Positions 1 through 64,000 of a stretch of 64,000 nucleotides of DNA are shown here, piece by piece. This DNA is from Pseudisothecium myosuroides (Eukaryota > Streptophyta > Bryopsida > Hypnales > Lembophyllaceae): NCBI GenBank assembly GCA_951799445.1, contig OX637297.1, positions 13,578,001-13,642,000 on the forward strand. Direction: 5' to 3'. The position numbers and the translations under genes were made by a program. Each line of letters opens with the position of its first letter. The first letter of the stretch is position 1. The notes beneath the pieces are model-generated. The model did no database searches, had not been told where the DNA came from, and saw nothing but the letters and a program-made list of their open reading frames with translations.

Positions 1-2
1 AG

Positions 3-233
3 AGGAGTGTCCAATGCGAAGCTTGGCTGAAGCTGCATGCATATGGAGATTACCTCCTTTCAACATTATTTAAGTGCCATTTGTTGATCGGAGCCACTCC
101 GGAACATATTTTTCTCGTCCAAAGTACTAATATGAGAACATGGCAGAAACTCGCTACGGGGAAGGATTTTGCTGATCATTGGATAAATATTTATTGTTTG
201 GCAAGACAGACCGTCAGTATGAAGGATCGTTAA
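3..233 (+). CDS. 3' end of an unrecognised reading frame, cut by the window edge
   Basis: An open frame enters from the left edge and runs about 76 codons to a TAA. It has no start codon here, so it is either a terminal exon or the C-terminus of a longer gene. The translation is mixed in composition, with evenly spaced Trp, Cys and His residues, and reads like real protein rather than AT-rich chance. I recognise no domain. The AT-rich repeats that follow make a transposon-derived fragment most likely. Confidence 0.3.
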   Translation, partial: RSVQCEAWLKLHAYGDYLLSTLFKCHLLIGATPEHIFLVQSTNMRTWQKLATGKDFADHWINIYCLARQTVSMKDR

Positions 234-479
234 TTGGAGTTTACTTTTCGTCTCACACTTCTAACTTTTTGTGATGTGAACTATCGACTTCTATTTCCGC
301 TACTGTGTATTGCTGTATATGCACGCGACTTCCGAAGCACAGTTTGACCACCCTACGAAAGTTATAAGCTTACGAACGAGGCGGAATTTAAATGTTCATT
401 CCAATTGCTCGTAGAATTCAAATGGGGTACACATTTGGGCTCTCTCCTCTAAACTTACAAGGAGAACATCACATGAACA

Positions 480-850
480 CCCCCTTGTCCTTTGCTGTAC
501 TTCAATTTTAAAAAACTATATTAAAGCCATAAAATTGGAACAAGGAGGACATTAACAAAAATATGTACAAGTTGCAAATGGGATAAACATTTGAAATCCA
601 TAAGGTCCTCCAATTTCGGACCTTTTTTCCTACATTAAGAAGGACAACAAAAAATAAATACCCCTCATCCTGTGCTGTAGTTTAAGTTAAATATAACTCA
701 GAAGTCATGAAATTAGAAGGAGGAAGAAATAAAAATAATACGTAGAAGTTGCAATTGTCGGAAACATCTAAAATCCATGAGGTCCTCCAATATGGGCCTT
801 TTTTTCCGACATTAAGAAGGACACAAAAAAAAAAAAAAACTCCTCCTTTG
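480..850. repeat. Diverged copies of the ~176-bp satellite
   Basis: Two or three degenerate units carry the landmarks of the main array at 2.36-3.60 kb: an AAATTGGAA-like start, a 'tgtagaagttgcaa'-like core, 'tgaaatccat', 'gtcctccaat', and a 'ctgtagtttaa'-like tail. The landmark spacing between the two clearest units is about 178 bp. The copies differ from the main array and from each other by many substitutions, so this is an older outlier block. Confidence 0.6.
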
Positions 851-2360
851 CTGTAGACTGTATAACTAAAGTGATTTTAAAAACCAAAGAAGACCTCAAA
901 AGTCTATGACTTTCCCACCATAGGTCCATTGCCGCAAAATAAAGCCCATGCAGCCCTCCTCGTCAAGGGCTTTCGAATGGTGCTCATTATGTGAGAAATT
1001 TGCACACAAAAGATAATTAATTTAGAATAATTTATTAATTTAAAAGGACCAAAAAAAACTCAAATATTTATAATTTATGCACAAGACTTCGACATGTCAC
1101 AAAACAAAGCCTGTACATCCCTCCTTGCTCAGGCCTTCCCGATAATACCAAGCACGTCCCCGGGAATGCACAGTTTGGGAGATCTAAATGTAACAAATAA
1201 AACAAAACTTACACTAACAAAACAAACAAACTAAGAGCCGAACTTAAGGACTAGTATGGATAAACTCTTTCAAGACGTGCGCCCAAGCCATAAAAAAATT
1301 TGAGTGTCTAATTATTTGGAATGTTAACAAACAATTGGTATGCCCTGACGTGCTGTTTTCCGAAGTCAATAGAAATATAAATTCCTATTTTTTTATGTCA
1401 ATGAGCACTTTCAAATTCAATAACTTTCACACCATACGTACAAACATCAAGAAACAAATTTAGTGCACCCCTCAGTCCTTGCAAACAGTTTTCAAAAAAT
1501 ACCCTCTACAATACAATCCACGCATGGTCCAGAAATTCAAGTTTAGAAAGCCTTACAATTGAAATACAAATAAATAGCTTCAATATTTTTTGGATTAGAA
1601 ATATTACTTAGTTAGGTACATATCATCTACAAATCCAGAATTTTATTACTTCCCATTTTCTTTGCATTGTACTTTACGTTTGGGTCAGATTCGTTAAAAA
1701 ATAATTCAAAATATAATTATATATGGCATGCAATGAATTTTTCAAAGATTACAAATAATATGGAATATTTGAAATGTGAAAAATGTTAAAGACAATAATT
1801 TAAATCCTCAACAAAAGAAATAATGAAAATGAAAAATTAAATATAATATATATACCAAAATGATTGCTGTATATGTATAAAACCTTCGGAAATTCTAAAT
1901 CATGTTATCACAAAATCACGAAAAGAAAATCAATTCAAATAGAAAATGATTTTGTCTCACTTACATCTTACAAATCTGACCCTAATATATGGTATGTGCC
2001 TAAAATAATGGCATGTTGTTGATGAGACGATCATGTTGTTGTGGAAGTTATAAAATTCTTTAAGATTTTTATTCTACAAAAATATTCAATTTATACCCAT
2101 TTCTATTCATCACCTTATAAAAAAAAAAAGTCATAGATTTCTGTACATGCATTTTGTCCACGTATTTATAAAAAAATTGGGAATAAAGTGTGCCGTACAC
2201 TTAATGGCTACCAATATCAAATGTCAAAGATACTTGTACGCAAATGCTCGAAACACAGTAGAGGAAGTTCAAAATATTCTTACAATTCAAAATCCCAAAA
2301 ATATGCAATTCAAACCTGTTGAAATATGTGTCCACATTAATTCAAAGAAGTTCAACACAA

Positions 2361-3600
2361 TCATGAAATTGGAACGAGGAGGAAATATAAAAATATGTAG
2401 AAGTTGCAAATGTGGGAAACATTTGAAATGCATGAGCTCCTCCAATTTGGGCCTTCTTTTCTTGAATTAAAAAGGAAAACAAAAAACAAATACCGGTCAT
2501 CCTCTACTGTAGTTAAAATTAAATAAAACTCTAAAGTCATAAAATTGGAACGAGGAGGAAATATAAAAATATGTAGAAGTTGCAAATGTGGGAAACATTT
2601 GAAATGCATGAGCTCCACCAATTTGGGCCTTCTTTTCTTGAATTTAAAAGGAAAACAAAAAACAAATACCGGTCATCCTCTGTTGTAGTTAGAATTAAAT
2701 AAAACTCTAAAGTCATGAAATTGGAACGAGGAGGAAATATAAAAATATGTAGAAGTTGCAAATGGGGGAAACATTTGAAATGCATGAGCTCCTTCAATTT
2801 GGGCCTTCTTTTCTTGAATTAAAAAGGAAAACAAAAAACAAATACAGGTCATCCTTTGCTGTAGTTTAAATTTAAAGAACCCCTAAAGTCATGAAATTGG
2901 AACAAGGACGAAATATAAAAATATGTAGAAGTTGCAAATGTGGGAAACATTTGAAGTCCATGAGCTCCTCCAATTTGCCCCTTTTTTTAAATTAAAAAAG
3001 AAAAAAACAAACAAATACCGGTCATCTTCTGCTGTAGTTTAAATTTAAAGAACCTCTAAAGTTATGAAATTGGAACAAGGACGAAATATAAAAATATGTA
3101 GAAGTTGCAAATGTGGGAAACATTTGAAGTCCATGAGCTCCTCCAATTTGCCCCTTTTTTTTAATTAAAAAAAACAAAAAACAACAAATACCGGTCATCC
3201 TCTGCTGTAGTTAAAATTAAATAAGACTCTAAAGTCATGAAATTGGAACAAGGACGAAATATAAAAATATGTAGAAGTTGCAAATGTGGGAAACATTTGA
3301 AATGCATGAGCACCACCAATTTGAGCCTATTTTTCATAAATTTAAAAGGAAAACAAAAAACAAATACTGGTCATCCTCTGCTGTAGTTAAAATTAAATAA
3401 AACTCTAAAGTCATAAAATTGGAATGAGGAGGAAATATAAAAATATGTAGAAGTTGCAAATGTGGGAAACATTTGAAATGCATGAGCTCCACCAATTTGG
3501 GCCTTCTTTTCTTGAATTACAAAGGAAAACAAAAAACAAATATCTTTCATCCTTTGCTGTAGTTTAAATTTAAAGAACCTCGAAAGTCTTGAAATTGCAA
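2361..3600. repeat. Tandem satellite, period 173-176 bp, about seven units
   Basis: The landmark AAATTGGAA(C/T) ends near 2370, 2546, 2722, 2898, 3071, 3244, 3420 and 3596, giving periods of 176, 176, 176, 173, 173, 176 and 176 bp. Each unit contains 'gtagaagttgcaaatg', 'gggaaacatttgaa', 'catgagctcc', and 'ctgtagtt'. Units are highly similar in the first half. The length is in the range of plant centromeric or subtelomeric satellites (near nucleosome size), but only about seven units are present, so this is a short interspersed array and not a centromere core. Confidence 0.85.
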
Positions 3601-5459
3601 TATGATTATGTATTTTTAGAACTTCTTTCACCGTTGTCATAGTAACATTCACTAATAAAATAGTGTAATTTGAATAAGATAAGAAATTGGACACCTTCGA
3701 TTTCTTTTGACATTCCCCACTAATTGTTTCAATTTCATTCAATTCTCTTAAGATTTACGCTTCTAGGATTCTCTAAATCTAGAAAAAATGTACAAGTCGG
3801 TGGTTGATTTTCCTTATGTACCTATAGGAAAAGGTCAATGACTTTATATAAGTTAGGTTCATTAAGACGTAGTCGATGTTGTATTCTACGTATGATGTAG
3901 TGTTGTAATTCTTGAAATTCTAGCACGAGTTCTATGTGAACATCTATGTAATGAAAGAGATTCCAACTTATCGGTTTATTTTCTTCATTTATTTTTATTT
4001 GAAATCTAACGAATTTGACTTTATATGTATTGATCTCATTGAACTGTAGCAAATGTTGTATTTAATTCTTCTTGACGTTTTCAATCTCTAAGTACGTACA
4101 TGAGTGTTGGGTTCAGGTAAATATGTAGCCCCATTCCAAGTTACAACTTGGAATTTGTTTTTTCTCATGTACTTATACACAAATTGTATGACTTCATAGA
4201 ATTTGGATTCATGAATATGTAACCAATCTTTTTTATTTTTTATTGACATTTTCAATTTTTAGAATTCTTGCACAAGTTTTATAAGAACATGCATCTTATG
4301 TGAATGACAAAAAATTCCAATTCGATATTTCAATTTCTTTGTTTCTTCAAATCTGAATTCTATGATTGACTGAATAGGAATTATGGCTCATTCAAGTACG
4401 AGAGAAGTTGTATTTTGGTTTAAGTTTTTTGGATAAATACTTGCGCAAGATTAATGTTCACATATACCATGAGTATATAAAAATTATAGAAGTTGTTGTT
4501 GGTTTTTTTTTTCTTTACATACAAACTCTATATTTTTTAACAAACAAACTTTATTAAAGTACTATAATAAATACTTGACATCATAATCTATTTGTTACTG
4601 GCGTTTTAAATGAAGTAGACATTTGGAAAACACTTTCATTTGAATATGAATTTCACATGCTTAAGATTTGTAATCCACAAAAATTAGATGAGCGACATCT
4701 TTTAATTAGTATGATTGAATGCCATGAAATATAGTTTAGTAACATAAGTTGTAGAAATTTTTGTACCTTTCTTTAAAATGCACCTATCTTGCAATGTACG
4801 ACCTAATTTGTAGATAGGTGTATATTTAAGACTTGAGTTTGGTTTTTTTATCCTACGCTTTGATATTTGAAACATATTTTAGGAATAACTCTTACGGAGT
4901 TTTATGGATATTAACTCTTGAAATAATGTGTGGCCATTTTGCTATTAATTAATGACAGAAAAATTAGTTTTTATAGGACAAATGTGTAATTGGTCATCCT
5001 TGCAATTTTTGTAAAGAAGCTGAAAATCATGCACTACATTGTGACTTCCTGACCAATAAAATTCTCCATTTCCTTAAAAGTAGATCAACGATGTTACAGA
5101 GTAGTACCAGAAGTTATGGATGAATTCTATGGTCCTATACAAGTTGTGTAACCCAAAAACACTAATGAGGCCAATTTTTTCCCACTGCATCACAAAGAGT
5201 TCTTTTAGTACCATAAAAATGCAAGTAATCTTTCTTCCAATTGTGTAGTCAAAACTCAGAAGGGAATAAGTTTTAAAGTATTTTAGATTTCAATGAGTGC
5301 TCCGTGGAATGTTTTAAGCCAATGAATCACGCAGTAACCAAAGATATGATTACGGTTGTCGTCTCCATTAAGGGTTAATGAAGGTGAATGATTTCTTTTC
5401 CAGCACATGTTTTTACGGTCAAATTATGCCTTTTTAAAGTATTTGCAAGCAGTGTTTTT

Positions 5460-5735
5460 AATTTGGGCCTTCTATGGCCAAGTGCCTTTCAAAAAAATAG
5501 GTTGCATGAAAAAGATGGGAAAAATTATAATAAAAATCAGATGATAATGTCAAATTGTTCCATTAAAAAAAAAAAATTGGATAAAAAAGTTCTATTTGAA
5601 ATGAAACTCATCTACATATGTGGACGAAAAGATAGTTCTATCCAAAGTATAGATGAATACTAAAATATTTGGCTACATCATTTTCTTGTATGTTGTCACT
5701 TTAGCAATTCTCCTAAAACCGAAAACCTCCCCAAA
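5460..5735. repeat. Dispersed repeat, copy 1 (partner at 20.1 kb)
   Basis: This stretch matches 20,104-20,371 over about 250 bp. Shared blocks include 'tttgggcctt', 'aaaaaaataggttgca', 'gatagttctatccaaa', 'tatagatga', and 'tatttggctaca'. The copy at 20.1 kb is bounded by GGTTTTTG and CAAAAACC, which suggests a short inverted-repeat (MITE-like) element. The ends of the present copy are eroded. Confidence 0.6.
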
Positions 5736-5754
5736 TTTGCAAATATTAAAGAGG

Positions 5755-5960
5755 TCCGGGTATCAATATCCGAAGTCTTTGCATGAAAAGGATACGGGCA
5801 TGAATAGAATCTAGGCACCTGTACCTTTACGAATCCGGGTATCATTAGCATCTGTCACGAGTATCAACAACGTAGGTGTCGGGTATCAGCCAAGTTCGTC
5901 CCAGGTATCAGCATTGGAGGTTGCCGTCCCGGGTATCTGGAGAGAAAGTCCAGGAGCGGG
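5755..5960 (+). promoter_or_regulatory. GGGTATC motif cluster with telo-box, probable promoter
   Basis: The motif GGGTATC or a close variant occurs about six to seven times between 5,755 and 5,940, at 20-45-bp spacing, all in the same orientation. It is followed by 'gctagggtttggcgcgctcc', which contains a plant telo-box (TAGGGTTT). GC content rises sharply at 5,940, as expected at a plant transcription start. The gene driven is not proven; the ParB/methyltransferase-like gene downstream on the same strand is the best candidate. Confidence 0.4.
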
Positions 5961-7363
5961 CTAGGGTTTGGCGCGCTCCAATTTTTTTTCCCTCTTTCGC
6001 TCCGAGCTCCTTGTCTTTTGCGATTCGCTCCTGCAAATCCGTGATCTCCTCGGCGGTGTGGGACGCGTGCTTCCCTTTCTGTTTTCTCGACGTTCTGGTT
6101 GCTTGTCGCAGCGGTGTGGGAGGCGTTCGTGGAGTGCTTTTTCATTCGGCGTTGTGACTGCGGGAGGATTGCCGGATTGTGGGACGATTGATTTTGGTGA
6201 CTGCGGGCGGCTTGGTTGAAGGTTTATTGATTCTTCAACCGGTTTAACTGAGGTAAGCACCATGCACATGCTGTTACATTTTTTTGTCAGTGTTTCTATT
6301 TTTTGCTCTACGGTTTTGGACGTCAAGCCCGCGTGCTTCACGATGTACGTTAATGCTTGAGGATTTGTTGATTTGCTGGTTCTTCTGTTAGTGCTTTGGA
6401 GAACTTCAGGTTTAGGGTGTTTGAAAGTGTGGTTTCTGTGATGATTTTTGTTCTTGCGTGAGGCTCTGACTGCTTGAGCGCTATTTCTGTTTCTATTGCT
6501 TTTTAAAATCAGTGTACTTCTGTGAGGATGTTTGAAAGACACTCTTTGAAATGATAGGTTTTGAATTGTGCAAATGAGAGACAGGTTTCTGGGGTTCCAT
6601 GTTTCTGGGGTTCCAAATGAGAGGCAGGTTTCTAGTTAAAATACTTCACTAGTTTTTAGATACTCTGAGACGTTCTTCAGAGAAGCTCATGAGGAAGAAG
6701 TTCGAATGTAGGCATGTTTAGGTTTTTCATATTTTCTGTGAAGGTGTGCCAGGGGAGTGCTGTTACCTGAAATTAGGATTTAAGAATGATTCTTTTCTTT
6801 TGGGCTTGTATATAGCCCTTGGATTTTGTTTCTCATTTGTGATTTTGTTTCTCATTTGAGCTTGATTTTTTTTTGTTTTATTTCCCGGTTTTAGGGTGCT
6901 GCTGTGTATTTCAATTGACTGCTAGCTGTTTGGACTGTGAGGGTTATGGTTTAGTTTGGGTGTAAAACTTTGGGTTGCAGTTTTGTGGACTTGGAAATAG
7001 GATTTGGAGGGCTGGATTTCAAGTGTGGTTCAGAATTTTAGGGTTTTAGTAGGGTTTGGGCTTTCGGATAGTGGTTTTAGGGTTAAGGCATTGGAATGAA
7101 TGAGAATTGTTTTTGGTTTGAATGCGTTGCTCAATTGTTAGTTATTTTGTTCTTCACTTGTCAAATCATTTTGTTTAATGAAGCTGCTGCTGTTGCTGCG
7201 ATTGTATGGAGCTAATTGTTGCTTTTGAAATTATGCAGGATTTGAAAACCAAATGCTACAGTTCTATTTGTTTCAGAAACTGAGCTGGGGAGCTGGAAGA
7301 GAGGAATCGTAGTGGAATTCTGAGGAAAGTATCATTGAAGTGAAGAATCCAAAGCCGATTGAG
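5960..7363 (+). other. Probable non-coding first exons and T-rich intron
   Basis: 5,960-6,252 is GC-rich and open in several frames on both strands, typical of a 5' leader. It ends in a good donor ('gaggtaagcacc', about 6,253). From there to about 7,238 the sequence is T-rich like a plant intron and ends in 'attatgcag'. A short segment follows to 'ttgaggtaatg' near 7,363, another plausible donor. No conserved protein is seen, so I read this as the 5' leader and introns of the gene starting near 8.47 kb. That link is inference. Confidence 0.35.
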
Positions 7364-9933
7364 GTAATGACGGCCTAACTTTAGCTGTTTTTTTGGATGT
7401 GTTTTGTAAATTCAGCTTCGATAGAACTAAATGCCTCCCAGCGCTGCCACCGACTCACCATGTTCAGTTTAGCTCGATCTAAAATCAGCTCGAACAGAGC
7501 TAAATCTAAAAACAATAGGAAAAAATGTCAGCAAAAATGCAGCGAACCAATAATGCCAATCAGCTCGAGTCAAGCTAAACTGACAATTTGCAAGTCTACA
7601 GAAGATCAGGTTGATTCAAGATGAATAGCATGCCAAAAAAAACACATCAAAACAAAAAAACTATCAGCAAGTAGTGATTCCATTAGCTTGAGTCGAGCTG
7701 ACTAGAAAGTCCCCAAGCAAACGCAAGATCAGCTCGACTCGAGCTGAAATGGCTACCGCAAATGATAACATAAAACAAACCCAAAAGCACTATAAAATTA
7801 GCTAACCTCAAACTACGCAAGAAAACGGAAGATCAGCTCGATTCAAGCTGATCCACAAATCACAAAATAACCCACTGAGGTCACTCATCCCGTGGCGAAC
7901 TAGACTATAGTATTTGCAAACAGAATGAAGACATTAAATAAACAGAACCCCTGAAGAAACCAGTACCGAGGGAAGCACAGCACATAGTCATCTAGTCAGC
8001 TCGAGTCGAGCTAACTGGAATACAAATTAAGATAGTAACTCGAGTAGAGAAAAATAAAACAAGATCTAAAACAAAGTTGTCATGAAACATTAATTTTGAT
8101 ACAAAATTGTCCAAAGAAAACCAAGCATCCAATCGTTCCTCACGTAAATCCTTGATTCGGCTCGAATCGAGCTGATAACCAAACAAAGAAATGAAATGGT
8201 AGGGGAGAGTAACCCATTAATTGTATGAGGCAGAGTGGCTATCACAGTAATCCAGATAACTGAAGCGGGAGCCTAAAACCATGAAACTATTGAATAACCC
8301 ATAAGAAAACTGGCACTCTCGAAGTATTACCAAGGCCGCAACCAAATAGTAAAAAGAGTAAACGAACATAGAGGTCGCCAAAAGCTATAAAGATACTGCA
8401 ATTGCTTAGCTCGAGTCGAGCTGATACCTGCAGAGGGGATTCCATCTAATATTGCTTACCCAATCCTATAAATATGTCATCTTGCAGAATAGAGAGTCAG
8501 GTCGAGAAACTCGCGCACTACTACAAGAAGTCCGAGGTCCAGCGAGTGGAAGACGAAGGGGAAGGAGATGACTTCCTGAATGATGGAGAGTACTAGGAGT
8601 TCGTGTTTCCAGAGAAGGTGGATAGATGGACTCTCCTGATGATCCCGTGCTCTGAGCAAATATGCTTTGCCGTGAAGTATAAAGGGATGGACACCTACCT
8701 CCCTCTCTCCTATGACAAAAGAATAAAAGACGTTGTGGAGGACGTCTTCCCCACCATCAAGGTCCACTGTATTACAACCCAAAACGACCTTCCCCCAGAA
8801 AAGCAATACAACTTCACGCTGCATTTTGACTCTCGGCTGATTCCCTTCCATGTAACCCACTTCATGGAGTCCCTGTCGACGACGTCGTTCTAGGATGAGA
8901 TTAAGGAACTCGAGGAGAAGGTTAACGAGAAGTGCTTCCAGAAACCAGACGAAGAGCCTCTCACTGGCCGGAGGCTATGCGCAAAAATCAGAGGTCTCTT
9001 CCAGGACTTCGCTGTCCTGAAAACAAAAATACAAATCGACCGTCAGAGCAAGACTGCCAAGAGCGTGTCGCTGAACGCCGGAAGCCAAGGGCCCAGTCAA
9101 GTGTCCATTGGCAACCAGACCCAAGGACAGACATCACGACGGGGCACGCGCAACAAGCAGCCGACGGAAACTCCGAACGTTCTACTTGCGAAGAGCAATT
9201 TGGCTAGCACATCAGCGGCGGTCCCCACTGAGAAAACTGGAGAGCACTCTGGTGTAGACAACCTAAGCCAGGACATGAATATAGTCCCAGAGTCGCTGCA
9301 GACAAACCGCAACCTGGACTACGAGGAGTCCAATGAGGCATACAAGAATTTTTGGAAGACCTGCGCAAATGTATTCCTCTACAAGATGGAGAAGAAGGAG
9401 CTCACCATTGACAAGCTGATCCAGGCTCCGGCATCATTAAATATCCGGAGCAAGGAACAGACTATCATTGAAGGCATGATGCACTATCTCTGCAATATGC
9501 CCGACCACAGTCACCGGCAAACACTCTGCGTCATGCCGACGAAGAAGCCAACAAGGGAAGAGGACGACTTGTGGACCGAGATCAAGGACGGAGAGTTCTA
9601 CATCATTAACGGGCAGCACAGTGTCTGGGGAGCAAGCTCATGGAGGACCCGAAGTTCAACATTGACCCGGCCACGATCAAGGACTTCAAAACCTGGAATT
9701 GCTACATTGCATAGACGGACGACAACAAGACACTTCGTTCTATTTCGGCCTACTTCAACAGAGTCAACCATTTCCAAGCAATTCAACCGTTGTAGGCAAC
9801 TAACATACTTGGCGCCCGACGTGTCTGGAAGGAGATGGGATCACCGCATAACCCGAAAGAGGACACAGAAGCCAGAGTCGTCAGCAACGCAAGGAGGACT
9901 AAAGCTTCATTCGAGAACAAGAAGAAATGGATG

Positions 9934-10079
9934 ATAAGTGATTCAGCTCGAGTCGAGCTTAACTTCGCTGTGCTTGCTAGTGTGAAGTAGATGTTGACTG
10001 CGCGGTCATTACCTTGTCGCAGATCAGCTCGAATCGAGCTAACAAGGATCCTGACGTTGGTCGCCCGTTGTGGATGCAG
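9934..10079 (+). other. Inferred phase-0 intron with mutated donor, two palindromes
   Basis: The frame to the left ends ...KKWM at 9,933 and the frame to the right begins EFTKAMQ at 10,080 after 'gtggatgcag'. Joining them keeps phase 0. The donor reads 'ataagt' where GTAAGT would be expected, a single G-to-A change. The intron contains palindromes at 9,943 and 10,024. Confidence 0.45.
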
Positions 10080-11429
10080 GAATTCACAAAGGCCATGCAG
10101 ATGCGTTTCTCTATGATTGACGTCACGAAATCGCATCAGAAGTCCAAAGCCAAGGACTCAAAAGGGAACACCACCATCACAAATGAGATTAGGCTCATCA
10201 CCTCTCCTGTAGGGGTGTTCAATCTCTGGAGCGAGGTCGTCTCAAGTGCTGCGCACGGCGAGCTCATTGACGCGGACACCTTGAAGAAATTCAATGTCAG
10301 ATCGTCCTGGAAAACCGAGAACAGGATGCTAAACAAGGAATTCTTCAAGTTCTTCGGAAATCTCACGAACGATGACCTCATTGTGCTCGCCAACCACATT
10401 CTGTACAAAAATGGTGATAAGAGGATGTATCCTCACCCGAAGGTGACGATTAAGCTGGCATCGTCAGTTCTCGAGAGTTGTTACGCTTCGAAGGATTGGA
10501 TTGAGAGGCGCAAACGTAAGGCGTTTGTGAAGGAGTTAAACAAGATAGATCTGACATTGGGTCTACTAAACGCGGTGGGGGAGCCTGTCGAGGAGAAGTG
10601 GAAGGACTTTAAGAAGAAATACAACATCACTTCCGCGACACTGAATGTACTCCTAGAACGGCCAAGGGAGGCCTTCTTCTCCGATGTGAAGCAGAAGAAG
10701 TCCAAGAACAAGTCAACGGAACAAATTTCAGACCAGACTGCTGAATTCTTCAAAGTCTTCTTAAGTCAACGGAAGAATTTCATCCCACCATCGGCAGTGG
10801 CGCACTACGCACCATACGACATCGCAAAAGACCAGCACGCTATGTGGCCAAGGGGTGCATGGACAGTTGACAGCCCTGGAGATCTCGGGCTCGGTGTTAT
10901 CGACTTTCGGTACATTCCGGGGGTGCTTTCGAAGAAAGACGGGACAATTGCAATTCCGTACTTCAACACCGTCATCGTGTCTTTAAGAGGGAAGCAGCAG
11001 CCGAAATTTGAGGACGTCCCGGCCTGGCTTTTTATATGCGCGGACATGCAAGAGCAGACGCAGGTGATCGCCTTCGTTGAGAACAACAACGTCCTCAGCA
11101 AGTACAAGTGCACGTTCGCGGACTACATACCAGGACAGTACGAGAGGATGGGGGACATGGCCTTTGCCTAGGCGAAGTCACACAACAAAGTGCTGTTGAC
11201 ATTTTTGACGAGTCCTGCATGCATGAGGGGAGGCAACATTTCAGAGGTGTTTCTGGCTCCGGACATTGATACTTTCAATAAGCCCCGGGGGTACAACGAG
11301 TTGGAATTCCGTCTCTATAACACGGAGCTTCGCATGGAATTCTATCTGTAGGTGGTGAAGAAGTTCTGCTCTCCCGGAATGAGCGTCTTCTCTGTCTTTG
11401 CAGGAGGAAAAGTGACCTGTGCAGTACTG

Positions 11430-11659
11430 GTAAGTTCCTTACAGAGTTACAACTCAATCAACTCGAATCGAGCTGATGTATCACATCCGTTTGTAGTGTT
11501 TCCTCCTATTGCGATAAGTGTGACTCCTGGATGATCTGATTTGTTATGGAAGGAATTATCTCGGCTGGACCTAAATCAACATGGGGTTTAGCTCGAATCG
11601 AGCTGAAGCTATTGTGTACTCTCCAAACTAATGTCCTGTCTGAATTTCTTAATATACAG
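11430..11659 (+). other. Intron of the ParB/methyltransferase-like gene, two palindromes
   Basis: A canonical donor (GTAAGT at 11,430) follows ...KVTCAVL, and 'ttaatatacag' precedes MSSVNVW at 11,660. Both exon ends are in phase 0. Palindromes at 11,458 and 11,588 lie inside. This is the best-supported intron of the module. Confidence 0.65.
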
Positions 11660-12634
11660 ATGAGTTCTGTCAATGTCTGGGCGGCTGGAGTTACCAACGA
11701 CACGGAATTCTGGAATGACATTTCCCTAGCGGCCATGAAACTAGACAGGGCCGACTTTCTGGAGGGGGGGTATAAGGTGCCGGCGTCTTCGCGCAGGAAG
11801 CCTCTGGTGTCTCAAACGACTCCTTCGTCGTCGCGAAAGAGAAAACACTCACCTTGGGATTTGCCTTCCACTGGGCGGGGCGAGAAGGCGCCAGCTGCAG
11901 AGCCCGAAGTCCTCTCTGACGATGATGGTGACGAGCAGGACTACTATGTCCAGCAGGTGCTGGACGAGCAACTTGTGGTGGACGCCAGCACTCCAGCTCC
12001 TCCCACCCCAACCGAACATCGGGGGTCGTCGACCTCGAGCGGTCACGTGCAAGAGGAGCAGCCCTCAAGCACGCCTTTGTCTGCCTTCACACCGAAGAAG
12101 AGGAAGTTATCTAAGCGGGACAAATACCTGGAGTGTAGGTTCGCGGAGCTGGAGCGGAGACAAATGGAGGATCGCGCGGCAAATCTACAATTCCAGTTCC
12201 AGCAGAACACGAGGATGGATAAAATGCAAACGTTTATCTTGGTGGTTTCTGCAAACAACACCGACAAGCTGGACTTGATCATCAATCACTTGAGGGGTGC
12301 GCGACCAATCTCCTCATTTGAACCTCCGATGCCGAGGCCGCAGCTGATGTTTGAAGGCCTGCCTCCCTTATTAGGCGATGTGGCTCCAATGGAACCTCTG
12401 GGCCTCCCTGAGTTTGCTGTCCCTGCACCTCCTTCGCACGCACCTCCCATTCCCCCTCCGCCCCCGCCATCATTAGCTGACGCGCAAGCGGCTCCTGCCG
12501 ACGCGTAAGCCACGCCAAGCCATCCAGTCGCGGGAGGTGCCGAGCCTTAGCTTCTGGTCGAACAGCCAGCGCAGTTAGATCTGCAGAGTCCCGCGGTGCC
12601 TAGCCAGGATTTGGGCGCAGGTGCTCCTCAATAA

Positions 12635-12860
12635 TCACTCGATGTCACTTGTACAGTTTAGCTCGACTCGAGCTGATTTTTGCCATAGGTTGTATGTAGT
12701 TGTAGTTGTTTTGGAGAGACTACAATCATTTTGCTAAAACGGAACTTCTAGTGGACTGAACCATGGAGTTCATACATTTTGCAGCTCATTCATGTATTTA
12801 TATCTCATTTTATGAGGCTCTAATATACGGATTTCTTACGAAAATTTCCTTGTACATTCT
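12635..12860 (+). other. Spacer between two genes of the module
   Basis: This is AT-rich sequence with one palindrome at 12,658 and no coding signal. It probably contains the 3' end of the upstream gene and the 5' region of the phosphatase gene. Confidence 0.4.
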
Positions 12861-14121
12861 TGTCATGCAAGCACTCCAAATATTGTAGATTGTGTTTCTC
12901 CTCTCGTCCCTGAACCTGTGAATACTACTGCTCAGCCTGTGCCAGTTCTTGCGGATAGTGATCAGCCGAATCCCATGGAAAGAAATGTCCTCGTGGCCGT
13001 CCTTGAGCCTGGACCGTCCACATCTCTCACATTGGTGGCAGATGACGTTGTCATCTCAGATGCAGACCTACTGGAGATTCGCATTCCAGAGCCGGCCGTC
13101 GTCGCAGAGGACGCTTCCGTGGAGACTACAGAGGCGTCGCAGCAGAAGGTGTAAATCATGCTACTCATTTGGAACCTTCTGGAGTATTCTTTTTTTGTTT
13201 TTATTTTTATTTTATGAATAATTTCTTCACCTCGAATATGAGCATCCTCGTCATTTTGCGTGAAGTTCCAAATGTGCCAGTACAGGGTAATAACTGGTTG
13301 CACATTTGTCTATTGTCTAGCAGGAATCCGGTCCTTCTTGTGATGTAGGTGGAACTTCGGAGGCAGTCAATCTTCCATTGACGTCCAGGGTGGTGGAGAA
13401 GTGGATCAACGTCGTCCTAGACCTCAATGGGATATTATGTGTCTGTGAAGATTTGAAGTTTAAGAGTTGGTCCAAACGCATCCCCGATGCCGTTCAGCCG
13501 CACTCGGCTATCAATCCCGCCGTAGTGGGACCCAAGCTAGTTTACGTTCGCCCGGGATGTTCTCAATTTCTACGTCAGTTAGGCAGGATAGCATCCATTT
13601 CTGTGTGGAGCTCAATGAAAAAGTCCACCACCAAAGAGGTGGCGAAGTATCTCTTCGACGGGCTGGCTAGGCCTTTAGTGATTCTCGGACAAGACTCCTG
13701 TAAGACACTTAAGTGCAAAGATAGGACGGGAAGACCGTCGACGTACAAGGAGCCAGGCACGGAGAAGGAGTTGTTCCTTAAGAATCTAAATAACCTTTTC
13801 ACTAGCATCCGGGGTAGATTCACTGCTGAGAATACAATCATCGTGGACGACAATCCAAATAAGCACATTCTCAACAACTCTGAGAACGTCATTCTGCCTA
13901 AAACGTGGACGAATAAGGGACATGGTCCAAAGGACACGTTTCTCCTGGATGTCCTGCTGCCTTGGTTTCAGGGCCTTCACCTAGCTCGACAGGAAGGACT
14001 GAAGGCGTTTAGGGGAATGGCAGTCACTAGAATTGGTCGCCGGATGCTCTGCGATGAGAGAAACCATCAGGAATACGACAAGCTGATGGAGATTGTGACA
14101 GCGTTGCCATTTATTCGCTAG
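12861..14121 (+). CDS. FCP1/NIF-like HAD-family phosphatase
   Basis: Two exons join in phase 0: about 12,861-13,148 (donor 'gtgtaa', weak) and 13,324-14,121 (acceptor 'gtctagcag'). The first encodes a Pro/Val/Asp-rich, probably disordered leader. The second has the NLI-interacting-factor/FCP1 fold of RNA polymerase II CTD phosphatases: VVLDLNGILC (HAD motif I), VYVRPGCSQFLRQLG, ISVWSS (motif II region) and IIVDDNPNKH (motif III/IV Asp pair). The second motif-I Asp, normally the general acid in DxDx(T/V), is Asn, so activity is doubtful. No stop codon or frameshift interrupts the domain, unlike its neighbour. The initiation codon is not clear; the leader frame is open from at least 12,861. It shares strand and palindrome-bearing flanks with the ParB/methyltransferase-like gene, suggesting one module. 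Confidence 0.7.
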
Positions 14122-14436
14122 AGCTAGAGTGAGGGGTTTGTAGCTTAGGACGTACGGATCTGCGGGTATTTAGATTCTCATGTAATTCAGCTCAAATCGA
14201 CCTGATTTGCACATTTTGGAACTGCCTGATGGGTTGCTTTCTTCTTAATCCGGAAAAAAAAAATTATTCTATGGTCTTGCATCGTGAACTCTGTGCCTCA
14301 ATCTAGCTCGGATCGAGTTGATTTGTTTGTTGCTTTTGGCTACGTGATTTCTGCATGTACGGATGGCTATTGCTTAGAATTTATGGCGTTACCTGTGCTT
14401 TGTTAATATGTTTTATCTGATACTTGTTTCTAGATT
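14122..14436 (+). other. 3' flank of the phosphatase gene with two degenerate palindromes
   Basis: No coding signal. Degenerate palindromes occur at 14,187 and 14,303. A 'tttctag' acceptor-like site lies near 14,430. Confidence 0.4.
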
Positions 14437-15069
14437 GTGCACACATCAATTTTGCATAATGAGGATGGTCATCTGCCATGCGCCGCGTCCGTGGACTCAA
14501 TAATGGACTATGGGCAATACAAATTCTTGAGCAGAGGAAACTTCCTCTGCTCGGCGGCCACGGCAAACTCCACTATGGACTTCTCCTCCAGGCCCTTAGA
14601 AGATGGAGTGGTCGACAGCCCGCCAAGTGGTGTTTCGTGTCAGCGGGCCTCTCGATCCCCTTCTCCTTTGAGGTCCCAAAGGCCCCTTGCTTCGCGACTG
14701 TCGCCGGCTGTCTCGGACAAGGCGACGCAGAGAAGGCTTTACGAGGACGCTGCAGATACGTTACGCGTGCCGGTGTTGATGGCCACATTTCCGGTTGGGT
14801 CTCCTGCCTTACAAGGAAGGACTCCGTATTGTAGGAGAATACTTCCGCGTCGAAGCGTCTCATCTGGAGGTGTGCAAAAGTTCAAAGCACCTCATAGAGT
14901 CCAACAAAGTGGATGCATTCCTCCAGTGCATGATATGTGGGACTAAAAGTTCCTAGAATTGCAGAGGCTTCAGAGCAGGCGGGAGTACAATGGGACTAAT
15001 ACTAGGTACACTTGCGGACCCGAGATTCTGAAAGCGATGGAGATACAAAAGTGTAAATTGCACATGTAG
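14437..15069 (+). pseudogene. Unrecognised, frame-shifted third gene of the palindrome module
   Basis: An open frame starts just after an acceptor-like 'tttctag' and runs to 14,946, encoding a Ser/Arg/Pro-rich protein. From about 14,800 another frame looks better, with PYKEGLRIVGEYFRVE followed by FLQCMICGTK (a Cys-x2-Cys pair), interrupted by a TAG near 14,955. Switching frame at 14,800 suggests an indel in a once longer gene. No domain recognised. Confidence 0.3.
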
Positions 15070-15447
15070 GGTCTGTTAATATTTAGGTTTGAGTGTCTAT
15101 AGGTATATGCATGATAGCTTTGTGTAGATATTATGTAGAACTCAAGTGCTAGAGTGAATCACACTCATGACAGTTATATACATTTCTCTGGTCTTTTAAG
15201 GATCGGAAAGGAATTGCCCTGCAATTTTATATTGGTCAACAAAGTTTACTATAAATAGATGACCTTTTCATAATGAATGTTGTACTCTTGTCCATGTTTT
15301 CAGCAAACATTCCTTGTTGTTGGTATTCTTTTCTTCTATTCTGATAGTTTTGATACGTTATTTGTCCATTATTTCTCTAGAAGTTAGCTCTCGCAACTCT
15401 CATTTCATTGGAAAACCCTCATTTTAATGAATATAATGTTCATTGAT
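15070..15447. other. AT-rich spacer up to the CACTA end
   Basis: No gene seen. It ends with the trinucleotide GAT (15,445-15,447) directly before the CACTA terminus, a candidate 3-bp target duplication. Confidence 0.4.
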
Positions 15448-15459
15448 CACTACTAGAAG

Positions 15460-16456
15460 AACCGGCATCCTATTCAACAGGTTTGTCAACACTTCTCTAC
15501 CTTCACGGTCAGTTGCTTAGGACTTCTAGATTCGGTCACAGTTAACACAATGCTGCTAGTCCATGCCATGTTGGAATTGTCAGTGGAAGGCGCTGCCACG
15601 GTGTGCTGCCAACGTGTACACATGTGTTTTTTCATTGCTTCCCGTTCCTATGACTAAGAAAAGAAGACTGCCGCACTTTCTGCTTTTTCTGGGCAACTGC
15701 AAGGATTCGTAAACCGTCCATCTTGAAATTGCGGTAAATTAAACATGTCCATTTCTGGACACACGGCACTCTGCTTGATAAATTAGGCACTTACACATTC
15801 TGACTTCACGTACTGTGCCACTTAAATAAGGAGCATCATTTTGCAAAAATATACTTTACAGCTACATGAATCACTCGTGACCACCAATGAACTTCCGGGG
15901 AATGCTTGACAATGCTAGAAGCTCGGCATTATTCCACTGCATTTTCAATTATTTGTTGCTAATTCGGGAAGTTCACTTCCACCATTCCGCTTACATGACC
16001 AATTGCATTTTACTTTTCACTGACAATGAACAAATTATATTCACTTCAAATTCTATTTTTGAAAAGCTTATATTATGGGCACACGTCAATTCCCCTCTTC
16101 ATCTGAACCCGATAAATAAATTCATCCATTGCTTCATGCGTGTCGTCCATAGAAGCTTATCCATTAATTCTTGATTTCGGGGGTCATCCATTAATTATTA
16201 ATTCTTCATCTCTGGTAGACAAAGCATATTCCCGTATGCAAACTTTCATATTCCCATCCACAAATCAATAATTTCTCTAAAATACTTCCTGCACTTTATT
16301 TAGTAGGCGGCTTCAGTTCAGTTTCACTATTCCTTGATTCAGATGTCCTCTTCCGTCTAGCATGGACGGCCTATCATTGCCTAATTACAACAATACTTAC
16401 ACCACTAACATCCTCAGCAAAGCACAATGACATCTTTCCTCTGCCTTAGCCATCGT
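15460..16456. other. CACTA left subterminal region
   Basis: This is gene-free sequence between the CACTA end and the hAT target site. Short motifs such as 'atccatt' and 'ttccac' recur, as is usual for subterminal transposase-binding regions, but I could not define a clean repeat unit. Confidence 0.4.
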
Positions 16457-16464
16457 ATATAAAC
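16457..16464. repeat. Left 8-bp target-site duplication of the hAT element
   Basis: ATATAAAC directly precedes CAGGGTTGTCC and is repeated exactly after the inverted end at 48,324-48,331. Eight-bp duplications are diagnostic of hAT insertion. Confidence 0.85.
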
Positions 16465-16475
16465 CAGGGTTGTCC

Positions 16476-17224
16476 ATCCCAACGTGACGCTGGCTTTTCC
16501 CGTCGGGATGTCCGTCAGCATCGGTCTGGACGCGTCAGGATCGCGACCGAATGCCGACGTCCAGATTTAGGATTTTGCCAAAAATTACTTTTGGGATAAA
16601 TTTGGTTTACCCCGAGTAAAAAACGCCAATGAAGTTCGTCGGGTCCGTCCGTGCTTCCGTTGACTGGACGGGGGGGGCGTCGACTAGACGGTCCTTCCGT
16701 CCAGTGGACGGGTTTGCCGCCTAGTCAACGGCCCCCCTAGCGTCTGCTTTTCAGAGCTGGCCGGACTGGCCTGCGGACCACCTCTGCCAAATCATTGTTG
16801 TGCTTACTATAGTAGTGAAAGTGTGAAACCTGGCCTTGGAAGAAATACTCAATACATAAGGGAAGGTGAAGAAAGAAATACACGATAGCACAAATATGTT
16901 CAAATTCGTATTTTATTTCCCAAAAAAATATATACAAATGGACGATAACCAAAACAACGTCCTAAATCCGAGACTACCTACTTACACCTACTATCTAACA
17001 CTATCTACATCCTCCGTGATGACTACTGTCAGCAAATAATACCGCTATTTAATCGCTTACTCTGGCCCCCTCCCGGACGTACCAGCGCCTCTATCGTCTG
17101 CTCCACTCGGTAACCCAACATCTTCGCCACCGTATCCACTAGTGCTCGCACCTGTGGATGCCTGAATCGGAGGGTTAGGCTTAGGTGTGCCTAAACCTCT
17201 AATGCGTTGCCCTCCTACTGGCAC
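16476..17224. promoter_or_regulatory. hAT left subterminal region
   Basis: After the 11-bp end, the first 270 bp are rich in CGTC/GACG words, including CCGTCC and GGACGG in both orientations (for example near 16,645-16,710). The stretch matching the right end imperfectly includes 'ggtctg.acg' and 'cgtcaggatcg'. Such subterminal repeats are typical hAT transposase-binding regions. From 16,760 it is AT-rich 3' flank of the first RING-H2 gene. Confidence 0.5.
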
Positions 17225-19371
17225 TCAGAAGTTGGGTTCGAGGATGGTTTGGTTGATACTTGATTTCAAGAGTTCTTGCAAAGGGTTTAGGGATTGAAAA
17301 GAGTTCAGAAGACACAAAGCATCGTCCGCATATGCGTTTGCCAAATAAGTGAAAATGTCCTTAAGTAGGCCTGGCTCATGAAATGAGACATCTAACGCAT
17401 ATTGGTATTGCTGGTTCTCATCCATTTGGCTCAAATGTCCTACGACCTTTCCTTCGTTGTTAAATAGGACATCACCATTGGGGTAAGGTTGAGGGACATA
17501 AACAACTTGCTTGTGATCCCAATGGCCCCCAAGAAGTGATGCAAACCAATTCCTTCTAGCCCTCTGCGTTTCAGGGTACAGGGCCAAGCCACACCTTGTG
17601 ATCTGCTCTACTGAGGCAAACTGCACTTGCTTCAGACTCTTGGCCGGGACATGGCGCTCATGGTGCTCCCACCTCCAAAACCACACCAAATCTTGGCCCC
17701 AAACTTTAGACATGTCTTCTCCCTCGCTCTTTGGGGGGGAATCCACTCGGTGTATTCATAATGACTTGGCATTCCCTTGATGATGCCTAACATTTTGTAC
17801 ATGCGGGCATGGAAGGGGGCCTTGCACACGATGCATCTTTTCTTCACCACCATGTACGTTATCAAACACTGGGGGTGGTACATATGTCGGCACGTCCCTA
17901 GATGCCATCCACCCTCGGGGCCAAATGGATACTGGTAGATGCTACAAGTCGTTCCATCATAGACAAACTCTTGCACATCGGGCCACAGTTTACCGCTTGG
18001 ACCGTTTGGATACTTGCACGTCTTCGTCTTATATCGGAACTGGTACTTGGCATTGGAGTTCCAATCAATGCTGGCAGAATTCGGAAGTTCAGGCAACGAA
18101 GATGGAAACATTTCATCGAGCATAGGCCATGACGTCAAGCCAAAAAAACGGTTGTCTCCGTCTCCGAATTGGGCCGCTACCCTCCAAACCTCACGTTGCA
18201 GATTCAATGACTTGTTCCAAGCCATGATGCAAGCAAGCGACATGTTGCTTAACTCAGCAACCAAGTAGGACTTCTCCGCTATGAGTTTGGAGACTTCCAA
18301 TTCAACATCTTTGGAACTGGAGTCTAGCCCTGCACCCATGGTCAAGGAGCTAGATAATTCTGATATGAGAAGCTGGTTTGCAGTAACCTCAGCCTCCAAT
18401 TCTTCAATCCGAGCTCGCATGGCGCTCTGGGAACTGAAATGAATATCTACCTCACTATGTGCGAGACTATGCGGAGTTGAATCAATACAAACCGAAGCAT
18501 GACCTTGGGATTCTAGCATCTTGATCTCCTCCTCTAACATCTTCACCTTCCCCTTCTCGGCTGCAAGCTTCTTTTCATGCATTTCATCTCGTTCGTTCAA
18601 TTGTTCTTGCAATGTATGCACCAATTTCCGCAATTCAATCAATTTGTTGTTCACATGACCACGTTCGTCAATTGGGTTCATGAAAGTAATGGGTGCTTCT
18701 TTCGTCATTGTTGCATACAAATTTTGAGCCATGCACCCACCATGCTCGACTTGGTTCAACACTGCCAACTCTTCGGGACCCACGTGCACGGAGGACCAGT
18801 CCAGGGACATGGGAACCATGTCCATAGGTACGGGGGCTACAACATCCACCCCTGCCATCTCGATGTCCTCATGCACATGATCCACGGTCGGGTCAATATT
18901 TTCCAATGGCACGCTTGGATTCGGTGGAATGGACCGAATCTTGTTTGGTTTAGCACCGCCACGTGCGTTGTTTGGGTACGTTGTCCAATCCACGTCCTTC
19001 TCCAAAAACATCTCTGCATATGCCATGGAGCAAAGTGCAAATGTCCCGTCCTTCTTCGTCGTCACGTCCCACAATGCCTTTGCGCATTCAATTAAGCGCT
19101 TCTTGTATGCTGCATGCTGGCACTTGCCCAAGTTCGCCGACCCTTGGACAACGACCGTCCTAAACCGATCACGATGCCAATGTCGGCATATGTGCGTCCA
19201 ATCGATGTATTTCGCACATACATTTTTGCTGAAAGGTTGAGGTTCTTCATTCCATCCAAGAAATGCCTTCATCGTTCTGTCATTCAATACCTCCTCATTC
19301 AAAGTAGTCCGGTTCCCTCTCCTCTTCTTTGCCTGCACGTCGTCATTGTGGCCTGTCCCCCTATTCGCCAT
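17225..19371 (-). pseudogene. RING-H2 coiled-coil protein, paralogue A (one frameshift)
   Basis: The frame starts at 19,371 (MANRGTGH, then KKRRGNRTTL) and encodes about 710 residues. An N-terminal domain contains YIDWTHICRHWHRDR, RLIECAKALWDV and MAYAEMFLEKDVDW. A long Glu/Leu-rich coiled coil follows, then RYFGLTSWP-like FFGLTSWP, SIDWN and a RING-H2 finger: C-x2-[Y]-x-C..GTCRHMYHPQC..C-x2-C near 17,940-17,800. The second Cys ligand, present in both paralogues, is Tyr here (codon at about 17,935), which should weaken zinc binding. A run of seven C/G near 17,732 shifts the frame, and the C-terminal domain (WFWRWEHHERH, LLGGHWD) continues to 17,225 in the other frame. RING-H2 proteins are usually E3 ubiquitin ligases; a role in the element's life cycle is inferred only. 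No other break is visible, making this the best-preserved of three copies. Confidence 0.75.
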
Positions 19372-19394
19372 GACTGCAGCTTTGTGGAGTGTGG

Positions 19395-20100
19395 ACGGTC
19401 CAACAAACTAGGTGCCAAGGCTTTCAACAAACCTGGTCCATCCAGCTCAAAGGAAACCTGTCCACAGAATTACCGTGAAGCCGTCCAAGAACCTCAACTC
19501 TCTCCCCAACTCGAGCTCGAATTCGCAGGTCCGTCCCCATGCCACGAATTCAGTAACTTGCAATGCTGCAAAAAAGAACACTGCTTTCTTCAGAGCTAGG
19601 AGGCGAGGCTTTTGCAAACCAAGGTCCGTCCAGCTCCAAAGAAGTTTGCAATGGCAAAGTGTAATAGCATTTAGCAAAACTGCAACTTATACAAGTTGCT
19701 TTACCGAGGCAATTAGGGAAGGTAAACAACATCAGGTCAGTGCAAGCATTAAGTCATAATCCAAAACAAGGGCCGTCCAGATGGGCCGGAAAACCAACCA
19801 TCGATGGCAGGGACGTCCAGGCAACAGCGGCGGCAGGGTCGGGAAGGCGTCGACAGGCTTGGGGACTCATCATCAGCCGTCAACAGGTTCGGGAATTCAT
19901 CATCAGCTGTCAACAGGTTCGGGGACTGTCAATCAGCCTGGGTCCCCTGACCTGACGGCTTCAAGACCTGGACATGACTAGACGCGTCAACTTGGACGGC
20001 CCCAGGAACGGCCCACAGGACGGCCCCAGGAGACGGACCTCGGAGGGACGGACACTTTCAACGGACTGTGCGGACGGACCCAGCATGGGACAGTTTTGGC
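19395..20100 (-). promoter_or_regulatory. CCGTCC/GGACGG island upstream of RING-H2 gene A
   Basis: The stretch is rich in GGACGG, CCGTCC and CGTCCAG words and contains a short tandem 'tcatcagc(c/t)gtcaacaggttcggg' at about 19,867-19,925. Near 19,600-19,660 it shares a block ('caaaccaaggtccgtccagctccaaag'-like, on the plus strand) with the upstream region of the third RING-H2 gene at 41,560-41,620, showing the promoter was duplicated with the gene. Confidence 0.55.
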
Positions 20101-20103
20101 CCG

Positions 20104-20371
20104 GGTTTTTGTTTGGGCCTTATGAGGCCCAAATGCCTCCAAAAAAAATAGGCTGCACCAAGCCTTTAGAAAAAATTTAAATCAAAATTGGATGATGATG
20201 CCAAATTGCTCCAATATTTAAAAAAAATTGGATGAAATTGTCAATTTAAAATGAAATTCATCCAAATATATGGATGAAAAGATAGTTCTATCCAAAATAT
20301 AGATGATTACTAAAGTATTTGGCTACATTATTTTCTCGTATGATGCCACTTCAGCACTACTCCAAAAACCA
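20104..20371. repeat. Dispersed repeat, copy 2 (partner at 5.46 kb)
   Basis: About 268 bp bounded by GGTTTTTG on the left and CAAAAACC on the right, matching 5,460-5,735. The inverted ends and small size suggest a non-autonomous MITE. No clear target duplication was found. Confidence 0.55.
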
Positions 20372-20641
20372 AAAAATTTAATGGTTTTGGCAACGGACTA
20401 GGGCACAAAGGAGGAAAAGCCGATTTTATATTTCATACAAAATAGTACATTTGGGAACGCATTCCTAAACCGAGAACCCTGCCAACGGTTTAGGGCCTCT
20501 ACAAACAGTGATTTTACCTATAGCATGACCGCATATAACTAACTCACTTCTGATATGGCTATATGGCTATCTCACTATCGGGCTATATGGCTATATGGCT
20601 ACATCCTCACCTACTACACTATATATTCTTGTTCAAACCGC
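20372..20641. other. 3' flank of RING-H2 gene B
   Basis: No coding signal. A short tandem 'atggctatctc/atggctat' patch lies near 20,555-20,605. Confidence 0.4.
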
Positions 20642-23107
20642 TCACTGCATTGGTTCAAGGCTAACTTTAGATATGCTAGCTTTCAAGAACTTCTGCAACT
20701 CTTTGGAGCATTGCAGACGTGTCAGTAGGTCCTTTGTGTGAGTATCATGTCTATTGTGCAAATAAGAATAGATCTTGTTTAGGACACAAGGCTCATGGAA
20801 TGTTGTTTCGGCGACATAGGTTGACTCCTCTGTAAAAGTTAGTTGTCCAAGGGTTCCCATGCAAACACCACTACCGTCATATAAGAAGCCCTAGAGATGC
20901 GGTCCCCTCACAAAGTATTGGTGATCCATGTCCCAATGTCCCCCAGCAAGTTGAGCATAGAAATTTCGACGCTTCGCTTCTTTGTCCGGAATGACCTTTT
21001 TAAAGACCTCTGTAACTTGTTCATCACTTCCCAAGGGTATCTCGGATACAGTTAGAGAAGGGAGGTGTCTTTCGGAGTGCTTCCACTTCCACATCCAAGC
21101 CATATCATCACCCCAATGGCTCGAGTTGGAAGGGCCCGGTAAGTTTGCCTCGTTGTATTCGTAGTGTTCTGGCATGTGGTCCTCTAATCCAAACATCTTG
21201 TACAATCGTTGGTGAAATGGGGCCTTGCATTGCGCACACCTTCTTCTTGTGACCATGTGCAAAATGAGGCATCCGGGGTGGTACACATGGGGACATGTAC
21301 CTAGGCTCCATCTGCCCTCGGGGCCGAAAGGCTCAAGACAAATTATACATGTCGTCCCATCGTGGACGAAGTTTGGTACCAAGGGCCACAAGAGAGGGTG
21401 AGGGCCACGGTGACCCTCACCCACATAGGTGTAACAGGCCATGTTGTACTGGAACTCAAGGGATGGATCACGGTTCCAATCAATGCTCTTGTTCACAACG
21501 CCGTCATGCGCCGGTAACGTCTCAGGAAACATGTTTTGTAGAATAGGCCATGACGTCAAGCCAAAATAGCGCTGGCCATGGTCACCAAATTGAGTGGCCA
21601 CTTTCTTCAATTCACGTTGAAGTTGTTGTGATTCGTTCATCGCCAACGTACAAGCAAGCTTCATATTGCACATGGCTAACATCTTCCTCTCCCTCTCAGG
21701 ATCTTCAAGCATTTTAGCATTCAATAATTGCAATTCAACAATCTGTGCATGCAATGCGGTCTATTCCCGCTCCATTTCAACCTTTCTTGAGTTTAATCGC
21801 TCCACATTTGCTTCAGCTATGCGGGCGCGACTTTCCATAACACGGGTGGCAATTGACATTTCAGACAACGCGACCTTTGTTCGTTGTGCCTCTGTCTCCG
21901 CTTGCACTGCTCGTGTCTGCATGGCCTCAAGAGTGGGTTGATCGATTAGGCCCGAACGTGGGTTGTCCACCGATATGCTTTGATGACTTGAGCTTGGTAC
22001 TCCAAACGCTGAATTGAAAAGAATGGGGCAAGGTCGCCGTACGAAGCCATCTTGTGAATTGGGGCCCACGTGAACCTCTTCAACCACACCATATGTAGCG
22101 GTTGCCACTACGTCATCTAAGGAGGGCGTGTCATCCTTACTCAAGTGACGTCATGGATTTAAAGCTTCATCTAGACGAACCTTCAATCTCCCATTTTCAT
22201 CAACAAGAGCTTTAGCCTTCTCTTGCTCAAGCTTCATATTTTCTGTGTGCCTCCTAGACATTTCAACCTTCTCAAGCTCCAATTCTATCACCACACCTCG
22301 TAGGCGCTCAACCTCTAAACTACCAACAACCATTCCAAAGGATCCATTCATAGATTGAATGGATGGGGTTTTGTTTACAGTGGTGTGCGGCAAAGGAACA
22401 AGTTCATGGGGTCTAGAGCGGACGGTCAATGACGCTTCTCGAAGAACCTCGACGGCCACCCTCACGGATTCCCTGGAATCTTGCTGCCCAATTGCATTTT
22501 CAGCGTCAATTTCCATGTCATCCACACGCTCTTCAACATCTTCCATGTCCATTGTCGTATTGAAATGAATGTTCTCCAACGACACATCAACATTTGCAGG
22601 AATGGTTCAAATTTTTGCCGGAAATCGCCCCTTCCGTTGCTTTGCCAAAAAAGTTGTCCAATCCACGTCCTTCTTCAAAAATACTTCTGCATATGCCATC
22701 TGACACAGGGACAGGGTTCCATCTCCTTTTGTGAGCTCCCCCCAAAGCACCAACGACACCTCTTTTAGCCTCTTCTTCAATTAAGGATGCCGGCATTTGT
22801 TTATGCTAGCCGCCCCGGCCTTCACATGAGTATAGTACCGATGCTGTTCCCAATGCCGGTTTATGTGAGCCCAATCTACATAATTCCGACAAGTCACGCG
22901 GGTTCAGGGCCCAGGCACGTCTTTCCAACCATGCTTGGCCAAAACCGCATGGTTGTTGTACATTGTCCAATCGATGGTGGACTTGTTCCCTCTCTTCTTC
23001 CTGCTCGCGGTATCCGTCTCAGGGCCCAAATCTTGATTTCCTACGTCCGTCGAGGCGACGGCCCCGGAAGACGGAACAATGGCACTTTCTATGATAAAGG
23101 ATAACAC
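20642..23107 (-). pseudogene. RING-H2 coiled-coil protein, paralogue B (six in-frame stops)
   Basis: One continuous frame of about 822 codons runs from 23,107 to 20,642 with no indel but six stops: near 22,904, 22,780, 22,610, 22,151, 21,761 and 20,891. The N-terminal domain (KKRGNKSTIDW, YVDWAHINRHWEQHR, MAYAEVFLKKDVDWTTF), coiled coil, YFGLTSWP and SIDWN blocks align with paralogue A. The RING-H2 finger keeps all eight ligands: TCIICLEPF, TCPHVYHPGC, RRRCAQCKAPFH (about 21,340-21,210). The C-terminal WMWKWKHSERH and LAGGHWD blocks follow. Stops are TAG, TGA or TAA, each reachable by a C-to-T or G-to-A change from Gln, Arg or Trp codons. Transcription would come from the CCGTCC-rich region to its right. 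Confidence 0.75.
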
Positions 23108-23319
23108 CTGGATACTGGCGAGGTCACGGAGCGTGTGAGCAACAGGAAATCAAACAAAACAAAATTCCAGCGCCTCTGACTTCTCGTGAGTTACCAGGCA
23201 AGGCTTTCCTCAAACCAAGACCGAAGAACTCAAGAGAGCAAAGACATGGAAATGGCCGTGCGGAAACATGCTTATAACGTCCACACAGGGCTGTTTAGCT
23301 GCAACCAAATTAAGGACCG

Positions 23320-23960
23320 TCCGCTAAGCAGGTAGTCCCATTGAGACCGTCGACGATGACGGCGTCCGTCCGCTGATCAACGGTCTCCACGTCCAAGAAC
23401 CTAGGGTCGCCCGGCAGGCCATCCATCAACCGGTCCCCCACCACTCAAAGGAGGACACGAGTCTTCATTAATGTCCGCAACCCGTCCCTCAATCGACGGC
23501 CCGTCCGTCCCCTAACAGGCTCCAAGGACGGACGACTTTACAAGAGGGACGGCTTCAGACTTCAAAGGAAGGACGGCTTCGGAGGAGGGACGGCTTTGGA
23601 GGAGGGACGGCTTTAGGGGAGGGACGGCTTTACAGGAGGGACGACTTTAGAGGAGGGACGGCTTCAGACCGTGGGCTTCAGAGGGTGGACGGCTTAAGAG
23701 GAGGGACGGATTCAGAGGACGGATTCAAAGGAGGGATGGGCCTTTGCCGAAAGACATCCTGAATGCAGTCCGTCAAATCGACGGCCCGCCCGTCCAGGTC
23801 GACGGACCGTCTGTCCCCTACATGAATGGACGGGCGGAAGGGAGCAGCGGACGGCCTCCTCGACCGGCCGTCACCGGTAGCGAGCGGAATTCAGCACGTC
23901 ACCTCGACGGACTGCGGACGGCCTGCCGTCTCCGCGGGGACTAACAATTTGTTTGCTAGA
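23320..23960 (-). promoter_or_regulatory. CCGTCC/GGACGG island upstream of RING-H2 gene B
   Basis: Contains many GGACGG and CCGTCC words, including a tandem run around 23,520-23,740 with a unit of about 18-22 bp built on 'gaggagggacggctt'. No protein-coding signal; open frames here follow the repeat. Confidence 0.55.
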
Positions 23961-24496
23961 ACCGGTTTAGGCCTTGAGGGGAGATCTTGCAATACCACAA
24001 ACGGCCTGGAAGTCAACGGCCCTGCCTGTGTGTAGCAAAGACGTCCACGCGCCGGACAAACGAGAATGACGGGACCGTTCCAGTATCATGCATAGGATAA
24101 CACCCATTGCACAATTCAACATATTTACATACCAGGAAAACACCAACACCGCATTGGAAGGAGAATGCACGAAAGTAGAGGGTAAGATAAGTTTCATGAA
24201 AATGAGTGAATGATATTACAATGCTCGCACGATTTCAAAGGAGCCAAAAATCCATCATGGAAGCAATGGAAGCAAACAACAAAACATTACAAGCTATACT
24301 CGACGCTGTGAACGCGAAGATCTCCTGTGAAAACTAACCGGATTTAAGCTAACAGCGACACTTTGGAATCCACCGAGATTGTCAATCAGACTAGTATACT
24401 ACAAGCTCGTGTTCCTCGCCACTCTACAAAAATGAAAGATATGGATTACGGACAGACGGTCCGTTAAGGGCGCGCTCGCCCGTCCCTGCGAGCTCG

Positions 24497-24784
24497 TCAC
24501 GCGGCCTCCGCATCGCGACATTGTTGCTCTCGCTGCTCCGTCCGCCAAGCAGCGAAGGAGTGGCCCGTGTGCAATTTGAATCGAGCCAACGCAATTTGCT
24601 TCTTCGGCTTCGTCCAATTCAGCATCATCCACCCATCTCGCAGAAGCCTCCACATCATCGGATTCCAAAACTGCAACTCGACGAAAGTGAACCGGGATCG
24701 AGCCAACGCCCACTCGACGTAGAACATGAGTTTGAGACGCTCCGCAGGGTACCGACTTGGTTGCCATTGATGCCTCGCCATTGA
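24497..24784 (-). CDS. Possible exon of an unrecognised gene
   Basis: A 94-codon frame with unusual Trp and Arg content (RFTFVELQFWNPMMW, RDGWMMLNW) reads more like protein than the overlapping frames. It sits between two CCGTCC islands. No domain recognised and no splice sites established; it could be captured host sequence or chance. Confidence 0.25.
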   Translation of the reverse strand, partial: SMARHQWQPSRYPAERLKLMFYVEWALARSRFTFVELQFWNPMMWRLLRDGWMMLNWTKPKKQIALARFKLHTGHSFAAWRTEQREQQCRDAEAA

Positions 24785-24919
24785 GGGTTGGGATGACGCC
24801 CTGGTTTACAAAGGAGTCCACGACAATCTCTAGAAGCAATGAACGGCAACGGAAACAATGTCAATCTGAAAATGTGAAAGAATGTGCATGCGCAAATGCA
24901 GCGCCACATTACTTACGTC

Positions 24920-25515
24920 GGAGGTCCGTCTATACAGCAGCCCGTTGGCCGTCCCTGAGGGCCGTCGACTCGACGACCCTGAAAATTAATGTCATTCCTG
25001 TCCTGAGTTCCTAAGCCGTTACGACAGATGTTCCCACGCGCGATGCCCTCAAGTCCAAACTTGATGACGACATGAACGTCCTCCAAACGGCTTGTATGTC
25101 AGAATCAAATGAACGTCGTCGCCTTGTGCGGCTTCTCCGTCCAGTAGACGGACTCCGTCCACAAGTTTGGATTAGGTGGCCTCTGCGGTTTAGGTCCGAG
25201 CAGTGGACGGAAAGCGCGTCTCCTAGACAGCTTGCCGCCCTACGCACTTGCACTCAAGTCCAAACGTGCCGACGGCTTCAACGTCCTCCAGACGGCTTGT
25301 ATGTCAGAATCAAATGAATGCCGTTGCCTGTGCGGCTTTTTCGTCCAGTAGACGGAGTCCGTCCTTGAGTTTCAAGAACGTGGCCTGTACGATTTAGGAT
25401 TTGGGCCATCCCTCCTCTGGACGCTCCGTGCGTCTACTGGACGGCTTGTCCATCTAGGAGACGGATCAAAGGCACTTCGAAATCACGCTGACTGGTGGAC
25501 GGTCGACCGTCCACA
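24920..25515. repeat. CCGTCC-rich stretch with a ~205-bp tandem duplication
   Basis: The segment beginning 'aacgtcctcca(a/g)acggc' at 25,075 recurs at 25,280, giving a period of about 205 bp. Both copies share 'ttgtatgtcagaatcaaatg' and 'gtccagtagacgga'. CCGTCC and GGACGG are frequent throughout. Confidence 0.65.
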
Positions 25516-25596
25516 CTAAAGCATCCGTTGTTTGGAAGGACCCTGAACCCATAACTCTAAGAACCCAACACGCAGCCCCCTGACCTGTAACCTTTG

Positions 25597-25625
25597 AACC
25601 CTAAACCCTAAACCCTAAACCCTAA
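25597..25625. repeat. Interstitial telomere repeat, CCCTAAA x4
   Basis: Four uninterrupted copies of the plant telomere heptamer in the CCCTAAA orientation. A matching TTTAGGG-orientation tract lies at 29,794-29,816. Confidence 0.8.
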
Positions 25626-25643
25626 GTAACCGTAAGTAACATT

Positions 25644-25791
25644 GGATGTGTGGTAGCCTTTACGACTTTAAGTTGGGGTGATAACCCAAACTTAAACAAA
25701 AAAAAATTGGATGTGTGTACTCCTTTAAGTTGGGGTGATAATCCAAACTTAAACAAAAAAATTGGATGTGTATACACCTTTAAGTTGGGGT
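25644..25791. repeat. TTGGATGTGTGGTAGCC minisatellite, left part
   Basis: Three units of about 55-63 bp carry 'ttggatgtgt', 'ctttaagttggggtgataa' and 'cccaaacttaaacaaaaaa'. The array was split by the LTR-like unit and resumes at 29,277. Confidence 0.75.
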
Positions 25792-26306
25792 TGTCGCAAG
25801 GTAAATTTTTGGTTTTTTGTAAGTTATCTAAATCTTGGAACGGAAACCGTGATCTGGGATCCGGATTCAAGTAGGAAGTAACCGATAACCGGAAATTAAC
25901 TAATGGAACGGAATAGATGACAATCCGGATTTGATCTGAATCTGAACCGGATTAAAGTTAGAACGGATCTGAGTTGGATCGGAATGGGTCAGGAACGGAT
26001 TTGGTCATGATGACAGATCAGACTATATATGGGCTGACCAATCCAGTGGCCACTCTTTTTCAATCTTCATTTGCGGAAATCTCGCTCCAGCGCGTACTTA
26101 GCCTCTCTTCCCAGAGATTTGCTTTCTTATTTTGAGTTGGTTTGTGTGTGCGTATTAGAGTGTTAGGGCGCGCAGCGCTTTAGTGTGCGTTGCAGGTTTA
26201 GAGGTATTCCGGTTGAGATCGGAAGAGCGAAGGTGAGAAACAGGACGTGCGGCTAGGAGAGGGAAAGGTAGCCACAGTCAGGATCCGGTTAGCACAGTTC
26301 GTGTCC

Positions 26307-28076
26307 ATGCCTCAGCTCCGTAAGAGTAGAGCAGGGCCGTCCAGTTCCTCCGCAGCAGAAGTAAAACTCCGGAAGGTGTGTCCGGTCATTCCAGTAGACG
26401 AGAAGGAAAAGGACAACCTGATGGAGGATTTGGCCAAGATGGGCTGCGGAGGACTGATCGATAAACCCTGGGGGTTTCGGGAGGAGCAGATGATTCGAGA
26501 GTTACTCGGAAAGCTCTCCAACCAGTTTGAGAGAACTCTCCGCGGAAGTCCGGGCAACTGGACGGAGGAGATGTGGAAGGCCGTATATGAATTCCGGTCT
26601 GGAGGTCGAGGGATGGCCTCCTCGAAGGAGGGTTACACTCGGGGGAAATTCCGGTGCGACGTGGACTCCAAGGATGGGCACGCGGTGGCAGACTGTCTGG
26701 ACGACCGGCATCGGAACCTTTTCCAGTTCCTGGTTCCGATCATCCACCCGGAGAAGCCGACAAGGGTGACCATCGCCATCAGGAACCTCATTTTCGGAGC
26801 CCTGAGCGGGGAACGAAAAGTGGACTGGGCCAGGGTTTTGTTCGACCTGGTCAACCGGCTCATTCCGAAGATCGGAGGAAGTAGACCGACTCCGTTGAGT
26901 CCCTACCTCGTCCATCTGTACAAGCACCATCAACTCCTCACGGATACGGAGGAGAAGGAGTGGAAGATGCATGAGTCACTCCTGAAATATGGGGAATCGG
27001 AATCGGAAGAAGAAGAACAGGAAGAAGTATCCGGTTCCAAGGAGGAAGAAGAGGAAGAGGAGGAGCTACACCGGCCGCACCACAAGCGGCAGAAGACGAC
27101 ACCTCCTAACCGGAGAGGAACCCCAACCCCTCCGGTTGAGACCTCCAGCCCAGGGAAGAAACCGGTTTCTGAAGAACCGGGTCCTTCCGGATCGGATCCG
27201 ACGGATCCGTTCAACCAGCTGGTCAACATCCTGAGTGATGTGCGAGTAGACTGGACGGTGAAGAAGCTGATTCTGAATCAGATCAGCGAGCTGGTGGGAG
27301 CACCAGTAAACAGCAACCTGGCAGGAGTGGTTGCAGATTTTATCTCCAGCCCGGACGAGATCCGGAAGCAAGAGGCGGAGATCCGACGACTCCAGGAGGA
27401 GAACGAGTCGTTGAAGACGGAAATGTTGCTCCTCAAGGAGGACATGGCTACCACCCGGGAGATGGCAGAGGCTACCCGGAAAGTAGCGGAGGACGTGAAG
27501 GCCACATTCGGAGCGACCGGAGAGGCTTTCACCAAGTCAAAGTTGTTTGACGAGGGAGTCCTCAAGGAGAAAAAGATATCCGGGACCAGGTTGGTCCGGA
27601 TTTTGACAGACTACTCCGAAAAGGTGGAGTTAGTCATGATGGACGCACGAGAGGCTGCAAACCGGATGGAGGAGAGCAGCAGAAAGCTGAACGGAGTGAC
27701 GTTGTCACGATCGTTCCATCTGTCCGACCTTTCAATGCCCGGATCTTTTCCGAACGTGGGCATTCCAACGGAAGGAAAGGATCGGACTCCCCAGTCAAAG
27801 AAGAGTGGGAGGAAACTCGCGCACACCATCAACCTGGATTCGTCACCGGATCTCCCAGAACGTGAAACAGGGGAGTGGAACCGGAACCTGACGGACGTTT
27901 TCGAGCAGCTTGGAACGGAACCGCCGAGAAGTCCCACACTGAACCCGGGGAAAGATCAAAGTATGGATCTGACCCTAGATCAGGGTGAGGATCAAGAACA
28001 GAGCGTGCACCAAGGCGAAGACGAAGTCATGGACGAAGGAACGGATCAAGGAGTAGATCCGGTTATGGTAGGGTAG
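26307..28076 (+). CDS. LTR-unit-encoded coiled-coil protein, intact copy
   Basis: The frame is open from 26,247. I chose ATG at 26,307 because MPQLRKSR is the first true ATG close to the region conserved with unit 2; the open frame upstream has no ATG. It gives about 589 residues without interruption. An N-terminal domain conserved in unit 2 includes MGCGGLIDKPW, NQFERTLRG, DSKDGHAVADC, PEKPTRVT and LSPYLVHLY. Then come an acidic Glu-rich stretch with a basic HHKRQK patch, a coiled coil (roughly residues 355-415), and an acidic Asp/Gln/Glu tail with DQGED repeats. No protease, reverse transcriptase or zinc knuckle is present. A structural (gag-like) or nuclear regulatory role are both possible; I do not recognise the family. 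Confidence 0.7.
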   Translation: MPQLRKSRAGPSSSSAAEVKLRKVCPVIPVDEKEKDNLMEDLAKMGCGGLIDKPWGFREEQMIRELLGKLSNQFERTLRGSPGNWTEEMWKAVYEFRSGGRGMASSKEGYTRGKFRCDVDSKDGHAVADCLDDRHRNLFQFLVPIIHPEKPTRVTIAIRNLIFGALSGERKVDWARVLFDLVNRLIPKIGGSRPTPLSPYLVHLYKHHQLLTDTEEKEWKMHESLLKYGESESEEEEQEEVSGSKEEEEEEEELHRPHHKRQKTTPPNRRGTPTPPVETSSPGKKPVSEEPGPSGSDPTDPFNQLVNILSDVRVDWTVKKLILNQISELVGAPVNSNLAGVVADFISSPDEIRKQEAEIRRLQEENESLKTEMLLLKEDMATTREMAEATRKVAEDVKATFGATGEAFTKSKLFDEGVLKEKKISGTRLVRILTDYSEKVELVMMDAREAANRMEESSRKLNGVTLSRSFHLSDLSMPGSFPNVGIPTEGKDRTPQSKKSGRKLAHTINLDSSPDLPERETGEWNRNLTDVFEQLGTEPPRSPTLNPGKDQSMDLTLDQGEDQEQSVHQGEDEVMDEGTDQGVDPVMVG

Positions 28077-29276
28077 TTAGGATTTTAGTTGTAAATATTT
28101 GTTAGTTAGGACCGGACCGGATTTGATCCGGATGTGCCTGGTCTGGATCGGATGTTTTCCGGTCTGGCCGGCTCGACGGGGACCGAAAGTTCCGCGTGGA
28201 CTTTCCGGGCCGCTTTTTGTTGACTTTTGAAGTTTTAAAATGTATATAGTCAGTCTCTGCGAAGGAGACTGGGAGTCTTTTCCCTTGAGTTTTTGTGCAT
28301 TTTCTATTGATTGCTTATTGTACGTCTCTCCCGCGCGTGGCAGGGCTGTTTTGGTGAGGAGTTAGGAAAATGTGTGCAGATTCTAGAGAGATTTCTCCCC
28401 TTGGCGTGTTTGTTTTGCTCTTATGTGCATGTGAGTGGGTTTTCTAAGTGTTGGGAGCGGATTTCAGTTCCTCAGCGCCTCTACAGTTCACGATTCCGGG
28501 CGAGAAAACCGTTGTTAGGCTAGGCGGATAGGGAAGGAGTCCTTAAACGCGCTAGAACTCCTGGATAGGAAATTCGGTTGAGTGCCCGATCTCCCGTGAG
28601 GTCTCGCTGCCCTAGTTGGTAAACGGAAGAACTTTAGTTGATGTTGGAACGGACGAGTTCGCTTGTAACCACCTAATTCCGCACGGAGGGAACTTGGCAT
28701 CAAGGTCGTTGTAGTATGAGAGGATCGTACGAGGGGTCTTTGTGTGACCTGCCAACCGGATCGCTGTCCGGGGGCTGTGAGAGATCAAACCGGATCCGCG
28801 CTAGTGTAGGAAGTAGTGGATTAGAGAAGTGGGTCTTCAGCCACTATAAGTCACGGAAGGAGTGGCGGGCCTGCCACTCTCAAAAGCAAGCGGCGAACCC
28901 TCTGATGGTGAAACAGAGGCTAAACTAAACCGGAGTGGAGTAAGAGTACATGTGTGAGGACCGGAATGGATCGGTCCAGAGGAGTTCCAGGATCAGAAGT
29001 GTTAGGATCCTGGGTTTTGGTAGTTTGACAAGATCGAATAGCTTGACAGGCCGGAAGAAATAGAGAAAGGTCTGGTCGTTGTTTTCGGTGTGTTGTTGTT
29101 TCCGGTTTTAGATCTAGGACCGGAAAGGAGAAATTGGATACTGGCTGAGCTTAAGTTGGGAATAGAGCTAGACACTTCACAGAATCTCGTGGGTTCGATC
29201 TTTAGAGTCATTTTGTTATGCTTTAAAGTGGTTTTTGGGAGTATAACAGGGAATTCGCTTACTCTGTGCTGCGACA
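28077..29276 (+). other. 3' non-coding part of solo-LTR-like unit 1
   Basis: 1.2 kb without a convincing frame. It is conserved, in reverse, at 55.6-56.8 kb in unit 3, including 'gtgggtcttcagccactata' and 'ctgtttcaccat'-type blocks, so it is part of the mobile unit. Confidence 0.55.
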
Positions 29277-29281
29277 GGGGT

Positions 29282-29490
29282 GATAACTCGAACTTAAACA
29301 AAAAAAATTGGATGTGTGGTAGCCTTTACGACTTCAAATTCGGGAGATAACCCAAACTTAAAACAGACAGTGGATGTGTGGTAGCCTTTAAGTTTAACTT
29401 AAACCAAAAAAATGGAGAGATTGGATGTGTGGTAGAAAACAGAACCGAATGGATGTGAAAAAAATTGGATGTGTGGTAGCCTTTAATCCT
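29282..29490. repeat. TTGGATGTGTGGTAGCC minisatellite, right part
   Basis: Four to five irregular units continue the array interrupted by the LTR-like unit, each with 'ggatgtgtggtag'. Confidence 0.7.
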
Positions 29491-29793
29491 TTATTACTGT
29501 TGGAAATGGTAATTACTTAAACGTAACGAAAGAAATAGTAGAGATGTGGTATGGACAATATGGTGGGTTCAGGGTTATACCCTACACTAGTACACCCATG
29601 CACAGAATTTAAGAACATTTCAATTTTTTCTAATGAAGATATGGAAAAAATCTTGCAGTTAGCAAACACTTGATAGGCAAATTGAATTTGTTCACCCAAA
29701 TTCTGATATGGACTCACTTTCAGCTTACCTCCATTTCTACATTGAAGACCAAAATATCACAGAACCGAGTGTGTGACCTTCTTCCACCTTAGG

Positions 29794-29816
29794 ATTTAGG
29801 GTTTTAGGGTTTAGGG
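29794..29816. repeat. Interstitial telomere-like repeat, TTTAGGG x3
   Basis: Three copies of the plant telomere heptamer, one with an extra T, in the TTTAGGG orientation, opposite to the tract at 25,597. Confidence 0.7.
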
Positions 29817-31315
29817 TGCCTGAACCCTACACGATGTTCCGTGCAGGGAAGGGCAATTGAATGGAAGCCCAAAATGTGCATATTATCCTCTACTAGTCTA
29901 TCAGGGGAGCTTAATATTCCTCCTCCAAGCTGGTTCATTTCGCTTACATCATTTACCAACCTGCTCCAAACTAGTCTGGCAGATGGTCGCCAAGGTAAAT
30001 GGGCGATTCTCCCAACAAGGGGTCGCTTCCTTTTTGGGAGGCCGCGAGTGAGCTCCCAATTCGTCACTTGGGACTCATAGTCTTCTTTTTTTTTCTAAAA
30101 TTCGCAATTTAAGTCGTAATTATATACAAAAAGCCCTAAAAAGAGTGTAAAACCAGAATGGGCATGTTACATACCAATATGCCCTTTGGTCCTAAATAGC
30201 CTTTTCTCCTTAGAATAGCCCTAAAACCCACTTGTAAATAGGTTAGAACCACAGAAGTAGTGAGAACTAGAAGGTTTGAGGGTTCTTACCCAAGATAGCC
30301 TAAAATCACTGCGCATGTGACCGGGCTTGGCTAAATTGGTCTGAGGGAAGTATAGGAAGATTCTTAGATAGATTCCCCAAGAGAGGTTTCAGTTTCCCCA
30401 TCCCATCGACGAATAGTAGAACCCCCAATTGTTAGCTTGCAAGTGTCACTTTCTCAAGACAGGCCAGTGGAGGAATCTATGATCACCGGATTGTGATCTT
30501 GGGTCGGAACCATACAGGGAAGACAAAAGCGAAATCCATTCGCCAAGATTCCCCCGTATGTGGAAGATTCCCTAACTGCCGGTAAACCAACGGAGCTATC
30601 TTTTTGCCCTCCGTATCAAGACATGCAAGATCAAGATGTGAACTTTCAAATCTCTTGGGAAACCCCATGAGTGGTTCCCCAAGAAGTTTCGGAATTTTCT
30701 GGATTGAAGAAATACTCCTTCCGGACGGTCAACCGCCTAAAACCACGATGGGAAATTCACGATAATTACCCAGGTGGCGGTAAAATCTCACTAAAAATTA
30801 AGTTAGCTTTTTTTATGCTAATAACGCGCCCCGACAAGTTTCATGGTGTTTCGATAGCGGGAGACGGCCGAATCACCGACATTCCTTCAAATTATCCATA
30901 TGGCGGGATTTACGTGGAATTGACCGACGTCCCGGGAGCACACGAAGTCGGAACGAAGTCAACAAAGGGTCTTTTCTTACTCCCTAAGACCTACCGGACC
31001 ACCCTAGCTAGTCATCTTTGTCAGAAAAGGTAACCTCCAAAAAATAGATTTTTACCTCTTTTACTGACTCTAGTTGGCAATAGTTTATGGTGGGATTTTG
31101 GCGTTGGGATAGGGGGTAGGAGGACTTTAGAACAAAAAATAGCCTTTTGAAGCCAATGGCGCAATTGGTTTTCGATTTGGAGTTGTTCTCCAATAGTTAG
31201 AGTGTTGGACCAGCGTAAAACCCAAACTACGTGAAAATCCTAAAGATAAGCCTGAAAATCCAAGTTGATAGGGTTACCTAGGTTAAATGAGAGGAGGCGA
31301 GGGCCTTGGAAAACC

Positions 31316-31323
31316 TATAAAAG
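31316..31323 (+). promoter_or_regulatory. TATA box (TATAAAAG)
   Basis: 'cctataaaagggccctc' is a near-ideal plant/LTR TATA box followed by pyrimidine-rich sequence. No ORF of note follows, which suggests a non-coding LTR or other retroelement leader. Confidence 0.4.
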
Positions 31324-33364
31324 GGCCCTCATTTCTCTCTCAAACCACCCCCATTCATGTTTTGGGTCTGTGGGTCCAACTTATGTTGGATTTTTTGGCG
31401 ATTTTAGCCAAAGGCACTTCCACGATGTTTTGAGCACGTGGTGCTCCGTTGTTGTTCTATTTTCAGCTTTTGAAGGTCTTGGGGGTCCTTCTTCCTTTGT
31501 GTTTATGAGCTTTGAGTGGTCTTGGATATTATTTGGCTTATTTTTTAGTCATTTTGGTCATTAATTTGTCAGTTGAAGTTCTTTGCTTGAAAGCACTAAC
31601 TTGCTTGGAAGTTCTTTGAGTTTTGTCCTAATCCTAAAGCTCCCCCCTCCGTGCCTTGGCTTTGCCGCCCACTGGGGGGTCTTTAGTGTTTAAGGATTGC
31701 GGTTTTCCAAACTGCGTGTCCGTATTAACCTTCGAGTGCTTCTCTCTTAGTTGGGGACCTCTTTTTGCTATCTCTAAGAACCCTTGGTGTGTGGCCCTCC
31801 CCCCGTACGGTGGAGTTGTGGGCCCCCCTAGGGTCATTATGTTCTAACGGTCTGGGTCCTTCTTTGAAGTTGATTGTTGACGTGTGGCTTCCCCCTTAGA
31901 CGGCGAAGCTTTGATTTCACTGGTACATAAGTCTTAGAGGAAGTGTTAAAACCCGGTTAGATGGCGAAGCTTCGAACTACCCCGTATTCTCAAAGTCCTA
32001 AAGTTGTTGTTAAAACCAACTCGACGGCAAAGCTTTGACCCCCCCGGAAGTTACGTACAAGGTTTAGTTTCCAAAACCTCTTAGAACTAATTCAAGGTTT
32101 AGTCTCCAAAATCCCCCTACGGGTTTAGATCGAGTTACTTTTTAGTCCAGTTTAACTTCGCCTTGGTGGGAGCTCAGCTAGCACGCCTGGGCCCTCCCTA
32201 AAATCCCAGCCAGCCAAGGCCCCAGCCAGCCAAGCCCAGCCAGCCGGCCGGGCCACCACAGCAGCCAGGTCGTGGCCAAATTTTTTTGGTCTTTTTTTCT
32301 TTCCTTTTTTTGTCTTTTTTTTTAGTCTAGGTTCTAGAGAAGAAAAGAAAAAAGAGTGATAAAGAAAAAGGGGGGAATTAAGGCTAGAATCTAAATAGTA
32401 GAAGAAGAAATTAGCATCGTAGAAGTAGAAATTAGCAAAGTAGAAGTAGAAATTAGCATAGTAGAAGTAGGAAAGTAAAATAGTAGAGGAAGGGATTTAG
32501 CAAAAGGACGTGTAAGACAAGATGTTGTAGGGTTGGGAAAGGAACTCGTGTTGAAGCACCAAGTAACCTGCAAACTCATACAATCACTCCACGCACAACT
32601 CACCCAAGCTCTCCACACACCACAATCAAAAACCTTGAGCATTACAAACAAGGAGGGAGATGAAATAGGAGAGAAGCATGCTAGTGGATGGATTAGGGGA
32701 AATCTCAACTAACAAATTTGGACCATTGAGAGAGCGAGCGTAGGAGTAAAAAAGAGCGTGCCCTTGCAGTGTAAAAGAAAGGTCAACGCGTAAGCACTTG
32801 GGAAGACCAAGGCGTAAGTGGTGAAGTCAACGCGTAAGAACTTTGGAAGGCAAAGTCGGTTGGTGTAAGAAGGGATAGAAAGAAGGAGGAGAAAGAAATC
32901 CCACTGCATCTACCACTTCATTCCAAAATCTTCTCCTATTCAAGAATCACTCAAGGAGCCAAGAATCCAAGAGGAAGGGACATGGCCGAGGGGGGGAACC
33001 TCGACCGGTTGATCCATGACCTCCAACATGAGGTGGGCCCCTAAAAACCCCACTCTTCTTTGTTAAAATTTGTCTTAATTAAAAGAAGGCCGAAAGCTAG
33101 AGTAGCATAGACCATAGGTCAGGTCAGATTTAGGTTAGGAGGAAGAAAGAAAGGATCTAGGGGTTTCCAAAAACCTAAAACACGTCCAAATCCGAGCTAA
33201 AACGAAGGAGTTATGAGCGGATGAAGTTAGGGAGTCATGTTGGATGAAACCTAACAAATTTCACCCAAGAGGAACAAGAAAGCTAACATAAAAAGAGGGA
33301 TTAATTTAGGAACCGAAAGTCAAATTAGAATTTAGTTTTGAAATTAGGGCTAGCCATAATTAGC

Positions 33365-33864
33365 GGATGAAGTTTGAAGGACCGATTAGCGGTCAAACTT
33401 CATCCATGGATAACTCTTGATAGGAAACCCCAAATCTAATGTGGTTAGTCAAAGTAAAAAGCTAAAATTAAGATCTCCTCGAAACAAGTCTTAAGTTCTA
33501 AGATTAGTACATTAGTAACCACACTTAAGATCCTTAAGTAAGATTAGAAGGCCGATTAGGGACTTTTAAGATTAAGTTTAGGTTAAGTATAGATTTAGAA
33601 CGTCTTAGAGCAAGGTTAGAGTAACCCAAAGCTAAACCCAGCTTAAGGAAATACCTAAACCCCAAGCAGTTAAGAAGGGATGAGGTCCGGAACAAGTAAT
33701 GGATGAACCCTAGAAGATTTCATCCATTTGAGTCAAGACTTGGTAATTAGGTTAACCTTAGGGGTCAGGTTCATAGCCCAAATCCCAAGTCAAATTGAAA
33801 ATCCGGAGTCCATAGAAAAGCATGGATGAAGTTTGAGGAATCGAGTAGCGGTCAAACTTCATCC
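33365..33864. repeat. Two copies of a 41-bp hairpin
   Basis: GGATGAAGTTTGA and its inverse TCAAACTTCATCC are separated by a 15-base loop at 33,365-33,405 and again at 33,824-33,864, with near-identical loops. Copies of the single arm 'ggatgaa' also occur around them. Confidence 0.6.
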
Positions 33865-34255
33865 ATCCATAACTTTCTCTAGGAGAGTCCAAATCAAACA
33901 AGCTTTATACTTTTGGAAATGGCATGAGGTACTCTTCCATTTAGGATAGATAAGTTTAGACTAAGATTAACTCTTCTCCCAAACCACCAAGCCCTCTTGG
34001 GCTTTGATTCCGACTTAGTCGTTACAACAATTCCAATTAGGGTTTTGTTTTGTTTTCTTCATTATCCGAATTAGGAAAGTCTTAGGAGTATAGAAAAGAT
34101 CCATTGCTTGGAAGGCACAATGGATTGGCGCTAGACACCCATAGATCGAGTTAGAACGGTTATTTACCGAGAGCTTGGTTGTGCTCGCTTCTTACCAAGG
34201 GTGGGTAAACAAGCGCTCACACCGTGCAGGTGAATGAATCAGCCCACTAGGGACG

Positions 34256-34700
34256 GCGTGCAGGACGGATTCATGGACGCGCTGCCTCTGGAGTAAACGC
34301 TTTTGACGGTCTTCCCGTTGCGTGGAGAGCGTCCGCGACGCCCATCACTTCCCTCTAGACGGGCCTTTTCGTCCCAGGCTCGGGATTGTTACTGGTCCAG
34401 CCGTCCTTCTGGACGGGCCTTTCCGTCCCAGGCTCGGGATTGTTACTGGTCCGGCCGTCCTTCTGGACAGGCCTTTCTGTCCCAGGCCCAGGATTGTTAC
34501 TGGTCCGGCCGTCCTTCTGGACGGGCCTTTCCATCCTAGGCCCGGATTGTTACTGGTCCGGCCATCCTTCTGGACGGGACAACCGTCTCAGAGACGTACT
34601 TCGCATCCAAGGGATGGGAAGACCGTCCACCTCGACGGACTGTGCGTCCCTGCTCAGTGAAATTATATGGCCCTGAGGCTTTACTTGCATTTCTAGTCTC
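34256..34700 (+). promoter_or_regulatory. CCGTCC island with 54-bp minisatellite upstream of the kinase-like gene
   Basis: Four units of 53-54 bp occupy about 34,355-34,580; landmark 'ttactggtcc' lies at 34,389, 34,443, 34,497 and 34,550. Each unit holds CCGTCC and GGACGG words. The repeat keeps several frames open, which I do not treat as genes. Confidence 0.6.
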
Positions 34701-34856
34701 TCTTGCACTGATGATGCTCCTAGATCCTGGATTGGAGACAGTCCTTACTTGGGAGCACGGGTACTTGTAGAGGGACTCACTGAAGGACACCTGGTTTTTG
34801 TTCACTGGAATACCCTAATTGCGTCAAAGGGGGGGCCCAATGAATTAGCTGCAGCC

Positions 34857-36455
34857 ATGACGGAAAGACCGTCCGGGAAGAGGAAGGTGTCAGACTGGTT
34901 GGACGCCACTGCCGCCCATGAAGTGGTTTCATCGCCCGATAGCCCGGATTGCGCGTCTGAGCCGGGACAAGTGACTCCTCCTGGCGCCGTGGAGTCGAAG
35001 AAAGAGTAGAGGAAGAAGAAAAGGAACCGACGAAAAATTGATCGGCAGGGGAAGTGGCCGTCGAAGGAAGCAACGATGGCCGTGCACAGGATGGCGTTAG
35101 ATTTTTTTGGGAAATATACGTTGGACCAACTGAACAGAACGTACGTCCAGCTTGGGTCCGCTGGAATGGATCGAATCAGGAACAAGCTGCGCTGTATGTT
35201 CGGGGTGCTCATGAACGAGGAAAAATGGCACAATGATCACCTGAAGGAAGGCTTTGACTAGTGGTTGGAGGATCAAGTTCAAACCTGCATCACGAACCTC
35301 CCTCACGTTGCTGCTAAACTCAGTGGCTTCGATCAGAATGCACCACCGAAGCAAGGAGATGCCGCCGTGTGGCATCAGAAGGTGGAGTGGTGGGCAAAAG
35401 CAATACGTCCACTGTCCAACAGCAATGTGAGCAAGGCCCCCTGGTTTCAAAAAAATCAGGAGCAGGCAATTGGAGTAGGGCAAGCAGGCGCTATACTCTT
35501 CTTGCCATCTATGGTGGTTGTGTATCCCTTGTCGGGCCACACCGCACGGGGAGGGCATGGTCGGGTGCGGAAGGTGTTCCTCCAGAAGTGTCCCCAAATT
35601 CCGGAAACGATGCATCTAGCTGGGAAGATGTCCCTGCCTGGGGATAACTTGCAGAGAAGTTGGGAGAAGTTGTCCATCGAGGCCATGGTATGTCCCGTTG
35701 ACCATCCGGGGGTCATTAAGTTCTTTGCAGTTCACGGGGAGACAATGGAGTGTTTTTTCCACTGGTGGAATGGAGGCACGTTGGCCGACATAATAAATGC
35801 GGACGAGCGTGCGAAGGACTACGGGGAGTATGAAGAGCTTGTATACTACGCCAGCAAACAAGACAAGCAACAGGCCAAGCAAATTATTGCATATCGACGT
35901 AATCGCACCGCTCTTGCGTGGGCCTTGATCTGCATTGTCGAAGCAATCCAACAAGCCTCTGTCCTCCATAATGACATCACACCAGCAAACATTATGTTTC
36001 ACTTCCCCAACGATGATGGCCGAATTGTGTGGATTGGGCTCACGGATTGGGGAATGGCTACCTGCATACAGGAAGCAGTCCCTTCCCGATACACATGCAA
36101 GATTGGATCTAACTTGAAGAAGCTGCGCAACCACTGTTGGTGGGTCGCATCTGAGTTAATGTATGTTATTGGCGCCCATGGAACTGAAATGTCTCCAACT
36201 CATGTTGGTAAAGACCATTGTGTCAACATACACACAGATGGGTATTTAGTTGGGAAACTTGCACAGAAGACATGGAAGGAGGACAGGCGCAATGAGTACA
36301 TGATTCTGGACACTTCGGCATTCGGCGCCTTCAAGGCAACGTTGGGAGAGTTATGCAAGGAGGAGGCTCAACACCGACGTTCGCTGACAACTACAGTGAA
36401 GGTGCTCCAACATTCTAGGCACCTCCTGTGGAATGCTACCGTGATGCCCGCGTAG
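34857..36455 (+). pseudogene. Protein-kinase-like gene with two in-frame TAG codons
   Basis: A single frame from ATG at 34,857 (MTERPSGKRKV) runs about 530 codons, broken only by TAG at 35,007 and 35,259. The N-terminal part is Ser/Pro-rich, then basic (KKKRNRRK). From about 35,520 it shows the protein-kinase fold: glycine loop GGHGRVRKV, beta-3 lysine in LAGKMS, helix-C glutamate in SIEAMV, hinge CFFHWWNGG, catalytic loop LHNDITPANIM (about 35,965; HND for HRD), TDWGMA (DFG variant), ASE (APE variant) and DGYLVGKL (helix F). Catalytic Lys, Asp and Asn are all present, so the ancestor was probably active. The closest known family is not evident. It lies between a CCGTCC island and the hAT transposase on the same strand. 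Confidence 0.7.
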
Positions 36456-36680
36456 AACAAGAGCTCAAGCAAGCACATCCTGAAACGTAAAAACAGATAG
36501 TGACATAGCTCAGTAGTGCCACAATTAGTTTCAGTATTTTGGGGTACTTTTGGGCGGGAGTAGTTTACAGACTGTGAACCTGCTTCACATCCTCTTTGTA
36601 CTCACTTTTTTCCCCCCTCTAAATATGAATAAATCTTCAATTTCCTCTTAAACTACAACACTACCCTTTGCCTTTTTCTA
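36456..36680 (+). other. 3' flank of the kinase-like gene
   Basis: No coding signal; T-rich with 'aatatgaataaatc', a possible polyadenylation region near 36,625. Confidence 0.4.
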
Positions 36681-36689
36681 GATGACCGA

Positions 36690-37030
36690 TGCACAGGGGT
36701 CCGTCCATGTTTGTCACCATCCCGTCCCCCAGCGGACGGTCCGAAGTGTCGTCCCCTCCCAGCATCGGAGGCCGTCGACGACTCGACGGCACCACTTCCA
36801 TAAACTAGCAGAAGATGCCTTCCACTACGTGAGGCCGTCCCGACGGTCCATCCCCGAGTTAGCGTTGCTGTAGGTTGGGAAGTCTATGTTAGCCTAAACC
36901 GTCGCCTCGGGTCCGTCCAGACAAAGACGGGCCCAGACGGCGTCCATCCATAGTGGTAAAACCGCTGGAGGACGGATCCAGAGTAGTCCGTCCACACTCC
37001 ACAGGGGTCCGTCGCTTGACACTGTTCCGG
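36690..37030 (+). promoter_or_regulatory. CCGTCC/GGACGG island upstream of the hAT transposase
   Basis: Contains repeated GTCCGTCC, CCGTCC and GGACGG words on both strands within 340 bp, similar in texture to the islands upstream of the other element genes. Confidence 0.55.
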
Positions 37031-37325
37031 TGGAAATAGTGTCCTTCCACAGCAGGCTGGTATATAATCGTGTTTCCGTTTTTCTCGGAACACCTTTCCC
37101 TGTTGCTCTCTGGTCTGTTGACTTGGTTGGTGTACAACCATTGCGCTAGAACGGAGTTTAGGACGACCGTGTTGGAAGAGCACGTGCCGTGTGAACAGCA
37201 AGTGCTTCCTCCACGCTATACTTCACTCATAATACTAACCTTTTTTTGTATTGGTGGATTCAAGGGTCTGTGGGTTATTGGTTACTTTGTTCGTGGGTGG
37301 TGATTGGACAGAGGAAACAAGGGCA

Positions 37326-40300
37326 ATGGGAGGGTCCCGAAGAATTTGGGATCCATGGTATACCCAAACCGGAAACGGGAAAGTGGAATGCAAGGCATGC
37401 AAAGTGACCATAAGTTACCGAAAGGATCGATTGCTGTACCATTTGGGGTGGAAAGGGAACGACAGTAATAGCCTGCCCGGGGTGAGGTCTTGCAGGAAAG
37501 TGAGTGCAGCGGTGAAAGCCATGTTTTTTAGTTGTAATGGAAACGTGCCACTAGTACCTGTTCATGGAACCGCATGTGAGGAAGAAATAACCTTGCCTTC
37601 CACGTTGCCCTCGGGTGCAACTCGAAATGAACAACAACAGACTACCGCAGTATCTGCATCGGAAGGGGGTGCAAACACTGGTGGGCAAGGGTCTCATGTA
37701 TGATCTTCAGAGGCACCTGGACCTAGTTTGACCCACCCTCGGCCAATGCGGCAATTATCTGTCCAGGAAGGAATGAATACATCGAAGAAACAATTATTAG
37801 ACAAGAAGTGGGCTACTTTTTTTTATGAAGCCAACATACCGTTCAACGTCGCGCGGCACCCTGCCTTCATAGATGCAGTGGCAACAACACCGGAGTCAAG
37901 GGTTCTGTATAAACCTCCGGGCTATGGTGCGCTACGTACGAAGTTGTTGAAATCGGCAAGGGAGGACATGGCAACAACGGTATCTGAGAAGACAAAGGGG
38001 CCAATCCACAAGTATGGGGTGACAATATGCTCAGACGGATGGGACAATGTAACGCACCGCCCCTTGATGAATGTGATGCTGTCATACACAAGTGGAGAGG
38101 TCTTTCTTGGGTCCATTGACACAACAGGGGAATATAAAGACTTAGCATATGTGACGCGCCGTTTGATCGAATACATTGAGGAGGTGGGTCCCGAGAATGT
38201 GGTACAAGTTTGCACCAACAACGCCGGCAACATGCGCGCAGCTGGCAATTTGATCATTGCTCGCTTCCCACACTTGTATTTCCAAGGCTGCTCGGCACAT
38301 GCATTGGATCTCTTACTAGAGGATTGGGGTAAAGAAGACTGGGTGAAGAAGATGGTGAAACGTGCCAAAAAAATTATGAAATTCATAAAAACACACCACG
38401 TGCCTCTCGCCATATTCTGCTGACATTCGCTGGATTTAATATTATTGAAGCCAAATGAGACACGCTTTGCGACCACTTTTCTTATGATAGAGCGCTTGGT
38501 GGAGGTCAGAGAAGCCATAGAGCAGACCATTGTGGATCCTCAGTGGAACGAATATGTAAATAAATTGACTAAAGCCACAACTAGGGCAGCGGCAGCCTCT
38601 GTGAAGAGGAAAGTGCAGAGAGATGCGTTTTGGAGGACATGTATGAACTTCGTGCACATGGTCAAGCCGGTGTTGTTTGCCTTGAAGGAGTTTGACGGGA
38701 AGCGCCCGTGCATGGGCAAAGCGTGGTTAGTGATGAAGAATGTGAAGCACCATGTGCAGAGTTTGCCTGATAAGCCATTGAGGATGGACCTCGACTATGC
38801 CATACGCGCCTTGAACGCATTTAACACTTGCTGGGAGATGTTGGCCAGTGATTTGCACTATGCAGGCGCTCTTTTGAATCCCTTTCTATTGAACGACCAG
38901 TCCTAAATGGATGATCGCGAGGCAAAAGATGCAGTGCTGAATGTGTTGTTGAAATTGTCGGGGGGGAATCAAGCATACGCATCAGCGCTGTCAGAGTACC
39001 AAGCCTTTCAAGATGGTCGAGGAATATTTGGTGGCCTCCCTGATGCCACCACCTTAAATTTAGAACCACATGAGTGGTGGGACCTGTTGGGGGCTGCCGC
39101 TCGAACCCTTGCCCCAATTGCAAGACGTATTTTGGCACAAGTTTGTTCGGCATTGTCGTGTGAATGCAATTGGAGCATGTACTCATTTGTGCACAATAGA
39201 TCCCGCAACAGGTTGAATGTGGATTGTGCAGAAGAGTTGGTCTACATTTACGCAAATTCAAAGACTCTTCGACAGTGTGGTGGTGCAGATCCTACAAAGT
39301 GGTATACTGAAAACATGGTGTCTGAAGACTCAATGACTGAAGCAAACGAGTTAGATGGTCTTGATCGGGGGTCTGTATTTTCGGACCCGTCCAAGGACGA
39401 CTCTGACAACTCAGATGGTCCATTCCGTGCTCCAATACGTAGGGGAGCAAGGCGCAATTCGGCTAATGCCTTTGACAATGGAGATGATTTGTCTCCTGAC
39501 GACAATGGAGACGAAGGAGTCGCTCCTCCAAGCCCCGACATGCCAAATGAAATTGGAGGTGGCCCTACTGAAGATGACAATGAGGTGGTTGTAGAGCAGG
39601 CTGATCGGCCAGAGCTTGAAATAACACCGATTGTAGCACAAGAAGAAAGACCACGGTGCTTGGTGGAAGCGGGTATTGAAATAGGGATTGAAATTAACGA
39701 GGGAACACAGAATGAGGAGGAGGCATTCAGAACCGTTGGCCCCTTGTCTACACAAACTCGTAGGGGAAGATCTGCAAACGTCGCCACCGCCATCACCGCA
39801 CCTGTGGAATCAAGAAGTCAACGCCAACCTACTCCCTTGGATGATCCGCCACGCCTAGTGGACGACCTAAATGTCCCATCTCCCTGCGGATTACGTAGGC
39901 AACCTTCTGGCGACACCCCCCTCTGTGGAGCAGGTCCATCGGTCGGTACCTGACTAGCAACAACAACCCCTGCTATGAATATTTCACTATGCAATCGCTC
40001 TATCGGCTGGTCAAGTGCTCATCTTAAGAAGGTGTCCAAACGTTCACGCGAACAAGGCAACCCAGACACAGAAGGAAGACTTTCTAAAAAAAAAAACGGA
40101 AACGGAAACTACGCAAGGACTCGGGAGCGCAACGATTTGTTGGTATGGACGACTCCACTCATGTAGGGGGACCAAGCACGGATGGTGTCTTAGATACAAC
40201 AGGTCGACAACTTGTTGTGACACTATCCTCTCTCGAACCTCCCTCTTCACGTCATCGCACCAATGAATCGGAGGGGAGCGCTCGCACTACGGCTGAAGAT

Positions 40301-40477
40301 GACGACTCATCATCAGACAGTGGAGAAGAGGATGATGAGATCCCCGGAGATAGTGATTTTCTCATTAATACAGTACTGCGACAGGGCCCAGCACCAGGAC
40401 CTGACGAAGAACCGGCCGCTGTAGTCGACCCTAATGTAGCCGGTCCTAAACCCATTACTAGGGGCGCTAAACGCTAG
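37326..40477 (+). pseudogene. hAT-family transposase, decayed
   Basis: The frame starts at ATG 37,326. Residues about 1-60 resemble a BED-type zinc finger (W..Y, VECKACKVT, LLYHLG). A DUF659/hAT core follows: YGVTICSDGWDN, RPLMNVMLSY, VVQVCTNNAGN, GCSAHALDLLLED, then NETRFATTF. The C-terminal hAT dimerisation region is ECNWSMYSFVHNRSRNRL (about 39,165). An acidic tail and a basic NLS-like stretch after an A11 run (about 40,090) continue in a shifted frame to 40,477. The frame to 39,953 has stops at 37,701 (TGA), 38,421 (TGA) and 38,904 (TAA) and no indel. The second catalytic Asp, expected in the TDNAAN motif, is Asn (codon 38,217-38,219), explained by G-to-A. This copy should be inactive. 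It is the only transposase in the unit whose family matches the 8-bp target duplication. Confidence 0.8.
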
Positions 40478-41026
40478 CATAGATGTAGTCTTGAATGCGG
40501 CATCAGCTTTTCTTGTACCCTGTTGTTTATGTGAGTTGTGTTTTTTGAACCTCTCCGTAAATCTAGTGGACAATGTTTCCAACTACATGTTTTTAAACAG
40601 CGGTGGCCTTTATTCCACCTTGACGTCCCGAACATGCATGTCTATGTCTTTAAATCCTAAACCTTGAACTTGTTGTACATCTAGGTGTATTTTCACTTTC
40701 CGGTCCTTGGTCACAAGGGAGCAGGTTGACAACAATTTATAGCGGCTCTATAGTTGTTGGCAGACTGGACATGAGGTCCTTGGACGGATGCAACAGTACT
40801 CCCACTATGGTTTCCCTCCATCTCTGTGTACCTGTACTTCTAAGTGTTGTGTTTGAAATGTCCGTAGACGGTGATGCAATGAATGATAATTGAATCCAGT
40901 AAAGTCCAAGAACCCAAGGCCTGGTTTGGACACAGGGCCCGTAAATCAGAACCACAAGAGCATAAACCGCGGTTGTCACAATGCCCTAAACTGTTGAATA
41001 TGTCTTCTTTTTTTTGAGAAAGGATG
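40478..41026 (+). other. 3' flank of the hAT transposase gene
   Basis: AT-rich, no coding signal. Confidence 0.4.
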
Positions 41027-41450
41027 TCAACGACGGTCCGTCCACAACTGTGTCCCTCAACCGTCGCCAGAATGGACCGTCCCTGCTGTGCGCAGCGGGT
41101 CCGTCGCCATGAACCGTCCAGAAATGCGTGCACCGGGCCATCCGTACAGTCCGTCCACGTTGAGCCCGTCGATGAGCTCCGTCCCTCGAGTCCGTCGCGG
41201 CAACCCGTCCTCTTCTTTGGACGGACATGCCGTCCACGGGCCTGTCTACTACGACGGGACGCCTCGACCGTCCTATCGATGGCCAGACGTCCCTTCTAAT
41301 CCGAGGCCGTCTCTTCTCCCATCATGATGGCGCCTAACCTGATCCCAACCCTAAACACGGCTTGCCGAACCTATTGCCGCCATTTCGTGGACGTTCCTTC
41401 TGTCAATGCTAGGATTGCCGTCCTTCGTGGACGGCCCTGATGACCGATTC
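41027..41450 (+). promoter_or_regulatory. CCGTCC/GGACGG island upstream of RING-H2 gene C
   Basis: Dense CCGTCC, GTCCGTC and GGACGG words (for example 41,035-41,300). The following 41,530-41,700 matches the promoter side of RING-H2 gene A in reverse ('ggagctggacgga', 'ttggtttgcaaaa', 'ctagctctgaag'). Confidence 0.55.
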
Positions 41451-42241
41451 CAGTACCATGATTAAGGTGAGCGGATTGTGATTACCCCTCCTACTTGCCT
41501 CGGGGAATGACCCCGTATAAGCTCACTTAGTGGTCTCTAGATGGCCATTGTGTTTGCTTTGGAGCTGGACGGACTTGGTTTGCAAAACGCCTTGCCTTCT
41601 AGCTCTGAAGTATTCGTGTTCCGGAGACTGTCATTGTTTCAGAGCGTCCCCCCCCCCAAGCTGGACATCCTTGGTTTGGATAAAGCCTTGGCTTGTAGTT
41701 TGGGAGGAAGCCTAATTGCTGTACCAGTGCGTCCATTTCCTAGCATCCGGTCATTCATTTTTCCGTGGATCAGTAGCAGGCCTACTTCTTTGGTAGGGGA
41801 AGGACAATGGAGAATACCGGGACTCGTGGCTCCGGTGAGAACTTCACTACAACAGCAAAGAAGAAGAGGGGTAATAGAGTGGCATTGGACTACGCCGTAT
41901 TCGATGCGAAGGACTAGGATGCAAAGCCTGGTTGGAAATTGGTCCGTGGTTCATGGAGTCGGTTGCAGTGTTCACGCTTTGTGGATTGGGCACACATATG
42001 CCGTCATTGGCATCGAGATCGATACCCCACTTTTGTAAAGGCTAGTTTCGTGGACATCGACATGTGCGGGCATCCCCGCTTCAAGAAGAGACTAATTGAA
42101 GTGGCAAGAGCATTGTGAGATACAAACACAAAGAAGGACGGACGGTTGACACTATGCCAAATGACTTATGTCGAGGTGTTCTTGGGGCGGACAGTGCAGT
42201 GGAAGACATTCCAGCAAACGCAACGGTCTGGCCGTAAACCA

Positions 42242-45200
42242 TGTCGTACGCGTAATCTAGGCGTAAGTATTTTTAACAACAAAACGTGCTAAGATGACAC
42301 AAGTTATCGTCCCAGGAGATTCCAGACGTTGATTCAAAATTAGTGTTTCTAGACCTCTAAGTTTCCGGACTTTGACCACCTCGAGAGGGGTCCTTTCAAC
42401 ACACAAACACTTTTCCGGAACTACTTCCTTTCCGAATTCTCTTCCGGATCCGGCTCTACCCAATCTTCCGGTTCCGTCTTTCTAACAAGTTGGTTTTCAA
42501 TACCTCTGTTTTACCCTCAGAGGGTTCCTCACTTGCTCTTTCCGAGGGGTAGGGAACTGCACCACTCCGTATCTGACATAAACATAAAACAAAACACAAC
42601 CCAAGAATAGATCTAGTTGAATAAACAGGGTGGCATCCTCACAACATCCCGGATGGCCTATCCGGAAAGCTGGTCACACAGGGTAGCGTTAGGTCCTCCT
42701 TACTACAACGACGGATACCGGACTTCCGGAACTAAGGGAATGACTTCCTAGCTCTCGACCGCTCATGAGGTTGACTAGCCTTCCGGATGGGTGGAAATAT
42801 TCCTCTGGCGGTTGCCTATCTCCGCACGGAACCGCCCCTGCGAGTTCCGGACTAGCTTCCGGACCACTCCTTGGTCCCCACCGGATTACCGTACCAGCAA
42901 TCTAAAGGCGCCACTTTCTCACTGCGCAAGTCTAAAAACTCATCAGTAAAACACACTCAGCCTAATCCGGCAATCCAAGAATCCGGACTCCTCCCCCTTG
43001 CACACTCTCACTTACACATCCACACAAGTGACTATAGACGCGATACGCAAGAGAATAATCCAACGAGTGCTTTCTTGAATGCTTCAGATTAAATGAACAA
43101 GGAAAAGGAATGACAGGCCAACAAGCCGACCTGCCCTTAAAAACCCACAGAAAAGCAGCCCCAACGGCCACCAGAAAACCGGCCAACGGCCAACCAAAAA
43201 GCAAAAAGGCAACGGCCCTGAAGACCGTTCCGGGAATACTGGGAAACCGTTTAACTCCTAAAAGTCCGGAACTACTGGCTCCACATCCGGAAAATCCGTT
43301 TCCGGAACTACTATCCTGGTAAGAATCCTAACTATTATTACGGCTACCCTAGATAGTCACCTATTTCTCTTAGCCTTCTTTACAGAAGTGCCACCCTGAG
43401 ATGGTGATCCACCTGTCTTCTTGGGCGGGGTGTTCTTCGTCTTTGACCTGGTCCGGGGAGGCTGCAACTCTTCTTCCTCCAATTGAGTCGTCTCCTCCTC
43501 CTCTTCCAATTTCGGGTCCGCCTCGTTCAGTAGCCACCGTCCCCTTGGTTTCGGAACAGTAAGATCGATGAGCTGGGACGGCGCTGGTGTCTGCAGAAGG
43601 GGCTGGAGCATGTGAGTAAAACTCACCGGATCCGTCCGAGCTGGATTCAACACCGTTCCGGGTAAGGCTGGTTCCCGGAAAGTGGAAGCAATCGGTCTGT
43701 CAGGGAAGAGATCCGCCACCGACGCAGTTCTTCCGGCTGGCACGCCTAGAACAACGTCCTTCACCGAAGTCGTGGCCGCAAACTGCTTCACTAACGACCT
43801 CCTCTTCTGGACCGATGCTGTTCCGGCTTGCGACGTTCCGGCAATTGTTTTGCTCTTTGCTGGAGAAGGCTGGTTTTGTGCTCCTCCTTCTTGGAGATCA
43901 TGACCCAGGTCAAAAAGGCCTTGGTCTAACCCCTCAAGTGGATCCAGGTTTCCCAACAGCTGCCGGACTTCCTTGAGCATTCCTTCGATCCGGACTTCAA
44001 AATCAACGAGGATGTTCACCACCTTTGATCCGACCGCGTGACCATCCTTCACCATCTGGGAATTCCAGAGTGTAGCTTTGGCAAGAATATCCGCCGGATT
44101 GTCAAACAGGCCCCGGACATTCCGGACCAGATCGAGGGCTTCTCCCTCCTTTGCTTCAGCGGCCATCCGCTCTCTATCCAACCACGGAGCTTGCTCTCGA
44201 AATCGGTCCCGTTCTTGCTCCAAGGTCAGAATCCGATCCTCCAACTGCTTCACCGCTTCCGGATCCGGCCTTTCCGTCAACGCCACCAGGATTTGGGTTT
44301 CTTCCTTCACACCCAATTTCTCGCACATCTCCCGGATCAGCGCCGACATCCGCTCATTCTGTGCCCGGATAGCTATCAGCCATTTGATGGTGGCCTCTAG
44401 CTGATCCGTGTCCGGAAGTGGGTCTCGGGGCTTCTCTACCTCTTCGGCTTCTTGTTTCCCCCGCGCACCCTGATCAGTCGACTTTCGGCGCGTCCCTCCA
44501 ACGTTAGGTGATGCATGCTCCGTTTCCGGTTCCTCTTCTTCCGGCTCGAGCTTATCCGGTTCATCCTCCGCGGGAAGTCCGTACTTCAACAGATTCTCGC
44601 CCTTCCGGTACACTGTCATTTCCGGTCCGGCCAGTGCATCCTCGGAGTGATATAGATGGAAAAGATAGGGGCTAATCGGACTCGACTTCTTGTTCGCGAT
44701 ATTGACCACTAACTTTTCCACTACGGAGTGAATGATCACTCCCCAACTGACCAGCCTGGGAGCCGAATTCTCTCTATCTCCCAGCGCTCCGAAAATAGTA
44801 TTTGCCACAGTCATTGTAATCCGGGTGGGCTTTTCCGGATACAAAATAGGGATGAGGAATGCTAACAACTGCCCATCCCGGGGACTCTTACAGTCACTCG
44901 TGGCGTTTCCTTCCTTGGAATCCGCATGACTCCGGAATACATCCGCGGCGTAAGTGTCCGTCCGGGACGCCATCCCGGAACCCCTGGTTGGTGTAAAGTA
45001 CGCCTTCGCCCACAATTCCGGAGTCCAGGCCCTAGATCGTCCCCTAATCGTCAAATCAAACTAATTACCCACTCCGGAAACCAGCTCGTCAATCATCTCT
45101 TCACTCCGGACGTTCCATGGACGTTTTATCAATCCTAGACACCCCATGATTTCTAGGTCTTCCTCTAACTCCTTAAGGCGCTCCGGATCCGATGGGATAA

Positions 45201-45692
45201 CCGGACGCACGCCCCGGGCTGTCACTACCGACCTCCGGGATCGACTCGCTTCCGCCATCTCACCGACTGCTAAGACAATCCGGTGCAATCGGCACCTTCC
45301 TCCCTTTCTCTCCCTAACACGCCCTAATTCACCACTCTTTCTCTCTTCTAACGCACCGTGGAAGAGCACGGGTAAAAAGAGACTGAATGAGGCTGGCGGT
45401 GGGGTTTAAATACCTGTCGGAACCCTAAGTTCCCGCCGCCGAAAAAGTTCCTGTAAGTTCCCTAGCCGGAAACTAGGCAATAGGTCCCTACGATCCGGAA
45501 CTTTCCGGCTACGGTTTCCGGCAGACTGCGTAACCTAATTAGAGTTTTATCTTTTCTATGTAGAAACTAATTTCTATTTCTAATATCTAAGTCCTAAATT
45601 TGTATTTAAATGCAAAAAATTGAAAAAGTTCTGCTACTTTTACCTCCACTAAATTGTTAATTGGGACTTTCCGGATGATACGTACTCCCACA
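42242..45692 (-). mobile_element. Solo-LTR-like unit 2 (3,451 bp)
   Basis: Begins TGTCG and ends CCCACA, flanked by AACCA on both sides (42,237-42,241 and 45,693-45,697). Excising it with one duplication restores the RING-H2 frame, which verifies the borders. It holds a minus-strand ORF related to that of unit 1, preceded on the minus strand by a TATTTAAA box near 45,405. No reverse transcriptase or internal repeats are seen. Confidence 0.7.
43357..45258 (-). pseudogene. LTR-unit-encoded coiled-coil protein, diverged copy with one TAG
   Basis: From ATG at 45,258 (MAEASRSRRS) the frame gives about 633 codons with a single TAG at 45,061, where unit 1 has Gln in NQFERTLRG (here GN*FDLTIRG), so a CAG-to-TAG change. 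Shared landmarks with unit 1: MGCLGLIKRPW, DSKEGNATSDC, YPEKPTRIT, SPYLFHLY and LLKYGLP. A coiled coil lies in the middle. The C-terminus is acidic then strongly basic (KKAKRNR), an NLS-like end. The low overall identity to unit 1 shows two old subfamilies that kept the same architecture, which argues the protein matters to the unit. Confidence 0.7.
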
Positions 45693-47494
45693 AACCAAAC
45701 ATACTGAGCTCCATCCTGCCAAATGATGACGTGGTTTTGGAGGGGGACGCATTGACGAGTCGCGAAGACGCAAGGATGGTGGAGGCAGGAGGTTCTTGCC
45801 AAGATGATGTGGACATGACGGAAGGGCAATTGAATGAGGTGGATGTTGCCCTTGGCCCCCACGAGATGGCCTTGGATAGTGTGGATGGACATGCAAGTGT
45901 CCACCCTTCTTCTTCCATGGATGAGCACCAGTTAGAGTAGTTGGCAACGATGGATGAAGGTACCCAAGCAAGTCCTGATTAAGATAAAGTCATCCAGCTG
46001 CGTGCACTGGCACATGCATTGCAAGAGCAACTGAATGAAGTCACACAACGGCATGCGGACGAGCTGAGAAGAGAGGTAGAGAAGTCGAAGGCTCTAGAGG
46101 AGGCCAACATCATATTGAGGGCCCAAGTGCAACGTGCAGTAGTTGAAGAGTCTTTAGTACGTGATGAAAGAGATGTTTTTGTAACCGCATAAGTTGCCAT
46201 GTAAGCACGCGCAGAGCAAGCCGAGTTGGAAGTATAGAACATGGCGGTCGTATTGACCGACGTATCCAATTCATTGAACGACCACAATGAGGTGGTTTCC
46301 CGGACCTAGAAGTTGGAAGCTGAAGTGGCCCGACTCCACGCCGAGATGAACGACATGAAATGTTTGCTGAGCAACATGAAGTTGGTGTGCATTTTGGCTC
46401 GCAATGAATCGGAACAAATGCAACGTGAGGTTAGGAAAATAGCGGCAGAATTCCAGGACGGAGAAATAAGGTATTTCGGTATGATGTCATGGCCACTCAT
46501 TGAAGTCTTGTTTCCGAGTGATTTGCCTGAAATGCCAGGAAGTACAAGCATCGATTGGAACAAAGACCCTGCCTTGGAGTTCCAATATAATACTTTGAGG
46601 CGGCAATACCGCGTCGAGGGTGACCCCGAAGGCCCATTGCCACTACTGTGGGTAGACGTGCCGAATTTTGTGAAGGATGGGTCCACTTGCATCGTTTGTC
46701 AGTGTCCATATGGTCCTGAGGGCAGATGGAGTTTGGGTACGTGTCGCCATGTGTTCCACCCGTAGTGTCTAATACCTGCAATGGTGACAAAAAAGAGATG
46801 CCCACAATGTCGAGCTCCCTTTCATGGTCGCTTGTACCAAATGTTCGGCTTGGAAAACCATATGCCTGAGCATTAAGAATACAACAACGAGAATTTGCCT
46901 AGCAGAGCACGCAGACATCAATGGGGGCAAGACATGATCTGGCTGTGGAGGTGGAATCACTCGCACATTGATCTTCCAACACGAAGCGTGGACAAAGTGA
47001 ATTTCAAGGACGACGACCAAATATCGAGGTGTGGCAGATACATGCATCCAGGGCACGAAGCGCAGAAGCAAAATTTTTTTGCGTCTTGTCTTGGTGGCCA
47101 CTGGGACTTCTACCTTGATGCCTTCATCTGAGCACTGTACCTAGACGGCAAACCCCTCTTCAACAATGAAGGGGAGGTACTAGCTTGGGAGGGGGAATTG
47201 GGAGACGTGGCCGCTGTAAAATATGAAAACCATCGGGCATACCATGAGATGGTAACATTAAGTGCCATTTAAGGTTTTTTACAACGGGAACACGATGAAG
47301 TCCCCTTGGAGCTTCTGAAGGTTTTGCAATCGAAAGAAGGGTTGCAAAGTTTTCTGGCCTCAAGTATAGCCCGCGGTGTCATCAAACCGGGTTTGGAAGA
47401 ACCGGAACGTCCTCAACAAATTGTACCTCATGGCGAAGGCACCAGCACGGGCGCAAATGCACAAAGTAGGAGCGACGTTATTATAATAAATTAG

Positions 47495-47780
47495 GCATCA
47501 TGCAAGATACTCGGACATAGGTATCATACGAGTTGTACATAGTGTATATTCCCCAATTTTTGGGAACTTGTTGTATGTCCAAAAGTTTTTTTGAAGTAAA
47601 GGTGAATATTAACATATTTGAACATTTGATGCATGCCCTAAAACTTGTTTCTCTTTTCACACCTAAACGCTAAACCATCACCAATGGCCAAAACAAGACA
47701 CCCACCTTTCTAAGTTCCAATTTGTCCTAATGTTTGCATGATTTGTAGTGCCTTTCCTGAACACCGGAATTTGGGTCCCA
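47495..47780 (+). other. 3' flank of RING-H2 gene C
   Basis: AT-rich with no coding signal. Confidence 0.4.
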
Positions 47781-48312
47781 TTCTAAACCGCAAGCGTGAA
47801 TCGTCCATCTGGATCGTCCCCCGTAAAACCATCCCTAGGGCCGTCCAGGTCGTCCATCAGTTTCGTCCATGGGACCGTCCTCGTAGTCTGTCCCCGTGGT
47901 CCAAAACCGCCTGCCCACACGATTCTTTCAAGGTCCGTCGACGTACTCCGACCCCTAAACCGTCCACAGAACCCCCTGCCGCAGAAACCGTCCACGAAGT
48001 CCGTCCTCAAAAACCGTCCACGGAGACCGTCCACTAAAACCATCCACAAAGACCGTCCTCCAAATCCGTCCGCGGATTCCGTCCTCAAAAACCGTCCACG
48101 GAGTCCGTCAACAGTGAAGGTCCGTCTGCAGGATCCGTCCGCCGTCGGGTCCGTCCATCCGCAGCACGACTGCTGTCATCCACTTTGTCGACCGTGGTAA
48201 CTAAATTTACCCCGTCAGACGACCCTGACAAGTAAGATTCCATCCGGACGGACGCTGGTGTTCGATCCTGACGTACCGTCCGTCAGACCGACGTCCGAAC
48301 GTGACGTGACGG
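47781..48312. promoter_or_regulatory. hAT right subterminal region, dense CCGTCC array
   Basis: At least 14 CCGTCC hexamers lie between about 47,840 and 48,285, many as AACCGTCCACG or AGTCCGTCCTC at roughly 12-25-bp spacing and mostly in one orientation. This is typical of subterminal transposase-binding repeats. The left end has far fewer. Confidence 0.65.
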
Positions 48313-48323
48313 GGACAACCCTG

Positions 48324-48331
48324 ATATAAAC
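48324..48331. repeat. Right 8-bp target-site duplication of the hAT element
   Basis: ATATAAAC follows GGACAACCCTG and matches 16,457-16,464 exactly. Confidence 0.85.
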
Positions 48332-49180
48332 GGATATATGTCAGGAGTCATACAATTATACTTACTAACTACCAACAAACGAGTCACCTCCAGCACTCGC
48401 GTCATTCCCACAATATTATCAGCACCTGCTTCAATTCTTGTCAACCTTCCACCTCTTCACTTCAAACATTCATCTTTCCTTCCATCCATCTCCGTTTCAT
48501 TGCTCATATAACCTGAAATGCTGCGTTGGTCTCTTGCTCTCCTCCATACCAACACGTATAGCTCTCCTGAAGACCTGCACAACTCATGAAACCTCCATAT
48601 TAATGGCTACTTCCCTTGATTAATATTGACATCCTAAACTAAGACAAGCTTATATCATATGGACGGCTTAGAAAGCACGAACATCCCCGTTCTTCCATAT
48701 AAACTTATAGCACAACATGTCGCTCAAACATTTACCCCTCATTCTAATATATATGCCACTTCCACACATGGTGGGACATCAACGACTGTGAATGGCGAGG
48801 GATTGCTTTGCACACTCATGACATAGTGCACCGCACTCCTTTCAATGACATTTGCAGTCTCCTTCAACGAAACGTCTTCACTTGGTGTCCACACCGTCAA
48901 TGCCGTTGTGTACCGTCCTTTGCAATATCCACTAACATGTTTTGGACATAACTGGAAAACTCTAAGACTAATTCTACTTTCAATTCGACTTCATCTGGGT
49001 CTCCTTCAAGGCAATGTTGTCACACATACACGTCTAAAACATACACAAACTAGTTCTACCTCAAACAAATTTCATGGTACACTTCCTGCAGTCAATAATC
49101 ATGCATACAAACATACAACTCCGTCCTCACTTCCTATAAGTAGAGCCTACAGCAAAACAAACTGAACTCACCACGACCCA
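48332..49180. other. CACTA sequence right of the hAT insertion, no gene
   Basis: AT-rich with repeated short words such as 'ttcaat' and 'cacttc'. I see no coding signal; it is probably subterminal CACTA sequence and the 3' end of the minus-strand gene. Confidence 0.35.
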
Positions 49181-52100
49181 TCACTGACGGCCGGCCTTCC
49201 GCTTCTTCTTTTCTGGAGATGCCGTCTGTGCAACGTCACTTACTTTTTCATTTTCTTTGTGACCTTCGCCACTCTCCAACCTCCGAGCCTACACGTCCAC
49301 TTCTGAGTTCAATATGGGAATTTCATCGTGGCTCATCCCAGTAAATGCTTCCAACTAATAACCGGACTTCACTTCCTCGCTCTCATTGTTCTGGTCAGCG
49401 GTGCATCAGCGGCACAGCCAACACTGACAGACCTTCTGACATTCACTACATGTCTCGATAATTAACAAATATAAGGCACCTACCAAATCCACTAACGGTA
49501 TATGTCGCTTATTTCAATTGCAACAACGCCATTCCTCTATAATCACAACAACATAATTCTTACCATAGCACCCCCCTCCAAAAAATAAAAAATAAAACAA
49601 AATCTCTTCTCCCAAAAGGAACTGACCACAATTCTTGTTGGACTGCCGCTTCCACCTTCCCTTCGCTGCATGCCAACAGTATGATCATTAGACGAGCCTC
49701 CTCCATCAATACATATTGAGCCTCCTCCTTGCTCCATGCGACTCCTCCTTGCAGTCAGCTTTGCTATTTGCTTCTCAAGAGAGCGAACGTATTCCTTTTC
49801 TGCACTGACAATCACTTCATTGGAAGCAACTTCTTTTCCTTTGCCACACAACGGCTGCTTCGGCACTTCATCACTACTCTCTTGGTTCTCCAGAGGCTCC
49901 ATAGCATTCTCTTCTTCATCCGATTCTGACGACACATGTTTCAATGGAGTTTTTTTCTTCTTGCTCCAACCACCGTAGCCTTTGTCCCGTCGCAGCTCTT
50001 GCTCCAACTCCTCCGGATCCGGTTCCCTGCCCAGCTTCTCATGAAGATCGTCTCTCACTCCACTAACGCCCTTCGGTCCAGTTCGGCCCACATTGGTCCT
50101 GCAAGAATTTGCATATCGTATCCGCTGAGACAGTTCTTCGCGGCGTGGATTCTGTCTAACCTAGTCTAGCCGCCGCCACACGTCAGGATTCATTCCAGCT
50201 GGACATGGAGCTTTGTCAACCATGGTGTTTATGATTTTGTTACAGCGCTGAGTTACATTCCTGCCAGCAAGAGACCGTACATACGCTCGAGAAATGGGGG
50301 CGCTGTACTCAAAGTTGTCTTTCAATCTTCTCCGCAACAGTTTCATATCCGCTGCTGGCTGCCATCGAATATCCATCACTGATGGGTCCAATGATCGACA
50401 CAACGTAGCCAACTCCTGCTTCCATGCACCTTTTCCATACCCATACGGCTCTCCGTGTTCATCGACTCCAATGTAATGTCCTTTTAATCCCTGGTTCTCT
50501 CTCTGGATTCTTCTTGCTTCCCTTTCCTTCTGCTTGTGCCTCCTCTCTTTTTGCTTGGCATTCTCATCATTTGGTGAGGCTACAATGGTTTTCACAGCCA
50601 AGGCCCTTCTACTTGGTTGTCTTCTGAAGTCTTCGTCTGAGCTTGTATCACGGCTGCGGTCATCCCGACTATAGTCTCTGTCTTCATCCTCTGTATCCCC
50701 TCTCAATGACCGCCGTCTTCTTCTATACGTGCTAGGCTCGCCATACTGTCTTCCATATCGGTCGCCTGAACCGCCACCGTAACGCTTGAGGCTTTGATGC
50801 TCCATGTCTCGCCTATTGTGATAAGCTTCTTCTTCTGAAAAGCTTTAACTTCTTTGCCTTCTGCACTCCTCTCTTGGACGCTTGCCTTTACGACTCATCT
50901 GCTTCCCGATCAGTTCAATAGACATCCATGCGTCAAAGAATTCATTGCACTTCATCATCTACTTCATGACTTCTACGTATTTGAAGTTTAGTTAATGGGG
51001 GCTAAGTTTCAATTCACTTTCACTATCACCGTAGTGACATTACAAAGACGACGTCAATATGGAAAAAAGAGTTTGGAACTCACTTGAGGAGATCGCGAAG
51101 TCAAGCTCTCCTCTGCCCTTGCTGTACGTTGATCCTCATTGCTGCTGTCAGAGTAAGAACGCTATGGAGAATTGGAACGGACAGGTGCAGACCTCAATAC
51201 CTTACAACCTTGAGGGGAGAACACCACAGTTCTCCGATCTGACCTTCGATCCGGTGAAGCTACGTTTTCCTTTCTCTTCTCTAGTCTCGTCCCATTCCCG
51301 TATGATGGACTACCTTCCTCTTCACAAAATTAATCACATTCAGGGATATCTTTGACGACCGACTCTTGTTGAACAAGTCACTATGCTTGTTCTCTGTTTT
51401 TCTAATTCCTTATTTCCCATGAGGTCCCGTCCCCTACCTCTTCACATGATCCAACGGTACACTAAGAACATCTTCATCAATCATCCAAAAGAATACGGGA
51501 AAAACTAAGTGCACGAACATACCATGACGAATGGGATCGGCCTTAGGTATTGATAAGTCTTCGTTGCTATCGGCAAAATCAGCAGCTGCTACGGATTCAA
51601 GTGTAGCCTTCTTTTCCGACACCTTATCAATTACGCTCTTCTCGCGGGCTGAAGAATCACCAACCCCTCCTCTTCGCAAATTGAGGACTCCTCTGGACTG
51701 CTTGCTCGACTGCTTGCCACTGCTCTCTGGTCCCCCATCCACAATACGAGGATTTACGTTCACTTCCAAAGAATTCACGTCCACTCGCACTAACTGTGGT
51801 GTTTTCTTCATCCCCTTTCCTTTAGACTTTTCTACATTGGCCTCTACAACCTTCTCTTTTCCACCGGCACTGCAAACTTCTGAAGTCCCTTACTCCGTAG
51901 GATTTGCCCTCGTACCAGGTTTCCCTCTGATTCTGGGCATGCTCCAGCGTTCAAAGGTCTCCTTCTCTTTCCCCATTGCCGATTGCACGTGTTGTTTTTC
52001 TCCACAGTAAACGACCACACTTGGTTAATGAGTTCAATTTATTTGTTTCATCCACGTCAACCACCTAAGTCTACAAGTAAAAATGAGAGGCCATATGCAC

Positions 52101-53960
52101 GAGTCTCTAGACTCTAATTCACAACCACCTCACTGTGAACCTCATGTGTTGCATCTCCGCATTTTAACTACATAATCCGGGAATGGGGAGAAAATCTTAC
52201 CTTGTCACTATTCTTCGCCGCGTTTCTTTCACTACCTCTACCGTTATTCTGTATAGCAGATCCCGACTTCTACACAACCACATCATCCAATTTAGTGAAC
52301 CAAGACCCTCCCAGTTAATAAAAAGATTGTGATGATGCACAAACTTGTTCACTTTAAAATGCAGCCCTTCATCATTGGACACCAGGAGCTCACATTCAAT
52401 AATGACTAAATACAACGAAAAACTTCAACAAACCTGACATCCACTGAAGAAGTGGCCACAATATTACAAAATTACCTCCTGCATCAGTCGTCTCTGATGG
52501 CCTGCCGTTCTTGTTGTATGTTCCTCTCTCTCCACCTGCAATTTGTATGTCAACATCAAGATCATGAGGCCCTATTACAAAAGTAACATCTTCACCTTTT
52601 TTTAACATTAATAGGTTAGTTACACACAGCTCCAAAATACAACTGGGTGTTTGCTTCCCACAGCTAACAATTCAACAATACATTGAATACAAGATTCATG
52701 AACAGTGATGGATGTAAACACATCTTCCTCTAAACCAACCACGGCAACTACCAAATATGTAATGACAATTTCTAACCATGTCTTTGAAATGTGGTAACAT
52801 TTTCTATGTTCACTGTAATTCTCATCCTCCTACCCGTGAATGAAGCGGAAGAAAACAGGACAAAAGTCCACGTGCATCATACTGTACTATGGTAATTCCT
52901 TAAAAGAAAGCGTTCCAAATGCATCAAGAAAAGGCATCTAATGTGACGGCCACATCACACAACAACCCTGTTGCCCAATATCTTACGTCAAGTCAAATAA
53001 GTTATAGAGTAGAGGACCTTACCTTTCCACTGTCCTCTGCTATTGTGAGCAATGACAAACTTATCTCAGTTCTCTCGCCTGCAGTGTTGCTCCGTAGTAC
53101 TCTCTTTGAATGTATGATATCTGTTGTGGTTTCTTTGGACAGCAAATCTGGGTGCTAGCTACGATCTGAGCCGGAAGATTAAGAAGTTTCAGATGGCTTA
53201 TACTCCACGGTGCTCCCCTTCTTTGCTGGATCCCGGCTTGTTGTGAGATTGAACTCTTGCCTTCCACTTCTGACTAGTCCGACCCCTGCTCCCCTTCGGA
53301 AGCGCGGTTGATTTGGCACTCCCCCATGTAGCGTCCTATTGGTCCGTCAGATTCCCAAACTACGGCCGTTGTCAATGTCGCTTTTGCTGGTACAGTACGA
53401 GGAGGACAAGGAGGATGACGAATCTACGTCTAGTTGCCAAGTGGGGTCACTCCCAGAGTTTGTCGAATCCTCTGATGAACTATTCATTTCCAGACTCTTT
53501 GTCTCGCTTTTTTCTTTCAACGGCTGCCTGCTCCTCTGATGTAGATTGTATTCACTTCTGTTTGTGAAGCAATCAAGAGACCTTGTGGTCGGCAACAAGT
53601 TAATCGAGGGTTCTTGTTTTAAAACTAGAGCATGCGGTAGTACAAAACTGGGATCCAAGTCTACATTTTCGACTTTCAACTGTGAACTTCCTAATGGAAA
53701 ATGCAGTGGTTACTGATCAACAACAGAAGTACGATGGTCAGATCCTTCCAGTGGCACTCCGCTAGCAGGGTTGACGTCGCCAACGCCAGGCAAACCTCCG
53801 TTTCCAGTTACAACGCCGGCAGCATCGTCACAATCGTCCTTTGTTCCGCTAGTGTTCGTCCCATTGCACTCGACGTTTTCCTCCTTGGCACTTCACAAAA
53901 GACAACACACATCTCGCTGTCATTACCTTGGTTTAGTTATTACGAAAAGCGTTCTACAAC
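49181..53960 (-). pseudogene. Multi-exon CACTA gene, part resembling Transposase_24
   Basis: Exons read leftwards. About 53,960-53,347 is Ser/Asp-rich with a TAA near 53,710. About 52,615-52,476 and 52,405-52,201 join in phase 1 (donors 'gaggtaatt' and 'caaggtaag', acceptor 'gtatttag'). 52,019-51,523 joins the latter in phase 2, giving VVVYCGEKQHVQ, has one TAA, and ends in donor GTATGT. A long exon of about 50,975 to 49,630 has FFDAWMSIELIGKQ, an Arg/Asp-rich region and GVDEHGEPYGYGKGAW. It then has PDVWRRLD, RIRYANSCRTN and GREPDPEELEQEL, which resemble Transposase_24 (Ptta/En/Spm). It has three premature stops. A last exon ends EKKKRKAGRQ with TGA at 49,181. This would be the second protein of the CACTA element, transcribed away from the TNP2-like gene. 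The 5' end and some exons are unresolved. Confidence 0.5.
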
Positions 53961-55586
53961 TACTTGCAACAAAAAAGGCAACTTCAAAAATGACATACAT
54001 GATTAGAAATCGCTTACCTGGTGTTCTACGTGAGTAACGGAACCAGGGATTATACAAAAACATAAAGTGCTAAAATCTAAGACTTCCACCACAACGACTA
54101 AACAGTCCGCCACCCTTAGTAAAACTAAACATGTTACACGACAAGCAACCATATTGAAATCTTGAGATTATACTACGCAGAAGACAATTACAGCGACTAA
54201 ATCAAACTCCAAGTAAATCACGCACAACACATTCACTACACTGTGGAAAACAATTTTGTAAAACAACATCGAAGGAAGAAACAGTGCCCTAATGCCCTCC
54301 CGTACAATTTCATCCAAGCAGAAATCATCCATGTACTGTCGGCTGAAGCCCTAACTTCTCTTGTCCCTCGATTTCCGTGCCTTGACGTTGGTTTTATCAA
54401 AAATTCCTCTCCGCCCTTTTAGTTCACGGCGCTTTTACATTTTGGAAATTTACTCTTTCTAAGCCTTACAATCGCATTCCCCTCTTGCCCAATTTATCAA
54501 CTTCTCACGGAATTGGCCACGCCGCTTGCAGCCAAGCCTTTTCCAGTTCATTCAGTCCTCTACTTTTGCTGCAAGAATTTGTAGTGCATCATAGTTTTTT
54601 TAGAACGCAACCATGCACATTAAATTCAACACACACGGTGGCAAGTTATTTACGGATTGGAAGCCGCTACTGCTTACAAAATTCTAGGGAGACTGTGGAC
54701 AGCTCAGGCGGTGCAAGAGGCGGTCAGAAAATTCTTACGGAGCGTTGGAGGGACCGGGCTTCTGAATCAGTCGGTCGAGACGCAGCATCAGGCTATCCCA
54801 CCTTTGGTCGAGGCCGTCGAACATGGCGGCCGGAATTTGCAGTCAAGTACAACTGCATTATTTTTTCACTTCTTCTCTGTTTCTATGAGCTGCCTTGCAT
54901 TCCTTGCTTCAGAAAAATTGTGTACACCTTCCGCCAAGACTATGTCCTCTTCAACTCCTTGTAGTGGTGGGAAGAGAAGAGTTTCATTATTGCAAATTGC
55001 CATGCTAGGGTACTGAAATCATGTGTACGTGTTTGGTGCTCAAGACTGCATCATCAATTTTGTGAACTATGCAGTAACAATGTAGTAAAGGAATCTGTTT
55101 AGGGTCATTTCTAAACAATTACGTAGCAAAAATGCCGGTTTCCAAACAATCACATCCTAAAAATGTCATTCTGTTAGCTGAAAATGCAATCACTACTTAG
55201 TTATTCATGCACCTTGGAATAGACTTGTCAGATTAGCGAAGACGGTGCAAGCATTACTGCTGATTTCGATTGGCACCGCGACCTCCCAAATCATGAGTGG
55301 TCACTTCAAGTCATTCATGACATCGACTGTCCAAATTGTTGTAGCAGTAAGTATGCGCAGCTGAATTTGGTCTTACCGCAATGGTTTCTTGCGTTTTGTA
55401 GGTGAATGGAAAACACCTCGTTCTCTAGATTCTGCTGCTGGGGACGTCGACTAAGCGCGGTTGATTTGACACGTCGACGCATGGACACACCCTAAACCCT
55501 TCTTTCATATCCAGATATGCATTCAGAATTCCTAAAAACTCCTACTCATACCTTGACGCCAATGTGACAATTGGATGCAGCAGTAG
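53961..55586. other. Probable CACTA promoter region, no gene established
   Basis: Contains short open frames, the longest at 54,657-55,016 on the plus strand, with no recognised domain. It lies between the divergent CACTA genes, so it may hold promoters or 5' exons. Confidence 0.3.
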
Positions 55587-58549
55587 TGTCGCAGCACAGA
55601 GTAAGTAAATTCCCTGTTATACTCCCAAAAACCACTCTAAAGCTTAACAAAATGACTCTAAAGATCGAACCCACGAGATTCTAGAAAAGGGTCTAGCTCT
55701 ATATCCAACTTAACCTCAGTCAGTATCCAAATTCCACTTTCCGGTCCTAGATCTGAAACCGGAAACACCAAAACACAGAAAACTACGACCAGACCTCTCT
55801 CTATCTTTTCCGGTCTGTCAAGGTATCCGGTCCTGTAAAACTACCACAACCCAGGATCTTCTAACTTCCGATCCTGGCAGTCCTCTGGACTGATCCGTTT
55901 TGTTCCTCTCATTCACACTCCCACTCCAATCTGGTTTAATTTAGCCTCTGTTTCACCATTAGAGGGTTCGCCGCTTGCTTTTGAAAGTGGCAGGCCCGCC
56001 ACTCCTTCTGTGACTTATAGTGGCTGAAGACCCACTTCTCTAATCCACTACTTCCTACACTAGCTCGGATCCGGTTTGATCTCTCACAGCAACCCGGATA
56101 GTGATCCGGTTTGCAAGTCACACAAAGACCCCTCGTACAATCCTCTCATACTACAACGACCTTGACACCAAGTTCCCGCCGTGCGAAGTTAGGCGGTTAC
56201 AAGTGAACCCGTCCATTCCAACATCAGCTAAAGTTCTTCCGTTTACCAACTAGGGCAGCAAGACCTCACAGGAGATCGGACACTCAACCGGATTTCCTAC
56301 CCAGGAGCTCTAGCGCGACTAAGGATTCCTTCCCTATCCGCCTAGCCTAACAACGGTTTTCTCACCCGGAATCCTGAACTGTAGAAGTGCTGAGGAACTG
56401 AAATCCACTCCCAACACTTAGAATACCCACTCACTTGCACATAAGAGTAAACAATAATACCAAGGGGAGAAATCACTCTAGAATCTGCATGCATCTTCCT
56501 AACTCCTCACCAAACAACTCTGCCACGCGCGGGAGAGACGTACAACAAGAAATCAATAGAAAATACACAAAAACTCAAGAAAAAAGACTCCCAGTCTCCT
56601 TCGCAGAGACTGACTTATATACATTTTAAAACTCAAAGTCAACAAAAAGGGGCCCCAAAAGTCCGCGCGAAACTTTTGGTCCCTGCCGAGCCGGTCAGAC
56701 CGGATAACACCTGATCCTAACCAGACAGACCGGATCAAATCCGGTCCGGTCCATCCTAACAAATATTTACAAAACTAATTCCTACCTATCCTATCATAAC
56801 CGGATCTACTCCTTGATCCGTTCCTTCATCCATTTCTTGGTCCAAACCTTGGTCCACGCTCTGATCTGGACCTTGATCTGCACCCTGATCCGGGGTCTGA
56901 TCCATACTTTGATCCTAACCCTGGTTCAGTGTCAGACTCTTGGGCGTTTCCGTTCCCAGCTAGTCGAAGACTTCCGTCAGATTCCGGTTCCGCTCCCCGG
57001 CTTCTCGTTCTGGGAGATCAGACCCTGACGACGAATCCAAGTTGATGGTGTTTGCGAGTTTTCGTCCGCTCTTTTTAGACTGGGGAGTCTGATCCTTTCC
57101 CTCCGTCTGAATGCCAACATTCGGAAAAGATTCCGACATCGAGAGATCCGAGAGACGGAATTCCTTGGAAAACATCGATCCGGTCAGCTTCCGACTGCTT
57201 ACCTCCATCCGGTCTGCCGCCTCCCGTGCTTCCACCATCACCAACTCCACCTTTTCCAAGTAGTCAGTCAAGATCCGAATCAATCGGGTTCCGGATATCT
57301 TCTTGTCCCTGAGTACTCCCTCGTCAAATAACTTCGCCTTGGTGGCGGCCTCTCCGGTTTCCCCGAAAGTGGCCTTCACCTCCTCCGCTACTTTTCGTGT
57401 TGCCTCCGCCATCTCCCGTGTGGTGGCCATGTCCTCCTTGAAGACGAACAGTTCTGTCTTCAACGCCTCATTTTCCTCTTAAAGATGTCGAATCTCCGCT
57501 TCTTGTTTTCGGATCTCATCCGGGTTGGAGATTTACTCTGCAACCACTGCTGAGAGGTTGCTATCCGCTGGTGCGCCCACCGGATCTCCGATCTGGGTCA
57601 AAACCAACTTCTTGACCGCCCAGTCCGCTTGCACATCACTTAAGATGTTGATCAGTTGGTTGAACGGATCCGTTGGATCCGATCCGGAAGAACCTGGTCC
57701 TTCAAATTCCGGGTTTCTTCCCAGGGTTGGATCTCTCACTCGGAGGGGTTGGGGTTCCTCTCCGGTGAGGGGGCGTCGTCTTCTGCCGCTTGTTCTACGG
57801 CCGGTGTTGCTCCTCTTCTTCTTCTTCATCGGAACCGGATCCGTCCTCCTGCTCGTCCTCCGTTTCCAATTCCCCATAATTCAAGAGTACCTCCTGAGTA
57901 GTCCACTCCTTCTCCTCCGTGTTTGTGAGGAGCTGGTTGTGCTTGTAAAGATGGAAGAGGTAGGGGCTTAGTGGTGTAGGCCTACTTCCTCCAATCTTTG
58001 GAACCAGACGGCCTACCAGATCGGAAAAGATCCGGGCCCAATTGGATTCTCACCGAGGCTACCTTTCTCTCTCCTAGCCGCACGTCTCGTTTCCTCACTT
58101 CTCTCTTCCGATCTCAACCGAAAAAGCACTAATCTTGCAGCAAACACTACTACGCACTGCGCGCGCCTATCCACTAACACTCTAACATGCTCTCAGTCAC
58201 ACTCACAAAGCAAGAAAGCAAAGCGTTGGGAAGAGAGCTAAATACGCGCAGAGAGAATGCTTCCCAGCAATCGAAGTTTGAAAAAGAGTGGCAACTGGAC
58301 TGGTTGGCCTATTTATAGTCTGATCTGTCATCATGACCAAATCCGTTCCTGACCTAATCCGTTCCAACTCAGATCCGCTCCAACTCTAATCCGAATTAGA
58401 TTCCGATTGGATCCGGATTGTCCTCTACTTCCGTTCCGTAGTTAAATTCCGGTTTTCCGTTACCTCCTAACTCGAATCCGGATCCATGGCTACGGTTTCC
58501 GTTCCAGAATTTAAGTAACTTAGAAAAACCAAAAATTTACACTGCGACA
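55587..58549 (-). mobile_element. Solo-LTR-like unit 3 (2,963 bp), internally deleted
   Basis: Begins TGTCGCAGCAC and ends TTACACTGCGACA, matching the inverse of unit 1 at both ends. Flanks AGTAG (55,582-55,586) and AATAG (58,550-58,554) differ by one base and are a plausible aged 5-bp duplication. Sequence is clearly homologous to unit 1 throughout, in reverse orientation, except for a deletion of about 540 bp. Confidence 0.7.
56950..58100 (-). pseudogene. Truncated copy of the LTR-unit coiled-coil gene
   Basis: The leader near 58,075 (AGGAGAGAGAAAGGTAGCC) corresponds to 26,260 in unit 1, but the next bases match 26,826, so codons for most of the conserved N-terminal domain are missing. Acidic, coiled-coil (EDMATTREMAEATRKV) and C-terminal blocks (FPNVGIQTEGKD) remain, with stops and frameshifts (57,533-57,877 and 56,960-57,463 are the main open parts). 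Confidence 0.7.
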
Positions 58550-59481
58550 AATAGTCCACATATAGGTGTTTTTGTTTATTACCTCTAGTTTATTGCGGGC
58601 CTCGTCAGTTTTGTTAGTTCATGATTATTCATTACTCGGAAATCAAAATTCTTCAGAGTAGTAGGAGTGATGCCCAATTCGGGCTCATGGCACCAAAGTC
58701 TTTTTTCTTTCTTCAAAAATGACTTGAGAAGAATGTGTATGATTCTTCGTTTTCTTAAATAATTCTCCTAGAGTACTGAATAAAACGAGTGTTCAAATCA
58801 ACTAAGACTAAAAATTGAATCGACTAGAAATTGGAAAGCCAACTCCGAGAATGAAGGACTATAAATTTTTTTTTAAATGGGAGTTCCAGCCCATCATCTC
58901 ATTTCGAAGACCCCTCATGCTGCCTTGAATTTTATCTGAAATTCTCTAATTATTTCTTCTCTGCTGATGCGAACATTGTGAGCAATAATTATTAAGTCTT
59001 CATCTTTCTTGGTTCGAAGGAGGCCCACTGGGCACTTCAGGGAATGCAGATTGAAATCGGTATTTTTGAATTCCGATTGCGTGAGTTCCTGTCAGTTTCA
59101 TTTTTATTTTTCGGTAGACTCTCTACTGTACTTGTTGAGGTTGTATCCAAAACCATATTGTAGCGTAGATTGTTTGTAGATTGTTTTGCCTAGTAAAATG
59201 TCGTCATAGTTGGGTACATTTTCATGATAATCAAACTATACCTTTGGACAAAGCCCATAGGACTCGAGCGGTCCAGGACACTGAAGCGTAGCAGTGAAAC
59301 AAGTTAGTGTAATTGTAGGATGATGTAGAGTCCAAAGTAACCCTCACAATCCTTGATACATACAGAAACAGATGTTAAACGTCCCTAGTCATGGACAAGC
59401 GGAATAGCATTCATAGTTTTCCTGTTTCAGGAAAACAACAATTCAACAAGAATATGTTGTCTCTCGAGAAGCCCGCGTTGA
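58550..59481. other. AT-rich CACTA sequence, no gene seen
   Basis: No coding signal. Between the LTR-like unit and the first plausible plus-strand exon. Confidence 0.35.
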
Positions 59482-59903
59482 CATAACTTTCCCACTGCGA
59501 AGAGTTTGAAGGCAAAGTTCGTTTTTCCTTCCTCCGGCTGAAGGAATATGCTGCTGTGTCGCGAATTCCACGTGCAGAATACAGCGACGGTGTTGGAAAG
59601 CCAACAAATTTAGCCCTCCATGTAGATGAATCCTACTGTCAAGTTTTGCACAGTGATTCAAGACTGCCCATTGTAGGAAAAGAGTTGGCAAGAAATGCCT
59701 TAGGTCAGTGGAAAAGACAAGTTAGTTTCAAGCCCTTGGTTAAAAAACTTCAGCAAGAGTACGAGGCCATTTCTGAAAAATACGGATCCAGAGCTCAAGA
59801 ATCGGACTTCCATGTATGTCAGGAACACGGCATTTGCCTTGATGGCATGCCTTGTCGACATGTGAAAAAGAAATTTTCTTTAACAAAACTTTTCAGTATG
59901 TAG
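59482..59903 (+). CDS. Unrecognised ORF or exon upstream of the CACTA transposase
   Basis: An open frame of about 140 codons begins after a TAA at 59,479-59,481 (LSHCEEFEGKV) and ends with TAG near 59,901. The translation has even composition, with a Cys/His group near the end (HVCQEHGICLDGMPCRH) that could bind metal. It may be an exon of an accessory CACTA gene. No start codon before the Cys/Glu-rich beginning; splice sites not established. Confidence 0.35.
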
Positions 59904-60792
59904 TGAAGGTACATGACTGATTATGTCAAATTGTCGATTAGTTATGTTCCTTAGAGCGTAGACACCGTTAGTCCGTCACCTTACTTGAAGAGCAATTTGT
60001 ATAAAACAAGTTGCCAATACATGGCACATTCAGTTCTAAGTCTTTCAAACGTGTGCTACACGTTTGGACATATGGGTCTTCATAAATAAAAATTATCGTT
60101 CCTTTATTTTTAAGTATAATTATTTTCACTCTTTGTTGTTTCTCACTGATCTCAAGTAGTGTATTAGTAGCTGTTGTAAAAAATTCGGATTTCTTTCATG
60201 GACGAAGTTTAAGAAGTGTTATTTCCGATGGTTGCATTAGTTCCAATCATCAATTATTTTTGCATCCCCTTTTCAATTGACATCGTGGATTGAAGTTGGC
60301 TTCTAGGACTTGAGCAATCACAGTTTAAAAATATTAAAAATCGGCAACATGCGCGTCCAACTTCCTTCCGTTTTTCACCTTCCAATACGAGATACTATTT
60401 GGAACAGGATACACTTCATTCACGTTTCGCACTGTATTGATAACATCTTATTTCAAAGATGAAGACATCTCTTGACTAATTGAGCGAGGGTCTCACATTT
60501 GAAGTACATAGGTGTTTCGATGCAAGTTCTGTGTTCACTAGATGACAGTAATATTATAGATGAAGAAGCTAAACGGTATATTGTGATGATGTGATTGACT
60601 ATTTCTTTGAACTCACTCCCTATTAATTAACATTGTCGTCGTTACACTGTGATGCAGGTACCAATCGTGTAGCCGCCACTATACGTGGCCAACATTTTGT
60701 GAGATACCCAGGAGTAACTTCGTCAACATTGCATTTGCCTCAGTTGTCTACAATCTTGCTTATTTAGTCACTGTAATTCTGAGATAGACAAA
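59904..60792. other. Spacer before the CACTA transposase
   Basis: AT-rich; a 'gatgcag' acceptor-like site lies near 60,658. No coding signal. Confidence 0.35.
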
Positions 60793-61854
60793 ATGAGGCC
60801 TCGGCGTTTGGGAGTTGCCTACCACATAGAAAGGGCAGTGGCATTCAAGGGGGGCCTTCCCGAGTATCCCTATGCATGTACGCGATGCTGTGGAGGAAGA
60901 ATCAGGAGCACTTCTATGGTTGCAAGGCATCACAAGACATATGGGAAAGATCCGTACCTCGCTTACCCAGTGATCGTGAGCTCCGAATCATTATTTTATT
61001 GCATGGTGCAAGCATAGGTTCAATTTGAATTGGAATAGTGTAAGATAGGTTTATTTTCAAGAAGCAGACGTGGAGGTGTGGAATTTAATTTCCTTCATTC
61101 ATGGCACACTGAACAAGTTAACTGAGGTTGTCGAACGCATTTTCTGTTTTCTGCTAAGTGTTAATAATGTAGAGACCTACGGTGTCATTTGTTTGTTATA
61201 TATTTGCGTAGCCTTGAGTCCAATAGTTTTCTTCTGAATGACTCATTCAATTTGCAATCTTTTTGCAGACAGTTGATGGGAGAAACATGCGAGGTCTAGT
61301 GGACATTCTTGCACCTGGCGAAGAAGCATATGCATGGAGGAGACATGATGACCCGGAGCCTGGTTTTGTGTGGCCCCAAAGAACAGAAGTACAGGTAGAA
61401 GAAATGGTGCGCGACGCCTTCGCCCGTGTCGACAACATCCACAAGGATGTGCAAGGACAACCGCAAAGTCCACCGCCAAGCCCCCGGGCTCAGGAAGAAG
61501 AAAACGTAGATATGGAAGACGAAGATATGGAGGAGCTATTGCAAGAGTCCACACAGCCTTTGTATGAAGGTTGTGGAGTTAATTGTTTGCAGACAAGTAT
61601 TGTCATGATGAACATGATAAACTTGTATGGCATCCCACAAACATTTCTGGATGAGCTGCTGCGGTTCTTGAGTGATTTGCTTCCCCAAGCGAATTGCTTA
61701 CCCCAGAACGCGTACGAAATGAAAAGAATGATTATGAAAATGGGATTGCACCATGAAGCAATTCATTGCTATGCTGTCGGACATGTCCTATATGAAGGAC
61801 CTGATCTGGAGGACGTTGACCATTGCCCTGAATGCAAGGTGTCTCGGTACGCTA

Positions 61855-62190
61855 TAACAAAACTTGGTAAAAAAAACCCGCGCAGAGATTCGACTATGGT
61901 TTTTTTATCCATGCTTTTGTGCGCCTGCGCATAGTGGATAGATAGTATTTTTTGCAGTTTCTCACTGCAATTTTTGGAATTTGGAAGCATGTAATATACC
62001 ATTAGAAAGGTCTTAAAAAAGGTCTTAAAAAGGACCTTTCCAATGGTATATTACATGCTTCCAAATTCCAAAAATTGCAGTGGGAAACTGCAAAAAACAC
62101 TATCTATCCACTATGCGCAGGCACACAAAAGCATGGATAAAAAAACCGTAGTCGAATCTCTGCGCGGTTTTTTTTTACCAAGTTTTGTTA
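61855..62190. mobile_element. 336-bp foldback MITE inserted in the transposase
   Basis: Two near-perfect inverted arms of about 150 bp (starting TAACAAAACTTGGTAAAA, ending TTTTACCAAGTTTTGTTA) surround a short centre near 62,020. TA lies directly outside both ends (61,853-61,854 and 62,191-62,192), as in Tc1/mariner-type Stowaway MITEs. It separates CPECKVSRYA from the continuation of the transposase. By my count simple removal of 338 bp leaves the two halves out of phase, so an additional small indel occurred or the duplication is not just TA. Confidence 0.8.
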
Positions 62191-63068
62191 TATACATATA
62201 TAGATGGATCCACCAGCATTCCTCGTAAAGTTCTACGATACTTTCCCATCATTCCTTGCTTGCGACGTTTATATCGTTGCCCAGAAGTGGCAGAGCTTAT
62301 GAGGTGGCATGCCAGAAACAAGTCAACGGACGGCATGATGCGCTCCATAATTGACAGTGCGCAATGGGCAGCAGGGCACAACATTGATCCGACATTCACC
62401 AGAGAGGAGCGTAATGTGTACATGGGGATGGTGGCAAATGGAGTAAATCTATACGGGAACCAGAGTACAAGGTATTCTATGTGGCCAGTTCTTCTGGTCA
62501 TTTTCAACCTTCCACCTTGGCTTCTGACAAGGAAGTTCTTTATATCTTTGGTGTTGCTTATTCCCGGGGAGAAAGCTCCAAATGCAGAGAGCTTTGACAT
62601 CTATTTAGCTCCTTTAGTCCGTGATCTCCTCGAGCTATGGCGTGGAGTTTCAGCTGCAGATTGCACACTACCTGTTGGACACCGAAACTTTGTCATGAGG
62701 GCAATTTTGTTGTGCGTAATGAACGACTTCCCAGCATATGGGTTGATGTCCAGCCAACAAACTAAAGGATATAAGGGATGCCCCTGTTGCATGATGGAAA
62801 CAGTAGCGGATCATTCTGCAGCTTTGAAGAAAATGGTGTACCTAGGATCCCGGTCTTGGCTTCCAGCGGAGCATCGATTTTGCAGAGCCAGAGTAGCGTT
62901 TGATGGAAATCAAGAAAGGAGACCACCTCCGGTAGGGAAGTACTTCGAATGGGACAGGAGCGAATAGATTATCTCAATGATAGAGGGGAGAAGAACAGAG
63001 ACAATGACCCTGTTAAGACTCATGGTGTGAAGAAAGTGAGCTCTCTATTTCAGCTACCATATTGGATG

Positions 63069-63781
63069 GTATGTTCTCATAACCAATTGTGCTTTTAGAA
63101 AGGGATGCAGAGGAATGATACACAGAGAGATATAGACACCTGTATACAACTGGGAAGTATCTAGACTGCTAAAATTATTCACGTTCCGTTGCACAGTCAT
63201 CTTTAGAATTGAATGTAGTAGTAGCCTTTTTTTTTAAATGGTCAAAGTAATATAGAGAGTAGTTGGAATTTCCATGTTGTGCTGAGGAATTTCATGGGAG
63301 GCTTTGAGGACGTCAAAAGCTGCAGTCCAGTCTGATTAAGGTTTTCTTCATGGAATGCATGCGTCACAGTAATAGTGAATCGTAGTAGTTCAGCCTGAAA
63401 CACGACCGTTAGATGAAACATGTCCGATCACCCTTTTAGTCACTGAACTTGGTATGAAGTGCGTTTTGTAAATTTTGGCACGAAGTACTGAGCTGTATCG
63501 GTGCAACATGGAATTGGAAGAGGTCAAGGTTGATATTCGGATGTGAAACCGCCTGTGGAAAACTTAGAATTTTATTCCGAAAGACTTTGCAAAGTAGTAA
63601 GTGATTTTGAATAGAGAGATGTTCTGTGACGTTTCCAAGAACTATGGGATTGCATAGAAGATGAAAATCATTTGAAACAAAGCGTTCATGTTTGGTGGAC
63701 GTTGAATTTTGGTTGATTAATTAAAATGGGTGGTATAAAATGAAAATGTAATAAGTTTATGTTCAATATCGATGAATGCAA
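63069..63781 (+). other. Probable intron of the TNP2-like gene
   Basis: Starts with GTATGT after LPYWM and is AT-rich. The next coding block begins near 63,782. The exact acceptor is unclear because the phase does not match cleanly. Confidence 0.4.
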
Positions 63782-64000
63782 GATCTCCCTTGTCGACACC
63801 TACTAGACCCAATGCATTGTGAGAAGAATGTTTGCGATAACATCATCAAGACATTGATGGGGGAAAAGGACAAAGCATCTGTCCGTCTAGATATGGAGCA
63901 GCGAGGAATTCGTCCTCAGCTCTGGCTATTTCGTCAAGGGGCAAACAATGAGAGGCTCTGGATACCTGATGCTCCTTATGTATTATCAAATGGGGACAAG

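Follow-up and report, generated by a model that had tools for sequence, protein, structure and literature searches.

A giant hAT transposon clade with linked transposase, kinase-like and RING-like genes in Pseudisothecium myosuroides

hAT elements usually measure a few kb, are generally regarded as small transposons of the cut-and-paste kind, and have terminal inverted repeats beginning CA(A/G)GG. Among larger systems, VANDAL MULEs with VANC are described in PMC5735166 as having a short, noncoding motif of high density that is the reported anti-silencing target, and fungal Starships are defined in PMC12506042 by their captain, a DUF3435 tyrosine recombinase located at the 5' edge. In PMC6431247, which reviews giant transposons of eukaryotes, a term search found the word hAT nowhere, and the open-licence PMC literature searched described neither a giant plant hAT nor one that carries kinase and RING genes. 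Here we analysed a 64,000-nucleotide stretch of P. myosuroides (contig OX637297.1, positions 13,578,001 to 13,642,000 of the forward strand; hereafter the window), in which an initial annotation made from the letters alone had proposed a single giant gene-carrying hAT transposon.

The interval 16465-48323 is very probably one hAT DNA transposon, a defective 31.9-kb copy of a giant hAT clade. The exact 8-bp target-site duplication ATATAAAC (8/8 bases) lies at 16457-16464 on the left and at 48324-48331 on the right, enclosing an 11-bp terminus CAGGGTTGTCC at 16465-16475 (plus strand) and its inverse GGACAACCCTG at 48313-48323 (minus strand), perfect over 11 bp; the matching inverted ends and duplication initially proposed across 31.9 kb are thereby exact. 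The termini are of the CA(A/G)GG type and recur at other copies. Within the window, CAGGGTTGTCC has exact matches on both strands only at these two ends, and a third plus-strand ATATAAAC at 48697 has no terminus beside it. About 80 bp at the left edge of the element recur genome-wide, and all seven other left-end loci read possessed the terminus at 11/11 or 10/11 bases, with 8-bp flanks that were all different. The concern that the duplication is shared by chance, which the initial annotation had discounted, is settled because other copies carry the same two ends. The surrounding DNA had also been called a CACTA sequence, which could not be confirmed, the right flank giving only one weak, sub-threshold Transposase_24 match. 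A search of the host assembly for an empty site with the joined-flank sequence matched the two flanks themselves only.

Three later inserts were found in place of the two LTR-like insertions claimed before. One of 3485 bp (25792-29276) has TG...CA ends, a 5-bp duplication GGGGT and an ORF at 26217-28076, and does not belong to the element core; another of about 4.2 kb (30047-34227, start approximate) is missing at this place in the two long copies, A and B, described below; and the third, of 3451 bp (42242-45692), has TG...CA ends, a 5-bp duplication AACCA and a minus-strand ORF, and interrupts the gene that we call RING3. By arithmetic from the copy alignment, subtracting the three inserts leaves about 20.7 kb, rather than the core of about 25 kb estimated earlier.

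The predicted hAT transposase inside the ends was borne out. Its gene (DUF659 and hAT dimerisation) occupies 37326-40477 on the plus strand, its C-terminal part resuming by eye at 40088-40477, and both PF05699 and PF04937 score above the Pfam cut-offs in the window pieces as well as in an ORF of a sister copy. Over 15 aligned sequences the acidic positions show little or no variation, and the transposase contains, besides the dimerisation domain, residues that we take to be the catalytic D, D and E; the window copy carries Asn in place of the second conserved Asp. A CxxC...H-like stretch is visible at the N-terminus, and no Pfam BED match was obtained in the window pieces or the sister ORF. 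The frame is interrupted by stops at 37701, 38421, 38904 and 39951; the window copy is dead, and active transposase is no longer made from it. In 12 of the 24 listed ORFs of at least 150 aa in the interval, no Pfam match to Mutator or to the Starship captain (DUF3435) was seen, and a fungal Starship type was rejected for the window element, its transposase being hAT and its ends and duplications fitting hAT. About a quarter of the 51 transposase relatives bear species names, and those are green plants or streptophyte algae; relatives were also sought in viral and prokaryote contigs, and none was confirmed.

The positions of the remaining genes were set using proteins of a sister copy. RING1 (17240-19359, minus strand) is coiled-coil and RING-H2-like, with a Pfam RING match below cut-off and frame changes near its 3' end; its predicted structure was of poor quality (mean pLDDT 46), and no fold match was returned. 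RING2 (20666-23164, minus strand), a RING1 paralogue with a Pfam RING match just below cut-off, matches residues 8-780 of a sister RING protein at 43% identity. RING3 is divided by the insert at 42242-45692 into an N-terminal part (41819-42307, plus strand), whose match extends slightly into the insert, and a C-terminal part (46112-47398, plus strand) with a weak partial RING match. The protein-kinase-like gene (34857-36469, plus strand) keeps by eye the HND...N and DWG motifs, and its Pfam match is below cut-off in the window and above it in a sister copy. The three RING-H2 genes and the kinase named by the initial annotation are present, then, with the qualification that the Pfam matches in the window, those of RING included, are sub-threshold and that RING3 is split. 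None of the relatives of RING (n=4) or kinase (n=15) bears a species name.

The host assembly (388 Mb) holds further copies with the same ends, their own 8-bp duplications and the same genes, as expected if the window element is a single giant gene-carrying hAT and a member of a lineage; the match lists give lower bounds, so that copy numbers are at least the counts reported here. Copy A (C11:7061908-7096510, 34.6 kb) is flanked by CTTCATAT and CTTCATGT, matching at 7/8 bases, and its right end has two mismatches to the 11-mer; copy B (C11:13173944-13238568, 64.6 kb) has AGTGGCGG on both sides (8/8). The window element is collinear with copy A at 85-97% per block save insertions and small gaps, and the window core with copy B at 82-93%, with one short block at 76%. 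Without later inserts the core of copy A is about 20.7 kb, the same as that of the window element. A long pair on C6, one of four long window-type pairs compared, has unmatched flanks (left CAACAAAT, right ATTTGGAG). Five short derivatives, picked because both end searches matched close together, were read, three having 8/8 and two 7/8 flanks. Compared with copies A and B, the window element has substitutions spread about equally over the three codon positions, with a slight third-position excess in the kinase against copy A (18/18/30), and no selection is therefore visible within the window subfamily.

The gene set recurs in a sister subfamily of better-preserved relatives. For all 20 listed sister transposases, a kinase-like gene lies on the other strand no more than 19 kb away, and a RING gene lies within 29 kb by positions compared by hand. 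Ends were examined in 14 of the 20 copies, and flanks matched at 8/8 in ten and 7/8 in one, were unmatched in two, and in one the left end was not reached; the matched elements span 17.9-23.1 kb. In one case the duplication at a sister right end was used to predict where the left end should be, and that end was found at the sole exact match in the genome. That these copies have the same extra genes together with clean insertion scars indicates that very large gene-bearing hATs exist and have moved. Kinase and RING genes also adjoin more distant DUF659 transposases. Genome-wide, a transposase is found no more than 25 kb from 69 of 100 kinase places (500 random placements gave a mean of 5.9 and at most 14) and from 41 of 71 RING places (300 random placements gave a mean of 4.1 and at most 11). 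The kinase list comprised 100 of 104 matches, four second stretches of already listed genes being omitted, the transposase list 150 of 151, and the RING list 115 matches merged into 71 places; both sets of placements used a rounded size for C8. These results show a giant hAT clade in which the linkage between transposase, kinase-like and RING-like genes has been conserved. Between subfamilies, pN/pS was 0.31/0.70 for the kinase, 0.35/0.74 for RING2 and 0.37/0.80 for the RING3 C-terminal part, compared with 0.27/0.68 for the transposase; at the sequence level, these values show the signature of purifying selection on kinase and RING, like that on the transposase. In two stretches 3' of more distant transposases no element end was seen; they do not align to each other, and one enters an insert of the 3.5-kb type, its translation resembling the insert ORF by eye.

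Noncoding parts of the window element also contain a dense short motif of the VANDAL kind. CCGTCC/GGACGG occurs 88 times in 9.9 kb of noncoding core, where 5.5 would be expected (at most 13 in 100), partly in tandem arrays, whereas coding DNA has seven in 10.8 kb (0.65 per kb) and the inserts 0.72 per kb; counts are for the window element only, with hand-set gene bounds. The densest cluster is at 23400-25400, and others lie near 16.5, 19.5-20.1, 34.3-34.6, 36.5, 41.3 and 47.9-48.3 kb.

We considered whether the two ends could belong to separate short hAT elements sharing 8 bp by chance. Ends of separate short elements were looked for, and short derivatives of 188-426 bp with both termini do exist, as does the longer C6 pair with unmatched flanks. 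However, an 8-base match at fixed positions would arise by chance at 4^-8, in copies A and B these ends enclose the collinear gene set too, each copy with a duplication of its own, and sister copies repeat the pattern (11/14 at 7/8 or 8/8). In the window copy, the DNA connecting the two ends follows copy A throughout, save inserts and small gaps, and a chance pairing of ends is extremely improbable. It is likewise extremely improbable that the copies arose by segmental duplication of a block rich in repeats instead of by transposition: the 8-bp duplication is a different one in every one of the 11 matched sister copies, two neighbouring C4 copies of equal length (21,634 bp) differ in theirs (ACGCATTA versus ACCTCCGA), and the window element, copies A and B and the sister copies differ in their 8-bp flanks, an indication of different sequence beyond the ends. 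This holds against a background in which segmental duplication is real at two C6 right ends (136579 and, inverted, 118264) with a common flank GTTTACAC, five transposase matches are spaced about 30 kb apart at C9 17.38-17.50 Mb, and some sister copies are close together (C4:7.95-8.01 Mb, C3:0.37-0.45 Mb).

A real transposon could also have passively captured host kinase and RING genes without function, as Pack-type cargo. Gene order and orientation vary between subfamilies, and the lack of visible selection inside the window subfamily would agree with such capture. By contrast, kinase and RING are found with transposases even in subfamilies with kinases only 28-57% identical to that of the window element, frames in the sister subfamily are long and open, purifying selection between subfamilies is comparable to that on the transposase, and no recent host donor of the kinase was seen among the 15 listed proteins, none with a species name, in a search reaching only relatives that share short words. 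Passive capture is accordingly rated as unlikely. Of the giant cargo-carrying hAT first envisaged, the giant lineage stands, while chance-captured cargo gives way to kinase and RING as long-standing conserved genes of the clade.

For such a giant hAT with its own gene set, hAT biochemistry suggests that the transposase would cut at the CAGGG ends to release the entire unit and would insert it elsewhere, making the 8-bp duplication. Less certainly, the kinase and the E3-ligase-like RING protein may be accessory factors for the element, their targets most likely being host silencing or the level or activity of the transposase, and the noncoding CCGTCC arrays might be an address read by element proteins. 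By analogy, we tentatively raise the possibility, doubtful as it stands, that an autonomous giant hAT clade has retained, across deep divergence, a kinase and a RING E3-like protein dedicated to it, and that the pair may form a CCGTCC-addressed anti-silencing or transposition-control system, an independent hAT counterpart of the VANDAL VANC system. The occurrence of hAT cores of about 18-21 kb at many places in one genome raises the upper size of hAT mobile units, and the recurring kinase-RING pair would endow hAT with an accessory gene set under selection. This offers a testable system in which a transposon might counter host control by combining phosphorylation or ubiquitination with sequence-specific noncoding arrays.

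Among known systems, plant hATs of the Ac/Ds type share the DUF659 and hAT dimerisation transposase, CAGGG-type inverted termini and 8-bp duplications, whereas the core here is about 18-21 kb and includes conserved kinase-like and RING-like genes. Fungal Starships and medaka Teratorn resemble it as giant eukaryotic elements with extra genes. A Starship, however, has a tyrosine recombinase (PMC12506042), while the 12 scanned ORFs of the window element gave no match to such a captain and the clade combines a few recurring genes with a transposase of the hAT type; Teratorn is a piggyBac fusion element of 180 kb. The 14-kb fungal ToxhAT is likewise a large gene-carrying element formerly called hAT, but in PMC12506042 it is moved by its authors to a Tc1/mariner-like type, which has a TA duplication. 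VANDALs (PMC5735166) are similar in being large DNA transposons with accessory genes and a dense noncoding motif partly in tandem. They belong to the Mutator superfamily and have a Mutator-type transposase with VANB/VANC, whereas the transposase found here is hAT, accompanied by kinase and RING, with CCGTCC as a candidate target only.

The interval 16465-48323 is bracketed by ATATAAAC at both 16457-16464 and 48324-48331, and its left terminus CAGGGTTGTCC, starting from 16465, has an exact inverse finishing at 48323. Thus the exact inverted ends and shared 8-bp duplication claimed in the initial annotation for a single 31.9-kb hAT element were found as stated, on the 16457-16475 side and the 48313-48331 side alike. 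The terminal 11-mer had no further exact copy within the 64-kb window, and outside these perfectly matching bases the similarity between the ends, judged by eye, was only loose. Searching the host assembly with the joined flanks as query returned the two flanks themselves only, so that search showed no empty paralogue and no repeated CACTA sequence. BLAST alignment showed the interval to be collinear from first base to last (85-97% per core block) with copy A, another long element with the same end types on contig C11, interrupted by small gaps and by insertions whose positions differ between the two. Of these gaps, the largest (about 400 bp at 40127-40528) is present as sequence in copy B, a second such element, which was also collinear with the window interval (82-93%, with a single short block at 76%). 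Comparison with copy A delimited three window-only inserts at 25792-29276, about 30047-34227 and 42242-45692. Once inserts are subtracted from each, the window element and copy A both come, by arithmetic, to a core of about 20.7 kb. The proposal of one unit therefore stands, with its two insertions and roughly 25 kb revised to three inserts and this smaller core. The inserts at 25792-29276 and 42242-45692 start with TG, end with CA and carry 5-bp duplications (GGGGT and AACCA, respectively); as no internal direct repeats were found in either, they look like solo LTRs carrying an ORF (26217-28076, plus strand, and 43357-45060, minus strand). This repeat of ~3-3.5 kb with a long ORF also occurs at 55586-58560 and was inserted repeatedly in copies A and B.

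The window was located at C11:13578001-13642000 of the 388-Mb assembly, in which the left end had at least 44 matches, its own included, and the right end at least 41. Seven further left-end loci were read, and they showed 11/11 or 10/11 terminal bases next to seven different 8-base flanks. Further copies with the same termini and their own 8-bp duplications, which the initial annotation had called for, were found by pairing end matches: copy B (C11:13173944-13238568, 64.6 kb) has AGTGGCGG on both sides, and copy A (C11:7061908-7096510, 34.6 kb) is flanked by CTTCATAT and CTTCATGT, agreeing at 7 of 8 bases, its right terminus having two mismatches. A third pair, on C6, had unmatched flanks (CAACAAAT vs ATTTGGAG), and two right ends on C6 with a common flank are probably segmental-duplication copies. 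Five short elements of 188-426 bp (L061-L065 on C1, C2, C4 and C5), picked because both end searches matched close together, possess the same two ends with duplications of 8/8 in three and 7/8 in two, indicating that the family has small non-autonomous derivatives.

Between the ends lies a hAT transposase (37326-40058, plus strand) with DUF659 and hAT dimerisation matches above the Pfam cut-off, together with one protein-kinase-like gene (34857-36469, plus) and three mutually paralogous RING-like genes, namely RING1 (17240-19359, minus), RING2 (20666-23164, minus) and a RING3 split between 41819-42307 and 46112-47398 (plus), all positioned by matches to sister-copy proteins. The kinase and RING matches in the window fell under the Pfam cut-offs; in a sister copy the kinase match exceeded the cut-off, with the RING match still under it. 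Four stops in the transposase frame (37701, 38421, 38904 and 39951) and an Asn replacing an Asp marked nearly invariant in an alignment of 15 sequences indicate that the window copy is not autonomous.

The DUF659 piece of the transposase had at least 151 genome matches, 20 of which, among those listed, form a sister subfamily (74-75% identity), with ten members showing a 1076-residue frame whose matched part lacks stops. Right ends were read for seven sister copies, and the left end predicted from one right-end duplication was an 18-base pattern unique in the genome, sitting about 950 bases upstream of the same copy's DUF659 match. Among 14 of the 20 copies checked, target duplications agreed 8/8 in ten and 7/8 in one, and were unmatched in two, while the remaining copy was not followed as far as its left end. 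Matched copies, 11 in all, measure 17.9-23.1 kb. Two C4 neighbours of equal length (21,634 bp) bear different duplications, which identifies them as separate insertions and rules out block duplication as their origin. On C9, five transposase matches with many stops (G000:C9:17380204-17501720; 62-63% identity), which share a strand and are spaced at about 30 kb, look like a tandemly duplicated block.

Kinase and RING1 had at least 104 and 115 genome matches, respectively. Each of the 20 sister transposases is accompanied by an opposite-strand kinase no more than 19 kb away (start-to-start spacing 5.1-5.6 kb in 18 cases) and, from lists compared by hand, by a RING gene no more than 29 kb away. 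Genome-wide, 69 of 100 listed kinase places have a transposase at 25 kb or less (random mean 5.9, maximum 14, 500 placements), as do 41 of 71 listed RING places (mean 4.1, maximum 11, 300 placements), and 40 of 150 listed transposase places combine a kinase at up to 50 kb with a RING gene at up to 55 kb. The 69 kinase places comprise seven with the window-type layout (same strand, kinase 2.0-2.4 kb upstream), 20 of the sister type, 38 in which an opposite-strand kinase lies 8-24 kb upstream of a more distant transposase, and four others. Ends of the distant-type elements were looked for and not found, so that kinase and RING genes there count as transposase neighbours only, not as contents of one element. 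A database search with the kinase matched 15 proteins; two kinase relatives and two transposase relatives had the same longest-contig figures (6480 and 15563), which suggests that the linkage may occur outside the host genome too.

Comparison of the window with copies A and B showed substitutions spread about equally across codon positions, as expected for dead copies, and a third-position excess was clearest in one of ten comparisons (kinase vs copy A). Between the window and sister subfamilies, with synonymous sites near saturation, pN/pS was 0.31/0.70 (kinase), 0.35/0.74 (RING2) and 0.37/0.80 (RING3 C-part), comparable to 0.27/0.68 (transposase). The kinase and RING genes have thus been held under constraint much like the transposase, which speaks against passive capture.

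The window element belongs, as a defective copy, to a clade of giant hAT transposons in which a kinase-like and a RING-like gene are retained; the size, ends, duplications and gene linkage of this clade were directly observed. From hAT membership, the transposase would move the element by cut-and-paste. C11, the window's contig, holds 42 of 150 listed transposase and 42 of 100 listed kinase places in 16.9 of 388 Mb; it is strikingly transposon-rich and perhaps, at a guess, a sex or heterochromatic chromosome. Elsewhere in the window are a 176-bp tandem unit of about 7 copies (2361-3597, with related copies at 448-835), an ORF with an NLI-interacting-factor-like phosphatase domain left of the element (13321-14121), and a MITE- or hairpin-like 160-bp inverted repeat (61853-62192; arms 96% complementary, 20-bp spacer).

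CCGTCC/GGACGG occurs 103 times inside the element vs 14 in about equal length outside. With gene bounds drawn by hand, the noncoding core holds 88 in 9.9 kb (expected 5.5, maximum 13 in 100 random sequences), coding sequence 7 in 10.8 kb and inserted DNA 8 in 11.1 kb; some clusters are tandem arrays. Functions of the kinase, the RING genes and these arrays are what we infer. VANDAL elements have a noncoding motif bound by the anti-silencing protein VANC, at comparable density and likewise with tandem repeats (PMC5735166), and by analogy the CCGTCC motif might serve the same use.
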